From contig JAFCMP010000001.1 of the NCBI GenBank assembly GCA_017506865.1, positions 1,984,001 through 2,048,000 on the forward strand: 64,000 nt of DNA. The letters run 5' to 3'. This DNA comes from Tribonema minus (Eukaryota; Sar; Xanthophyceae; Tribonematales; Tribonemataceae). Position 1 is the first letter of the stretch; every line of letters begins with the position of its first letter. Positions 1 to 64,000 of the stretch are shown here, piece by piece. The translations under genes were made by a program, and so were the position numbers. The notes under the pieces are model-generated. The model did not search any database, was not told the origin of the DNA, and saw only the letters and a program-made list of their open reading frames with translations.

Positions 1-55
1 GCCCCGGCATCACGTCACCGCCATACGCAGCGCAAGTCAAGCGTCGGTGCGCACG

Positions 56-123
56 CCGGCTCACCGTCACACGAGAGTCGCGGCGCCGCTGTATCGCGCT
101 GAGCTCCAGGTCCTTGTGCATCA
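56..123 (-). repeat. Degraded copy of an exon 3' end with donor
   Basis: This repeats 176-242, the end of exon 2 of the minus-strand gene plus its GTGAG donor, with scattered mismatches. It lies in the following intron. Confidence 0.8.
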
Positions 124-179
124 CATAGCCGCGCCATATGCGGCGCAAGTCGCAACAGCCGCTGTGCATACCGGCTCAC

Positions 180-835
180 CGTCACATGCGAGTCATGGCG
201 GCGCTGTATCGCGCTGAGCTCCAGGTCCTTGTGCATCACCTCGCCCTGCAGCCGCGACACCTTGTCCATGAGCTCGTCTACTTTGGCGGCCACCGTGGCG
301 TCCGACAGCCCCTCTAGTATCTGCTTGCGGTATTCGTCGAAGATGTTGTCCTCGTCTTCCCACTCTCTGCATTATGGACGAGGGGCGTGCAACAGCAGGG
401 TGTCGTTCAGCGTGATCGAGGCTGCAGTAGTGTGAGTGTGCGCGACACCATTGTCGCCTTGTGGTAACTGGTACGACCCTTGATGTCACATTTGTCTTGC
501 ACCACACGAGATGCATCGCAGCATGTACCGCGACAACATCATTTCGCACACGTTGGGATTTTCGAGGTCTCCACTTGAACATTATTGATGTACAGCACAA
601 CTCACCCGTCGAAGCCCTCCAGCACAAAGTCTTCATCGTCGAACTCATCAAATTCTTCCTCTTCCTCTTCCCAGTCCTCGTCGTCATCGTCGTCGTCGTC
701 GTCCTGCATGTCCATGTCTTCGTGATCATGCTCATCTTCAGCTGCGACAACGGCGACGGCGCCGGCGACAGGCGAACGTACCAGCGCCGCCAGGAGCGCC
801 ACCGCAGCTAGAAGCGCAAGCCCCCGTAGTCTCAT
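180..835 (-). CDS. Secreted acidic coiled-coil protein, 5' part (paralogue of the gene at 931-10626)
   Basis: Two exons are visible, 835-606 and 366-180 (complement). The first ends in phase 2 at a GTGAG donor and the second starts after GCAG, so the phases match. The start at 835 opens a signal peptide (MRLRGLALLAAVALLAALV...) followed by a very acidic stretch with a run of eight Asp and six Glu. Exon 2 is helical and ends with MHKDLELSAIQRRHDSH, which matches MHKDVQLSAIGRRYDSQ in exon 2 of the divergent gene; intron position and phase are also the same. The two are therefore paralogues. The rest of this gene lies left of the window. By analogy with its partner it is probably an ER or secretory membrane protein with a lumenal coiled coil; the exact function is unknown. 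Confidence 0.75.
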
Positions 836-930
836 GGTCCCCGCGGCGTCCTTGGATGTTGCGCGAAAACAAACTGTTTGAAGTTCCCAACTTCCATGAC
901 AAACTGTGACTGTCAGGTGCGCATCCGGGC
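836..930. promoter_or_regulatory. Very short shared region between divergent paralogues
   Basis: Only 95 bp separate the two start codons (835 minus, 931 plus), so both promoters and both leaders must fit here or overlap the genes. A perfect inverted repeat, GAAGTT-CCC-AACTTC, lies at 880-894. ACAAACTGT occurs twice (about 869 and 899). These are candidate sites for a shared regulator, which is an inference. Confidence 0.5.
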
Positions 931-3900
931 ATGCAAGGCATGAGGGCGGAGCGGCTGGTGGTGCTGTCTGCGCTTCTGCTGGCCCTGCTGTGCCTGCGGC
1001 TGGCGCCCGTAGCAGGCCAGGAGGAGGAACAGGCCGCCGTCGCAGAAACGGAAAGCTTTGACGAAGCTGGCGGGGGTCTCGCAGCTGAATACACAGCACA
1101 GGATGAGGACGAAGACGAGGAGGATTGGGGGTACGTGGATCAGTGATGTGCGACATTGCATGCAGATTCATCGACAGGTCGAGCCTCCAAATCTTGCAGG
1201 ATCTTCATGGCAAATTTACCAGTCGTGTTGCACAACGGCTTACTGGGACATGTGGCCTGGCCACCGTAATTGCAATGGCGATGCGTTAGCAGCGCTTTCT
1301 CAGTTGCCTGTCAGCTTGCAGAATGCAGTACGATTGGCACTTCGAATTTCAACCATGCATGTACCGTGGATGCAAAGTACCAGGAAGGCCGCCTCACCCT
1401 GTTGCAGCAGGCTAGCCAAACTCTGAGATGATACGCGGTTCTTCAAAAGGTTTTTGCAGGCCACATGACTCTCTGGAACCCAGGGATCTAAATACGGTAA
1501 GCATGTTGAACATGACGCGGACGGTGCAGCACGGAGGTGACACGAGCAGACTTCACTGAAGTGCTAGATTTCTGAGTTTCTTCTTTCCTCATAAATGTGT
1601 GCGCCAATGCCGTCCGAGCAGGGACGATGACGAACGCTCCTGCTCCAATAGCTCCAACGCACGCACCTTGATCGTGCTCACCAAAGATGATACTGTTCAC
1701 ATTATTGTAACCAAGAGCTGTCCTCTCCCGCAACGATGCGCGCGCGACCACTCTAGGTACACTCCCTTGTCCTGAACTTTTGTTTGCTTCGACACTGCGG
1801 GCGCAGGCTCTTTAGGAATAGATATGACTTTCTCCCGCAATGTCTTGTGCGCAACCGCTGTACACTATGTACCCTGTTCTGAGTGTGGTGTTTCCCTTGA
1901 TGATGCGCGCGCGCGGCTCCTTTCCGAGCAGGGACGACGACGACCCCGCCAGCTCCGACGGCATCCGGCGCCACTTCCTGCAGGGCGCCACCGCGGCGAA
2001 TTCCAAGCTGCGGCTGAAGGAGGCGGTGCAGGAGCTGTGCCTGTGCCGCGCGGACGGCATGCACAAGGACGTGCAGCTCAGCGCCATCGGGCGGCGCTAC
2101 GACTCGCAGATCGCGGTGAGTCGGAGTCGCGAGACGCCGCTTCTCCCCCCCCCCTCCGTCTTGCACTGCTGAACTTTGTTTGTTTGTCGATGTTGTTTGA
2201 GTGACCTGCGCGCGCGGAGCGCCCGGATGAGCCGTGCTGAACGCGAGATTGAGCGCGCAATCAGCACTACAAATGGTTCGGCGGACGGCCGCAGCGCAGG
2301 CCGCGTGGCATTCCGCCTCCACGTCGCGGCGGACTCCGACAAAGGTCTGCAAAGGGAGGCGCGAGCGCACGGCGATCGCAGCGCAGCAGCGCTCCTCCAT
2401 GACTTCACAGTGGACAGCAAATTGAGGCTTCAACTCCATGCACACGCAGCTACGCACCTGTATTGCCCCCCCATCACAGGATCTCACTGACCACGACTCT
2501 GGACGTGGTGGATAGCAAACCTGAAGTCTAAGACTTTCACCGAACACCGCTCCATACCTACATACCCCTCCTGTCACAGGATCTCATCGACGAGTGCGGC
2601 GAGGAGCGAGAGGCGCACCAGCAGGAGGCGGCAGAGCTCAACAAGGCCGTAGCGGAGCTGAAGGAGAGCCGCGCCGCGTGCAGGGCGCAGCTGGAGCTGG
2701 TGGGCAATGAGGCGGAGAGCTGCCAGGCGGGGTTGCAGGTGAGTGAGTCACGAGTGAGTCACAAGTGACTCATGGGTGTCTTGTGAGTGACTTGCATAGT
2801 GACAGATGCTGAGCCCCGACTTGTTGCATGCACGGCAGCAAGGCAACGAGGCGGAGAGCTGCCAGGCGGGGCTGCTGGCGAGTGACTCGCAAGTGACTCA
2901 CAAGACACACAAGTGACTCATGAGTGAATCGTGAGTGACTCTTGCAGTGGCAGATGCTGAGCACCGACTTGTTTTCAGCGAGGCAGCGAGGCGGGGACTT
3001 ATTGTAGCGGGGCAGCCAAGCGGAGAGCTGCCAGGCACGGCCGCAGGTGAGTGACTTGCGGGTGACTCGTGTAGTGGCAAATGCTGAGCGCTAACTCTTT
3101 GTGCGCGCGGCAGCGAGGAGGCGCATGGGGTTGCCAGCGGGGCCACCAGTGAGTGACTCGCAAGGAACGCGCGAGTGACTCGCGTAGTGGCAGATGCTGA
3201 GCGCCGAGACATTGTCGTTGCTTGAACAGCACGCGCACCTACCATGCGCAGAGCCTCCGGGCGGTGTGCGGGCGAGCGAGTAACGAGTGACTCATTTACA
3301 GCAGATGCTGAGCACTGACTTGTCTCACATTCGGGGCTGCGATGCGCAGCGCTGCGGAGCGGCGATGCAGGCAAGTGACTCGCGCGCGGGGGCGAGTGAC
3401 GCGCATGCGGCAGATGCTGAGCGCTGACTCATTTCACACGCGGCAGCGAGGCGCGCAGCGAGGCGCGCAGCTGCCGGTCGGGGTGCCGCTGCAGGCACGC
3501 GCGCGCGCGCCGCAGCTGCTTAGCGCCGACTCTTGTAAGCGCCGCGTAATAACTAGATGCGTCACTCACTGTTGCTGCTGCTTGAGCGCTGTTGCGCAAA
3601 TGCGGACCGAGCGCGCTCGGTTGTTTGACAGTGCTCACACGCCTGGCGCCTGCGCGCGCTTGAACGTGTTTTGCCTGCAGGAGTCTGAAAAGCTGCAGGC
3701 GGGGCTGGAGCGGTGTGAGGCGGAGCTGGCGGTGGCGCGGGAGGGTGCGGAGCGCTGCGCATCGGAGGTAGAGGTATGCATGTATTTGGGTGTACCAATC
3801 CCTTTTGAGTATATGAGTAATAGCTCTCGATAAATGCTGCGAATCGCAGGCCACTGCCCCATAGGGTTGCGCAGGGGGATAGAAGGGCAGAAGAGTACCA

Positions 3901-6900
3901 TACCTCTCTGCAGGAGTATAAATGCTGAGATTCATGGGTCACTGTCTCTGAGGATCGTACGGGGCGATAGGAGGGACTGAAGTGCTCATTGACTGCCAAG
4001 GCGCCCGTGCCCCATCCTGCGCTGGTAAAACACCTTAGCCTACTCCTGGTCCTTGCCCCGACCCTAGTCCCGACCATCAGCAGCATGCGCAGCAGCAGCA
4101 GGGTGCGTTAATGCCGCCTCCAGCGTGATTGCTGCACCCAATGTGCTGTTCTGGCATGATGGCAGTCGTGTCCTCATTGCCGTTACACGCCTGACGGTTA
4201 CGGCAGTTGCATTTGTCGGTGGACAGACTTCACCACACTCACTTCTAGCACATGACTGGTGTCGGTCTTTGGTTGCTTTGATCAGCTCATTGTCTACCTG
4301 TGACGGTGTACAACAATACGCTCGTGGGAAATTCAAATCTCATCCAAACCTTCATGTGTGTCATCAGGCAGTGGCAGGCCCTTTCATCATACTTAACTGC
4401 AGTGGGTGCCAGTCGCGCATTGCATGCAAGCGGCTCGCCGCAAACCCCACCGGATGTGACGTCATGCTTTGAAGCCATGCATACGGTAGAGTATGATGAG
4501 TACTTCCAAGTCGCCATGAAACAAGATTATTCATGACCAGGGACATTTGACGATAGTGTTGTTGAGTGGCCGATGGTATGCACACGCCTGCTGATTCTAT
4601 TCGTTCACTACGTACTGACGCATATGTTGCACTCCATCGAGGTTCAAGATTTCATGCAAACACAACAGGATCCCAAAGAACGATAGCTCGAACTGGTGTA
4701 ATTTGGTTCCTGCATGTACGCACGTGCTCCGTTGGACCTGTCAGGAGCTTGCGGAGGCGAAGCAGGGCCTCGGTCAGTGCGAGGAAAAGCTGGCGCAGGC
4801 GGAGACGGACGCGGAGAGCCAGAAGGCGGGCATGCAGGTATGCACAGATACCTACGGTATGTAGAAGGCATGCAGGTATGCACAGATACCTACTGTATGT
4901 ACCCTTCAGGGCACCCACTGTTGAAGTATCCCGTAGTTCAGTGTCAGCGGCACCCGGGAGCGGTCGCTAGAGTGTTGCTCTACAGTCGGCGCTCAGTGTT
5001 GCTATGTTTTGTCTTTCTTTCTTCAATCACCGCTCCCTCTAAAACTACTTCAAGTATGTCAAATGCCAACCGCATCGCCGCCCGCGCTGGCAACGCTGCG
5101 GGCACGCGCGCTGCGACTGCTGCGCGAGCGTTGCCGCGATTCAGCGCCATACAGTGCCGTCACGCCGCGGCGTTGCGCTGCGGGCGGAGCTGCAGGCCGC
5201 GCTATTGGCGTGCGCGCATTGTAGCAAAACCGCCGACGCTTGTATGATGTCTGTACCTGCCGCGCAAGCAGGTGCTTGATCATCACCATGACTCGACACC
5301 ACGATGTCCTCACGTGCCGTTGTCGCCGCTGCAGGCGGAGCTGGAGCGCACGCAGTCGGCGCTCGCCGCGGCGCACGAGGCGGAGCTGCGCGAGGCGCGG
5401 GCGAAGGCGCAGCTGGCGGCGGCGGCGGCGCTTGAGGTACGAACTGCACTCCATCTTTTGTACTTGTTGTTGCGAACTGTACGCCATCTTTGTACTCAAG
5501 GTACGAACTGTACTCCATCGTTGTTCTTGCTGTTACTGAGGTACGGACTGTACTCCATATTTGTACTGTGATCAGATTCTCGCTGAGGGCGCGCAAAAGC
5601 CCAGATGCTGGACGTCCAGCTTGCTACCACAATATCAACAGGTATCTTTGTACTTTAATTCTTGATGCGTCTGAAGCGCGCTGAACGAAGCAGCGGCGCA
5701 GACAGAGTCCGCGCGCCTGTACCACGTCATGCGCCTACGATACTTTGGCGTACTGGCGAAAACGCTTGCTGGGCAAGTGGGACCATGCGGAGGGGGGGCG
5801 CAGCACTGGATACATAGTTTCAACTTCAACTTCAGCTGGCTGCCGTGTCGAGGCGAGGTGGACGCCGGCAAAAGAGAGAACCCCCCACGCAACCTGCTTA
5901 TCCGTGCCGGCACATGCGCTGCATTGCAAGACATCCCTGGAGCAGGTCCGTCTGTGACCGCCTGTGACACTGCCAAACGTACCCCCGCCCCCCCCCCCCC
6001 CCCCGACCCCGCGCTTACGCGGTGCCCCTGCCGCGCAAGACATTGGGCGCAATCGAGAGTTTGAGCGTTATCCAGGTACCATGATTCAACCGCTCATGCC
6101 TGCGCCGCTGCCGTGTGTGCATACCTACCTACCTACTGCCCGCGCCGCAGGAGGTGACGCGGCACAGGGCGGATGTCGGCACGTGCAGAACGGGGCTGCA
6201 GGAGGTGGAGGTGAGAGACGGAAGCTTCACTGTTCGCCGCAACTGTTGCAACATAGAGAGCTGTTGCTCACTACCCTGTTGCACCACACTCGTAGAGCTA
6301 GACATCAAGGTGACAACTGCAACAGAAGACCGACGCCAGTTGTGTGCTGCTAGAAGTGAATGTATGGTAGTCTGTCTACCGGCAAGTGTATCCGCCGTAA
6401 CCGTCAAGCGTGCAAATGGCAATGAGCATGTAACTGCCATATGATCCATCATCGACTAATTGACAGCGGAGCATGTGCCGGCAGCACGCGCGCGGCGCTC
6501 TTACACGAGCGCTGCGTACGCGCATGCATACGTACATGCCCGCTGCCGTGCGCTCTGCGCATCCGCGCGTTTGAGCGCTGTCACGACTGCGCTGCGCCGG
6601 CCAGGTGCCGCTGCAGCGCGCTGCGGCGACGACCGCGGCGCGCCTCGCACGTGGTGATGCTGGTGCTCAGGCGATGGGTCCGGCGTGGTCTCGCTGCTGC
6701 TGCTGCCGCTGCTGCTGCTGCCGCCGCCGTTAGGCCGGGGAATGCATCAGGAGACTGCCGCTGTTGCGGGGGTGTGTGTACTCCCACGTGTGCACAGTGC
6801 TCTGGCTCACGAGCCCATCGGACGCCTCACGGCTGCGCGGCGGTGTGCGGTGGAACTGAAGCTGCGTGCACGGGCGCCCCTCACTCCATGCGCTCCGCCC

Positions 6901-9900
6901 CCCTCTCTGCCTGCGCGCGCATTCAGGCGTCGCTCGAGGCGACGCGCCGCGACCTGCTGGAGGCGTCGCAGCCCAAGGACGTGTCCCTCGGCACAGTCTT
7001 CGGCGATTTCGCGAGGTGAGCCCCCTGCGCTGCACCCACGCTGAGCGCTGCCAGCCAAACCCAGACTGTCAGTGCGTATGTACGTATGCGCGCAGCGGTG
7101 CTGCCAGCCGGCGTGCAGCGCCGGGCACGCATCGCAGCCCAAGGCCGTGTCCCTCGGCACAGTTTCCGGCGACTTCGCGAGGTGAGCCCCCCTGGACTGT
7201 ACGGGCTGGTAATTCGGTACCAAATCGAGGCAAACTCTGAATACTAAGTGCATAACTAACCAACTTAGGTACATCATGGCACGCTCAATTAGCTATTGAC
7301 TTAGCTGTGATCGGACCGCAGCCCCAAGTTTGTGTCGCTCGGCACAGTCTTCGGCGATTTCGCGAGGTGAGCCACTGGGCTGCGCGCACGCTGAGCGCTG
7401 CTAGCCAAACCCAGTCGGTCAGTGCGCATGTACGTCTTGTAATGCGCGCAGCGCGCGGCGGGCTAGCGTGTGCAGCGCCGGGCGGGGACGGCGGCATGCT
7501 CCGGTGCGCGGGCGTTTTTGCTACTTGTAGGCAGCGGCGCTTGCCCCCCTGGGCCCCTCCCCTGGGAGCCTCAGTGCGAGGGGGGTTTGAAGAGGGGAGT
7601 TGCGGCGGTTTCAAGGGATGGCAGCGCCGCGCCACCGAGCGCTGCGCAGAGTGGCACGTCACCTGCGGCTTGAAGTTGTCGAAGCAGGCCACAAATGGAC
7701 GGCCGGTCTGCAGCCCGTGCCGCGGCACTGGCACGCCAGGGTGAAGCGCCTCTTCTGCTTTGCAACTCGTCTGCAGAGGGTCGTTTACGCAGCGACGCAG
7801 TATGCACCACCTGATTTCGTGCTGCGTAGCTTGCCCCAGTCTTGAGATCTGATGAAAAGGCTGTGTAACTGCCTGCTTCCTGTCAGTCAACAACCCTGAC
7901 CCTATACTTTAAAAAGCACAACACGTGCAGACCTTGTTGTTATACAGCGCATCTCCCGGTCTTGCGTACACACACACACCTCCCTATAGACACGGTGGGT
8001 CTTATACCACAGCATGCGACGAGAGGGCGTTGTGAACAAAAGCGGTTCTCATTCTACACTCCGTGATTTTCGGCACCGCTGACTCATGTACCCCCCCCCC
8101 CCCACCCACCCACCCCCCTACGGCAGGCTGATGCTAGGTCTGTGGGCGGCGGCGCGTGCGGCGCCTGCCGCGGTGCTGAGCGCTGTTACAGAGATGCGGC
8201 GGCAGCTGCCGCTGCTCGATTTCATCGGCGACAAGGCGGTGGTGGCGCTGGCGCCGGCGTGGGCGGCGGTGGCGCCGCTGCGCACGAGGGTCGCGGCGGA
8301 GGCGGGCGCGGCGCGCAATTGGGGGGAGGCGCAGTACGCAGAGGTGCGTACGTACGTGGTTACCCGTGCGTGCTCATTCATATCTCATGAATTGTGTTCA
8401 GTCAGCGCATGAATGACGCGCGAGGGTCGCGGCGGAGGCGGGCGCGGCGCGCGATTGGAGGGAGGCGCAGTACGCAGAGGTGCGTGCGTGCTTAGCCGCG
8501 CGTGATTTTATGCGTCTCATTTATCGTGTTCATGGAATGTAATGTTCTCGCAACGCACGGCTGCGCTGCGCAAGCTGTGAGAACACCGCCAAAATACCGC
8601 CACTACTCAGTTGCGTATTCTCAAATTCTGTCATGGTCGCAAGCCGGCGCTGCAAGATGAACAGTACGTTTGAACACAGATGAAAGGGGGGAGGCGCTCT
8701 ATGCAGAGAGATGCGCTCTGCTGGTATCAGCCACTTCTTTGATTGCGACCCGGCGCTGCGAGATGAATGGTACGTCCAAACACGTCTATGGCGGCACCTG
8801 ACGCATTACGTGGGCAGAGTCTATTGCGGCCGCCACTCGCCATGGCAAACTTTTGGGCTGAGGGAGCAGCAGATCTGATTCGTTGCGTTGATGACTGTGA
8901 CGGCAAAGCTTGCAGCTGCGGCCGAAGGCGCCCATTTGCACAAGTAGCCTCTCGCAACGTGCGGCCGCGCGTCTCTGCGCCTCACCCCATGACGCTGCGC
9001 AGCATCGGCGGCGGCGGCAGCAGCAGCGCGGAGTGAGCGTCAGGGCGCACAACGCCGCAACCCCCTCTCTCCTCCGCGCCGGCAGTGCACCTACGTTTAA
9101 ACAGCCACGGCATGTGACCATGCACGGCCTCACTCACCGCTGCGCCGCCTCCGCCGCTGCTGCTGCTGCTGCTGCTGCTGCAGCTGCTGCTGCTGCCGCT
9201 GCTGGTACTGCATTAAATTTTTTTGCACTCAACAGAGAATCATACCCGGGGGCACACGCGCGCACCAAACGGCATTCACCGACAACCTCCGCGCTGCCGC
9301 CGCCGCCGTCCGTCACCCCGCGCCTCCCCCCCCCCCCTCGCTCGCACATGCGCAGCTCCTGCCGAAGGCGCTGGCGACATACGCATCTGCGGAGGCCTCG
9401 GGCCGCGACGCCTACGCGCGCGCTGTGGCGGCGGCGACGCCATATGTGCCCGAAGCGGAGGCGTACGCGGAGGCAGCGCTGCGCGCAATCGCGGCGGCGC
9501 TCCTGCTCACTGCGTCTCTGGCGGCGCTGACGCGTGCGGCGCGCGCGGCGTACTGCGTGTCCAAGTGGGCGTGCTTCCGGCTGCCGCTGCTGCCGTTCAT
9601 CTGGTGAGCGCTGCTGCCTGCTTTACGGCTGCGCGGCGCTGCTGCTGCCTGCTTCACGGCTGCGCGGGGCGCTGCTGCTGCCTGCTGTACGGCTGCGCGG
9701 CGCTTCGCGTGTGTCCCGCAGGGCCTGGGGCTGTGCGACGGAGGGCAGCAGTATGTAGCGGGTAGCTGCTGCCGCCGCTGCTGCTGGTGCTGCGCCCGCT
9801 GCCGCTGCAGCTGCTGGTGCTGTGCCTGCTGCCATAGGGCGTGCGCCGCAGACATCTGAGTTGAAGTTCGACGTTGAGCAGTGCGGTACTCTGCCTTGTA

Positions 9901-10626
9901 TCGACTCGGGTATGGTTCCCACTCTCTCGGCTGCTCTTTGCGTGCTGGCTGCAGACACTCTCAGCGCTGCGGCGCGCCGTGGCAGTGCGCAAGCCGTCCA
10001 CCGTCCAGGCAGCCACTCTTGCAAGTGCGCTTCTGAGCAGCAGCGCGCTGAACCACGCGGCCGATGCCTTGGTCACAATCTGCACTTGCACGGCGCAGCG
10101 CGGGTCACGTTGCGCAGCCTGCAGCGCAGCGGCAGCGCAGCGCAGTTTGTAACCGCCGCTGCTTCGACTCCGCTGCTGGCGCCTTCGACTTGTGACTCAC
10201 TGACTCTTTGACTCACTCATCATCACCCGCAGGCTGGGTCGGTTCGTCATCTTCCTCGTCCTGCGCGTCAGCGCCTTTGACTCGTGACTCACTCACTCTT
10301 TCACTCACTCATCGTCACCCTGCTGGCTGACTTGGGTCGTCATCTTCCTCGTCCTCCGCGTCAGCGCCTTTGACTCGTGACTCACTCAATCTTTCACTCA
10401 TTCATCGTCCCCCTGCAGGCTGTTGGTCATCTTCCTCGTCAGCGTCTTCGGCTTGTGACTCACTCACTCTTTCACTCACTCATCGTTACCGCGCAGGCTG
10501 GGTCGGTTCGTCATCTTCCTCGTCCTCCGCGTCAGCGGCGGCAGGCGGAGTCCCACGGCGACTGCGGGCGGCGGCAAGGCGCGCAAGCGCGGCAGCCGCA
10601 GCGACAGGCGGAAGAAGAACGAATGA
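931..10626 (+). CDS. ER-type membrane protein: signal peptide, acidic region, long coiled coil, membrane anchor, dilysine tail
   Basis: Exons: 931-1130, 1932-2115, 2580-2738, 3681-3773, 4745-4837, 5335-5436, 6151-6210, 6927-7015, 8127-8343, 9356-9603, 10497-10626. All have GT-AG borders and matching phases, giving about 524 aa; an in-frame ATG at 940 is an alternative start. Residues 1-29 form a signal peptide and 45-85 are acidic. About 130-300 are heptad-like coiled coil, including two consecutive 31-residue exons with EAELAVAREGAERC and EEKLAQAETDAES. Hydrophobic segments lie near 440-458 and 471-494 (ending PFIWLGRFVIFLVLRV). The basic tail ends DRRKKNE, a canonical KKxx signal for retrieval to the ER. 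The overall plan resembles plant secretory coiled-coil proteins with a C-terminal anchor, but no named family is certain. A further small exon near 5683-5715 is possible. Introns are full of exon-edge copies and transposon fragments. Confidence 0.82.
1611..1660 (+). repeat. Copy of an acceptor and exon 5' edge
   Basis: TCCGAGCAGGGACGATGACG matches the true acceptor and start of exon 2 at 1923-1942 (TCCGAGCAG then GGACGACGACG). It lies 320 bp upstream, inside intron 1. A similar copy of the exon 3 acceptor (TCACAGGATCTCA) lies at 2474-2486. Confidence 0.75.
2739..3545 (+). repeat. Intronic tandem array of exon-3 tail, donor and intron start
   Basis: About seven diverged units fill intron 3. 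The first, near 2838-2885, repeats GGCGGAGAGCTGCCAGGCGG from the end of exon 3. Later units keep GTGAGTGACTCGC-type donors, GTAGTGGCAGATGCTGAGCG and a CAGCGAGGC acceptor-like end. Unit length is roughly 90-120 bp. Confidence 0.8.
4145..4320 (+). mobile_element. Degenerate transposable-element fragment, copy A
   Basis: This stretch inside intron 4 matches 6280-6445 in inverted orientation. Both can encode RLTVTA followed about 14 residues later by HSLLA and then VQQ at a similar distance. The family is not recognised. An old dispersed element is the simplest reading. Confidence 0.6.
5576..5611 (-). mobile_element. Short relic of the repeat family seen at 12.8 and 57.4 kb
   Basis: ATTCTCGCTGAGGGCGCG followed by AAAAGCCCAG matches 57438-57467 almost base for base, and the complement of 12820-12850. 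It is a third, fragmentary copy in the same orientation as the 57-kb one. Confidence 0.6.
5683..5715 (+). other. Possible missed small exon of the coiled-coil gene
   Basis: One frame reads ALNEAAAQTESARL, which suits the surrounding coiled coil. It lies between exons 6 and 7, but no pair of splice sites keeps phase 0 cleanly. It may be a real alternative exon or a decayed copy. Confidence 0.3.
6280..6445 (-). mobile_element. Degenerate transposable-element fragment, copy B
   Basis: Inverted, diverged partner of 4145-4320; the complement shares GACGGTTACGGC and CACTTCTAGCA with copy A. It lies in intron 7 of the coiled-coil gene. Confidence 0.6.
7129..7372 (+). repeat. Two copies of the exon 8 tail with donor
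   Basis: The end of exon 8 (QPKDVSLGTVFGDFAR plus GTGAGCC at 7016) is repeated near 7137-7187 and 7320-7372. The copies read PKAVSLGTVSGDFAR and PKFVSLGTVFGDFAR, each followed by GTGAGCC. All three donors look usable. Confidence 0.88.
8410..8482 (+). repeat. Copy of the exon 9 tail with donor
   Basis: This repeats the last ~60 bp of exon 9 (8284-8343) and the GTGCGT donor, with one changed segment. It lies 70 bp downstream of the true exon end. Confidence 0.85.
10176..10545 (+). repeat. Tandem copies of the last-exon acceptor and 5' edge
   Basis: About four units of roughly 90-100 bp. Each holds CTCACTCACTCTTTCACTCA, then an acceptor-like CAG and GGTCGTCATCTTCCTCGTC or a close variant. The last unit carries the true acceptor (10496) and start of the final exon; the upstream ones are decayed copies inside the intron. 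Confidence 0.88.
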
Positions 10627-11638
10627 ATGGGCCAGAAGGGAGGGCACCTTTTGCCACGCTGCAGACGTTTGACTGGCCAGAGCGCCAACGTCTGCGTCTG
10701 CAGGGGGGCATGCAACAGGGGAAGGGGGGATATTGACACAGTGCCGTGGCTTCATGGGGGGGGGGGGCGGGGGGGGGGCAGTGGCCATGCTCAGAGCATG
10801 GCACTGCGTGATCCTGTGACTCCAGTAGACGTGGTGGTGCATTCTGCATACCAAGCCTAGCACGCGGATCCAACGCGGCAAGCGGACAGGGGGGGGGGGG
10901 GGGGGGAGGGAAGCACAGCACAGCACAGCACAGCACAGCACAGCTGTTGAGTGGCACAAGCACAGTGGGGGGCAAACTTTGAGGGCTGGGGTGCCTGACA
11001 TTGAAGTCGTGCGGCTAGGAGTTCCACTATAGGCAATTTTGCTAGGCCTAGGCACCGCGCTTTGTGCTGGTGGCGCAGGCAAGTGGCGCGCAAGGGGGGT
11101 GGTCGCACAACAGGGGGCACTTGGGGGGGGGGGGGGCGCTTACGGAGACATTGGCAGTTTGTGTGTTGCATGTTCTTGTTGTCGCCGTGGCTCGGCTGCC
11201 TTCTGTGCAAGGCAGCACTCGTGGTGAGGGTCTAAATCATGCTATGCAGACTGCTGGACATGCATACTGCCCGCTGACTCTGGTGCGACTGCAAAGTGCT
11301 TGTGATGCTCGTCTTGAGTAATTCGCATTCAAGATGCGTTGATATGATCAGATCTGTGTCTGGAGTGTCCTCGAGTCCTAATGCTACTTAAAGCTGTGCT
11401 GTCAAGTATTAAGCAGGTGCATATATGATACCAGGGCTACGGCACCATCCAATGGAAGGATTTCTGTGAAGTTGAGGTGCTTCTTCTTCTGAGCCTGCAA
11501 ACAGGGTGAGCCTGCAAACAGGATTTGACGGGCGTTCTCAGCATGGCAGGCTCGGCGCCGCGCATACACGATGCCCTGATGTGTTCCTCTTTGTCAATCG
11601 AAAACTGTAAAAGTCAGCACTGCTGATGATGCATCCTG
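10627..11638. other. Intergenic, no gene seen
   Basis: Contains several G runs (10757-10778, 10890-10906, 11127-11138), a short CACAG tandem repeat at 10914-10943 and no convincing coding stretch. Confidence 0.6.
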
Positions 11639-11854
11639 ATGTTAAGAAGATGTCCATCTGCAGTGCGCAGCGCCTGCCATACAGCTCATATAGCCTCGCC
11701 TCGTGCGCACAAGTGCACGCTCTTGCCCCAATGCAACAGTCCGTCCGATGGTGAAGAGCAATGTCACATGGCGCCACAATGGTGGCGCGAAGCCTTAGCT
11801 GAACTTGCTGGCCTCTGGCCACGCGTCACTTGCGAGTCGCACCAAGTACATGTA

Positions 11855-12117
11855 ATAGTCGCCCACTATTCTGGTCATTATGATCAGAATTGCTACAAAC
11901 TTGCCACTTTGGCAATCGGGTCATTCGGCAGCATTGGGGAGCAGGGACGGAAGCTGCTGGAGGCTGTGGCGACGGAGTATGCCAGCAGGATGTCAGTGCC
12001 CGGAGGAGCACGCCCTAAAGCTCTTAAGGGCATTGCCCTGGCGCGCTTACGCTCGGCACTGTCGGCAGCGCTCCACATGGCGTACTCTGGCCGTGTCATT
12101 ATGACACACATGGCAGA
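11855..12117 (+). mobile_element. Degenerate retroelement-like ORF remnant
   Basis: One open frame contains FGSIGEQGRKLLEAVATEYA and, further on, ALARLRSALSAALHMAYSGR. This resembles the region that follows the reverse transcriptase in algal and protist non-LTR elements, where a short helical segment ends in (V/A)ALQRGNA-like residues. The resemblance is from memory and weak. No catalytic motif is present, so this would be a dead fragment. Confidence 0.4.
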
Positions 12118-12862
12118 ATCCAGGGGGGGGGGGGGCACATGGAGGAGGACGTACCGTCATGTGCCAAATTAGGCCTGTCGGTCAAACATTTAGAATGGCC
12201 AGAAAAAGCACTCAGACACTGAATAAGGATCGCGCAACAAAAGCACCAGGCGCCAGTAGGACACGGCCCTCAAAACACCTTCGAATGGGCACTATATGAC
12301 CATCAGCGGGACATGAAGTCATTGGTCTTTGGTCTGCTTCTGTCTGTTTTGAACCGAATGAACTGAGACAAAACTCAGACTTCTTGAAGTTGCTGTAAAT
12401 GGAGGTCGACCACCTCTCACACACTGCGTAATGGGTCACAAACAGAAGTCGATGAGGCCAAGCAGGCTGCAGCCAGAGGCCCAAGACAGACCAAAGTGCA
12501 ATGAACGTGTGCATCAGTGCAACGGCACCTGTCATCTGCTTGCATGCTGTGCGTCGTGTGCCTCCCCAACATGAGGGTGACCAAAAAAGCGCCACCAGGC
12601 CTAAAAAGGAATGCATGATAAAACACCCAGGCCTAATTAGGATCGGTGCTTGGTACGCTCCTAATTCTTGACTGACCGGCCTAATTTGGCATGACGGTAG
12701 GGGAGGATCCCGAGATGCCATTTGGCGGCGGCGGCGTTTGAGTGGTTGTCGTTGAGACACTTTCAGACTGTCACATGACATGTAGATTCCGTACAGCAAG
12801 CTTCAAGTTAGATGCATTCATCTGGGCTTTTTCGCGCCCTGAGCGAGAATTAATAAAAAGTA
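12118..12862 (+). mobile_element. Dispersed repeat family, copy 1 (interrupted)
   Basis: 12118-12153 plus 12698-12862 match the complement of 57428-57616 closely. The match runs from CCAGGGGGG through GCCATTTGGCGGCGGCGGCG to GAGCGAGAATTAATAAAAAG, which includes an AATAAA-type signal. The two blocks are separated by the 544-bp insertion at 12154-12697. It is probably the 3' end of a transposable element, because the uninterrupted copy carries an ORF ending in EDPEMPFGGGGV. Confidence 0.8.
12154..12697. mobile_element. 544-bp non-autonomous DNA transposon with terminal inverted repeats and TA duplication
   Basis: The left end reads CCGTCATGTGCCAAATTAGG and the right end, complemented, CCGTCATGCCAAATTAGGCC. 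The inverted repeat extends about 35 bp with small gaps. TA flanks both sides (12152-12153 and 12698-12699). The empty site is seen in the same window: at 57586-57587 the related repeat has a single TA with unbroken flanks. A TA duplication fits Tc1/mariner-type or similar transposases. The element is too short to encode one, and no open frame inside it looks like a transposase. Confidence 0.88.
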
Positions 12863-13539
12863 CATGTAGATGGACAAGCTTCCAGGCATGCAGCCTACAT
12901 TTGCGAGCGCAGGAGTACCACGCATGTGGCTTGTCAGGCGATATGTCCACCCCCCCCCAACAGGCGCATCCTACGCCGTAAACGCTCCTCATGACAGCAA
13001 ACCAGCCCAGGCATCCCCGCCACCTGCGACCGCACTGCCAGCTCGCCTTCACCGGCCTCTGTGCTGCTACATCAATGCCTCTGACAGCGTGACCGTGCGT
13101 CCGCACGTCGCTGGTGGCTGCCGCTTTCAACTTGAGAAGTGGGAGCATTCACCAGGAACCCCTGGGCAAAGGCGTTACAGCAGCGGCGGCGGCACAGCCA
13201 CCACACCGGTGCGCAGTGCGCAGCACACTGCGCACACCTTCCCCGCTCAGCAGCGCCGCTGCTATCACCGCGTCGTCCCTTCACTCCGTCAGCGGCAGCG
13301 CGGCCGCCGCACCCTCCTGCGAGATCGCTCCTTGCGGCGGCCGCTGTGCTCAAAAGACCGCGCAAACCATCGACAACGTTACAGGTGTATACACCTTCAA
13401 AGTTTGATGAGCGCGGCGTAGCACTCCCTGCGCCGATGCGCAGGGGCGAGGACTTGCGTGGTTGACCTGGGCCCGCGGCGCGCACAGCAGCTCAACCTCA
13501 CTGGCAATGCGCGCGGACGACAACAGCGGCAGGTTGGAC

Positions 13540-14010
13540 TGGAGCCGCGTGAAAGATCCACAGGGGCCGCCCGCTGCCGAACGGGTCCGAGGTGTGCAGC
13601 AGCAGCGCGCCGCCGCGTCGAGAGGTGCACGTGCGGGCGCCGCGTCACAGGGGGCTCTGGGGTCGCAAGGCGGGAACGATGGCGACGATTCGGAGGAGGA
13701 GGAGGAGGAGAGCTCTGCGCATGCCCTACCAGCTGGCGTGCAGTTGCAGACCTGCGGCGCGGCAGGGGCTGCGTACAGCCCTCTGAAGAGGCCGTGCGTT
13801 TGCAGACCTGCGGACGGCAGGGCTGCTGCGTGCAGCCCTCCGTCTCTGAATTGTCGCCATCGTAGCCGCCTTGCAACCCCGGAGCGCCCTGTGATGCGGC
13901 GCCCGCACCTGCACCCCCCACAGGCGGCGACGCTGCTGCTGGGCACCCTGGATCTGTCCGGCAGCGGGCGGGCCGCTGATCGCGCGCCTGTGGATCTTTT
14001 CACACGGCTC
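13540..14010. repeat. Large imperfect inverted repeat (palindrome)
   Basis: The left arm at about 13540-13700 matches the complement of the right arm at about 13840-14010; GAAAGATCCACAGG on the left meets GAAAAGATCCACAGG on the right complement. Each arm can encode a similar peptide on its own strand (GAASQGALGSQGGNDGDDSE versus GAASQGAPGLQGGYDGDNSE). The spacer holds tandem copies of GCAGACCTGCGG. No splice pattern supports a gene here. Confidence 0.72.
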
Positions 14011-14486
14011 CCGTGCTTTGTCTAGAGAGGTTTCCAGATGCTGCGCTGCCAGTTTTGTTTCGTGTGCACCTCATCCCCGTTGCACTGTCCTGCCGGTACT
14101 TGCCCATGCCTTAAATCGACTGCGCTGCAAGCTTCCTTCTCGTGGCTCAAGCCTCGGCACCTGCGTGCTTGCGATACCTAGCAAGTTGGAGCGACGCTGC
14201 TTAACAAGCTAGCGGGGTGTCAGATCCCCCGGCCTTAAGGAAGGTGTGCTGTTTTTTTGATCAATTGACACACGCCGACTACTACAGGTTGTCAACAGCG
14301 GTGGAAGCGTGGCGATTGGCGCCAGGAAAGCGACCAAGCCGCCGGACCTCAGTGGTGAACGCGCACTGTCTCTGGATGGCGGCTACTGTTCCATCCTGAC
14401 CCGCATCAAGGATAATAACTACCAATAAAGCACCACATAAGCAAGCACACGATACAAGGTGCCAGGCGGTGAGGCTTCAGCACACC

Positions 14487-17400
14487 ATGGACTACACCGG
14501 CAATGGACCGAGCGCCCCTACGCCGGCGGCGCCTCTCAACTACACGATCCCCAAGAAAAAAAGACCTCTGCTTGACAACAGCAATCATGGCACCAGCACG
14601 AACCCTACTACGCCTCCCATGCCTCAACAACAGCAGCAGCCACCGCTAATAGCGCCCGTTGCGCGAGAAAGTATCCACCAGCTTGCCCGCAGCCGTCTGC
14701 TCAAGAAACGCCACCGCCCCGACCCATCTGCTTTGAGCACTTGCACCGCGCCTTGGAGCAGCCACACGGAGAGACCTACCGACGCCTCTAAGGGCTTTGG
14801 CGAAGTGGAGAGAGCACCACATAGCGGGCAGCGTGACGACGCTGTAGCGGCGGCGGAGGAGGGGCGGGTCCGATGTGAAGGCGCTCAGTTCCAGCCAAGC
14901 TCAAGTCCGGAAGATCGAGGGAATAACAGATGGCAGCAGCAGCGGCCACAGGACGTGGCGGCCCCTGCAATTGCCGAAGCAGCTATGGAAGTCAAGGCCA
15001 CGGCACAGGGTTCATTGATGCTCGGCTCCGAAAAGCCGATGATGGATGTGGAAGGAGGCTCGGGGGTGCAGCCGCGGGATCCACAAGTCGCCATGTGCTC
15101 GCCAACAGGCCCCAACAGCGCCAACAGCGGTCTCTCAGGGTCCCTCACCACCAGCAGTATCGGCAGCACTGACAGCGCGCCAGCAGCGCCGCAGCCAGCG
15201 CCCCAGCAGCTGACGCGCGCAGCCTGGGACGGCGTGAGCGCTGCTGCTGCTGCTGCTGCTGCCGCTGCCGTCGTCCGAGATGACGGCGCTGTTGCTGTCG
15301 GTGCTGCAGCCAGCAGCTACCCAGTTGGACAACATATCTACGGCGATACGGCAAGTGGCAGCTGGGACCCGGCGCTGCGGCAATCCGTCGCGGACCACGC
15401 GCGCGAGCACGTGTCGCCTCAGGCCAAGCACCGCTACAGCCGCAGCCGCGCAGCGATGCTGGAGGTGAAATCGGAGCCCGTGCCGCTCGCCGCGCCGCCG
15501 TCCGTCAACAGATACGGCGACGCGCCAGCTGCGATGGACCTTTCACCGCAGACAGCGGCACACGGCATGGCGCAGCAGCAGCAGCCGGCAGGCGATGCGG
15601 GCGCGGCAGTTCACCCGCACAAACGCCGGCGCCGCGCGCTGCTCGCCGCCGCCGTCGCCGCCAACGCAGCCGCTGACAGCGGCGGCGGCGCGGTTCCGGG
15701 CGTCGGCATCTCGGCCAGCGCAAGCGCGCAGGGGGATGCGCAGCGGCAGGCGATCATCGAGGCGCCGGCGCGTTCTAGCGGCGGCGGTCAGGCGAAGCGA
15801 GTCAAGAGCGAGGGCGGAGAGCGGCGCGTGCGGCGCGCACCGCGGCCGCTGCCGCAGCAGCAGCAGCAGCAGCAGCAGGCGCCGCCGCAGCAGCAGCAGG
15901 CGCCGCCGCAGCAGCAGCCGCGGCGGCGGAGAAGCGACGGGCCCCGCAGGCCACGGAGTAAGGCCGCGGCGGCAATAGTGAAGGCGGAAGCGGCGCTCGT
16001 TGCAAATCACATGCCCACGACCGCTGCGGCGGCCGTACCAACGGCACCAGCTGCGGACATGCTGCCAGCGGCGGCGGTAGCGGCGTCAGCGGCGGCGGCG
16101 ACACCAGCTGGGCCAACCGCAGCAGCAGCGGCGGCGGCAGCACCGGCAGCAGCACCGGCCGGCGCTGCGGCGGAGGCACCGGCGTCTTCGCGCTCCGGCC
16201 GCGCGCGCAAGCCCGTGCTCAAGTTTGTGTCGTGGGAGCAGGGGGACCTGCGCACGGCGGCGAAGGGCGTGCGCAGCGGCGCGCCCAGCGGCAGCAGGGG
16301 CGACGGCAGCGGCGGCGGCGGCGCGGCGACGGCTCCGCGCAGCCAGTCGCGGCGCTCCGCCAGCCGCAAGCGCCCGCGCAGCGGCAGCGACGCTGCCGCC
16401 GCCGCTGCTGCTGCTGCCGCCGCTACCACCATGCCTGTCAGTGCGGAGCATGCGCAGCTCTCGGTGGCGGCAGCGGCGGCGCGGCCGTGCGCAGCTGCGG
16501 CAGGCGAGGCGGACGTTGGGGGGCAGGGCGGTGATGCGGCAGGGGTGGCGGCAGCGCCGCAGCAGCGGCGGCGGCGGCGGCCGCAGCGGCGCGTGGAGGA
16601 GAGCTCGGAGTCGGGGAGCGACGAGGAGGGGTCTGGGGCGCGCGCGTTTGACTGGTGCCGCTTGGAGGAGCAGGCGCGCGAAGTCGCCGCCATGATCATG
16701 GCTCAGGTATGTATAGTTATGGTGTGTGGTGACAGCGCTCAGCGCTGCAGTCGCATTGCAGGCGACGTTGGCGTGGCGTTGGAACGGCGGAGCGCGCTGG
16801 CGCATGTGAAGAGATGTCGCACAGGGCGCACGGGGGGGGGGCGAGAACAGGGCGGCGCTCACTTGCACCTGTACATACCATTTATGAGTAGATCCTGCAT
16901 CTTAGGGCTGGCTAATGGTGCTGCCAGCTGTTGTCGCAGCTGCAGCTGCTGCTGCACGAAGGCTCACAGGCCTAGCATCGGGGTAAGCGTTTGGCGCCGC
17001 CAACACTGCTGCTGCGGCAGCTGCTGCGCGCCTGCGCAAGCTAGCTGGTAATTCGACCGCCAGCGGCTGCAGTGAAACAGGTGCTTGTCAAGGAGCACTT
17101 CCACAATACCCTTGTTGAGCGCAGCATCAGCAGCTGCGGAGGGCTGCTGCGCATGTGCGAACACATCGGGCATCGCTACTGCCATTACTATTCCCTGTCT
17201 CGCGCACATCTGACGGCACCTCTGCCCGTTCGCGCACGCCTCATCCAACAGAAGCGGCTCCTGGGCAAGGGCGCCAGCGGCGCCGCCGGCGACGCCGCCG
17301 CTGCTGCCGCGGCGGCGGGCGCGGCGGCGATGGGCGAGGACACGGACGAGGACGTGTGCCTGCGGCGCAGCGCGCGCGCGGCGGGCGGCGGCCAGCTGGA

Positions 17401-20400
17401 CTCCATCTGCGTGCAGAAGCTGCTGGCGAACCTGCGCGCGGACCACCGCGACGTCGAGGTGAGCACTCCCGCACCGGGTGTGCGTTGCCGCGCCGCGCGA
17501 CGCAGCGCGGACGGCGCAGCAGCGCGTGCGTGCGGCGCGATGATGTTTGCAGACGCACTCTGCGGTGGCCGGCGACCATGTGCCAACAAACCTGCGTGGG
17601 AGCTCACGTGATGTCGAGGTGCGCGCTGCCGCCGGGTGCCAACACAGCATTTTTGTGGGGTGGGGGCATGTAGTCTAGGTGCTTGAAGTACGCCTTCGGC
17701 TCGCTGCATGCGATGGCCATGAAGCAGGTGATGACAAATTGGTGTGCACTCCAGCTGCCGCGTCGCCGTGTGCGTTGCTGCACTGTGCGCTTGGGACTTT
17801 AAAGATACTCTGTCGTGTATGGTCAGTGGGGCCGGCCAGAAAGGTAGAGTCAACGCGCGCGCGCCGAAGCTGCTGCTGCCGCGCGCAGTCTCTGCCATGG
17901 CGTCAAACATGAGCACTGCCGCTCGCCGTTGTTCATTGGTCCACCCTCAGCGCATAAATGAGGGCGGTGTCAGTGGCGGAGCGCTGCTGAGCTCTGGTGT
18001 GATCGCAGGGCGGCATGCCCAAATTGCCACTCAGAAACGACAATGCACTCACAGCCCGCGTTTGGTAATGGCACCACTACGACTCGTCCTCGACTGTTCC
18101 ACACAAAACACGACGTGCTGCCGCATGCACCTGATGACGCCTGACAAGCTGACCGCCGCCGCCGCTTCCGCGGCCGCTGCTGCGCGCAGGTCCTGAAGCT
18201 GCACCACTACCTGAGCCCCGATGCAAACACGGCTGTCATGGACGCGGTACTGGACGCGCTCGCGAGCAACACCAACTGCCAGGCGCTGTACATGCAGAAC
18301 TTCAACTCAGGCGTCACCGACGACCAGATCGACGCCCTCGCGGCCATCCTGCGCACGCACGACAGGCTCTGGTGCCTCAACCTCGGCGAGCTGTACAAGG
18401 TGAGGCGCCAGGGGGGGGGTGTTGTACCCCAGTGATGCGGGTTGTACCCCAGTGATGCGGAAACGCTGATGGGAAGCTTCTGCTGGGAGCTGCACGACAC
18501 GCCTGCACATGTCCGCTCTCATTTTGTCATTCGCCACACTCTCTCTGTTTGAGACGCCCCCCCCCCCCCCCCCCCTCTCCCCTCCTTCCCTCCCCCCTTC
18601 ACACTGCGCTTATTACTTCAACAGGTGACACTCGACCGCTGGTGGAAGTTGTGCGAGGAGCTGGGCGGCACGCACGTCACGCACACGATCTCTCACTTTG
18701 TCTTTCCTGCACACTCTCTACTTTTGAGACGCCTTCACGCGATGAATCATGTGCCTGACCACCACACACACCCCCCTTGCGCGCACGCTTACTACTTACT
18801 ACTTCAACAGGTGACGCTGGACCGCTGGTGGAAGTTCTGCGAGGAGCTGCGCGGCACGCACGTGACGCACATGTACCTCAGCGAGCACGTGCTCACGGCG
18901 GACCTCAAGACGGCCATGCGCGACGCGATACGCGCCAACCGCGCCAAGCACGCGCTGCACAAGGACGTGGACAACCTCGCCGTCATCGAGCGCTGCACCA
19001 ACATGTGGTGGAACCCCATCAACGCGCGCGACCTGCAGGTGCGCGCGCACGCACACTCATATTTAGACGATATACATGTGTATATACATGGACCATGCGC
19101 CGTGCGCCATGCCCCTCGTCCACTGCTGCCGGCGCCGAGGCTCATAGGGAGATGGCATGTGGAGTGCTTCAGCGGACATGAAGCTGACATGTATGTGGTG
19201 GAGCCCCATCAACGCGCGCGACTTGCAGGTGCGCGCGCGCGCATACATGTAGACCATATACATGTATGTAATCATTAAGTCTCTGTACATAGAAGTATGG
19301 AAACGAATCAACAGATGGTAGAGTACTACAAGGTGTGGTTGGCCGCCAGTGCCTTCCACCAATGACCGCGGCCGCCGCTGCTGCGGTCATTGGCCACGAG
19401 TCAAACAGTGCCACCATATGTATTGCATGCAAAACGGCATGTCACCCCCGCAACGAGTGGTGGCAGCGCGCCGCTGTTGACCGCGCGCGCGCAATCTGCA
19501 TGTGTGTGCGCATTCCTCCCTTTGCACCGGAAAAGCTTGTTGCCTGCCGCCCATCGCAGTGCTGGGAGCGGCGGTGGCGTTGCCGGCGATGGCCTTTTCG
19601 GCTTTCATGCGCCTGTGGGCACGGAGCTCTTTCTGTTAGGGGTGGCGTGGGGGGGGGGGGTGGCGTTAAAGAGGGGGGGAGGCAGGGGCGCTCTCAGCTC
19701 ATACGTTGTCTGATGAGGACAAGGGCGGGAACGGCGCGTGCGCGCTGGCGCGATATCAGCAGATGCTCGCGCCCGTTCCCGCTGCGGTCCTCAGTGCCGC
19801 CACCGCTCCCTCCCACTCCCCATTCCTATGCTCAAAAGGTATACTCGACGACGAAGCGCCGTGAGTAGTAGACAAAGGTCCTGAGTAACCTCCGCTGCTC
19901 ACCCCCCCTTGCCCCCCCTCCACCGCCCACCGCGCGGCAGGTGGCCATGGTGCAGCGCGGCCTGTCGACGCGCGTGCGGCCGCGCGCGGACCCTGCCTCC
20001 AAGGCCGGCGGCGGCGGCAGCGGCGGCAGCGGCGGCGCAGCGCGCTTCGAGCCCTGCTCGCTGCACACCGACAAGAGCGCGGCCGTGCTCGCCGGCGCCG
20101 CCGCTGCGGCCATCGTGCTCAGCGGCGGCGCAGCCGTGGATCGCTGCGGCGGCGACGCGTGCCTCAGCAGTTTTGCTGCCGCCGATGGCCGCGGCGGCAG
20201 CGGTGATGGCGGCGGCGGCGGCGGCGACGGCGCTGGCTGCAAAGTCGAAGTCTTTGGCAGCAGCGTGGGCGCGTGCGGCGGCGGCGGCAGCAGCGGCATC
20301 AGCGGCGGCGACAGCGGCAGTGGCAGCTGCGGTGGCACCGTAGCCCAGAGCGGAGTCAACAACTACTGCTGCGGTGGCAACAGCAGCGCAGTGCGTGACC

Positions 20401-20519
20401 ACAGCAGCAGCATGCCAATCAACACCTACGGCAGCATCGGTGGCAGCGCTGGCGGCAGCGCAGGCGGCAACGGCGGCGTCAGCAAGCCCGCGCCTACGCG
20501 GCTGATTGTTGAAGTCTGA
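14487..20519 (+). CDS. Low-complexity, probably nuclear protein with C-terminal LRR-like domain ending in a WWNPIN motif
   Basis: Five exons, 14487-16706, 17252-17458, 18190-18399, 18811-19038 and 19941-20519, all phase 0 with good splice sites, give 1147 aa. The ATG at 14487 (ACACCATGG) is preferred to a GTG at 14469. Residues 1-740 are disordered with Ala, Gln, Ser and basic runs and several sumoylation-type motifs (VKSEP, VKSEG, VKAEA). Basic patches (KKKRP, HKRRRR, SRKRPRS) look like nuclear signals. Residues 741-955 form a leucine-rich-repeat/RNI-like region (LKLHHYLSPDANTAV, CQALYMQNFNSGVTDDQID, LWCLNLGELYK). It ends with DLKTAMRDAIRANRAKH and IERCTNMWWNPINA, a combination I associate with LRR-like proteins of stramenopiles and other algae. 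The tail is Gly/Ser-rich. Role unknown; a chromatin or transcription link is inference. Confidence 0.8.
18613..18688 (+). repeat. Upstream copy of exon 4 acceptor and 5' edge
   Basis: ACTTCAACAG followed by LDRWWKLCEELGGTHVTH copies 18801-18873 (true exon: LDRWWKFCEELRGTHVTH), then diverges. It could act as a decoy or alternative exon start. Confidence 0.85.
19188..19262 (+). repeat. Downstream copy of exon 4 tail with donor
   Basis: MWWSPINARDLQ plus GTGCGCGCGC copies the end of exon 4 (MWWNPINARDLQ, donor at 19039) and the first intron bases, including the ATATACATGT stretch. Confidence 0.85.
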
Positions 20520-22360
20520 TGCTTCAACAACGAGGGACGGCTTCAGCACCGGCCACGCAAATGCTTCAATGCACACTGGTCCGAACCAGTCGGTGTGGTG
20601 GGGGGGTACACAGCCTCTGCCTGCGGGCGCAGCAGAGGCGGGAAGGGCGGGAGGAAGCCCTTTGCACACTTTTGCAGCGAGTATCAGCTAAACGCGGCCA
20701 CGCGCTGCGCGGCAGCAGAACAGCAGCACCTGCTGAGCAACGACGTATTGCTCTCTGTTGCGTGCTGCTGCGGCGCGCGCGCCTGCCGCACTTCGAAATC
20801 CCTTTGTCGCGGCGCGCAGCGGCGCGGCCGTTTTTGTGTGTGCGTCACTTGATATAGCGACCGCGGCGGCCGTTGCGGCGTGCCGCGAGAAACGTTGCCC
20901 CCTGCTGCCCAGCGTGCAGCAGCGCTCATCGGATGTGCGCCAAAATTGAAGCGCGCCGCGCGCACATACACATCCGGAAACGACATGGATATCGACACTC
21001 TCAGCATTGCGCGCTCGCTGCTTGTCTGCGCGCTGCTGTTGCCGCGGCAGTTTGCCCATGTTTATTCTTTGTTCAAAGGTTGTGAAGCTGGATGCCTGAG
21101 CGATGACGCGCTCGGCTCGTGATGGCATGGCTCCGCACGTGTGCATCGGCGCTTCTAGCGTGTGTTTGCGCTGGTCGGGATGCCGGCGCATGACCGCGCG
21201 CCCTGCAGCTGCTCTTGTCCTGCGTCCACACGAGGAGTGTGCAAGCGCTGGTCGCGGCCAAGGAATCTCGGTGAACAATGATCAACTGCGGCTACGGCGT
21301 TGCATCGATGCACATGCATACTCTATGATCGTACTACTTGCTATACAAAGACTTGCTATACAAAAAGCCCAAATACGAAATAAACAAGAGTACACGTGCG
21401 TGATTCACACACCTCTCCTCGTGAACCAGAAGCGCCCAGGTGCTGGACTCAATGCTATTCATGTGAATTGTCAATGGCTTGTTGTGACATGACACGAAGG
21501 CTCGACCGCATTCTATGTCATCGCCACGGTGGCATCCTGGCCCATGTGAATTTTTGAAAAGGCGCGAAGCGAAACTGAAGCAGCGCTCCGCGTCGCAGTA
21601 ACGTTGCTTCGGCCCCATATGCTCACCTGAGCACCCCGACAATGGCGGCACAGCGGAGTCAAGCGAGCGTCCTATCATTGCTGTTGCACCATGGGTATGC
21701 AGAAGTGAGGACGTTCCCACATATTGGTCGGCTGCCTGCTGCATGAGGGCGGCTGACGAATGCTGAGCACCGTTGCAATGCGCATGGCATGCATCTTCAT
21801 GCATACATGCTGACTGACGCAGTGACCGCGCGCTTTCCGTCAGCGCGTGACGGTGAAGCATTCCCCAGTGCCAGTCTGACTCGCAGCAGGCAGATACGCA
21901 TGCTGCAAAGCCCTTCGTGGTGGATGTGACAGCATTCTGCGCACACGCCTGAACAACATGCTTGTTGCTGAGGCATGAGGACCGTCGCCGCTGCCACATG
22001 ACACATCAACGCTGCACAAAGCATGGACTACAGGAGTGTACCCACACGCAAGGCAGATTGGTTGTCACACAGAGAGCATGGCAGAAAGTCACACGTTCAG
22101 GCTCTGGCAAGCTCCGCTGCTGGCTTTCATTCAACGATCGTGTACACAAACGGTCTGTGTCGCGGCTGAGCAGCTGACGCGCATGTTGTGCGCGCAAATG
22201 ATGCAGCAAACGGCGCTCGCTGCGTTGCCGAGGCCTCGCAACCCAACACACAAGCACACACACGACGTCTGCTACGGCTACTGAACTGCAATCACTGCGG
22301 GCAAACGACGCACACTTACTAAGGGCGGCTGTACTCGTCGCCGATGCGCCCTCGGTCTCC
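20520..22360. other. Intergenic, no gene supported
   Basis: Short open frames overlap on both strands without splice logic or recognisable domains. The nearest genes are tail to tail (20519 plus, 22361 minus). Confidence 0.55.
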
Positions 22361-22972
22361 CTAAAACAGCCACGCTATGCCCACTACCGCTGCTGCTACA
22401 GCCACTGCTCCTGCTCGCAAAGCGCCTGCACCTGAGGTGACCCTACATGGGCCTGACTGCCACACGCATTCCAGGTACCCCCCCAGCAGCGTGGTCTGAT
22501 CGAGCGGGTAGCACAGCAAGCTGCGATCCGCCGAGAGGGTACCGTCGAACGCATTCTTGAAGGCAAGCTCCGCCTCGCCGCACTTGTCGAGCATGTCTGC
22601 CTGGGCGTAGGTTGCACCCACCAGCAGGCACTCCCTGCATACGGCGTTTGCAAAGCAGGCCGTGGCGTTCGCAGCGCAAAGGTTGTATTTTTGCTTACTC
22701 GCTGTGGCCAGTTGTCTGCCGCCGTGGTCTTCATACGGTTGCTCCGCGCCCTGCTGCTGCTGCTGATGATGACCATAGGACTCATGTGCCTCTGCTGCGG
22801 CCTCTGCGGGGTGGCTTCTCGCTATCGCCTCTGCGAGCTGCTGCTGCTGAAGGTGCTTCCTAGAACCCCTGAAGCTGAGGTCCGCGTCTGGTGAAACCAC
22901 CACATCCCCCCTGCACGGCAGCCACGTCAGGCTGCACGCCGTGCAGATCAGCGCCAGTGTTCGCATGCTCAT
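22361..22972 (-). CDS. Small secreted cysteine-rich protein, probably GPI-anchored
   Basis: A single exon of 203 aa. It starts with MSMRTLALICTACSLTWLP, a signal peptide, and a second Met at residue 3 is an alternative start. A Gln/His-rich, probably flexible segment (HHQQQQQ) follows. The folded part (about residues 110-185) has eight cysteines, LC-AC-VCREC-KC-LC-EC-PC, enough for four disulfides, and an N-glycosylation site (NAT). The C-terminus is a hydrophobic tail after SGAGA (GAVAVAAAVVGIAWLF), typical of GPI attachment. No named family is recognised. It is divergent from the PX-EDR2 gene. A cell-surface role is inferred from the topology. Confidence 0.75.
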   Translation of the reverse strand: MSMRTLALICTACSLTWLPCRGDVVVSPDADLSFRGSRKHLQQQQLAEAIARSHPAEAAAEAHESYGHHQQQQQGAEQPYEDHGGRQLATASKQKYNLCAANATACFANAVCRECLLVGATYAQADMLDKCGEAELAFKNAFDGTLSADRSLLCYPLDQTTLLGGYLECVWQSGPCRVTSGAGALRAGAVAVAAAVVGIAWLF

Positions 22973-23553
22973 GCCCCCGCTCCTATACGCTTATTTGAGC
23001 TGCTTGGTCTCCTCCTGAAGATGCTCGGGGTTCTCTGGGTTTAACGTGCTATTGCTGTCGTCCACCCAGCGCCATGAGCTATCTGAGACCTGCCGTGCGC
23101 TGTTCTGATCTGCTGCTTCGCCCAGGCCTTTCCGCGCTGCTCCCAACGCTCGCCTGTTTGCTAAGATGTGAAATGGGAGAAAAGCCAGTGGCCGTTACGT
23201 GAGATGATACCTACCGCTCCGCCCCCCCAATCCACCCCTCTAATCCGAGCCGACAACGCTCTGCTAGAAGGACGCGAGGATCTGCACAGAGCACCAGTCA
23301 CCTGTCCTGCACGTCTCTCGCCAGATCTGAAGAGAGCAGACTCAGGGATCGCCACGCAAATGCTGTCCTAGAACACGAGATTCGCACTCACACACCGAAG
23401 TGGCGCAGCAGCAGTGGAACGCGATCAGCGCAATCATGATTTGCAGCTGTAGCTCAGAGTCTTCTGTAGAGCGCTGAGCTTTGATCAGCTCTGGCCCGCA
23501 ACTGGGTTGTGTGCGAGCCCGCCAGGCAGCAGGGTGCGTAGCGGAGACACCAA
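22973..23553. promoter_or_regulatory. Intergenic region between divergent GPI-protein and PX-EDR2 genes
   Basis: 581 bp between start codons at 22972 (minus) and 23554 (plus). Likely carries both promoters; no clear TATA box seen. A tRNA-like relic (GTAGCTCAGAG...GTAGAGCGCTG) lies near 23450-23480. Confidence 0.45.
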
Positions 23554-26500
23554 ATGGTGCGAGCCTTCAGCTCTCACAGGCGGGGCAGCAACTCCACGTT
23601 GAGGGCCATTAGAAACAACGCGGAGAGGAGACGCAGCCAGTCCCACAGCGACGCAATGCCGTCTCAGGATGATGACGCGCAGAAGGAAGCGGGCATCAGA
23701 TCCCTCAGTGAGGACGACATCGACGGCGACGACGATGGCGCCATCGATGACAATACTTTCGCATCTGCTAATACTCCGGAAGAGCTGCTGCACGAGCACT
23801 ACCAGGCGCAGCAGCTGCAGCACCTGGAGCAGCTGATGGCCCAGCCAGCGGCGGCAGCGGCCGAGCTCGGCAACAGCAGCAGCGCCTCCTCCGCGCACAG
23901 AGCAGCCTCTGCACCGGCAGCAGTTGCGCAGCCGCCGCCGCAAGACAGCTCTGCTGATGCGGCATCCCCGGCAGCGCCTGAAATAGCAGGGGAGGAAGTC
24001 GCCGAGGCCGCCAGGGAGGCCGCCGATGCAGTGGGGGAGGAGGCAGCAGGCGCGGCATCGGCAGCGGCAGCGCCCGACCAGAATGGCGGCGCTGCTGCGA
24101 CGGCGGTCGCAGCGGCGGAGGACGTGGAGAGCGAAAAGCGGGCGCAGGAGCGCGCCGCACCGGCTGCGCCGGCGGCGGCGGCCGCGCCGCTCTGGCAGGT
24201 GCTGGTCCCGAACGGCACGCACCTCCGCTACCTCGCCATAGCGGTCGCGATGGTTGTCGTGCGCTACACGTGGCGCTGGCTCGTGGGCCTTGCGGGGGCG
24301 TGCCTCGTGCTCGCAGTCGTGAACAAGGTCGCGCCCCCGGCGCGCCGCCGCGGGGTGAGAGAGAGCGCGCGCCGATTCGCTGAGCGCTGCTGCAGTGTTT
24401 TGTTGAGCGCTGCTGCAGTAAATGAGCGCTTGAAAAAGTGTTCAGGGAACACTCCTCCCTTCGCGGCACAGGGCGGCAGAATAAGTGCCCGCCTGTATCG
24501 CCCGCGCGTCTGCAGTGCGCTGTGCACGCAAGGTCACGCTGCCTGATGGTAGAGGATAAGCGCATGCGGCGGCGTCGGTCATTGCTGGGACGCGCACTGT
24601 GTTGCCGACAGAGCATGGTGTCATGAGATGGCGCCGCCAGCGGGACTTGTATACGGCTTGGTTGCGTCGCTCCGTCACCCGTGCAGCACCGCTGTCTGTG
24701 CGGCGCATCTCGTTGCGCTGCCCAGCTGCGCCATGTGACCATCATACGCATGTACGTATTGACATTTGAAGTACATACAGAGCGCTGCACGTTGCGCGCA
24801 TGCGCGCCTGTCCTCCGCATCTGCGCACGCCGCTCCCCCCTTGATCCCGCAGAAATCCCAAGCGCCAGGCCAACCCCCCTGGGTGTTCCATTCCTGATCA
24901 CGCATCGCCGCCTGACCCATGCCGCCCCCCCCACTGTCTCACCCGTCACCCGCCCTGTCGCCGCGCCGCCGCTGCACTGCTGCGCGCACGCTCGCAGCAA
25001 AGCTGGTGGTCGCGCGTCGCGCCGCTGCTGGGGCTCCAGGGGAGGGAGGACGTTGTGGACGTGGAGCTGTTGGATGGGCGCGTGGACGGCGGCGGGACGG
25101 ACGTGGAGTACCGGCTGCGCACGGTGCACGGGAAGACGGTGTCAGAGGTATGCAGAAAGAGACTTGTGTTGCGCAGAGATAGACGTGTAGACCGAGTCAA
25201 AGTCATGGTGTGTGCGGGACGGACGTGGAGTACCGGCTGCGCACAGTCTATGGGAAGAAGGTGTCAGATGTATGTATGTATTAAGAAGACTCATACTTGT
25301 GCATGACGTGGAGTACCGGCTGCGCACTGTCCATGGGAAGACGGTGTTAGACATACGTGTGTATGCACAGAAATAGACTTGTATTGGGCAGAGATAGGCT
25401 TGTAGTGCGCGAGTCAAAGTCATGCTTTATACACGGCGCGTGCGGGGGGGGGGACGGACGTGGAGAATCGGCTGCGCACGGTGCATAGACAGAGGTATGT
25501 ACGTATTGAAAGAGACTCTCGGTGTATGTTGGTCCATTGTTGGATGGGCGTCTGCGGATGGCCTATGAGAAACAGTGTCAGAGATGCGCAACGCATGTAT
25601 GAAGATTAACTTGTGGTGTGCCATTCGAAAGTTATACCCCATACAAGGTCGGCGCGGGATGGACGTGGAAAACCGGCTGCGAACGACCAGTGGGAGAGAC
25701 CGCGACATGGGTATGTATGCATGTTGATCGAAACTACAGTGTTGATTGAATCTAGGATGTTAAGTGTAAGAGTGTAATGCAGATGTTGGCAGGGCTGACA
25801 GCTGCTGAGCGGGTCGCCGGGGGGGGCTGCTCGACCATGTGCAGATAGGTGCGTTCTGCCCAGGTGCGAGGCTTTGAACGACAGCTTTTGTCATATACTT
25901 GAAGTGCCAGTTGAAGTACATGGATAGGCGCGCTATGTGTCTCCTGCCGGGTCGATGCGCGACTGCACTAGCTCGCGCAGACGCTGCGGCGCAGTTGCGG
26001 ATGCGCACCCGCGAACAAGCGATGTCGCCGCCGCTTTGCACCAACTCAAAGTTCAACTTAGAAACTCCAAGGTTCAACTCAGAAACTGTAACTGTCAACT
26101 GTACTCGCATGTTGCCAGGTCTGGCGGCGCTACAGGGACTTTGAGTTCCTCAAGGCGGCCCTGGGAGGGGCGGGGCTCCCCCCTCTGGGCCCAGGCGGCA
26201 ACCTCACCAGACGCAGCTCTGATCCCGACTTTCTGATTGGGCGAAAGGTGGGTGCTACCTCTGGCAGCTCCTCAGAACTGTGTTTTTCTGCAAGTCTGAT
26301 TCTTGCATGTATTATCTAATGTAATCACGCATAACCAGGGTTTCAAATCCGCATTTGTTCAATCCGTCCTGGCCCCACTGTGGGCGACGTGCGCAGATAG
26401 CGACGCGTCTGCAGTGCCTTTACTGCAACAAACTTAGTGGGCGCGTTGTGGAGGACTGCTGCACTTCAACTTCAACGACGTGGGCGTCGCCACCTTCAGG

Positions 26501-29500
26501 TGATGTGAAGCGCAGGCGTGGCATGTGCGCGTCACAAGGCACGTGCCACTCCGCTTGCGACGCCGCTACCCCTTCACCGTTCAGCGCAGCACGAAATCGC
26601 GGCGACGGCAGCAGCAGCAGCAGCAGCAGCGTCGCTTGCACCGCGCCCACCGCGGCTCGGCGCCGCCGCAGAGCCCGCCGCCCCGCTCACGCGCCCAATG
26701 CTGCCGCCGCTGCGCTGCGTGCCGCCTCTGCCGCCGCCGCAGGAGCGCCTGCGCACCTTCACCGCGGCGCTGGCAGTCGACGCGGAGCTGCTCGCGCGCG
26801 CGGAGACGCGCAAGTTCCTGGGCCTGCCCCCCGCGCCCCCCGCCGCCGCCCCCACGCCCCTCAATCAAGGGGACGAGGAAGAGGAGCCCCCGGACGTGCT
26901 GCGCAGGCTCGGCGCGGCGCTGCAGTCGATCTTCAGCGCAGCGCCGCCGCCGCCGGTGCCGCCGCCGCCGGACGCGGCGAGCAGCGGCGGCAGCAGCGGC
27001 GGCAGTAACGGCGGCGGAGGAAATGCTGAGGGGGCGCGCGGGCGCGAGCCATCTGCGGCGGCGGCAGCGGCGCCGCGGCGCAGCAGCGTGGGCGCGACTG
27101 CCGACAATGGCGGCACCTGCGTCGGCGGCGGCTGCGCAGCGGAAGAGGGGGGGACGGGGGCGGCGGAGCAGCGCGAGGGGGCGAGCGGGGGCGAGGGGGG
27201 GGCAAGGGGGAGCTGTGGGCGACGGCGTTCCAGTCGCAGCCGGCGGTGGTGCGCAAGTTTTTCTCGGACACGGGGCGCGACAACCCGTTCCAGGTGCGAG
27301 GCCACTTGAAGTACTACTTGAAGTACTTCTTTCGCATTTGCTCATACCTCAAGGTGCAGGTAGCCGGCACGACCATCTGTGCGCCTTGTGTAGATCTGGA
27401 TACACCTCGAGAGTCTGATCCTATGATCAGGGCAGCAAGCCAGCGCAAACAGACGCGGACTGACCCTGACCCCAACCAACCCTAACCGCCGCTTCGCACG
27501 CCCGCGCTTAGCCCTATCCCTAAAGCTTATCGTGACCCTAACCCTAGTTGCTGCAGGTGCGCGGCATCAACTACTGGCGGACAAGGTGCCCGCGGTGATG
27601 ACACTCGTGCATATGGACCTACATACCCTCGACCGCCTTGTTGCGCATGCCCACGCTAACCCTAACGTCAACCCTACCCTAACCCTACACCTAACCCTAA
27701 CCCCTAACTGCAGGTGCGCGGCCTCAACTACCTGGAGGACAAAGTCAAGGTGCCCGCGGGGCCCGCGGTGATGACACTGGTGCACACGGACCTTTACGTG
27801 GACGCCGAAATCTGCTACCACGTCGCGTCCAAGGTGAGCCTGGGCTACGGGTAGGTCATCAAGCGTGTTTTTTCACCAGCCCTAACCCTAACCCTCATCT
27901 TGGAGCCAACCAGGGTCGAGGTGCACACAACGGATCTCAGATCTCTACGTCGATGCCAATATCTGCTACCACGTTGCGTCCAAGGTGAGCCCTTTGGCAG
28001 GGGCAGGGGTAGGTTTTGATAACCCGCATGCTGACCGTAGCGCGCTGCCCGCGCTGACGCTCGTTCGCCTCGAGAGAGCTTAGGGTTAGGGTTAGGGTTA
28101 GGGTTAGGGTTAGGGCGAAGCGCGTTGCGAGACGGTGCGGCGCGGCGCTCAGCAATGCACGCCCGGTGCGCGCGAGGCTTGGCAGCGACAGCACTTGAAG
28201 TCTTCATGAGCATCTGACGGCGCGTGCACACTGTCCGGGGGTGTACACTCGGACCGGGGGTGGCAACCTGCTGCTGAGCGGTGCTGCTGTCGGCGGCGGT
28301 CATGAACGCCTGTGCACTGCCACGCGAAGTGTGGTGCACGCTGTGGCGTGCGCACTCTGGCGTGGCCGCTTTGCCGCTGACGCAGGAAGGAAGGCCCTGG
28401 TGCCATAGCATCGTGCCTGGGGGGCTCAGGCCTGCCTCACAGCGTCGCGTGCCATTTGCCAACTTCAATATTGAGCAAAACGTGCGTGCTATCAAGCGCT
28501 GCTGTGGAGGCGTGACGCATGTTTTTGCCGCGCTGCTTCTGTCCCTTTTCACATGACAGCAGCTCTACAATTTCGTGGTCAAGCACGGACAACACAGACA
28601 TCGAGCCCTCCATGCAGCCCTGTATGTGGGCTTTACCACGTCCTCAGTAAGGATGGACGCAAGTGTGCGAGGTACACTACTACAGCACACATTGAGAGCG
28701 TGAAGAGCTCGCCTGCTGTGAACCACGTGACCCTGGCTAGGGTGGTGGTTAGGATTCGCCCTGACCCTTAACCTAAATCTAACCTGCCCCTAAGAGATGC
28801 CGCCACGGTCACCGGCACAGCGCCGCCATTTTGCGTCTCAACGCGCCTTCATTTTGCGTCTCAACGCGCCTTGTCGCTGACCGATGCCCAATGCCCCTTG
28901 ACTGTTGTCCGTGTCGCTCGCCGCCGCCACAGGGCAAGTGCGCGGACCGCCTGGAGCAGTTTGTCAGCCTGTACAAGGCGCAGGTGAGCGCTGCTGCTGT
29001 GATGAGCGCTGCTGCTGTCGCTGAGCACTGCTGCTGCTGTGATGAGCACTACTGCTGCTGTGATGAGCACTACTGCTGCTGTGATGAGCGCCGCTGCTGT
29101 GCTGAGCACTGCTGCTTCTGCGCGCGCGCTTGCATAATGAACGTGGGATGCTGTTGGGCGATTCCGAGGACAGGCCGCGGCCCAGGGTTAGGGTTAGCGA
29201 ACGCCGCGTCGCCTCATGATCGTTAACCTCAGACCGCAGCTGCCCGTGAACGCGCACGTTGGTGCACATTACGTAGATGCATCTCAAGTTGCAGATGCTC
29301 GTAATCATATTTTAGATGTGTACTTCAACAGCTGGATGTGCAAATAAGCAGCGCTGCCTGACAGCTGCAGTCCATGGCCCTCGTATGAACCCTCCCCCCC
29401 CCTGCCCCCCCCCCCCCCCCCCCCCCCCCCCACGCGCGCGCGCGCGCATGCGCACAGGGCCTGCAGCCCCCCTTCCTCTTCATCCTCAACGTCCAGATCC

Positions 29501-31512
29501 CTGGCGACCCGCCCGTGTCCATCGTCGCGTGGTGGGCGCTGTCGGCGGCGCTCGTGCAGCAGGCCGCGGACATGGCCGCGGAACGTTCTTCCTCCGCAGA
29601 ACAGTCCTCTGGAGAACAGTCCTCTGCGGAACGCGCCGGAGAACCGTCCGCTGTCGCGCAGGACCGATGCGCGGCGGCGGACGATGAGCACTGCGACTCG
29701 GACGCTGCGGCGCTGCGCAAGTTTTTGGGCATGTTGGAGCGCTATGCGGAGGTGCCGGGGTCGGGGTACCGCGGGCTGGAGAGCCAGCAGCGGGAGGGGG
29801 GGGGCGGCGGGGACGGCGACGCCGTGGCGGTGAGCGCTGCTGCTGCTGCCGCCGCTGCTGCTGCTGCTGCTGTGCGCATCGCGCGGTGTGTGCCCAGAGC
29901 CACAGACGACTTATGCTTGATGGGGCGCCGGTGTGCGCGGACTTCTGGTGACGCCTCTGCAGGGGTTTCCGCCGGAGGGAGAGGGGGTGGGGGACTGGAG
30001 GGGGTTTCCGCCGGAGGGAGAGAGGATGGGGGACTGGAGGTGGGGGGGGGGGCATTGCACCAGCACGCATTTGCAATGTGACTGCCGGGAGCGCCGGCGC
30101 TCCTGCCGCGCTGCCTGGAGGCACGGCCTGAGAGGGGTTGCATTACCGGGCGGCGTACTCGTACGACGCGCATGCAATTGACAGCGACGCATCGCTCCGC
30201 CTGGGTCGTCTTTCGCTCACCGCGCACTGCGGTTGCCTCCCCCGCACGGCGGAGCATCACCGGCAAAACATGGCCCCTCGCTTTATGCATGCATGTAGGA
30301 CGCGTGTGTCATACAGTCTGCGCCCAATTAGACAGGCTGCTGCGTCTGACAATGGAAGTGCGCGCGCACGTGTGCACACCTCACCCTCATCCTGACTCTG
30401 ACCCTCACTCTAAACATTTGCAGGCCGGCGAGAACAACGACGGCATCCTGTCCCCGGATGACTTCCGCAACGAGCGCTTCAAGCTCATCCCCAGCATCGT
30501 CGAGGGGCCCTTCCTCGTCAGAGGCGCGGTGGGCAACAAGGTGAGTGCGCGGCGCGATTTGACCTTCCGCTCAGCTTGCTTGCCGCCCATGCCATCGCAG
30601 CCAGTGCTGTTTGTGTCTCTCGGCCGCTAATTTCTGCGGCAAATGCCGCCTGCGCGCGGCTGCGAGGCGCGGTTCCGGCGCCGCACGCGAATCGCGGTCG
30701 CTATTGCTGCGCGTGCGTTCCCCACAAACTGTGTGCACCGCGCTAAGCGCTTGATGCAACTTGTCCCTCTCCGGCGCGCGCGGCAGTCCACATCGCTGCC
30801 GCGCTCCGCTGATGCTTCCGATTACAGCGGCGAGCCGCGCGCCTAGTCAGGCCACCAGTTGCGCCGCCCCCTCCCCCAACGTGGGGCGCGCGCTCAGGGT
30901 CAGGGTTAGGGTTGGCGCCTGTCGTGTGTGTGGCGCTGCACAGCATCCTTGTCCAACCCTCGGCAGCCCGCCCTTCCCCTCTGCGTGGAAGAAGCACTGT
31001 GGTGCTCAGACTGGCACCTGCGGCGCAGGGCGACTAGACACGACGTCGTGGCCAACCGCCCTTGACCGTTCCCCAAGGTCTCTGGAGTGAACGCTCTGCA
31101 TTACCAGTTCCTGCGCTGCTGCAGCTTGAATCTGCCCCCCCCCCCCCCCCCCCGCTCTCCCTTGTGCCATCATTCTCTTGAACCGCGCGGCTTACATCGC
31201 CCCCTTCCCGCCCCCCCCCGCGCCCCGCAGCCCGCGCTCCTCGGCCGCAAGCTCACGCAGCGCTACTACCGCGGCGCGCACTACGTCGAGACGGACGTCG
31301 ACGTCGCGTCGTCCTCCGTCGCGGCGCACATCGTCTCTATGTGCCGCGGCGCGTCTAACGGACTCTCCGTGGACCTAGGCATCGTCCTCGAGGGGCGCGC
31401 GCGCGCGGAGCTGCCGGAGCGCTGCCTCGGCGTGGTGAGGCTCAACCGCCTCGACCTCGTGTGCTCGGAGCCGCTGTTCGGCGACCCCGCGGACGAGATG
31501 CCGCGCGAGTAG
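23554..31512 (+). CDS. Membrane-anchored PX domain and EDR2 C-terminal (DUF1336) protein
   Basis: Exons: 23554-24354, 24998-25147, 26119-26247, 26743-27293, 27714-27833, a small unresolved exon at about 28563-28586, 28933-28983, 29458-29829, 30424-30540, 31231-31512; about 860 aa. Residues 1-220 are acidic and Ala-rich. A hydrophobic hairpin (LRYLAIAVAMVVVRYTWRW, then LAGACLVLAVV) sits near 225-259. A PX domain follows (VEYRLRTVHGKTVSE, then RRYRDFEFL with the lipid-binding RRY motif, ending ERLRTFTAALAVDAELL). The rest is an EDR2_C domain: NYLEDKVKVPAG, PPFLFILNVQIPG, RFKLIPSIVEGPFLVRGAVG, LLGRKLTQRYYRGAHYVETD and LPERCLGVVRLNRLDLV. PX domains bind phosphoinositides and EDR2-type domains are lipid-linked, so an endomembrane role is likely. 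Frame changes inside exon 26743-27293 near the G runs at 27146-27210, through a tiny intron or an indel. Confidence 0.87.
25148..25720 (+). repeat. Four-fold array of the PX exon tail with donor
   Basis: The end of exon 24998-25147 (GACGTGGAGTACCGGCTGCG... to GTATGC donor) recurs near 25211-25275, 25304-25355, 25452-25500 and 25655-25712. Each copy is followed by a GTATGT- or GTGTAT-like sequence. The copies lose the reading frame progressively. Confidence 0.88.
27545..27640 (+). repeat. Upstream decayed copy of the EDR2 exon start
   Basis: CTGCAGGTGCGCGGCATCAA and later GCGGTGATGACACTCGTGCA copy the acceptor and 5' half of exon 27714-27833 (CTGCAGGTGCGCGGCCTCAA). CCCTAA-type repeats flank it on both sides (about 27530-27545 and 27655-27710). 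Confidence 0.85.
27925..27995 (+). repeat. Downstream copy of the EDR2 exon tail with donor
   Basis: ATCTGCTACCACGTTGCGTC followed by CAAGGTGAGCC copies the end of exon 27714-27833 and its donor. CCCTAA repeats precede it near 27879-27893. Confidence 0.88.
28080..28115 (+). repeat. Interstitial telomeric repeat, six TTAGGG units
   Basis: Six perfect TTAGGG units within an intron of the PX-EDR2 gene. Shorter or broken runs of the same repeat, in either orientation, lie at 27530-27545, 27655-27710, 29187-29200 and 30896-30915. Confidence 0.95.
28984..29112 (+). repeat. Tandem repeat grown from a splice donor
   Basis: Starts exactly at the donor of exon 28933-28983 (GTGAGCGCTGCTGCTGTGAT). It continues as roughly six units of GAGCACTGCTGCTGCTGTGAT type, about 21 bp each. 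Confidence 0.85.
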
Positions 31513-34175
31513 GCGAGGGGCGTGGCGGCGGCGGCGGCGGCAGCGCAGGGCGGAGGCGGCACAGGTGGCGGCGGCAGCGCAGGCGTGGTCCTCAAGTAGG
31601 GCGTGGCAGCGGCAGCAGCGGCGGCGGCAGCGGCTTCTGCGGCAGCGCCGGAGGCGACGGCGCAGGCGGCGGCGCCGCGCTTGTCGTCGCCGGGCGCTCG
31701 GCGGTGGCGGGAGGAGTCGCGTACGCTCCTGCGTGACAGACGTGCTGCGATGCGGTGCTGTTCGCGGCACTGCGGACGAGATGCCGCGCGAGTAGGCGGG
31801 CGCGCGGTGCGGCGGCGGCGGCGGCGGCAGCCAGTGGCGCATCCTAAGGTGGCGGCAGTATGCGTGGCTTGGGACGCATGCGTCGGCGGCAGTTGCGGTG
31901 CGGCGATGACGGGAGCGTCTGGTGCAATCGCAAATGAAGGCGGGCCAGGGGACTTTTGGTGCGAGCGTCGTGTGTCGACAACAGGGGTCCCGATCTTTCA
32001 CGAGATTGATGCGCCGTCACTTGCCGTCACATGGCGCCACATGGTGCAGCGCTCTGCAGCGCTACTGCTGCCGGCGACCGTTTCGCTGCCCGCACGCGAG
32101 CGCGCGCCGCTGCATCGGCAGGCGCGGTGCAGTGACGCTTTCCCTCCCTTGGCACAGCAGCAGCAGCTGCGGGATGAACTGGCTGAGCACTGCTGCACAT
32201 GCACAGTACGGCTCAGCAGGTCAGCGCGTCTCAGGCGTGTTTTCCGGATGGCCATGCTGCAGCACACACCGCCCGCTACTCAGCACCGACCGGTGCCGGC
32301 ACAGCGATGCGTGCGCAGCAGCAGTCGTCTCGGTCGTCGCGCCGATTGCGCACACGAGCGGGTGCGCCCGCCAGAAGCGTGGGCACCGACCGTGCCCCTC
32401 TTTACGGCCGACCCGCACTGTCGTCGCGAGACACGAGCCCGACGCGCAGGAGGGGCGGGCCTCGCACCACACCCCAAATGCGGCCGAGATCTGCGTTTGC
32501 ATGTACGCGCTGGCCGTCGTGTGGCCGGCGTCGTTGCGCGTTCGCTGCCTGCAAAAAACGTTTGCCATGCGTGCGCTGGCACCGGCGCCTTCCCAGAGGC
32601 GTCGGTGGCAATGGCGCGCGCGCTGCCGCGAACGGCACATATAGACGTGTTTTTTTGCGCATCCCACGCGTGGCAGCACCACGCCTGTGGTGTAGCATAG
32701 CAGCGGTCGACTCCCCTTCCCCTGTACCCTTGCATGGACGTTCACACATCACTGGAGGCAGGGCCGATCGGTGCCTTACAAGTGGTTGATGATTGATATC
32801 ATGAGGCAGGTGTGGGGCTTGTGCACGACCATTTCGGTCAGTACGGGATATGCATCACGCGCGCTTTTTTTTTCATAAATGACGAACTTGTTTTCTGATG
32901 GGGCACCCGCCATGGTGATTTTTCTCATGCCGTGCTTGAAAGCACGCTTTCTGTGCCGCGTGCGTTCCGTGAGCAGGCGCTCACAGCGTCAGCTGACGCT
33001 TTGCGCATGGCCATGCGTTTTGACTCGAGACGCCCCTCAAGGGATCAGGTTTGCTGCATGCACTGGCATCTGCTAGAGTTGTTCGTTCGCACCCTGGGTA
33101 TTGCCACGCTGCACCTGATTGCACAAAGCTCATCGTCTGCTCTCGTCAGAGACCAGTGTTGTTAAAGCAAATGGATTGTTTTGCCGAGGGAGCAGACTCC
33201 ATTCCACCTCCTGGAGGCTGGGTATGCGCAGCTCCTACATATGGGAGGGATACCATGCTCTGTTCGTGAGTCTGTCGCGGCAGCCATGTTGTAAGAGCCT
33301 GCGGCGCCATTCTCTGTGACATGCACACTATACGCTGGCACACAGCATTGCCATCTTCTTGTCCCTGCTACATACCGCATAATGACGCACCCGCCATTGG
33401 GACTTGCCCACATTCATGATCTCAGAGATGACAGTATGCAAGGGGGGATTTGTGCAGTCAGAAAAACGCCAACGAAATAAATGTGGTGGCACAAGATAAG
33501 AAGGGTCTTTTGCAACTCGCGTGTGTGTCGCACAATGCAATCGACACATGCATTTGATCCGTGATCCACAATTCATAGGAAAGCGACAATGACATGACAG
33601 AATGAGATGGTGATGCCAACTTGAAGTTGCACGGCTGCAGGTCACATGTGCTTGTAAATATTGCAATTCCAACAGCAGTAATCGACGGCAGATGCTCAAT
33701 GGCGGTGGGCATACAGCGCCGCCCTGCGCATGAGATCCACGGCCGCCCGTGCGCGGCGCAGCCGCGCGCACTCAGGCGCAGCAGCAGCAGCGCGGTGTCT
33801 GGGCTTGCGACCGCTGTCCATGCTCACATGGTGCGGACCAAGTGCGCTCATGAGAAGAGCGGTGGCGGAAGCACTGCATCCATGCAATACCCTCTTCTGA
33901 AGACTACTGTGTTGTCAACAACCCACGGCGCCGTTTCCTAAGTACAAGAGGATGTTTACAGGCCAGTGCAGTATGCACCCGGGTGCACCCGATGCCAGCT
34001 CAGGCTCGCCTGCCCCTCAAGCACCCTGGCAGCCTGCTGCAGAGTGTCGCCTGCCAATGCTGAGACAGCGTGGCCAGGGCCGTGCGCTAGCTCACAACGG
34101 AGCAATGACAGTGGCCATGGCGGCTGCTGCGACGGTGCGCCCTGCACATGCGACGCGCTGACGATTCTAAGCGGG
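31513..34175. other. Intergenic between convergent genes, with a copy of the PX-EDR2 gene end
   Basis: At 31772-31800, GCGGACGAGATGCCGCGCGA then GTAGGCG repeats the final codons and stop of the PX-EDR2 gene (31488-31515). Long overlapping frames in all three plus frames at 31.6-32.7 kb have no domain or splice support. A helical 77-residue frame at 32932-33165 (MLESTLSVPRAFREQALTAS...) is unrecognised. Confidence 0.55.
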
Positions 34176-37155
34176 CTATCGCGGCGGGCGCGCCGGAGGC
34201 GGCAGCATTTGCGTCGACTCCGCCGCTGTTGCCGCCGCCGCCGCCGCTGCTGCTGCTGACGTGCCCTCCCCATCTGCCTCTTTGCCTTCGTTGTCGCTAT
34301 CGTCGTCGTCGCCTCTAGCGCCGTCTTTCGCGAGGACCCCGAGGCACAGGTTGCCGATCATGTTCTGCGCGTTGACCCACCTGCGAGGTCGAGCGATGCG
34401 ATGGCGCGCACACACACAGAGTTGAAGTGATGATGGCGCCATGCGTGAGCGCATCGCAGGCGAGCGCGGTGCTACTGGCCTACCTTCAGAGCAGCAGCTC
34501 AAGTGCCTGCGTCTGATGATTGAGATGTACCGCTGAGACCGAAGAGACATGTGGGCGCAGCGCGTGAGAGCAGAAATGATGAGCCTGGCGCGGTGGGTGA
34601 CACAGGCACCGGAAACGCTGCCGTTGAGCATTGTTTTGCTGCTTCTACAGCCACCGGCGCAAGCAGCAGCAGTAGCAGCAGCGGCGGCAGCACCGACACC
34701 GAAAGCCCTAGCCCTAGGGCGGGGGCACGTCCGCCCTGCAGCACCGCTGGTACTACCATGGTAGGCTACCCCCTCGAACACTTCCCTCAAAGACGCTTCA
34801 ACGCCTGGTGCAGGCGAGCATGAACCTGCGGTTGCTACGCCACTTGCGCCCACAGCGGTAGTGAATCACCGGCCGCTTCCTTGGTCACTCGCTTCAGCAT
34901 TGATTTCCAAGCGGCATGTGCAGGCGCGCACAAACCTGTGGTATGTTTACGGCTGCACTGCTCCCGTCAAGTAGCTGCAACGCCCGACACATCTGCGGGA
35001 CTTCCTCAAGAACCGCATCGAGTCTGCGACCGCGCCGCGCACTTCATCTTTTAAGTCATCTCGTGGTACTTCAACTAGAGTCATCCAAGGTGGTACTTCA
35101 ACTGTTACTTCACCTGTGGTACTTGTTGAAGAGGCCCGTCATGTCCACGCCGGCGCCGCGCATGAGCATCTCGACGCCACCGGGGTGGTAGTGCAGGAAC
35201 GGCGTGATGTTGTACACGCGCCCCTCGTAGATGCTCCACGCGTCGTGCTCGGATCGATGCTGTCGCACCTCCGCCTGCAGGTTGAAGTTCAAGTTCAAGT
35301 ACAAATTGAGATTGCGTTGAGACTTAGGTTTTCAAAAGCGCTTTTCGTAGACGCTCCATGCGTCGAGCACCGATCGGTGCTGCCGCACCTCCTCCTGGAG
35401 GTTAAAGCTGAAGCTCAGGTAATAGTTGAGAGTGAAGTCGATACTCAGATAGAACATGATGGTGAGTCACGCGCCCCTCGCTATCAAGCTCCACGCGTCG
35501 CGCTCCAAAATCTGTGCTGCCGCACCTGCGCGCAGCATGCAAGCTGAAGTGGAGGGCAAAGTTGAACTTTGAACTTCAATAAAGATTTGAACAAGTGTTG
35601 TCGTAAATGCACCGCCGTACATGCTCCACTCGCCGTGCTCCCATCGCTGCTGACGCACCTCCGCCTGAACGGCACGGCCGCTGAAATCCAAAACTCAAGT
35701 CGAAGCTGAGGCTTGAGCGCGCGGCGACAGCGCCTGAGTACCCGCCATGGTCACGCGCGATGCGCAGAGGGTTGCGACTGCTGCTGAGCGGAAATGAATT
35801 CCGCTCATCCTCAGTGACTACACCACCGCTGCACGAAATGGGCATCCGTCGGGGCGCCATCGCGTCATGAACGCGCCGCATGCGCGCACGCACTCTCTCT
35901 CTCTCACCTTGGTGATCGTGCGCATGCCGCGGCCGCCCGTGCCCGCCAGGTCCGTGGCCTTGCTGGACAGCAGGTTCCAGTCCTGCGTGCCGACGAACGC
36001 ACCGGAGCGATCAAATTAAGCCGCGCTCGAGGCTCGACAGGTCACGGGAAGATGCGGTGGACGCTGTGACGAGTGCTGGTCTGCGTCGGGTGCGCGCGCA
36101 GCAGCAGTGCGCGGCGGATGGTCGATCGGCGCTGCGCGTGGCACCGTGCTGAGGGCTAGGGTTACTGGCGGCATGCGTAAGGGTAGAATCAGCAGCAGCA
36201 CACTGCCGGCACACGCACGGGGCAGGATGGATGGACGCGGTGACCTGGCACCTGCCTGCATGGTGCGGTTTGCTGCCGCAGCCAAGACCCTTAGCCTAGC
36301 CCTCACCCTGACCCCGTGTGCACGAGGGCGCGCTGGCGCCAGCGCTGCAGCGCTTGCATACTGGCGTCTGCGATCGACCCATTTTTTCCGGCCTTCACGA
36401 TTGAACCTGTTGTTGAAATGATTAACATTGTGTACTATTTGCACCTCCTTGGCCGATTCTGTCCAACTGGTTTCCGGTCACTGCCAGAGGCCCGTAAACT
36501 GCAGCACGTCACCGCCGCCAAGTACACGACAGCAGCGGTACTGTAGGCTTCGTGCTCCTTGATGAGAACGAATGCTTTCATTGCATTGCTTGGGCCTTCC
36601 CGACATCAGTTGTGAGCGATGCTGGTGTTTGACATATGCAAGGTTAAACGAGTAAAGTTTCACCAGCACAGAACACCAGTGCCTGTGCGATGCAACTGGT
36701 GGATTTTGGTGCAGGCCGGGCACGGTGAGCTGCCACGAGTAGGCCAAGGAGAGAACATGTTCCCAATGAGCGGTTCATCAGAAGTCCTATGGGTACACAA
36801 TGTCTGCGCTAGTCGCGGCAGGTGCCACGAACAAGGCATCCGTCGGCAAGTGGTGTCGTGCAAGTGCCTGGCATGGTGTGCCTGAAGAGTTCTGATTATT
36901 AATCGGCACATGTCGCCGCGGACGTATCAAAAACGGACGCTGCGCCAGCACAAGTGCCACGATATGGATCTATTTAAAGTCATCATGGCTACATCTTTGG
37001 CCCGCTTCAAGATCCCCTGTACCGTGCTGGCACGGGATGAGGGCACTTACCAGAATGCTGAAGCCCTTCTTTACTGCGTACTTCTGCCTCGGGTTCAGCC
37101 CCCCACTGGCCATCGCAATTCTCTCCTCTCGCGGCAGCGTCTCGCCTCCCGGCAT
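34176..37155 (-). CDS. Cytochrome b5 domain protein of the NCB5OR (CYB5R4) type, without reductase
   Basis: Exons on the complement: 37155-37051 (splice-open to 37191), 35982-35908, 35274-35114, 34380-34176. Phases match throughout, giving 181 aa from the Met at 37155. The sequence runs KKGFSILDWNLLSSKATDLAG, then ITKAEVRQHRSEHDAWSIYE, VYNITPFLHYHPGG and LFNKYHRWVNAQNMIGNLCL. Two haem-ligand histidines are present, in HPGG and KYHRWV. The GxSLxDW entry, the RWVN after the second histidine and the CLxG ending are hallmarks of the b5 domain of NADPH cytochrome b5 oxidoreductase. The CS and reductase domains of that enzyme are absent: after the b5 domain comes an acidic, Ala-rich tail and a stop. 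It may serve as a soluble electron carrier. The 5' end is uncertain; the gene is divergent from the tudor gene. Confidence 0.88.
35330..35680 (-). repeat. Three decayed copies of the b5 exon 5' edge
   Basis: On the complement, the acceptor-side part of exon 35274-35114 (GAGGTGCGACAGCATCGATC...) recurs at about 35397-35340, 35530-35470 and 35672-35610, upstream in the same intron. The copies drift in frame and lose the coding match beyond about 55 bp. Confidence 0.88.
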
Positions 37156-37403
37156 GATGGCTGCGCTGCGTGTTAACAACCACCTCTCGTCCTGCAGGCC
37201 AGATGAAGTTGGAGTGAAACTGAATACTTCAAGTTGGATCTGGATTTTGGAATAATGAATGCAAGGCAAGCACCAGATATGGCGCTGTGACCATGCGTCG
37301 TACAATCTGTAGTGCAATTGTATAGCGTGCCCGAGGCCTGACACATTCGACTGCAGAGTATAGAACGGCTTCACGAGATCGCAGCTTGCGCTGTCCCGTC
37401 ACC
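37156..37403. promoter_or_regulatory. Shared region between divergent b5 and tudor genes
   Basis: 248 bp between the proposed starts (37155 minus, 37404 plus). The first b5 exon is splice-open to 37191, so the leader may extend into this region. Confidence 0.4.
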
Positions 37404-40400
37404 ATGTACGGAGGTGATGAAGGTCTGGATGACTTCATGAACGACGAGAGTGACGACAATGGCATGCTGCGAAGCACTGGGGACATGGTGCAATTTGGCA
37501 CCATGACCCTCGGCGAGAGCTCCAGATCCGGTCACCGCCATCATCACAGCAGCAGCGCAGGACGGCAGAAGCAGCAGCCCCAGCAAGCATCTCCAGCAAT
37601 CTCGTCGTTCGCAGGCAAGCCGCTTGGCCCTCACATTGTAATCTCCGCCTACAATAATCACAGTGACGAAAGTTAAGCGTTGTGCGACCACACGTGCAAC
37701 TGCCATTACACGCCATGTTGGTGCCGTTGTACCAAGTAGACATCCACTGCTTCCCGGCGCGCTGCGCTTGCTGCGGAGTGCACTTGGATCCTGCCACGCT
37801 ACCGCACAGCACTGAGTCGCCTGGAGCCCTCATCTGCAGCTGCAGCACTTGGGACGCGGTACGCCAGCACTGACCCCCCTCAAACCCGTCCTCCTCCTCC
37901 CGTCCCCAGCTACCTCAACGTAGGTTGGCTTCACTGATCTTGCGTTCAACATTCGTTGCGTCTCGCGCGTCAAGTCTCCTGCCGTTGCCGCGCAACCGCC
38001 GCAGACGCCAAGGCCTTCTTCGCGTCCGCAACGGGCGGCGCGGGCGCGGGCGACGCCTCCCCCCCCGCCCCCCTCACCCCCCCCAGCGACCGCGAGTCAG
38101 GAGGCGACAGCGACGCCGCCGTCACGCGAACGCGCCACCAGCAGCAGCGCTCCACAAAAGCATCGTCGCACGGCAGGCACGCGCGCGGCAAGAGCGCGCA
38201 GCAGCAGATGGACGAGCTGCTGGCCTCCAGCGGAAGCAGCGGCGGCGGCGGCGGCGGCGATGGCGGCGGCGGGTCGCGACGGAACACGGGGAGATTGATG
38301 GGGGGCGCGGGGGGCGCGAAGGGGGCGGGGACAGGGGGAGTCTCACAGGGGGGGCTGGGCAGGGGGTATGGTGACAACGGTGACGTGCCATTGGCGGTGG
38401 GAATGGCCGTGGAGGCCCGGTTCGGGGGCAGGGTGAGTGTCTGCGTGGAAGCGTGGTATTGGTAGGATTGTAATATTTGGTGAATGAAAAGAAGGGGTAT
38501 GAATATACCAGCTGTTACGGTTTCAGCTTTCAAGTAAGATACGTCAACTTCACCGGTAGCTGTAGCTGAACGTCGAATACCTGGACGTGCACAAAATGTC
38601 AGAAATTGCTCAAGAGCACAGTGGAGTGACGGTTGCTGTTGAACTGTGCAGTGACGCAAAAGTTCATAGGGCTTCTTCTGCCAGTGACTTCGACGGCACT
38701 AGGGGGCTCTACTGGCTGTGCAGCAGCACCGTTTGAGCTGTTGAGTGCGGTGTTTGTACGGGATGGCGACCAGCATGTGACAATAGTTGCATACGTGGGC
38801 ATTGTTGCCGAGATGCAGCTGCGGCCTGCGTGTGCAAGCCACGATGAGCATCACCACGTTTTGTGGATGGCCGCTGCCTGTGTTGTGACCAGCCCGATGC
38901 CATGCCATCGTTGTATGCTGTTTTGAGTTGGCAGTCAAAGCCGGTGCTGCTGCGCCAGTGTCCGTGTAGAAATTCGCTGAGAGGGGAAATTGTGCTGAAA
39001 GTCTTTGTTTGCAACAAGTAGTGAAAAATGATGTCCAGTATGTGTGAAAAAGCATATTCAACCATGATAGAGACCTTACATGCACAGTTTGATACAGCTG
39101 TGGTACCGATGCATCAGAAGTGCAGCAGCGGCCATCTGAACGTTGAGCAAAACACTTCAGAGATGCTCATAAAATGCTTTCCGTCTTGCCGAATGCGCCC
39201 CCCCCCCCTCCCCCCCCCCCCCAATAGACGCAAATTCTTCAGAGATGCTCATAAAATGCTTTCCATCTCACAGAATGCGCCCCCCCCCCCCCCCCTCAAA
39301 TAGATACAAATTCCTCAGCTTCTTTGCCGTCCTTTCTAGACGTATGTGTACGAGGGGCAATGAATATGAAAATTGGCTAGGTTGCGGCTGTGCCACTCGG
39401 GAAACGCAGAGGCAGCCGCATGTGAGACAGTGCAAAAGATGATTCATGCAAGAACGCTCCTAGGCTGCAAGCCAGCGTCTCTGCAATACGCGGCACGCGG
39501 TAATCTTCAATGTGGCTTGCTGAGTTGCCATCGATACGGCATCCACTAGTGGTGAACGTTCTACTAGGTTACCATTGAGACAACGTCATTTTCATGAATT
39601 TTTTGGCTTCAAAGCTGTTAAAGCATTACGTTTTGCGGATGTGCAAATTCACTCTGCATGCCTCGACAATGTCCCGCAACACCAGCTTTTTTTCTTTTAT
39701 TTTTTTTCTTCCTTGGCACTCCCTTCGAAAAAAATACTTCGAAGTACCTTTGTTTGCTCGTCTACAAACACGTCGTGAGACAAGCAAGTATCAGTCTATC
39801 TAGTCTAGTGTTGAAACGCACTGCACACGCCACCGGCGACAGAGAGAAGTGGCCCAGACCTACTACTGCAACCCTTAGCATCTGTGAAAACAACACTGCA
39901 ATTGCGCCCCTTACCCCTCATTTCAAGCTACTACTTCAACGCCAGCGTGCCCCCTCCCCCCCCCCCCCACAACCGCAGGCGCGCTGGTTCCCGGGAACCG
40001 TAACCGCCGTGCACGCCGACGGCGCCTGTGCGATCGCGTACGCGGACGGCGACAGGTGAGGCCGCTGAGCGTTGCTGCAGAATGTCTGCACTGTTCAGAA
40101 AGCGTCAGCGCGCCAGGGCGTCGTTGTGTGAGCGAGAGTGGCTCCGCCTGCCCCCGCAGCTGAGATTCTCTCTGAGGTTCTCAGCAGCGGGGAGAATTTG
40201 GGGGCTGTCGCTGCCGCCGCGTGTGTGTGAGACGCTGCACGAGTGTGCGCGTGGAGGGGGGCAGGTAGGTATGGAAAGGATGAGCATCAGCGCAACGTTC
40301 GACGGGGGCAGGTAGGTATGGCGAGGATGAGCATCAGCGCAATGATCAACGGAGGCAGGTATAGCAAGGATGAGCATCAGCGCAATGTTCGACAAAGGCA

Positions 40401-43400
40401 GGTAGGTACGGCAAGGATGAGCATCAGCCCAATGTTCGACGGAGGCAGGTACAAATGGCAAGGATGAGCGCAATGTTTGATGGAGGCAGGTAAGTACGGA
40501 GACGGAGGCAGATGCAGATGTAGAGCAGATGGCAGATGATGATAATGAGATGATGGACGGAAAGCAAGTGAATCGAATTGATTGATTTGATTGAGGACGC
40601 ACACACATATAAAGGAGCGTCGCTTGTTGTTCGGCAGGAAGTCTGGGGTCCTCCTAGCTTTGCACCTGGGCAGGTTCTGAATCAGGGGTGGCTTTGTGAG
40701 GCCAACGGCGGCGGTTTGAGCCGTGTGTTGAACGCCCGGTCCAGAACATGCGGACGTGGTGCCTGACAAACAAAGCGTCAGCGCTCAGCAGCACACGACG
40801 TTGAGAGCACCGGGCCCTTCTCTTCCGCGCCACACCGCCGCCGCCGCCGCCGCCCCGCCACCGCCGCCACGTCGCAGGGAGGAGCGCGTGCCGCGGCGGC
40901 GCGTGCGGCTGCCGGGCGACGCGCCGGCGCCGCTGCGTGCGGGCAACGCCGTCGACGTGGTGCGCGCCGGCGGCCGCTGCGCCGCCGGCGCCGTGCGGCG
41001 CGACAACGGCGACGGCACCGTGTACGTCGCGTTCAAGGATGGCGAAGTGGACTGGGCGGTGCCGCGCGCGCGCGCGCTGGGGCGGTGGGCGGCGTGCGGC
41101 GGCGGCGACGGCGCGGCGGGTGAGCGGGCTGCGCCATGCCTGTGGCCAACGCACAGCGCTCTATGCGATGCGCATAGCTACCGCCAAAAGGGTTGCAGCG
41201 GCGGCGGCGCTGCGGCAGCGGCGGCGGCGCCGGTGGGCGCGCACGACGCGTCCGTGGGGCGGCGTGGACGGAGCGATGCCCCGTCGCTGAGCGCTGGGGC
41301 TCGGGCACGGCAGGCGAGCTGACGCTGTGTGCAGGCGAGCTGACGCTGTGTGGGGCCCTCCGCGCCCCCACGCGCGCGCGCGCGTCACCGGAGGGTGAAT
41401 GTATCTGCGCGCCGGGCATGCCGATGTGTCTTGGCGTGCCGCATTGCGGCGCCGATTACGTGCGAGCTCTGTCCAGTGCGGATGCTCAGCTGACAGCTGA
41501 ACAAACACGCCCCGGCGCGAGATCGCAAACACGCCCCGGCGCGAGAGCGCTGTCGTGCACTCAGATTCTCTCGCCGCAGGCCTGCTGTAGGCAGAGGTAT
41601 GGTGTCTTGCAGGCGCCGACGCTGCCGTAGAGCCCGCTGCTACGTCTGCTGCTTGGCTGTTGTAAGTTAAGGTCGGGGATAGGGTCAGGGGTAGCCGTTG
41701 AACATGCAGGTCCAGGCAGTCCAGAAGTATGGTCCTTCTGCGTGCATCTGCAGAATATGCTTGCAGCCGGTAATCTCACTGTGTCCGCAATGGTCAAAAT
41801 CACAGCACCCGCATGACATGTGATGAGAGCTATCAAAGGAGTGTCACGCATGCAGTAATACTTTGTTCGCGAGCCAGTGAAATCGAGTGCCCCAGCTCCC
41901 CCCCCCCCCCCCCCTCTCTCGTGTGCAGAACCGAATGGGAGCAGCATCGCTCAAGGCGACACTGCTGGTGCCAGCGGCAACGGTGGCGGGCTGCACTGGA
42001 TTCACGCCATCGCTGCCGCGCAGCCCCCGCCCGCCGACACCAAGTGAGTCCACAGCGCTCAGCATCAGTGCTCAGCATCAGTGTGCTCGGTAATGTCGTC
42101 TGCGTCACGTGTTCTGGAAGGCAAAGCATCATGCTCAATATCGTCATGTGCATCTCGTTTCCTGGGAGGCAGAAGCGCCTGCTGCAGGCACCGCCAGGGG
42201 GCCCAGTCGGGAAATTTGCATCTAAACCTAAGGCTAGGGCCGCAGCGCTGCTGCACGGCAGCTTCGGCCTGCCGCGGCGCGGCGGCAGCGCGCTATTTGG
42301 GCTGTCGTTCGAACGCGAGCGTTGCACGTCGCAGCGGCAACGCCGAAACGAAGCTCGCCAAATGTATTTTCAGCATGACAGCACGGCTGGATGCGACCGC
42401 TCTCGCGCGACGCGGCGGCAGCGACAGGCCGGCGGCGCAGCCTGCGCGTGCGTGCGCGCACCACCCCGCTGCTGCTGCGGTGACTGCTGAGCGTCCGCTG
42501 CGCGCGGAGGCAGCCGTCGAAATGCGCGCACCGAGAGACCAGCCACGGCGCTCAGCAATGCGCCTGGCGCGCGTGGCAAAGCAGGCGGCCAGCTCCGTGC
42601 GCCGCTCTCTTCTTGGTCCCACGTGCCGCCGCTCTCTCGTCCCCGACGTGAGCACAGTGGTGCCAGCGGCCGCAGGGACCGCGTGCCAGCGGTGCACGGC
42701 GCCGGGGCTGCAGGTCAAAGTAGTGTGTACCTGCAACTGTTCTGCGCCCATCTGCAGCATCGCGAGTCGCCATGCCTGCTCCCCCCTCCCCCCCCCGGCC
42801 CGCTGCCACCTCACACACACACCACCCTCTAATCTGCGATACCTGCCTTACCCCCCCCCACACACACACACACTGCCCGCAGGCCCGCCATCGACAGCCC
42901 CCTCAGCCCGGGCAGCCCCTTCGGCGGCTCGCCGCTGCGCCCGACTTCCGCCGCCGCCGCGCTCTTCGCGGGATCCCCCGCCGCCGCTGCCTCCATCAAC
43001 TACTTGGCGCTGGCCGACACTGCCGCCGCCGCCGCCGCCGCCGCCGCCGCTGATAGCCTCACCCTCTCTGACACCGGCGGCGCCGGCGCGTTCGCGTTTT
43101 CGCCGTTGCCGCCGCGCCGCGCCGCTGCTGCCAGCGCTCCTGCCAGCGGCGCCGGCAGCAGCGCTGCCGCCGAGCCTGCCGCAGTGGCGGCGGCGGCTGT
43201 TGATGGCTGGGAGCAGTGGCGCATCAGCAGCAGCGGCGGCGGCGTCGGCGGCGTCGGCGGGGCCATTGGCGGCCACCGCAGAGTCAAGTCGCCGTCGACT
43301 GCGCCGGGTGCTGCTGAGCTCAACGCATTTGGAGCCGTGCCGCTGGCAGCGCTGGAGGCGAAGGCGACGCCTGCACCGGCGGCGGCGGTGCTGCCGGCGG

Positions 43401-46400
43401 CGCTCGCGGCGGCAGCCACGGCGGCGCCACCGAATGCCCCGGTGGCAGAGGCGAAAGTGGCAGCGGCAGCGGCGGCCGCGATCGCCACCTCAGGCGCGGA
43501 CATCGCTTATGCAGCAGCCAGACCGTTGTCGGCATCCCTGGTGGCGGCGGCGCTGCCAGTCGCAGCACCAGCGGCAGTGGCGATGGCATCAGCGCCGCCG
43601 GCATCGCTGGCGCTGCCGTCAGCTGCGGCAGCGGCGGCGCCGCCAGCTGCGACCACGACTGCGGCAGCAGCAGCGGCGCCGACAACTGCGGCAGCAGCGA
43701 CAACTGCAGCAGCGGCGGCGGCGGCGGTGGCGGCGGCGGCGCCGCCGCCTCAGGCAGCGGGTGCAGCCGGCAAGGGCGCCCCCGTTACAATTTCACCTCA
43801 GGCGGCGGCAGTTTCGCCATGCGCCGCTGGCGGCTCGTCGCTGTCGGCAGGCGTTTTGCCACGCGCAGCCGCCACTTCGCCGCGCAGCGCGGCCGCAGCG
43901 TTCTCCAGCTGGGGCGCGCGCGGCGGCAGCCCTCGGCTGACCAGCGGCTCGGCATCCAGCAGAGCAAAGGTGCGTGTGTCGCCCTTGAAGTAAACTTCGA
44001 AGTATGTTGAAGTTGATGCACGGAAGGGGGGCGCGCGTCGTGGGAGCGCTGCCACCGCCCATGTGCCGAGCATCAGTTTGAAGCGCGGTGATGCGCAGCA
44101 GCGCTCCACACAGCTTGGGCGCCGGCGGCCGGCCCGAGCGCGCGCGCGCGCGCGCGACAGAACATGCACGCTATCACCACTTTGAGCGCGCCGCGTCGCG
44201 CGACTTGCCGTCCGCGTACAGCGACGGTGCATCGTCGCCGCTGCATGCAGGCGCCTCCTGTGCACTTATCTTCAAGACAACCGCGCGCTCTGAGCCGTGC
44301 TGCGCCTGTGCTGCCGCCGCCGCGCAGGCACCCGCCGCCGCAGCGGCAGCGGCGCGCGCCGCCCCCGACCCCCCCGGGAGGAGGGACCCCGGGTGGGAGG
44401 ACGCGCGACGCGACGTGCAACGCCAGTACGCGCGTGAGGCCATGGAGCTGAGCGAGGAGGTGAGCATCGCTCAACGCTAACCCTAGCCCTAGGATGCTGG
44501 ATCCTGCCGCGCGCGTGTCTTTTATGCTGACTTTGATGGCCGATGAGGCCATGGAGCTGAGCGAGGAGGTAACAGTGCTCAGTCCTAACCCTAACCATAG
44601 GCTGCCAAAAAACTCGCTTCGGCGTGACGTGCAGCGCCAGTACGCGCGCGAGGCCATGGTTAGGGTTAGGGTTAGGGTTAGGGTTAGGGTTAGGGTTAGC
44701 AAGTAGCTGCGCGAGGAGGTAAAGCGCGCAGCCGTACCCCTAACGTCCTGCTGCTGGATCTCGCCGCGCGCGCGATTGACACGCCGGCAGGATTTCTTTC
44801 ATGGCTGATGATGGGGCCATGAAGGAGCTGAGCAAGGAGGTAACAGTGCTCAACCGTAACCCTAGCCGTAGGCTGCTGGATCTCGCTGCGCGCGCATCTG
44901 ACGCGCTGGCAGTTTTTTTCCAAGGCCGATGAGGCCATGGAGCTGAGCGAGGAGGTGACCACGCTCAACCCTGATTCTAGCCCTAGGCTGCTGTATCTCG
45001 CCGCGCGCGCGTTTGACCCGCTGGCAGGATTTTTTTCCATGGCCAATGAGGACGTTTTCCATGGCCAATGAGGACGTAGCTGAGCTGAGCGAGGAGGTTA
45101 CAGCGCTCATCCCTAACCGTAGCCCTAGGCCGCTGGATCTCGTTGCGCGCGCGTCCGATGCACTGACATGAAGTTTTGGTCATGGCCGATTTGCGCACAA
45201 TCCCTCTGGGGCACGGCAACACTTGCGCTTTTGTGATGCCACCTGTCCTCGCTGCCCGCGATCGCCTCGTAAATCTGCTCGCCTCACGTGCAAGCGGCGA
45301 GGCAAACCGCCCGCGTCAACGCCGTCTGTTTCGTGCGCGCACCCGACCGCGGCGGGCCTGCTCTCGTTTGCCTGTACAGCCCGCGGTTTGTGTGAAGGCA
45401 TTTATAGTGTCCGGTGCAGCTGCCAGCACGTGCGCACAAGGCCGGGCAAGCTCAGTGCCGGCAGAAGTCCCGCGCAGACGTCGCGAGTTTTTTTGTTTTG
45501 TTTTGCGTGAAGGAGGCGAAATGCTCCAGTTTTCCAGGATCCATTTCGCTCTGTCTCCATGCGCAGCGGAGCGCTGCGCTGATTCGTGCAACACCCCCTG
45601 CAGCGGGGCTCTAACCCTAATCCTACGGGCGAAGGGGTAGGGTTAGGGATAGCCCCTAACATCAATCGCGGCCACCGCCCCCACCTGTAGCGTTGACCCC
45701 CAGTTTTTGCGCGGCCTGTGCGAGAGGCCGCGAAGATGAGCAAGGGGGTGCTCCTCCCTGGCCACGTGTGCCGATTGCATATGCGTCGCTGCGCGTCACA
45801 ACAGACTGTATTCATTTGGTGGTAGTTGGCCACTATGACGGTATGTGTGATCTACGTTCGCACTCGCAGCGAATGCTGTTCCAGTCTGATCTTCAAGTTG
45901 AAGAAGCTAACCGTGCAGCGGCAGACTGCATCCTGCGGTAGACTGCCATTCTGCTTGCTGTCTGCAGCGCGAGTGATCGAGGGGGCTGCTCCGTGCGAGG
46001 CCTTACCATACCCCTAAATTTTGCTTTGTGCTTACCGCCCCATCACACACGCACCAGCGCGTGACTAGCACTTGCCTCTTTCATCGCTCCGCTGCGTGAT
46101 GACCCTGCAGGTGCGGCTGCTGAAGGCAAAGCTGGCGCAGCGCGAGGTGACATTTGAGGTATGCTCCAACATCATGTGCACGTACATGCGTGCTCTATTG
46201 GGCTCAAACCTTCACAGTACTGCAGCGGGAGTGCATCGTTCTCCGAAGTCGCCATACTGCAAAGGACACACATACGACTTCGATGTATGCGTCTGCAGTT
46301 TGCACCAACAGTAACTGGCGTTCCTGGATGAGCGGCGGCACGCTGAGCTGGTCCATGGTTTCGCCACAGGGACTTACGCCCTGCAAAACGCGCTACTGAG

Positions 46401-49400
46401 TGTTGACACGCCAGGATTTATTTGCCTGCTGCAGCCCATTACGTTGTAAGACGTGCTGTGAACTCTCTGTCTCTTTCAATTTCTTATCATCTGGACGGAG
46501 ACTCCGAGTTGTACTCTGAAGATGATCTCAGTGCTGCCCCACACCTCTTAGGTAATCGCATTCATGCGCCTGGTGCACACATGTGCGCCGCGCACGCTGC
46601 ACCTGCATTGATGTTCAGGCAGTGCGCTGAATACTTCCTTTTTTTCAAGTATCAGGCACTGTGCCGACTCACTGCTGCTGCTGCTGCCGCCACCGCCGTC
46701 GCTGCTGCCGCCGCTGCCACCGCCGCCGCCGTCTCTGCCGCCGCCGCTGCCGCCACCGCTGCCGCTACTGCCGCCGCCGCCGCTGCTGCCGCTGCTGAGC
46801 GCGGCAGGTGTCGCTGGCAGCGCGCGAGGCTGCGCTGCGCCACCGCGTCGAGCACGAGGCTGCAGAAGAGGTGCGTACGCAATTATCCACGACCAGTGCG
46901 CAGTGTACACAGGTGTCCTCAGTGCTCAGTCAATGAGCGTTGCACGGGGGCTCCAGCCAGGTCTCGCGCCGCGTCGGTGCCGCCAGCACCTTTCGACCTC
47001 GCTACTCAGTCCCTGCTGAACTGCAAACAATCTGCGAGTAGGCTGCGCTGATACGAAGTGCGCTGCGCCACTGCCTCAGAACGAGGCCGCAGAAGAGGTT
47101 CATACGCAGTTCACCGCGTATAGAGTACACAGGAGTCATCAACGCTCAGTAAATGAGCGTCGCCCTTGCAAGGACAGGGGCTCCAGTCAGGGTTTGCGCC
47201 GGACATGGCAGCCGTCGGCGCCGCCAGCAATTTCTGATCTTGCTTCTCAGTCCTCGATGAACTGGGCACGCTTTGCGAGTGGATCGTGCTGATGCGACGT
47301 TGACATAAGAGCCCGCTTCTGCCGCTGCACATGTACTTTTTAGTTTTCACTTCCAAATTCTTCTTAGTTTCGGAGCGGCATCACGTGCAGGCCTTGAAGT
47401 ACAAATGGAGTACTGCTGCTGACCCCAACCCAAACTCTAACCCTAACCCTAACCCTAACCCACATCAAAGCAAGCATTGAGGTACATCACATGCAAGCAC
47501 TGAAGTACAAAGGGGGTACTGCCGCTGGCCCAACTGCGACTGCAGCCTCCCACTCTGCGAACGTTTCATGGTGCCAGGGCCCCCACCCTCACCCTGAGTT
47601 TATCCCTTGAGAGCGCGATTCTTTCTCTAAAGTACTGGTTGGGTAGTTCTTTGTACATGAGTCTGTTTTGTCTTTATGATTGCTTGCTTATTCTGTTGCT
47701 GTGCTGAGCGCTGCAGCACTCTGTGCGTGCAGCAAGGGCAGTGCTCAGCACATCCGCACCCGCCACCGCTTGCGCAGGGTTCAGGCCAGAGGTCAACGTG
47801 CGAGCATTGCAGTCGGGGATAGGGTTGGGTCACGGTTAGGCCAGCCTGCACCTAAGGCCATGGCAGTTTTGTGTTGGCGTGCCCGGGGCGAGCACTGCCA
47901 TTACACGTCTCTGGATTTTCCTGTCACCAGTTGTGCCTGCAAACACCAACGCTCGCCTCTGCGCTCACCCCCCCTCCCCCCCCCGCAATGGTGGTTGTAA
48001 CGCCGCGTCCGTCGCTGCCGCGTTGTTGCAGATGGCGGAGGTGAAGGCGGCGGCGCTGCAGGAGCGCGTAGAGGCGGCAGCGCGCGCAGCCGCTGCAGAG
48101 GGCGCGCTGCAGGTGACTGCACTACTTACATTGCGCTGCTTGCCGCTCAATAATACATACTCCTGAAGTATGAATCAATAGGGAAAGTGCCTGAAAGTTG
48201 CGACTGCATCACGCTGCTTGTCCTATACTTGCGACTCAATGGGGAAGCGGCACGCGCAGCCGTTGCAGGTGAGTGCACCGCATTTGCGCTGCTTGTTGTT
48301 TCTACATACTTTGAAGTACATGCTTTCATAAATCAACGGGAAAGAGGCCCAGATTAGGAAAGAGGCTTGGAATCTGTGAACACTGCAGGAGCGCACAGGG
48401 GCCGCGGCGCGCGCAGCCGCTGCGGAGGGCGCGCAGCAGGTGACTGACCGTACTGCGCTGCTAGTTGTCACAACAGGTTTGAAGTCGTGAATCAATAGGA
48501 CAGAGGCCTAAACATTGTACTTCTACGAAGATGTGCGTGGAGTTTAAACTCGTGATTCAATAGGAAAGGGGCCTAAAATGTGTGTGAAGCTTTGCGTGGA
48601 GGCTTGGGTGCTTGTTGTTTTATACATGTGACCCAATAGAAGAGGCCTGAAAGCTGCTACTGCATCACGCTGCTTGTTATTCCATACACATGGTTCAATA
48701 GGAAAGAGGCCTAAAGTTTACTTAAGGATTTCGTGGAGGCTTGGGTGAAGCAGCTGCAGCGCCACTTGTTGCTTGACGTAGACCAACAAGACTGGGCACA
48801 GGAATGCAGCAGAGGTTATAGCTGGTAGGCGAGCATGTAGCTGTAATCTGAATGACGTTGTTACAAAACTCCAGTCAATCCACAATCTACAGAAGACCGA
48901 GTTCTTGACCTCCATGTTTTCTTACGGTTCAGCACCAAAGAGGAATGTATATAATCTGAAGGGACTGTAAAATTGGATATCAAAGATATTTGTATTTCCT
49001 TCCGGACAGTCCTGTAATTGTAATTCAGGATTGAAGAATTTACAGCACTGTCTGAAATTATTAATTATTAGAACATTCTCAATTAGTTCCTAATTTTTCG
49101 CGGCTATTTTTTAGCTTTGCGGGTGTATCATGAGAACTGCAAAGAACGTGCTGTAGCTTTTGATCTTCCAAAGCACTAATTTCACCTCACAAGTGTTTGA
49201 CTTAAACTCAATTCAATTTTCAAAATGCAAAATTTAATGGGCATCACGATCCACCAGATGCTATTGATGAATGATACTAGTATACCTAAAACAATGCATG
49301 GCACAAAAATGCGAATTAATTTAATCAAGCGGCAATCAGACGAGCATAAATCGTACTCTAATTATGACAACACTAGGAAGAGTCATAATGTATTTGATGA

Positions 49401-52400
49401 AGCAAAAAAATGTCTTGGTCGATCCTTTTGAAATGCCGCCGATGTGATTTAAAGTGCTGGGAAGTAATTTAAGGAGCACAACGGCATCGACAATGTATAA
49501 AAAAACAGGGCCTGAAAAAGCAGTTCTTCAGTTCGGTACATGCTTGCACCGACATCACTGTGTTCTAATGAGCTAACATTGAAAGTTTGCAACTGCGGTC
49601 TTGGAGGTAGTGTTTGGTATTTACAGTTGAGTCCATGGAAGCTTAGGTGCAATACGATCAGTTCCTGGATTCATGCATTGCAAATGACCTAATCGAATAA
49701 ATGCACATGTTTCACGAGATAATGCTTGGATCTTCCTAGTTGACAACGCAAGTATTGGTGGTCGTTCTGATGAAGGGAACCGAACTGTCGAATCATTTTG
49801 CTTCCGCTTTAATGCTGCTTTTTCCCCCCAAGTATTTGAAGACATCAAATCTTCACAAAACATTCCTTGCCATCAAGGATTGAATTAACGTGGACATCAT
49901 TGCGAGAAGTCGAGACATAATCCGATAATCTCATTGAATTGGAACACTACCTAATTGTAGCCAGGAACAGCTTGTGCAAAAGCAGCTGAAAAAGCTGAAC
50001 AACTGACCTTTTCAGGTAGACAATGTACAAAACAAACAGATCTGGTAGGGAGGCACTGGCTGAGCAAGCAGAACCGCGCTGAGCAAGCAGCAGTGCACCA
50101 CACACCACCAGATTTATGCACAAGGGGGGTTCGTTGTTCTGATGCGGGCAAAGCAGGTGACACCCCAGTTTGACACTTTAGCACCTAGACTAGACATAGG
50201 ACACGTGCGGCACTACCACACCTCTCTTGCTAGATCACGCCATCTGCAGCTTGGAAGTGCGAGCACTGCGAGGGATGAAGACCCTGCGGCTGTGAATCGT
50301 TGAAGGAAGCTTGTGATTTTTCTGTGCACTTGTGAATTATTGTGCTTGCGAAGCAGCCAGGACTGCGAGCTTTGAACACCGCGGTCCACCAAGTTGGCAA
50401 CGTGCGGCCATGCCATGCTGAAGCTTTAGGGTTGGTGTTAGGGTTTGACCTTGCCTGCACGATGCTTTTTCTTTGCTGCGCAAGCTGAGAGACACGTCAT
50501 GCGACAGACGCTCACTGAGAGCTCGTTTCTCACATAAGCACACAGGCATGTACTGCGAGAGAACTGTGCGCAGTCAGATGCCGCGCTCATCTGAACGCCA
50601 GATGTCATAGAAGTACAGTTTCACACTGTGCATGTTGGTCAGGCCCAATGCGCCGCTGCGCGACCAATCCCCCCCCCCCCCCCTTACCGCTGTGTTGTGC
50701 AGGCACTGCGCGGGCGCCTGCAGGAGCAGCAGCGGCTCAGCGCCGCAGCGATGACGTCGCCGCAGGTGCGCTGGCGGGACTGCAGAGTGACATGTTCTCG
50801 TTGCTGACACCGTGTAGAAAAGAGTGAGACACACGGGAACTGATGCCTGGGGCCCGTTTTCCGACAGTGAAGTGTTTGAGTGGTGCGGCAGTGTTCAGCG
50901 CCGTGAAAAAAAAAATTAAAACAGGACAGGCCGGCGCAGGCGGCGCAGTGCAGCGAATGATTCAATCAAGCAACGTAGTCTACCATTGTCAATATACCTA
51001 CCCTCAAGACTCATTGCAGACTGTGACGTGCAGGTGCTCAGCTGCACCCGCAGGCTTGTCGTTGCGTCCCCTGCAGCTCGTAAAATTGGCTGCACTCAGC
51101 CTCGATGGACGTCAACAGATAGTGAGAGAGTGAAGGTCCGCAGGCAGCGTCCGTCACCGTGACGTGAGGTGTACGATGCAGAGGCAGCAATGGTAGTGGT
51201 GAAACAAAGAAGGTGTTGGCGGCAGCGCTCGGCGCAGGTGACACGGCTTAGTGCGCGCACCAAAAGGGACACATGTAGCCGCAGCAGCGCCACCCATGTC
51301 CCTGCTGCGCGGCGCTGAACTGGCGAACTGCGCCCGCTTCCGGCCGCCGGCGCCTTGCGCGGGCAGATTGTCGCATCATGTGTTTATTGAAATTGACAAA
51401 ATCCCCAAAACCGCAAGCGGCCTGTGGTCTTCCGGACTTTCAAGATATGCATCGTAATGATCTCCTTTTGTACCCAATGGAGTTTCAAATTTCACAGATA
51501 AGTTGAAACACATCATATTGTTGACGTGTCCTTATATTCCAGCTTCAAACAAGTGCCACTCTCGAGGAGAAGTACTGCCTTCCGCGCAGCCTAGCCCAAC
51601 AGCGCGCCTCCATAGCGCACCAGGGCGCCTCTCCCGTGCGCGCCGGCCACCACCGGACAGCCAGTACCCACGGCGCCGACCGCTGCTCACAGTACGGCAC
51701 GCTACAAGTCATCGGCCCGGGGCAGCGCGCGACGCTGCAAGCGCAGCCGTTTCAACAAGCGCGCAGCGCCTGCACTGCGACAGACTGCGCCGGATGGCAG
51801 TCCTTGGCCGCGCACGAGGCGGCCACGGCAGTCCTTGCAGTCGGCCGCGGCGCTGCCGCATGCGCACGTGCACGCCTGCCGCATGCGCGTGTGTGCAGCC
51901 TCTGCGCGCTCTGTGCTCTCTTCGCACAGCATTACATCTGCAATAGCGTTTGGCGCAGGCACCCTTTGGAATATTTCCAGGGCTGATCGACGGTCCGCAC
52001 GTTCCACCAGACCGCAAGGCGCTCCGCGCAGACCGCTGTAATCAGGTCAGGTCCTCAACACGCAGCCCGCACCCTGCTCTCATAGCCCCGCATCAGCGCT
52101 CATCGCGCACTCCCGCGCCCGCCGCCGCAGCAGCGCAAGCAGCAGCGAGCGAGCGCCGCGCCTGGCCAGCGGGCGCGGCCGCAGTCAGCTGCCGCCGCTG
52201 GCAGGACGGCGGCAGCGCAGGCGGACGCCGCGGCGGCGCGCGCGCGCAGCCGCAGCGGCGCTGCAGCGGACACGCAGTCAATGGTGGCGGCGGCGGCGGC
52301 GGCGGCGGCGCAACGAGCTGCGCAGATCCGTGCCGAGCGCGCCGAGGTGCGCAGTTCTTCACGTTCTTCGTACTTTTGGATTACTTCAATGTAGAGTTGA

Positions 52401-55400
52401 AGTGCTTACCGTAAGCAGCGTTCACAGAGCGTGCGTTAGCGCTTTGAGCATCGTGGCACCACTGGTGCCCATCAGGGCGTGGGCCACAGACGTGCGTGTA
52501 GGTGTTGCGCGTATACTGATGTCTTCTTGTAAACAAAGCAGATGTACGCTTGAAGAACGTGATTTTTGAATTTCACATGGACCTCGAATTTCACATGCTG
52601 AAGTGTGTTTCATGTGAATGGTTTCATGTGAATGCATACTTCAAACTGGAAGGTCAAACTATGCATTCCAAACTTACAGAAGTGGCGCAATGAGCCCTCC
52701 AGCACTCAGATGCTGCAGAGGTCTGACATGGTGTGCACCTCTCATGTCGACGGCTCCAAGGGAATCCCTGAGTTGAAACCAGGTTGATTGAGCAGCCTTG
52801 TGATAAATCAGCTGTTGGTGTACGTGCGGCCATTCAACCCAGTTGTTTTAGTTGGTACGAATCCCAACGATCGCGCTGCAGAGCTGAGCGGGCACTCGCA
52901 AAAGGCGTAACGCTCATGTGTGAGAAGACTGCAGCAGTATCGCGCCCTGCAGGCGCCGCGCTGAGTGTCTTCGCAGCATTACCTACACAACTGAGTAGGT
53001 GTTGGGCGTATTTTCACATGCTTGTGGATGACACGCTGGGCACTTCGCTGCCCAGCTTGAATGAGTCAAATCGCCAATTTAATTTGCACAGCGTTGCATG
53101 ATTTTTTTCGATGGCGCAAACCGCTCTACTTGTGCTCGGCGGCTGCGACCTGCTGCGTGCGCTCATGAGCAGGCATGTATGTATACGCACAGCAAGCAGC
53201 GCTGCGCGCTGAGCTCACTGGCCCGCGCGCTGCCGCGTGCGCAACGCTGCCGCCGCCCGCCAGCGCTGCACACGGCGCGGCGCGGCAAAGTTTAATGCAT
53301 GTTACGTTAGTCAGCCTGTGCGCGCAGCGCGGCGCTGGTGTTGCGAGCCCCATTGTCATTGACACACCGCGCGTACTGCTTCCCCCGCAGACGGAGCTGC
53401 GCAAGCTGCAGCAGCAGGTGTCTGAGCTGGAGGGCACCATCGTCGTGCTCACCGAGCAGCTCCAGGAGGCCAGGTGACTTGCTACTTTTGTGATGTTGAG
53501 AGGGCAGCGTATGGTGCTTGCTGTATCCACTGACTTGTAATTATGGATAGTTGAAGGCCCCCAGGGAGGCCGGGTACGCCATGTGTTCTTTGGGTTTGAA
53601 TCCTATCTTCCCTGTACTGTGAAGTCTCATCCGCTTTCATTGACAATGCGGCGAACGCAGGGCCTGCTCGTTGTCACGTTCGCCGCGAATGCCCTCGCAC
53701 GCACCACCGGCATCGTGTCACGGCATACAGCTGGGCGCTCTTCAGATCATCACAGACGCCGTTGACTAGATGTCATCAGCTGCTTTGCAGCTCACATGTA
53801 ACGTCCATAGCGCGAGGCTGTGCAGCGCGCAGCGCCTGCCATCGCAGTGAGCAGGCAAGGCGGCACTACAGTGCGCGCATGCGAACGCCACGCCGCACGT
53901 GCATGCAGGCGGCCCCGTCACACACATACAGTAACGCTCAACAGCCAACGCTACCGCAGCGCACACTCGCGCCCCCGCACTACGTCCCTGCGCCACCTGT
54001 GCGATCATACCAACCCCCCATACCACCCTCTCACCAATGTCACGGTACTACCTACCTACCCTCAGGCTGGCGCAGGCAGCGCTCAGGGGCGCGGACGCCG
54101 CGCTCGCGCGCTCGCTCACGCGCCAGCGCGAGCTCGAGGGGGCTATGGCAGGGGCCGACGGCAGCGCGGACAGGGCGCTGAAGGAGATGCGCAGAGAGGT
54201 GGGGGGGTGCAGGAGCATCACTCTGAAGTAGAAGTTGAAGTTGCTCAGCGACTGACTGTGTGCGGTGGGGCGGCTTTTGCTGTCACGGTGCTGCTTGATT
54301 GGTGGCAATCGCTTCACAGTGGGGTCACGGCGGTGGCCGCTGCATGGTCTGCGGATGGTTCTGTCGAAAAGGCCCCACGATATGGTTCAGGAAGCTTGGG
54401 ACTGCCAGTGCAAGTGCCGCCACGTCATGACGACATGCACCACCACGGGCGTAGCGCGTGCCGCAGCCGCACTGTACTCCGTCGAGCAGTGCTGCAGGTC
54501 ACCGACCCCCATCCCGGACCGTAGTTCAGCGAGCATGCTCGACGCAGCTGGGCGCCCTCCTCTTGCCTGTGCTCATTGTCCAACCCCGTGTCTCACGCGC
54601 GCGCGTCATGCAGGCATGGCGCAATGTAGACATTTGGCACGGCGTGCTCTGTGAAGTGGGAGCGTGTCGAGCAGGCCCTGCACCGCGCACCGGCACATGT
54701 GTCCAGAAACGCCGACATGCGTCGTCAAATTACTCATGTGTGGCGCTGCACATCACCTTTTCGCATTGCGCTACATGCGTGCTCATTCCGCTTCACTCGT
54801 GGTGTGCGTCTCGCGCCAGGTGCGCGACGTGACGAGGGAGCTGCGGACGCGCGCTGCGGCAGCGGAGGCAAGTCACCGCGCGCCCAAATGCGATGGGACA
54901 TCTCATCAAGCTCTGCTAATAGCATGCTGGTTTCGGTGGTAGTTCTCTTGGTGCATACTGCTGCTTTCAATGTATTTGATGTCAGGGCTTCATGAGGCAC
55001 AATGAGCTCGCTGGTGCTCTGCTTGTGTTGTGATGGTGTAGGAGGCGAGACGCCTTGCGGTCGGCTGCTGTTGGTCGCTCTTTCGAATGATCGCGTGAGG
55101 CTACTGGCCTGATGCCAGCCCTCAGCACACACCTCTGTCCCAACTGTGCACCGCAGCTACCGCGAACTAGACTGTAATCAGATCATCCTGCTGCTGACAG
55201 AACTGCAGCAACGACGCCAATCCTGTCAGGGGCAGCAGTACTCCAGGCACCATACGAGGGGACCCTGTTGCCAGGCCTCGGCAGTCGACTGTCACCACCC
55301 CGCGTACGCAGCCACAAGCTTGATCCACACGCAGTCTGCACATCCCGCGGGCCATAGCATACTTCAAGCGCAGCACACTGCTGCTTGCTCAGTACGCGGC

Positions 55401-56769
55401 GCTCCCACGGCCTCAACCCACTTCCCGACCCTCAGGGCGCTCTTCCCGCGGGCGGCCAGACAAGCAGCGCTTCAGTTTACTCACACTGCAGGGCGGGCAC
55501 CGCTGATCATCATTAGCTCTGGGTATGCATGTATGCTCAGCTGTCCTTTGGGTATGCATGCATGCAGGCGCAGGCGGCGGACTCCGAGGCGCGCGCGCGC
55601 ACAGAGGCACTCGCGTTCTACGCCAAGAAGCTGGAGCAGCAGGGGGCAGCGGCAGGCGCCACCGCATGTGCAGTCAAGCGCCCCTCAGCAAAGGTACTTT
55701 TGCGGCCCTCAAATATGCCCCCCGAACGTGGCTGTGACCGTTGCCGTGTATCGCAATGAGTACAGTGTCGCAGTTGAGCCCTGTGACGGGAGAATTTGCA
55801 CCCGCGGCTAGTGGAAGAAGGAAGTGGCCTGTCAAGTTCAGCATCTGTGTTGCGTGAAGCACATGAAAGAAAGGGTGCATACACCATTGCCTTGTATGTG
55901 AAAATAGCAGCAGAGGGGTGCCAGCATGCGCTGCAGTCCAAATACCGATCACAATGCGCGTCCTCGGTTTGGAGCTCGATGTGAAGTACATCAGCACTCT
56001 GGCCAGGCGGGCGGGGCGGCCGCCAAGGGCACGGCCAGATACAATTTGATTAATCCTGGTTGCGGCAGAAACCTTGCTCGCGTCCAGACCAGGATGTATC
56101 ACATCATTGCAATTGATATGTAACCAGCAGCATAAAGCCAGCCCAAACGACACGACGTCAACATTGCGAAGCCATTACCGTGAACATGCAGTGCTGCGAC
56201 ATTGAGCCGTCTGAGTTTTGGACATGGCAGCGCGGTGTGAGGGTGGCATGCATCAACGGAGCGCTGCAGACTTATGCTGCGCTTTGCTGTTGGGACAGTT
56301 GCTGTGTGAGCCCTGCAAGTTGTGTGACGCTTCTACCAAATACTTTGCCAGTGCACCAACGATGTTCGCCGTTTGCCCCGCCGTGTGAGCCAGAGCCCTG
56401 CGGGCCTCATGGGCTTGTCATGCGTCCTGTCGCAGTACGTTACCTATCGCAAGCGTGAGCCTCAGCGCTCACATTCCGATCGGGCCTTGATATAAACATC
56501 ACCGGTGGAGCAGCTTGCCGCACTATGTGAGCCGCGTATGCTGCCAGTGGCTCCTGCACGAGTCCCAGCCCAGTGTGGTGCTCGCGCGGCAGGCTGCAAA
56601 TCTCGCCCTCACAGTTGAGCGCTGCAGCATGACGCGCTCGCTCACGCCTGCGCCACCTGCATGCGTTGCCCCACAGGACGGCAGCGTAAACAACGGCAAG
56701 GCGCAAGCAGCTGCGCCTGCGCCAAGCAAACGTGCGCCCGGCGCTGCCAAAAAGGGTGCATGGGTATGA
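37404..56769 (+). CDS. Tudor/agenet-like and coiled-coil protein, 1081 aa, 17 exons
   Basis: Exons: 37404-37614, 38005-38432, 39979-40055, 40878-41119, 41929-42043, 42883-43969, 44328-44459, 46111-46158, 46808-46870, 48032-48112, 50703-50765, 52131-52346, 53391-53473, 54066-54198, 54820-54867, 55568-55693, 56677-56769. All phases agree; introns 1 and 15 use GC donors (GCAAGC, GCAAGT). Residues 1-200 are acidic and low complexity. A tudor/agenet-like module spans about 205-240 (VGMAVEARFGGRARWFPG, VTAVHADGACAIAYADGDR). A second, weaker one is near 262-310 (AGNAVDVVRAGG, VRRDNGDGTVYVAFKDGE). Residues 358-720 are Ala/Ser/Pro-rich. About 745-1040 is coiled coil, e.g. TELRKLQQQVSELEGT. Tudor folds bind methylated residues or modified tails in chromatin or cilia; which applies here is unknown. 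Confidence 0.82.
38433..39978. other. Large intron 2 of the tudor gene
   Basis: 1.5 kb with poly-C runs at 39200-39222 and 39281-39296 in two near-identical segments, both containing AGAGATGCTCATAAAATGCTTTCC-like sequence (39158-39190 and 39240-39275). Short open frames on both strands near 38.6-39.1 kb have no recognisable domain. Confidence 0.5.
40255..40500 (+). repeat. Minisatellite in tudor intron 3
   Basis: About five units of 45-55 bp built on GGCAGGTAGGTATGG then AAGGATGAGCATCAGCGCAA and a TTCGAC-type end. Each unit contains CAGGTAGGTA, a strong splice-donor consensus. Confidence 0.88.
44460..45100 (+). repeat. Array of about six copies of the exon 7 tail with donor, mixed with telomere repeats
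   Basis: The end of exon 44328-44459 (GAGGCCATGGAGCTGAGCGA then GGAG and donor) recurs near 44545-44572, 44618-44657, 44701-44722, 44815-44842, 44928-44957 and 45050-45100, mostly followed by GTAACAGTGCTCA or GTGACC. CCTAACCCTAG-like sequence follows most units, and six perfect TTAGGG units lie at 44660-44695. Confidence 0.9.
44660..44695 (+). repeat. Interstitial telomeric repeat, six TTAGGG units
   Basis: Six perfect TTAGGG units placed directly after a copy of the exon-7 coding sequence (GCGCGCGAGGCCATGG). Four CTAACC units also lie at 47437-47460 in intron 9 of the same gene. Confidence 0.95.
47040..47105 (+). repeat. Copy of the exon 9 tail with donor
   Basis: AGTGCGCTGCGCCACTGCCT, then GAGGCCGCAGAAGAGGTTCA, copies the end of exon 46808-46870 (GCTGCGCTGCGCCACCGCGT...GCAGAAGAGGTGCG) and the following bases (CATACGCA). 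Confidence 0.85.
48113..48750 (+). repeat. Exon 10 tail copies followed by an intronic tandem array
   Basis: CGCGCAGCCGCTGC...CAG plus a GTGA donor, from exon 48032-48112, is repeated near 48247-48272 and 48389-48442. Between and beyond, a roughly 60-90 bp unit with TCAATAGGAAAGAGGCCTAA is repeated about seven times up to 48720. Confidence 0.82.
48890..50030. other. AT-rich island inside an intron, origin unknown
   Basis: About 1.1 kb markedly richer in A+T than the flanking DNA (for example ATTATTAATTATTAG near 49059), without GCTG runs or C runs. Short frames occur on both strands (49225-49431 plus, 49449-49652 and 49621-49863 minus) and none matches a family I know. It may be foreign DNA (virus, organelle or transposon) in intron 10 of the tudor gene. 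Confidence 0.6.
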
Positions 56770-57427
56770 TTGTCTGCACAATTTCTGCAGTGCATTGCAT
56801 GGCGTTGGAGCCAGGCGTCAGCCACCAGTGCGAATGGGGCACGCACGCACGCCGCAGCGCAAAGCGGGAAGATTCGCCGCAGAGGGACAACACACTGCAT
56901 GCACTGCGCAGCGGCGCCGCCGCTGGACCACCAGGGCGCCGCAAGCGCGCGTTGCACCGGGCATAGGCATGAGCACGAGCAGACGGTCACTGTGCCGCCC
57001 GCGCATCCAGCTTTCACGCAGCTGTCGCCAGCAGCGCTGAGCCGCGCGCACGCCACGCTGCGGGCTCAGCGTGAAATTACATACGCGCCACACACCGCGC
57101 TGCGAGGCTCGTCTGCCCGCGCGCTGCGTGGTATCAACGCGTGTGTGGTTTGCTGAAGTGCGCAGGAGCCTGCACCGCTTGCACGGGCATGCGGCCCATG
57201 ATTGCGGCCACACTGGCGCAGGGGCTGGCTGCTGCTGCCTCGAGCGCACGCAAAGTGCGGAACCCCCTTGAAGCGCAACCCTGTCGGCGCTGCAGGCGAC
57301 TCACTGCCAGTGTGGCGCTCTCCACGAGACACGATGGCCTTCATAGGAGCTCTAGTTGCACAACAGGATCACAGTGTACTGCCATGGGCCGTTGCTGGAA
57401 CATCCGGACGCCGATGCTTGAGCTGTC
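56770..57427. other. Intergenic, no gene supported
   Basis: GC-rich stretch after the tudor stop codon; overlapping frames on both strands show no domain. Confidence 0.5.
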
Positions 57428-57616
57428 CTTTTTATTAATTCTCGCTCAGGGCGCGAAAAAGCCCAGCTGATTGTCTAACTTGATGCTGCTGTAAGGAATC
57501 TACATGTCGTATGACAGTCTGAAAGTGTCGCAACGACCACCACTCAAACGCCGCCGCCGCCAAATGGCATCTCGGGGTCCTCCCCTACGTCCTCCTCCAT
57601 GTGCCCCTCCCCCCTG
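57428..57616 (-). mobile_element. Dispersed repeat family, copy 2 (uninterrupted)
   Basis: Complement of the copy at 12118-12862, lacking the 544-bp insertion; the target TA is single at 57586-57587. It continues into a minus-strand open frame (57987-57544) ending EDPEMPFGGGGV. That frame has no recognised domain and further open frames lie upstream, so this may be the 3' end of a longer element reaching to about 58.2 kb. Confidence 0.75.
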
Positions 57617-58424
57617 GAAGCTGTACATCCTGCTGATAATGACCACTTGCCAAAGAACTGTCCTACATTATTAGCACATGCAGCCGGCAAAGGTGGCGTG
57701 CTCTGCATGCTATGGTCCCATGTGGCAGGGCTGCTGTCTGTGCACCAAGCTTGCAATCCCGCAAGCCACTTTGACATTGCAGTGCAGGTAATGCTCCTTT
57801 GAGAAGGAAAAAGAAGCCGTGGATTGCCGCCAATATGCTCGTCAAATGTACCGCCTGGCAGCTGGTCCATGTCTATGTGATGGCATGCACCGAAGAGATG
57901 ATCATCGATGTGCACCGTGACTATCTGAGCAGTGATGATAGCAAAAATCCAGAGCTGCTGTTGCGACCATGAGGCCGTTGATACCACTGAGTCGCGTTGT
58001 TGTGATCACCTTTGCTACGTCGCAATGTTGGGTCCTCTGGCTTGGGGGCAGCAACAATAAAGGCAAAACCGGGAAATTCATTGTCAGCAAAATCGGGCGA
58101 ATCCTGCAGCGGCCAGCCCTTTTTGGGTTGTGCAAGGCATAGCATTGATGTGTGCTGGTGCTGGGATATGCTACTTGGTTCTAATAAAGTGTGCACACCA
58201 TCACAACAATGTTCTGAGAACGAGGGTGCTTCCACGTGTTGTGATCCCTAAGGTTATGTTCATCGCCCAACCTGAACCCTACATACGAGCCGTTCGGCTC
58301 TCAGTTTCATTCGTCTGGCTGGCTGGCAAGTCACTTGCAATCCCGCACCCTGAGATGTCTGCCCAGCTGGCTAGGTCACCAACTGGCATGATGAACATTT
58401 CGAAAAAAATCGAAGACAAAAGGT

Positions 58425-58498
58425 TGCTCCAGGCGGGTCTCGAACCCGCAACCCTTGGCACATAAGACCAAAGCGCTAACCAATTGCGCCACCGGAGC
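58425..58498 (-). tRNA. tRNA-Ile, anticodon UAU
   Basis: On the complement, the acceptor stem GCTCCGG pairs with CTGGAGC, with discriminator A. D arm is GCGC-AATTGGTTA-GCGC. Anticodon stem TTGGT/GCCAA encloses loop CTTATGT, with anticodon TAT. T arm is GCGGG-TTCGAGA-CCCGC. The length is 74 nt and there is no intron. T-rich runs after the 3' end (58419-58422, 58403-58409 on the complement) suit RNA polymerase III termination. Confidence 0.95.
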
Positions 58499-59396
58499 AC
58501 CTAGAAGTAGCAGCCTGCAGCACGCAATCTATGGCACCGCAAGGTGACGATGGGTCCGCGCAAGCATAATCATACCGCACTGTGGGATCCTTTGGTAAGA
58601 GTTGGGGATGATAAATTTGATTTCTTATCTCCAACTAAGAGTGTGCTCGTAGACTTGTATTAGAGAGCGTCCATGTGTCTCTGGGCTTCATCGCCATCAT
58701 TGCGACGAATATAACACAGGATGCACCCGTGCAAAAGCTGGTTGACAGGATGTCGGACATCAATGTACTACTTGCGTAACCCAACTCGTGCTCGGCACCA
58801 TTGCGCATGCTTCGCATAAAATACAGCAACTGCAGCTCAATGTCTTGTGCTGCGCCCTCTACTGTTATGGTCAGTTCTCCCATGTGCATTGCCTCGTGTA
58901 CACAAGTCAAAGTCCACATGTTTATCATGAGCAAGCAAGGCTGCAGTGCTGCTGCAGCACTGAACAATCTGGCGCACTGATCATCCCGACCAAGTGTAAT
59001 TGAATGATCGCTTCGTCACACCACCCTCGCAAAATAAACACAAACTTGTCACGCAGCAAATGATGCAGGCACTACTTCACACTGACAAAGAATAGCAACA
59101 ATTGGTGCCATGAGTGACAGAAGCAACATTTGCGAGTGTTCTGCCCAGCGCGTTGTATTATCCCGTAGCTGCAGCTTCTGTGTCGCGGACAAGTGCGCAT
59201 GAATTTTCGCATGGCATGGCCCTTGTTGGCGTGACAGTTCTGCACTAACCTATGACATAGCTCACGGACTTGACCCTGAGACTCTGACTCTCAGCTGTTG
59301 CACTACACGCAATACCTGACTGATGCTGGTTCAGGAGTGCAGCAAGAATGGGTGTGCCTGCTTGTGCCGTTGAATTCGTTTTCGAAGCTGTCCTGG
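58499..59396. other. Intergenic, one unrecognised frame
   Basis: A 110-residue frame on the minus strand (58967-58635, MFSAAAALQPCLLMINMWTL...) has no recognised motif and no supporting context. Confidence 0.4.
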
Positions 59397-60565
59397 TCAC
59401 CCTGCACCACTTAGCCTAGCAAGCAAGTCATCCGCCTCAGTCGAAGTTATGGCGTTCTGTGGATAGCGGCGTATGGCTGCTGCAACTGTTTCCAGCGCAC
59501 CAGCGCGGCGCAGCAATGCGCAGTTTGCAGCCGTGCAGGAGAGGTTGTCAATTGCTACAAGCCCGTGCTTGATGACACCTTCATGGTCTGGATACGCATT
59601 TACCGCAGCGACTGCTACTGCACATGCTGGGCCTAAGTTGTCGCGGTAGCCTGCTGCTGTACCGAAGAGGCGTAATGCAGCAAGGGCGCCAGCGGTGGTG
59701 TCGGCGTTGTGCATGCAACTTTCGACTGCAGGCGCTACCAGCTCGCAACTCTCCATGTCGACCAGCTGCCTGCTGTACACACTGCTCCCAATGGCAAGTG
59801 CAGAGACTATCATGAAGCCATGCAGTTGGATTTCGGCATTCGTTGCAAACGACCGCATGGCCCTGATCACAGCGGGGCCAGGGTCTGCAGTGCACAACCT
59901 GGCCCACCCCGTCTCATTCAGTGCGATGCTTGACACAACAGCGAGGCTCAAGTGCTGCACACGCTGGTCCTCCGCATAAGTGTTCAGCGCCTGTACCGCA
60001 GCTTCGCACGCGCCAGCCGCGCACAGAGCGGCCGCGTGCTTGCTGGCATGGCGCACAGCCGCTTTTCAGCACGAATGCCACAAGGTCATGATTGTGCATG
60101 TTGACTGACAGCAGTTCTACCACCGCGCCCCAGGCATCGCCCGCGGCTAGCGCTTCCTCCTTTCCCGGACATGCCGCCAGGCCGCCGATCGCACCTACTG
60201 CGGTGCTGTAAAAGGCGAAATCTGCCGTGAATCTGCGCAGCGCTAATGCAAGTACTCCGCAAGCTCCTGCGTCCGCCAGTGCTTTGCTGTTGGCAGTGTC
60301 CATTGCCAGCACACTGATTGTTGAAGCCCCAAATACGCTGTACCTTCACGTTACTTGCGCCATCCTTCATTGCACCCACCACAGTCTGACCGATGCCCGC
60401 CTCCCTTAACTTGAGCTGGCAAGCCAACAGCTCCTCAGCAGAGCCCCCCCCAGCATAGGCGTGCAGCAGTGACTGCAAGAGCGCCTGCAGACCCCAGCGA
60501 GCAATGGAGGCGCTTCCCCTGTGTGCCTGCATGCATGCCAGCACTAAAACGCAGGCGTCGCCCAT
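59397..60565 (-). pseudogene. Armadillo-type repeat protein gene with two frameshifts
   Basis: Reading the complement from a Met at 60565 (MGDACVLVLACM; an earlier Met at 60676 is possible) gives helical repeats such as REAGIGQTVVGAMKDG, AGACGVLALALRRF, AGACEAAVQALNTY and LRRAGALETVAAAIRRYP. This is the AGA-x-x-x-(V/L)-x-x-(A/M) pattern of armadillo-like repeats. The frame changes at about 60327-60334 and again at 60058-60062. At each point one surplus base breaks a repeat that resumes perfectly in the next frame. The last 219 codons to the stop at 59397 are intact. Either the gene is recently dead or the assembly has two indels. It is divergent from SYS1. Function unknown; such repeats bind proteins. 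Confidence 0.75.
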
Positions 60566-60803
60566 TGCGGCGGCACGTGGCTGCACTTGCTGGTCCTGCC
60601 TGCCTGATGCTGAACCCTGATCCCCCGTCGGTCCTTCTTGTCGTTGAAACTTCAAACGTGAAAAAAGTGGTGGCACGTTGGGAATTGGTCCTAGTTCCTA
60701 GGCGCTGGTGGTTGCACAAGAAGAACAGGAAACGTTGTGGTGCAGCAGCAAACAAGGCTGAGAGGGAAGCGAACGAAGCGTCTGCTGCGCAACGAAGAGC
60801 ACC
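60566..60803. promoter_or_regulatory. Shared region between divergent armadillo-repeat and SYS1 genes
   Basis: About 240 bp (or 127 bp if the earlier Met of the minus gene is used) separate the two starts. No specific site recognised. Confidence 0.4.
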
Positions 60804-62904
60804 ATGGCAGTTTTTGATGCGAAGCTGACTGTGATGCAGATAGTGGCCCTGCAGAGCTTTTACTATGTGGTGATGGGCGTGGTGCTGACGTGCTTCCGGA
60901 TCATATTTGGCACCAAGGTAAGAGGCACCGTCGATATGCACGTGTGTAACCTGGGCTCCAAAAAATCTATCTCAGAACCGGCAAGCAGGTGCCTCAGTAA
61001 TGCCTCGCCAAACCAGCACTCTTAAGCACTTATGTGCACCTTGTTACGCCGACATCAAATGCCCCAGTTGACCCCCTCTGGCTGTTGGCTGTTGGCTTTT
61101 GGGCATGCACTCCACTTGCCGGAGGATCAGCGCTGTGCCTCAAAGCAGCGCTGGTGTGTTATTTGCAGCTGCTCTGCAGACTCGCCTGTCGCCTGGTGCA
61201 TGATCCAACCGTACAAACTGAACACACGCATACATGCTGGGGTACACACTCAGACCGTCCGTCCCCCAAGGGCACTGTGTCATTGCGTCCCGCAGTGCTC
61301 ATCAGGACTGTCGGTCCTATCCTGCCTGCCGCTGACCGCCACCAATGCTGGGTGACCTAGCGTGAAGGCGCAAAACGCCGGTTAACATGCGTGCGCACAA
61401 CTGCGTGTACTCACCTATGCCCCCCCCCCCCCCCACTTTCCTCGCCCCGTTGCATGTGCAGCAATGGCGCTCTTCTCCCCACACTTAGTGTTGCACTCGA
61501 GCTTCAGTTAGGGTCAACGTCAGGCGGTGCGTCTGCTTGCACGCACGCACTTGACCTTCCAACCCCCCCCCCTCCCCTGTGTGCGCAGCTGTCGCTGTCC
61601 CTCACACGCACTAACTTCCGCGTCCCCCCCCTCCCCCCCCCCCCCCCAGCTGTCGCTGTCCCTCATGTTCTCCGCCGCGAACCTCTCCTTCGCGAGCGCG
61701 CCGGGCCTCACGGGCGTCTTTGCGACGCTCGTCACCGCGGCGCTGGGCGCGCTGCTGCTCGTGGTCATCGTCGAGAAGACCAAGCGCTGCCTCGACTTCA
61801 CCGCGACGCTGTTCCTCGTGCACGCCGCGCTCACGTGCGCGTTCGGCGGCGCGCCGCGGCGCTGGGAGTGGTACGTCGTACAGGTGCGCGCGCATACATA
61901 CTGTACGCTGTGTACGTGTGCTGGGAGTGTACGCTGTGTACGTGCGCTGGGAGTGTACGCTGTGTACGTGTGCTGGGAGTGGTACGTCGTCCAGGTGCGC
62001 GCGCATACATGCTGTACGCTCCCACAAGTATCTGCGAGCATGTGTGTACGTGTGCTGGGAGTGGTACGTCGTCCAGGTACGCGCGCATACGTGCCGTACG
62101 CTCACGTCGTTTATGGAGTGCCTGCAGTATGTGTGTACGTATATCGAGCGCGCGTAGTACGCTCTCGCGGCGTGTCCCTCACGTGCCCCGCGAGCGCATG
62201 TGCATATGTGTATCGATACGACAGCATACGTAGCTGCCGGCTGGGAGTGGTACGTCGTCCAGGTGCGCGCGCGTACATACCGTATGCTCCCACAGGTGTC
62301 TGCGAGCATGTGTGTACGTGTATCGATACGCCAGCATACGCAGCTGCCACGTACGCTCTCTCCGTGTTCCTGGAGTCCCCGCGAGAGCATGTGTGTACGT
62401 ACATGTATGTGCCAGCGCACCTAGCTTCCGCGCGCATGCAACGCATGCCGCCAGGTCGAGCAGCGACGCCTCTTGGCCCCCTCGCGCTGCCGCCACAAGC
62501 GGCGCCAGCGACATGCAAAGTCTTTATCTGCTGAGCACGGAGCGCTGACGCCAATGCGTGCCCCCCCCCCCCCCCCCCCGCGCCAGGGCTGCGCGCTCGT
62601 CATCATGGTGCTGCTCGGCGAGTTTCTGTGCGCGCGCAACGAGATGCGCGACATCCCCCTCTACACCCCCCTCAGCGTGACCCCCGCGTCCGCGTCCGCT
62701 GGCGCCGTGGCCGCCGCCAGCCGCGACATCGAAATGGGCCCGCGCAGCAGCGGCGGCGGCGGCGGCAGGGGCGGCGGCGGCGGCTGCGGGCTGTCGCCGA
62801 TCCACGAGCGCCGCTCGCCGCTTCGCGACCTCGTGGCGCCGCAGCAGCAGCAGCGCTCAGCCACGCTGCAGGCGCGCCTCGCGCTGTCGGAGCCGGACCC
62901 GTAG
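60804..62904 (+). CDS. SYS1: SYS1 Golgi trafficking membrane protein
   Basis: Exons 60804-60917, 61650-61883 and 62587-62904, all phase 0, give 221 aa. Four membrane segments are visible: VALQSFYYVVMGVVLTCFRI; TGVFATLVTAALGALLLVVI; DFTATLFLVHAALTCAF and the segment across the second junction (WYVVQ|GCALVIMVLLGEFLC). The family hallmarks are KRCLDFTAT, RRWEWYVV and LGEFLCARNEMRDIPL, matching QCLDFT, (W)EWW(V) and GEYLCMR-EL-EIPL of animal and fungal SYS1. SYS1 recruits the Arl3/ARFRP1 GTPase to the trans-Golgi. The family is usually about 155-200 aa; here a Gly/Ser-rich tail of about 75 residues with a Gln run follows the EIPL-equivalent. Introns contain copies of both edges of exon 2. Confidence 0.93.
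61584..61612 (+). repeat. Upstream copy of SYS1 exon 2 acceptor edge
   Basis: GCGCAGCTGTCGCTGTCCCT copies the true acceptor and first codons of exon 2 (CCAGCTGTCGCTGTCCCTCA at 61646-61665). Confidence 0.82.
61884..62330 (+). repeat. Array of SYS1 exon 2 tail copies with donor
   Basis: TGGGAGTGGTACGTCGTCCA followed by GGTGCGCGCGCATACAT recurs near 61975-62012, 62057-62093 and 62241-62280, with shorter pieces (GCTGGGAGTGTACGCTGTGT) between. All carry the CAG|GTGCGC or CAG|GTACGC donor. A second mixed unit (GTGTACGTATATCGA...) lies among them. Confidence 0.9.
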
Positions 62905-64000
62905 TCGCTGCCGTTGGGGCGTAATGGCTAACGTGCCGCACGCGCGTGCGCATGCGCGAGGTCGCCTCTGCAGCCTGCGAGCGCCTCTGCTGCCGCCGCT
63001 GCAGCCGCCGCTGTAGCCGCATTGACCGCTGCCGCCGCTGCAGCGATCAACATGGCGCTGCCGCCGCATGCTGCGAGTGCAGGCAGGTGCGCGCCGCTGC
63101 CGCTGCGGCGGCGGCCTTCCAGCCGCAGCTCCGCCGCTGCCTTGGTGCAGCGCTGCCGCAAGTGCTGGCGCCGCAGCATCGATCGTGTGCAGCGTGGCAG
63201 TCATGTTCTGAGCGCTGCTGTGACTTGATAGCCCCCATGGCTCAGCGCCGGCATGCAGCGCACAGCTGGTGCAGCAGGGATAGTACACAATCACAGAGAG
63301 GGGCGCCAGCAGCAGGCTGCTGCGGCCATCTACACTGCCGCTGCTGCAAGGCCGGCCCAGCAGTGCATGCCATGGCCGCGCTCGCAACGCTGTGCGGGCA
63401 TTGGTGCGCTGGTGCGCCAGCTAAGTGCACAAAGCTGCTAGGCTACCCTGCTAGGCTACCCGCGCACCCCTCTTCTGTGCAAGATGGCAAGCGGCAGTGG
63501 CGGCGGCAGTGTTCAGTGCCGGTGCCGCGGCCAAGTCATCGCTGCGCGGCAGCTGCGCAGTGCCCGCACTTCCGTTGGCGGCAGCGCGTCAGTGCTCATC
63601 AGCCGCCACCGCAGCTGTTTGCAGCACAGGCAGCGGCGCTAGCGGCGCATATGAGCTTGCCTTTGAGGCTGCTCTGGCGTGTTTGACTGTAGCGACATCC
63701 ATGTGACGGTAGGACACGGAGAAGGCCAATGTTGCGTGTGCTGCTGGGCTGTACGCCACTGTAGCATTGTGACTGATGCGTCGTTGGCCTGTGAGTGCAG
63801 CCTCGCGCTACTGTGGGGCTGGAGAACGAGCCTGCAGCAATTTCCCTGTCGGGTCACGCTTGACGGCGCTGTGTATGTGCGTGTTGGTGCGCGCGTGCGC
63901 TGACGCGCGCCCGCAAATGACAGCAGCAGCATGGGGAGTACCATAGAAGCTGGATGAGGCCTGTAGTTGTGCTCACAGATTGTATGGTGGCAAGCTGGCT
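62905..64000. other. Right end, no gene supported
   Basis: GC-rich with GCTGCCGC runs up to 63.7 kb. The open frames here (for example 62946-63686) look like composition effects; no splice or domain evidence. Confidence 0.5.

Follow-up and report, generated by a model that had tools for sequence, protein, structure and literature searches.

Introns in a stretch of 64,000 nucleotides from the alga Tribonema minus (here called "the window", meaning this stretch as a whole) contain decayed copies of the edges of neighbouring exons, splice sites included, and this raises the question of which process places them there. The first-pass annotation had noticed such "echoes" in at least eight introns and had proposed that introns are born or grow by duplication of their borders, or that cells may retain the copies as alternative or decoy sites for splicing. 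The echoes are very probably explained by recurrent short tandem duplications, which arise genome-wide, are filtered by selection on exons and lengthen the introns. Processes of this type are known already; what deserves attention is the density.

Gene Models and Echo Search

Exons were taken from a self-trained, home-made HMM gene finder run on 314 kb, comprising the window, its two flanks of 10 kb each and 23 further 10-kb stretches of the same genome. The gene finder yielded 62 predicted genes with 358 predicted exons. Exons were used if they had a coding score of at least 15, a length of at least 60 bp and a distance of at least 2.05 kb from the sequence end. Queries of 60 bp were compared by local alignment with 1 kb of flank, and low-complexity queries were dropped.

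Exon Edges Are Echoed in One Direction

The search confirmed that exon-edge echoes are real and present beyond the window, too. At a score of at least 25, in all sequence, exon tails were found downstream in 20/90 cases, upstream in 1/90 and in shuffled sequence in 0/90, while exon heads were found upstream in 12/96, downstream in 1/96 and shuffled in 0/96. Exon middles recurred downstream in 1/76 cases and upstream in 0/76. In the window proper, at a score of at least 22, tail copies lay downstream of 11 of 35 exons (wrong direction 0/35) and head copies upstream of 4 of 37 (wrong direction 1/37; 1-2 kb away 3/37), and exon middles gave 0 and 2 of 30. The 15 edges thus counted bear out the "at least eight introns", and with wrong-direction, shuffled and exon-middle controls near zero, the asserted direction, tails downstream and heads upstream, holds as well. 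Echoes often come in several copies per edge, the maximum being 6, as had also been claimed, and a copy usually contains the splice site. The sites in the window are as follows:

7..245, minus strand: three tail and donor echoes of exon 180-366 (donor after 180); the array extends into the left flank
1570..1971, plus strand: weak upstream head copy of exon 1932-2115 (95 bp, 68%), outside the 4 counted head echoes
2702..3532, plus strand: tail and donor echo array of exon 2580-2738; several copies were called exons by the gene finder
6927..7483, plus strand: two tail and donor echoes at periods 166 and 351; the exon ends at 7015
8281..8532, plus strand: tail and donor echo at period 136 (93%); the exon ends at 8343
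10168..10537, plus strand: three acceptor and head echoes upstream of exon 10497-10626
18464..18880, plus strand: acceptor and head echo upstream of exon 18811-19038 (period 186)
18912..19275, plus strand: tail and donor echo of exon 18811-19038 (period 190)
25077..25722, plus strand: four tail and donor echoes of the exon ending at 25147
27472..28007, plus strand: head echo upstream (period 157) and tail echo downstream (period 151) of exon 27714-27833
35204..35667, minus strand: three acceptor and head echoes upstream of the cytochrome-b5 domain exon 35114-35274
39150..39318, no strand: tandem array of the intron-interior class, without exon edge (period 82)
40254..40502, no strand: tandem array of the intron-interior class, without exon edge (period 137)
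44406..45190, plus strand: five or six tail and donor echoes; the exon ends at 44459, and a (GGTTAG)7 block at 44658-44699 interrupts one of the copies
46831..47300, plus strand: one tail and donor tandem copy at period 227; the exon ends at 46870
47379..47531, no strand: tandem pair of the intron-interior class (period 106), its copies separated by a CCCTAA block
48056..48747, plus strand: tail and donor echoes of the exon ending at 48112, plus copies of intron-only DNA
61861..62430, plus strand: tail and donor echoes of SYS1 exon 61650-61883, occupying most of the intron

At the other 23 loci, again at a score of at least 22, tails were echoed in 8/48 cases (wrong direction 1/48) and heads in 7/53 (wrong direction 2/53, reverse-complement 2/53, reversed 1/53), with exon middles at 1 and 0 of 43. 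The two flanks gave tails in 2/7 cases in each direction, and heads in 2/6 versus 0/6 in the wrong direction. At least one echo occurs in 10 of the 19 non-window loci that have a testable edge, and beyond the window about one edge per six or seven is echoed. The description of the pattern as "genome-scale" therefore stands in so far as it recurs at these loci, but the sample covers 0.2% of 158 Mb, and the window is denser in echoes than the remaining loci. A comparison of edges with middles had been proposed as a refuting test; edges do far exceed middles, yet this result cannot separate the models, because tandem duplication of any kind, once filtered by selection, must copy edges and not middles.

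Tandem Arrays and the Length of Introns

Local repeats are nearly all direct, the offset being 60-600 bp in 182 of 287 direct versus 6 of 78 inverted hits. The duplication unit mostly measures 80-300 bp and is at times repeated into arrays. Among the single-pair arrays, the aligned length lies within 20% of the offset in 20/45, is shorter (less than 80% of the offset) in 21/45 and longer in 4/45. The arrays fall into 33 at exon edges, 18 in intron interiors, 24 outside gene models and 10 within exons, classes that are blurred by undetected exons and by echoes called as exons. In exonic arrays the period is divisible by 3 in 7/10, versus 29/75 among all others. Introns with arrays have a median length of 942 bp versus 428 bp without. 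The proposal that introns grow by this route is supported.

At the two youngest duplication junctions, microhomology judged by eye amounts to about one shared base. Telomere-like blocks lie in the junction intervals at 3 of 37 loci (random 0.92, P=0.06), which we regard as a lead. Further copies of two window stretches were also sought genome-wide. For the SYS1 stretch, the 40 scored of 144 candidates contained a long match to the stretch itself and no other; for the second stretch, the 39 scored of 2718 candidates contained none, not even the window, so that haplotype copies may exist.

Decay of the Copies

The copies decay like neutral DNA: divergence is higher on the intron side, frames are frequently broken and periods are indifferent to the frame. 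Mismatches number 381/2764 on the exon side versus 478/2167 on the intron side, yielding a corrected intron/exon ratio of 1.72 (bootstrap 1.44-2.09). A net frame-breaking gap is present in 22 of 60 copies, and echo periods modulo 3 are distributed 20/23/17. On the exon side, mismatches at codon positions 1, 2 and 3 amount to 97/912, 115/925 and 169/927, respectively. The excess at position 3 is read as probable silent change in the exon; coding use of some copies would look alike.

Two Gene Cases

A light-harvesting (LHC) gene, L030, carries echoes beside a paralog, L029, that was examined and lacks an array like that of L030. The exon head of L030 shows 5/85 differences from its nearer echo and 13/84 from the paralog, and the echoes are thus younger than the split between the two genes. 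In SYS1, the first donor gives a domain score of 86.0 bits in one stretch, compared to 78.9 bits in two stretches for the first echo donor; splicing at either of the two remaining echo donors would put the sequence out of frame. From homology alone we infer which splice sites are likely to be used.

As a separate observation, one light-harvesting protein has fucoxanthin chlorophyll a/c proteins as its best matches, and a second one matches LHCI chains first, followed by cryptophyte-type and similar names. GC content and TTAGGG had at first pointed to a green alga (Haematococcus), an assignment given up in view of the fucoxanthin-protein match.

A Model of Random Duplication and Selection

According to the preferred model, short local tandem duplications, with units mostly of 80-300 bp, would arise all over the genome. 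Within a coding exon, a duplication would survive mainly if it is in frame. A duplication across a donor would leave the mRNA intact, provided that the first copy is spliced, and a second exon tail with its GT would stay behind in the intron. Across an acceptor, the last copy would be spliced, the mRNA would again remain intact, and the earlier copy would be left upstream. The two echo directions would follow from this geometry, because a spare copy does no harm when it comes to lie beyond a donor or ahead of an acceptor. Spare copies would then decay neutrally, resulting in longer introns, but neither in the birth of introns nor in splice sites held in reserve. The duplications themselves may stem from DNA breaks whose ends are filled in and then rejoined during repair.

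Alternative Explanations

Duplication might instead be targeted to splice junctions, for instance by transcription or splicing intermediates, such that the abundance of edges would reflect hot spots and not survival. In this lineage, border-spanning units of approximately 100-190 bp, perhaps formed during transcription or splicing, would then drive intron growth. The edge share among edge and interior arrays (33/51 observed versus 0.29-0.33 expected by geometry) speaks for targeting, and so does the position of the junction within the unit, which departs from random: it lies beyond two thirds of the unit in 3/33 arrays versus 31% in simulated random duplications (KS p=0.02). Edge arrays should stay detectable for longer, for which we allow a factor of two that is reasoned rather than measured. 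With this factor, the share outside the window (13/24, p=0.69) agrees with random duplication and targeting is not needed there, whereas the window and its flanks remain above expectation (20/27, p=0.012). Yet this excess sits where the pattern was first noticed, arrays free of an edge are common, and the edge classes are blurred as described above. Overall, targeting appears unlikely. Retention of the copies as alternative or decoy splice sites is more doubtful still. In its favour, 25 of 41 echo donors score on par with real donors, and acceptor copies keep A in 18/19 and G in 18/19, the acceptor rates being slightly above those of upstream intron sites and similar to those of adjacent exon sites. 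Donor copies retain G in 40/41 cases but T in 31/41, no better than neighbouring sites, and GT is missing in 10/41; together with the broken frames, the even spread of periods and the neutral pattern of decay, this speaks against the suggested retention of donor copies.

It is very improbable that the echoes mark the birth of introns from a tandemly duplicated AGGT segment (the Rogers model). Tandem duplications spanning AG|GT do occur, and gapped similarity between junctions reached a score of at least 20 in 21 of 262 introns (control 0.4); these cases are probably echoes that the gene finder mistook for exons. Donor and acceptor junctions that resemble each other in register, however, were found in 0 of 262 predicted introns at a score of at least 10, where the control expects 1.05. 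As far as recent events in this sample are concerned, the proposed birth of new introns is thus contradicted; ancient events would leave no visible trace. Hardly credible at all is an origin of the echoes from an introner, a mobile element that makes introns, or from some other dispersed repeat. Pieces in common do link 25 intron pairs among 147 introns, but they measure about 20-145 bp and are parts of introns, and whole-intron likeness occurs in none of the 147. Likewise, a piece of approximately 125 bp at 19296-19419 recurs at no fewer than about 40 places in the genome, yet it is not an exon edge. Moreover, the echoes are local: at a score of at least 22, tails matched the sequence 1-2 kb downstream in 0/90 cases and upstream in 1/90.

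Comparison with Known Systems

Minisatellites are tandem arrays of degenerate units. The echoes resemble them in this respect but differ in that many arrays consist of just two diverged copies, one of which is often pinned to the edge of a coding exon. Internal gene duplication is a further relative, reportedly treated by Gao and Lynch in 2009. In the potato RdRp gene, a tandem duplication spans intron and exon, and an 83-bp duplication within an intron is mentioned as well (PMC4974935). As in internal gene duplication and the potato case, the tandem-duplicated segments described here include splice sites; the focus there is on new introns or exons, whereas here the copies are skipped and do no more than lengthen introns. 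The system of PMC3443670 shares the placement of AG|GT inside the duplicated segment, but in our sample no tested intron is built from a duplicate.

Small tandem duplications arise when the overhangs of a break are filled in and the break is repaired by end joining (PMC8355091). Like those, the duplications in T. minus are short and head-to-tail, and the two youngest, judged by eye, appear to have little microhomology; unlike those, they have units that extend to 300 bp and beyond and are repeated into arrays, and they are known from sequence alone. Duplications formed by break fill-in and end joining would be expected to depend on Ku, on CST and on Pol alpha-primase. The titles and opening lines of abstracts in the literature searched, a selection of the field, contained no description of exon-edge echoes as dense as these.

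Significance

An excess of exon-edge over exon-middle copies is in itself no evidence for intron birth or targeting. The echoes constitute a countable record of intron lengthening. Each of them sets an exon copy under constraint beside one that is free to decay, which makes it possible to date the event and to measure neutral change within one and the same gene. If the density seen in this sample holds genome-wide, T. minus would be suited to asking why introns grow and how splicing bypasses near-perfect copies of its own sites.

Exon-edge copies across the genome

The Tribonema minus genome comprises 158 Mb in 554 contigs with a GC content of about 61%, and 314 kb of it were sampled here: the window with its two 10-kb flanks, plus 23 stretches of 10 kb from elsewhere in the genome (L-numbers below denote sampled loci). 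Every test was run within this single genome. Exons are predictions made from DNA sequence by a self-trained gene finder, which retrieves donors like CAG|GTGAG and CAG acceptors.

The first-pass annotation had claimed that introns hold decayed copies ("echoes") of neighbouring exon edges, tails with their donors downstream and heads with their acceptors upstream. This is confirmed. When 60-bp exon queries were aligned locally against 1 kb of flank (score at least 25, all sequence), tails were copied downstream in 20/90 cases and heads upstream in 12/96, as opposed to 1/90 and 1/96 in the opposite direction, 1/76 and 0/76 for exon middles, and 0 in shuffled controls. At a score of at least 22, echoes were found for 11/35 tails and 4/37 heads in the window proper and for 8/48 tails and 7/53 heads in the other 23 loci, where 10 of the 19 loci having a testable edge contain them. 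The controls at this score yielded 1/37 (window) and 2/53 (other loci) for heads in the opposite direction, 3/37 when window heads were aligned to sequence lying 1-2 kb upstream, and 2/7 for flank tails in the opposite direction. The effect thus extends beyond the window, which is richer in it.

Among six proteins of the window and flanks, three score above the Pfam cut-offs (EDR2_C, cytochrome b5, SYS1), one has a CBS match under the cut-off and two are without match. Fucoxanthin chlorophyll a/c proteins are the best matches of one light-harvesting protein, which makes an alga with a red-type plastid the probable source. Light-harvesting exons score identically on the contig pairs C296/C490 and C70/C489, hinting at either haplotypes left uncollapsed or recent duplicates. 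Two further window features are:
58422-58499: tRNA-Ile with anticodon TAT on the minus strand, the sole RNA gene identified in the window
62738-62790: GC-rich, GCN-like coding stretch matching many genome places, probably coding low complexity

Tandem arrays and their proposed origin

Repeats at short range are direct rather than inverted: offsets of 60-600 bp are seen in 182/287 direct hits and in 6/78 inverted ones. After low-complexity filtering 85 arrays remained, 32 of them in window plus flanks (84 kb) and 53 in the remaining loci (230 kb); they lie at exon edges (33), in intron interiors (18), outside gene models (24) or in exon interiors (10). Of 45 single-pair arrays, 20 align over a length that deviates from the offset by no more than 20%, the mark of head-to-tail duplication, while 21 align over a shorter and 4 over a longer length. 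Periods are divisible by three in 7 of the 10 exonic arrays, a small set partly of compositionally biased coding sequence, versus 29/75 of all others. In-frame tandem duplications within predicted exons, with periods of 375, 129 and multiples of three, are located at:
L013, 2515-3274: copies 97% identical, and therefore recent
L027, 1609-2257 and 6715-7256

A tandem duplication spanning a donor would leave the mRNA intact if splicing occurs at the first copy, and the second copy (exon tail plus GT) would remain in the intron; duplication across an acceptor would be the mirror image. Selection would mostly purge duplications within exons, and an exon middle without its edge could not enter an intron by this route. 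The directional rule and the excess of edges over middles both follow from splice-compatible tandem duplication under exon selection, with nothing further required. The duplications themselves might originate from staggered breaks repaired through fill-in followed by end joining, a route reported for small tandem duplications where nickases had induced the breaks (PMC8355091). Read by eye, the junctions of the two youngest duplications show about one base of microhomology.

Additional targeting of duplication to exon edges appears quite improbable. Genic non-exonic arrays touch an edge in 33/51 cases, versus 0.29-0.33 expected by geometry; yet, we reason, edge copies should stay recognisable for about double the time, given that one of the two is frozen, and this would raise the expected share to about 0.50. 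With this factor, the share at other loci (13/24) is unremarkable (p=0.69; p=0.048 without it), whereas 20/27 in window and flanks, the region where the pattern was first noticed, exceeds it (p=0.012). Where the junction falls in the unit departs slightly from what simulated random duplications give (KS p=0.02): it is past two thirds of the unit in 3/33, compared with 31% simulated.

Decay of the copies

Sixty echo copies, compared without their splice-consensus positions, show 381/2764 mismatches on the exon side and 478/2167 on the intron side. The corrected intron/exon-side divergence ratio of 1.72 (bootstrap 1.44-2.09, too narrow an interval because copies within one array are non-independent) is near 2, the value predicted for a frozen exon copy with drift everywhere else. 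By codon position, mismatches amount to 97/912, 115/925 and 169/927; in our reading, positions 1 and 2 reflect a single drifting copy, and the extra mismatches at position 3 are silent exon change. A frame-breaking net gap lies within the exon part of 22/60 copies.

The light-harvesting gene of L030 (contig C1) carries two echoes of an exon head upstream of it; this head differs from the nearer echo at 5/85 sites, from the other at 3/46, and from the corresponding head of the paralog in L029 at 13/84. Self-comparison of L029 revealed no array like that of L030. Since head and echoes differ less than the paralogous heads and L029 is without the array, these comparisons date the L030 echoes after the paralog split.

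Splice sites, intron birth and intron length

Echo donors retain G in 40/41 and T in 31/41 cases, the latter within the range of neighbouring sites; echo acceptors retain A and G in 18/19 each, similar to adjoining exon sites and slightly above upstream intron sites. Echo periods modulo three count 20, 23 and 17. Occasional use of echo donors is possible, because 25/41 still score like real donors (GT is absent in 10/41). In the SYS1 gene, the array occupies most of the intron:
61650-61883, plus strand: exon
61861-62430: echoes of its tail and donor
With the downstream acceptor picked by eye, the first donor yields a SYS1 domain match of 86.0 bits in a single stretch and the first echo donor one of 78.9 bits split over two; the remaining two echo donors shift the frame.

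The AGGT model of intron birth expects in-register likeness between the donor and acceptor junctions of one intron. Such similarity (score of at least 10) occurs in 0/262 introns, where 1.05 would be expected from unrelated junctions. Gapped similarity of at least 20 occurs in 21/262 introns versus 0.4 in the control; we read these as probable echoes mis-called as exons.

Arrays are present in 49/147 introns between confident exons, which have a median length of 942 bp (n=49) versus 428 bp without arrays (n=98), and make up 41% of the sequence of array-bearing introns. This relation is an association as well as an effect, because longer introns give more room for arrays. Of the interpretations originally offered, growth of introns by local duplication stands, but nothing points to new introns being born or to donors being maintained.

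Telomere-like and dispersed pieces

Interstitial TTAGGG/CCCTAA pieces of at least two units occur at 37 loci in 314 kb. Thirteen lie within arrays, versus 6.95 at random (P=0.006), an excess partly due to arrays multiplying the pieces they contain; at duplication junctions there are 3 versus 0.92 (P=0.06, non-significant). These and a dispersed piece are located as follows:
Window, 27535-27891 and 28080-28115: telomere-like pieces
Window, 44658-44699: seven-unit telomere-like block splitting an echo copy
Window, 47422-47461: telomere-like block between the two copies that make up 47379-47531
L003, L004, L005, L007, L009, L011, L012, L014, L019, L021 and L025: telomere-like pieces
Window, 19296-19419: piece of about 125 bp, found at 80-87% identity in at least about 40 genome places on both strands, perhaps a short mobile element; neither ARAGORN nor Rfam reports an RNA here

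Significance

The process is of a known kind; its density in this genome, together with the exon-anchored clock, is the moderately interesting part.
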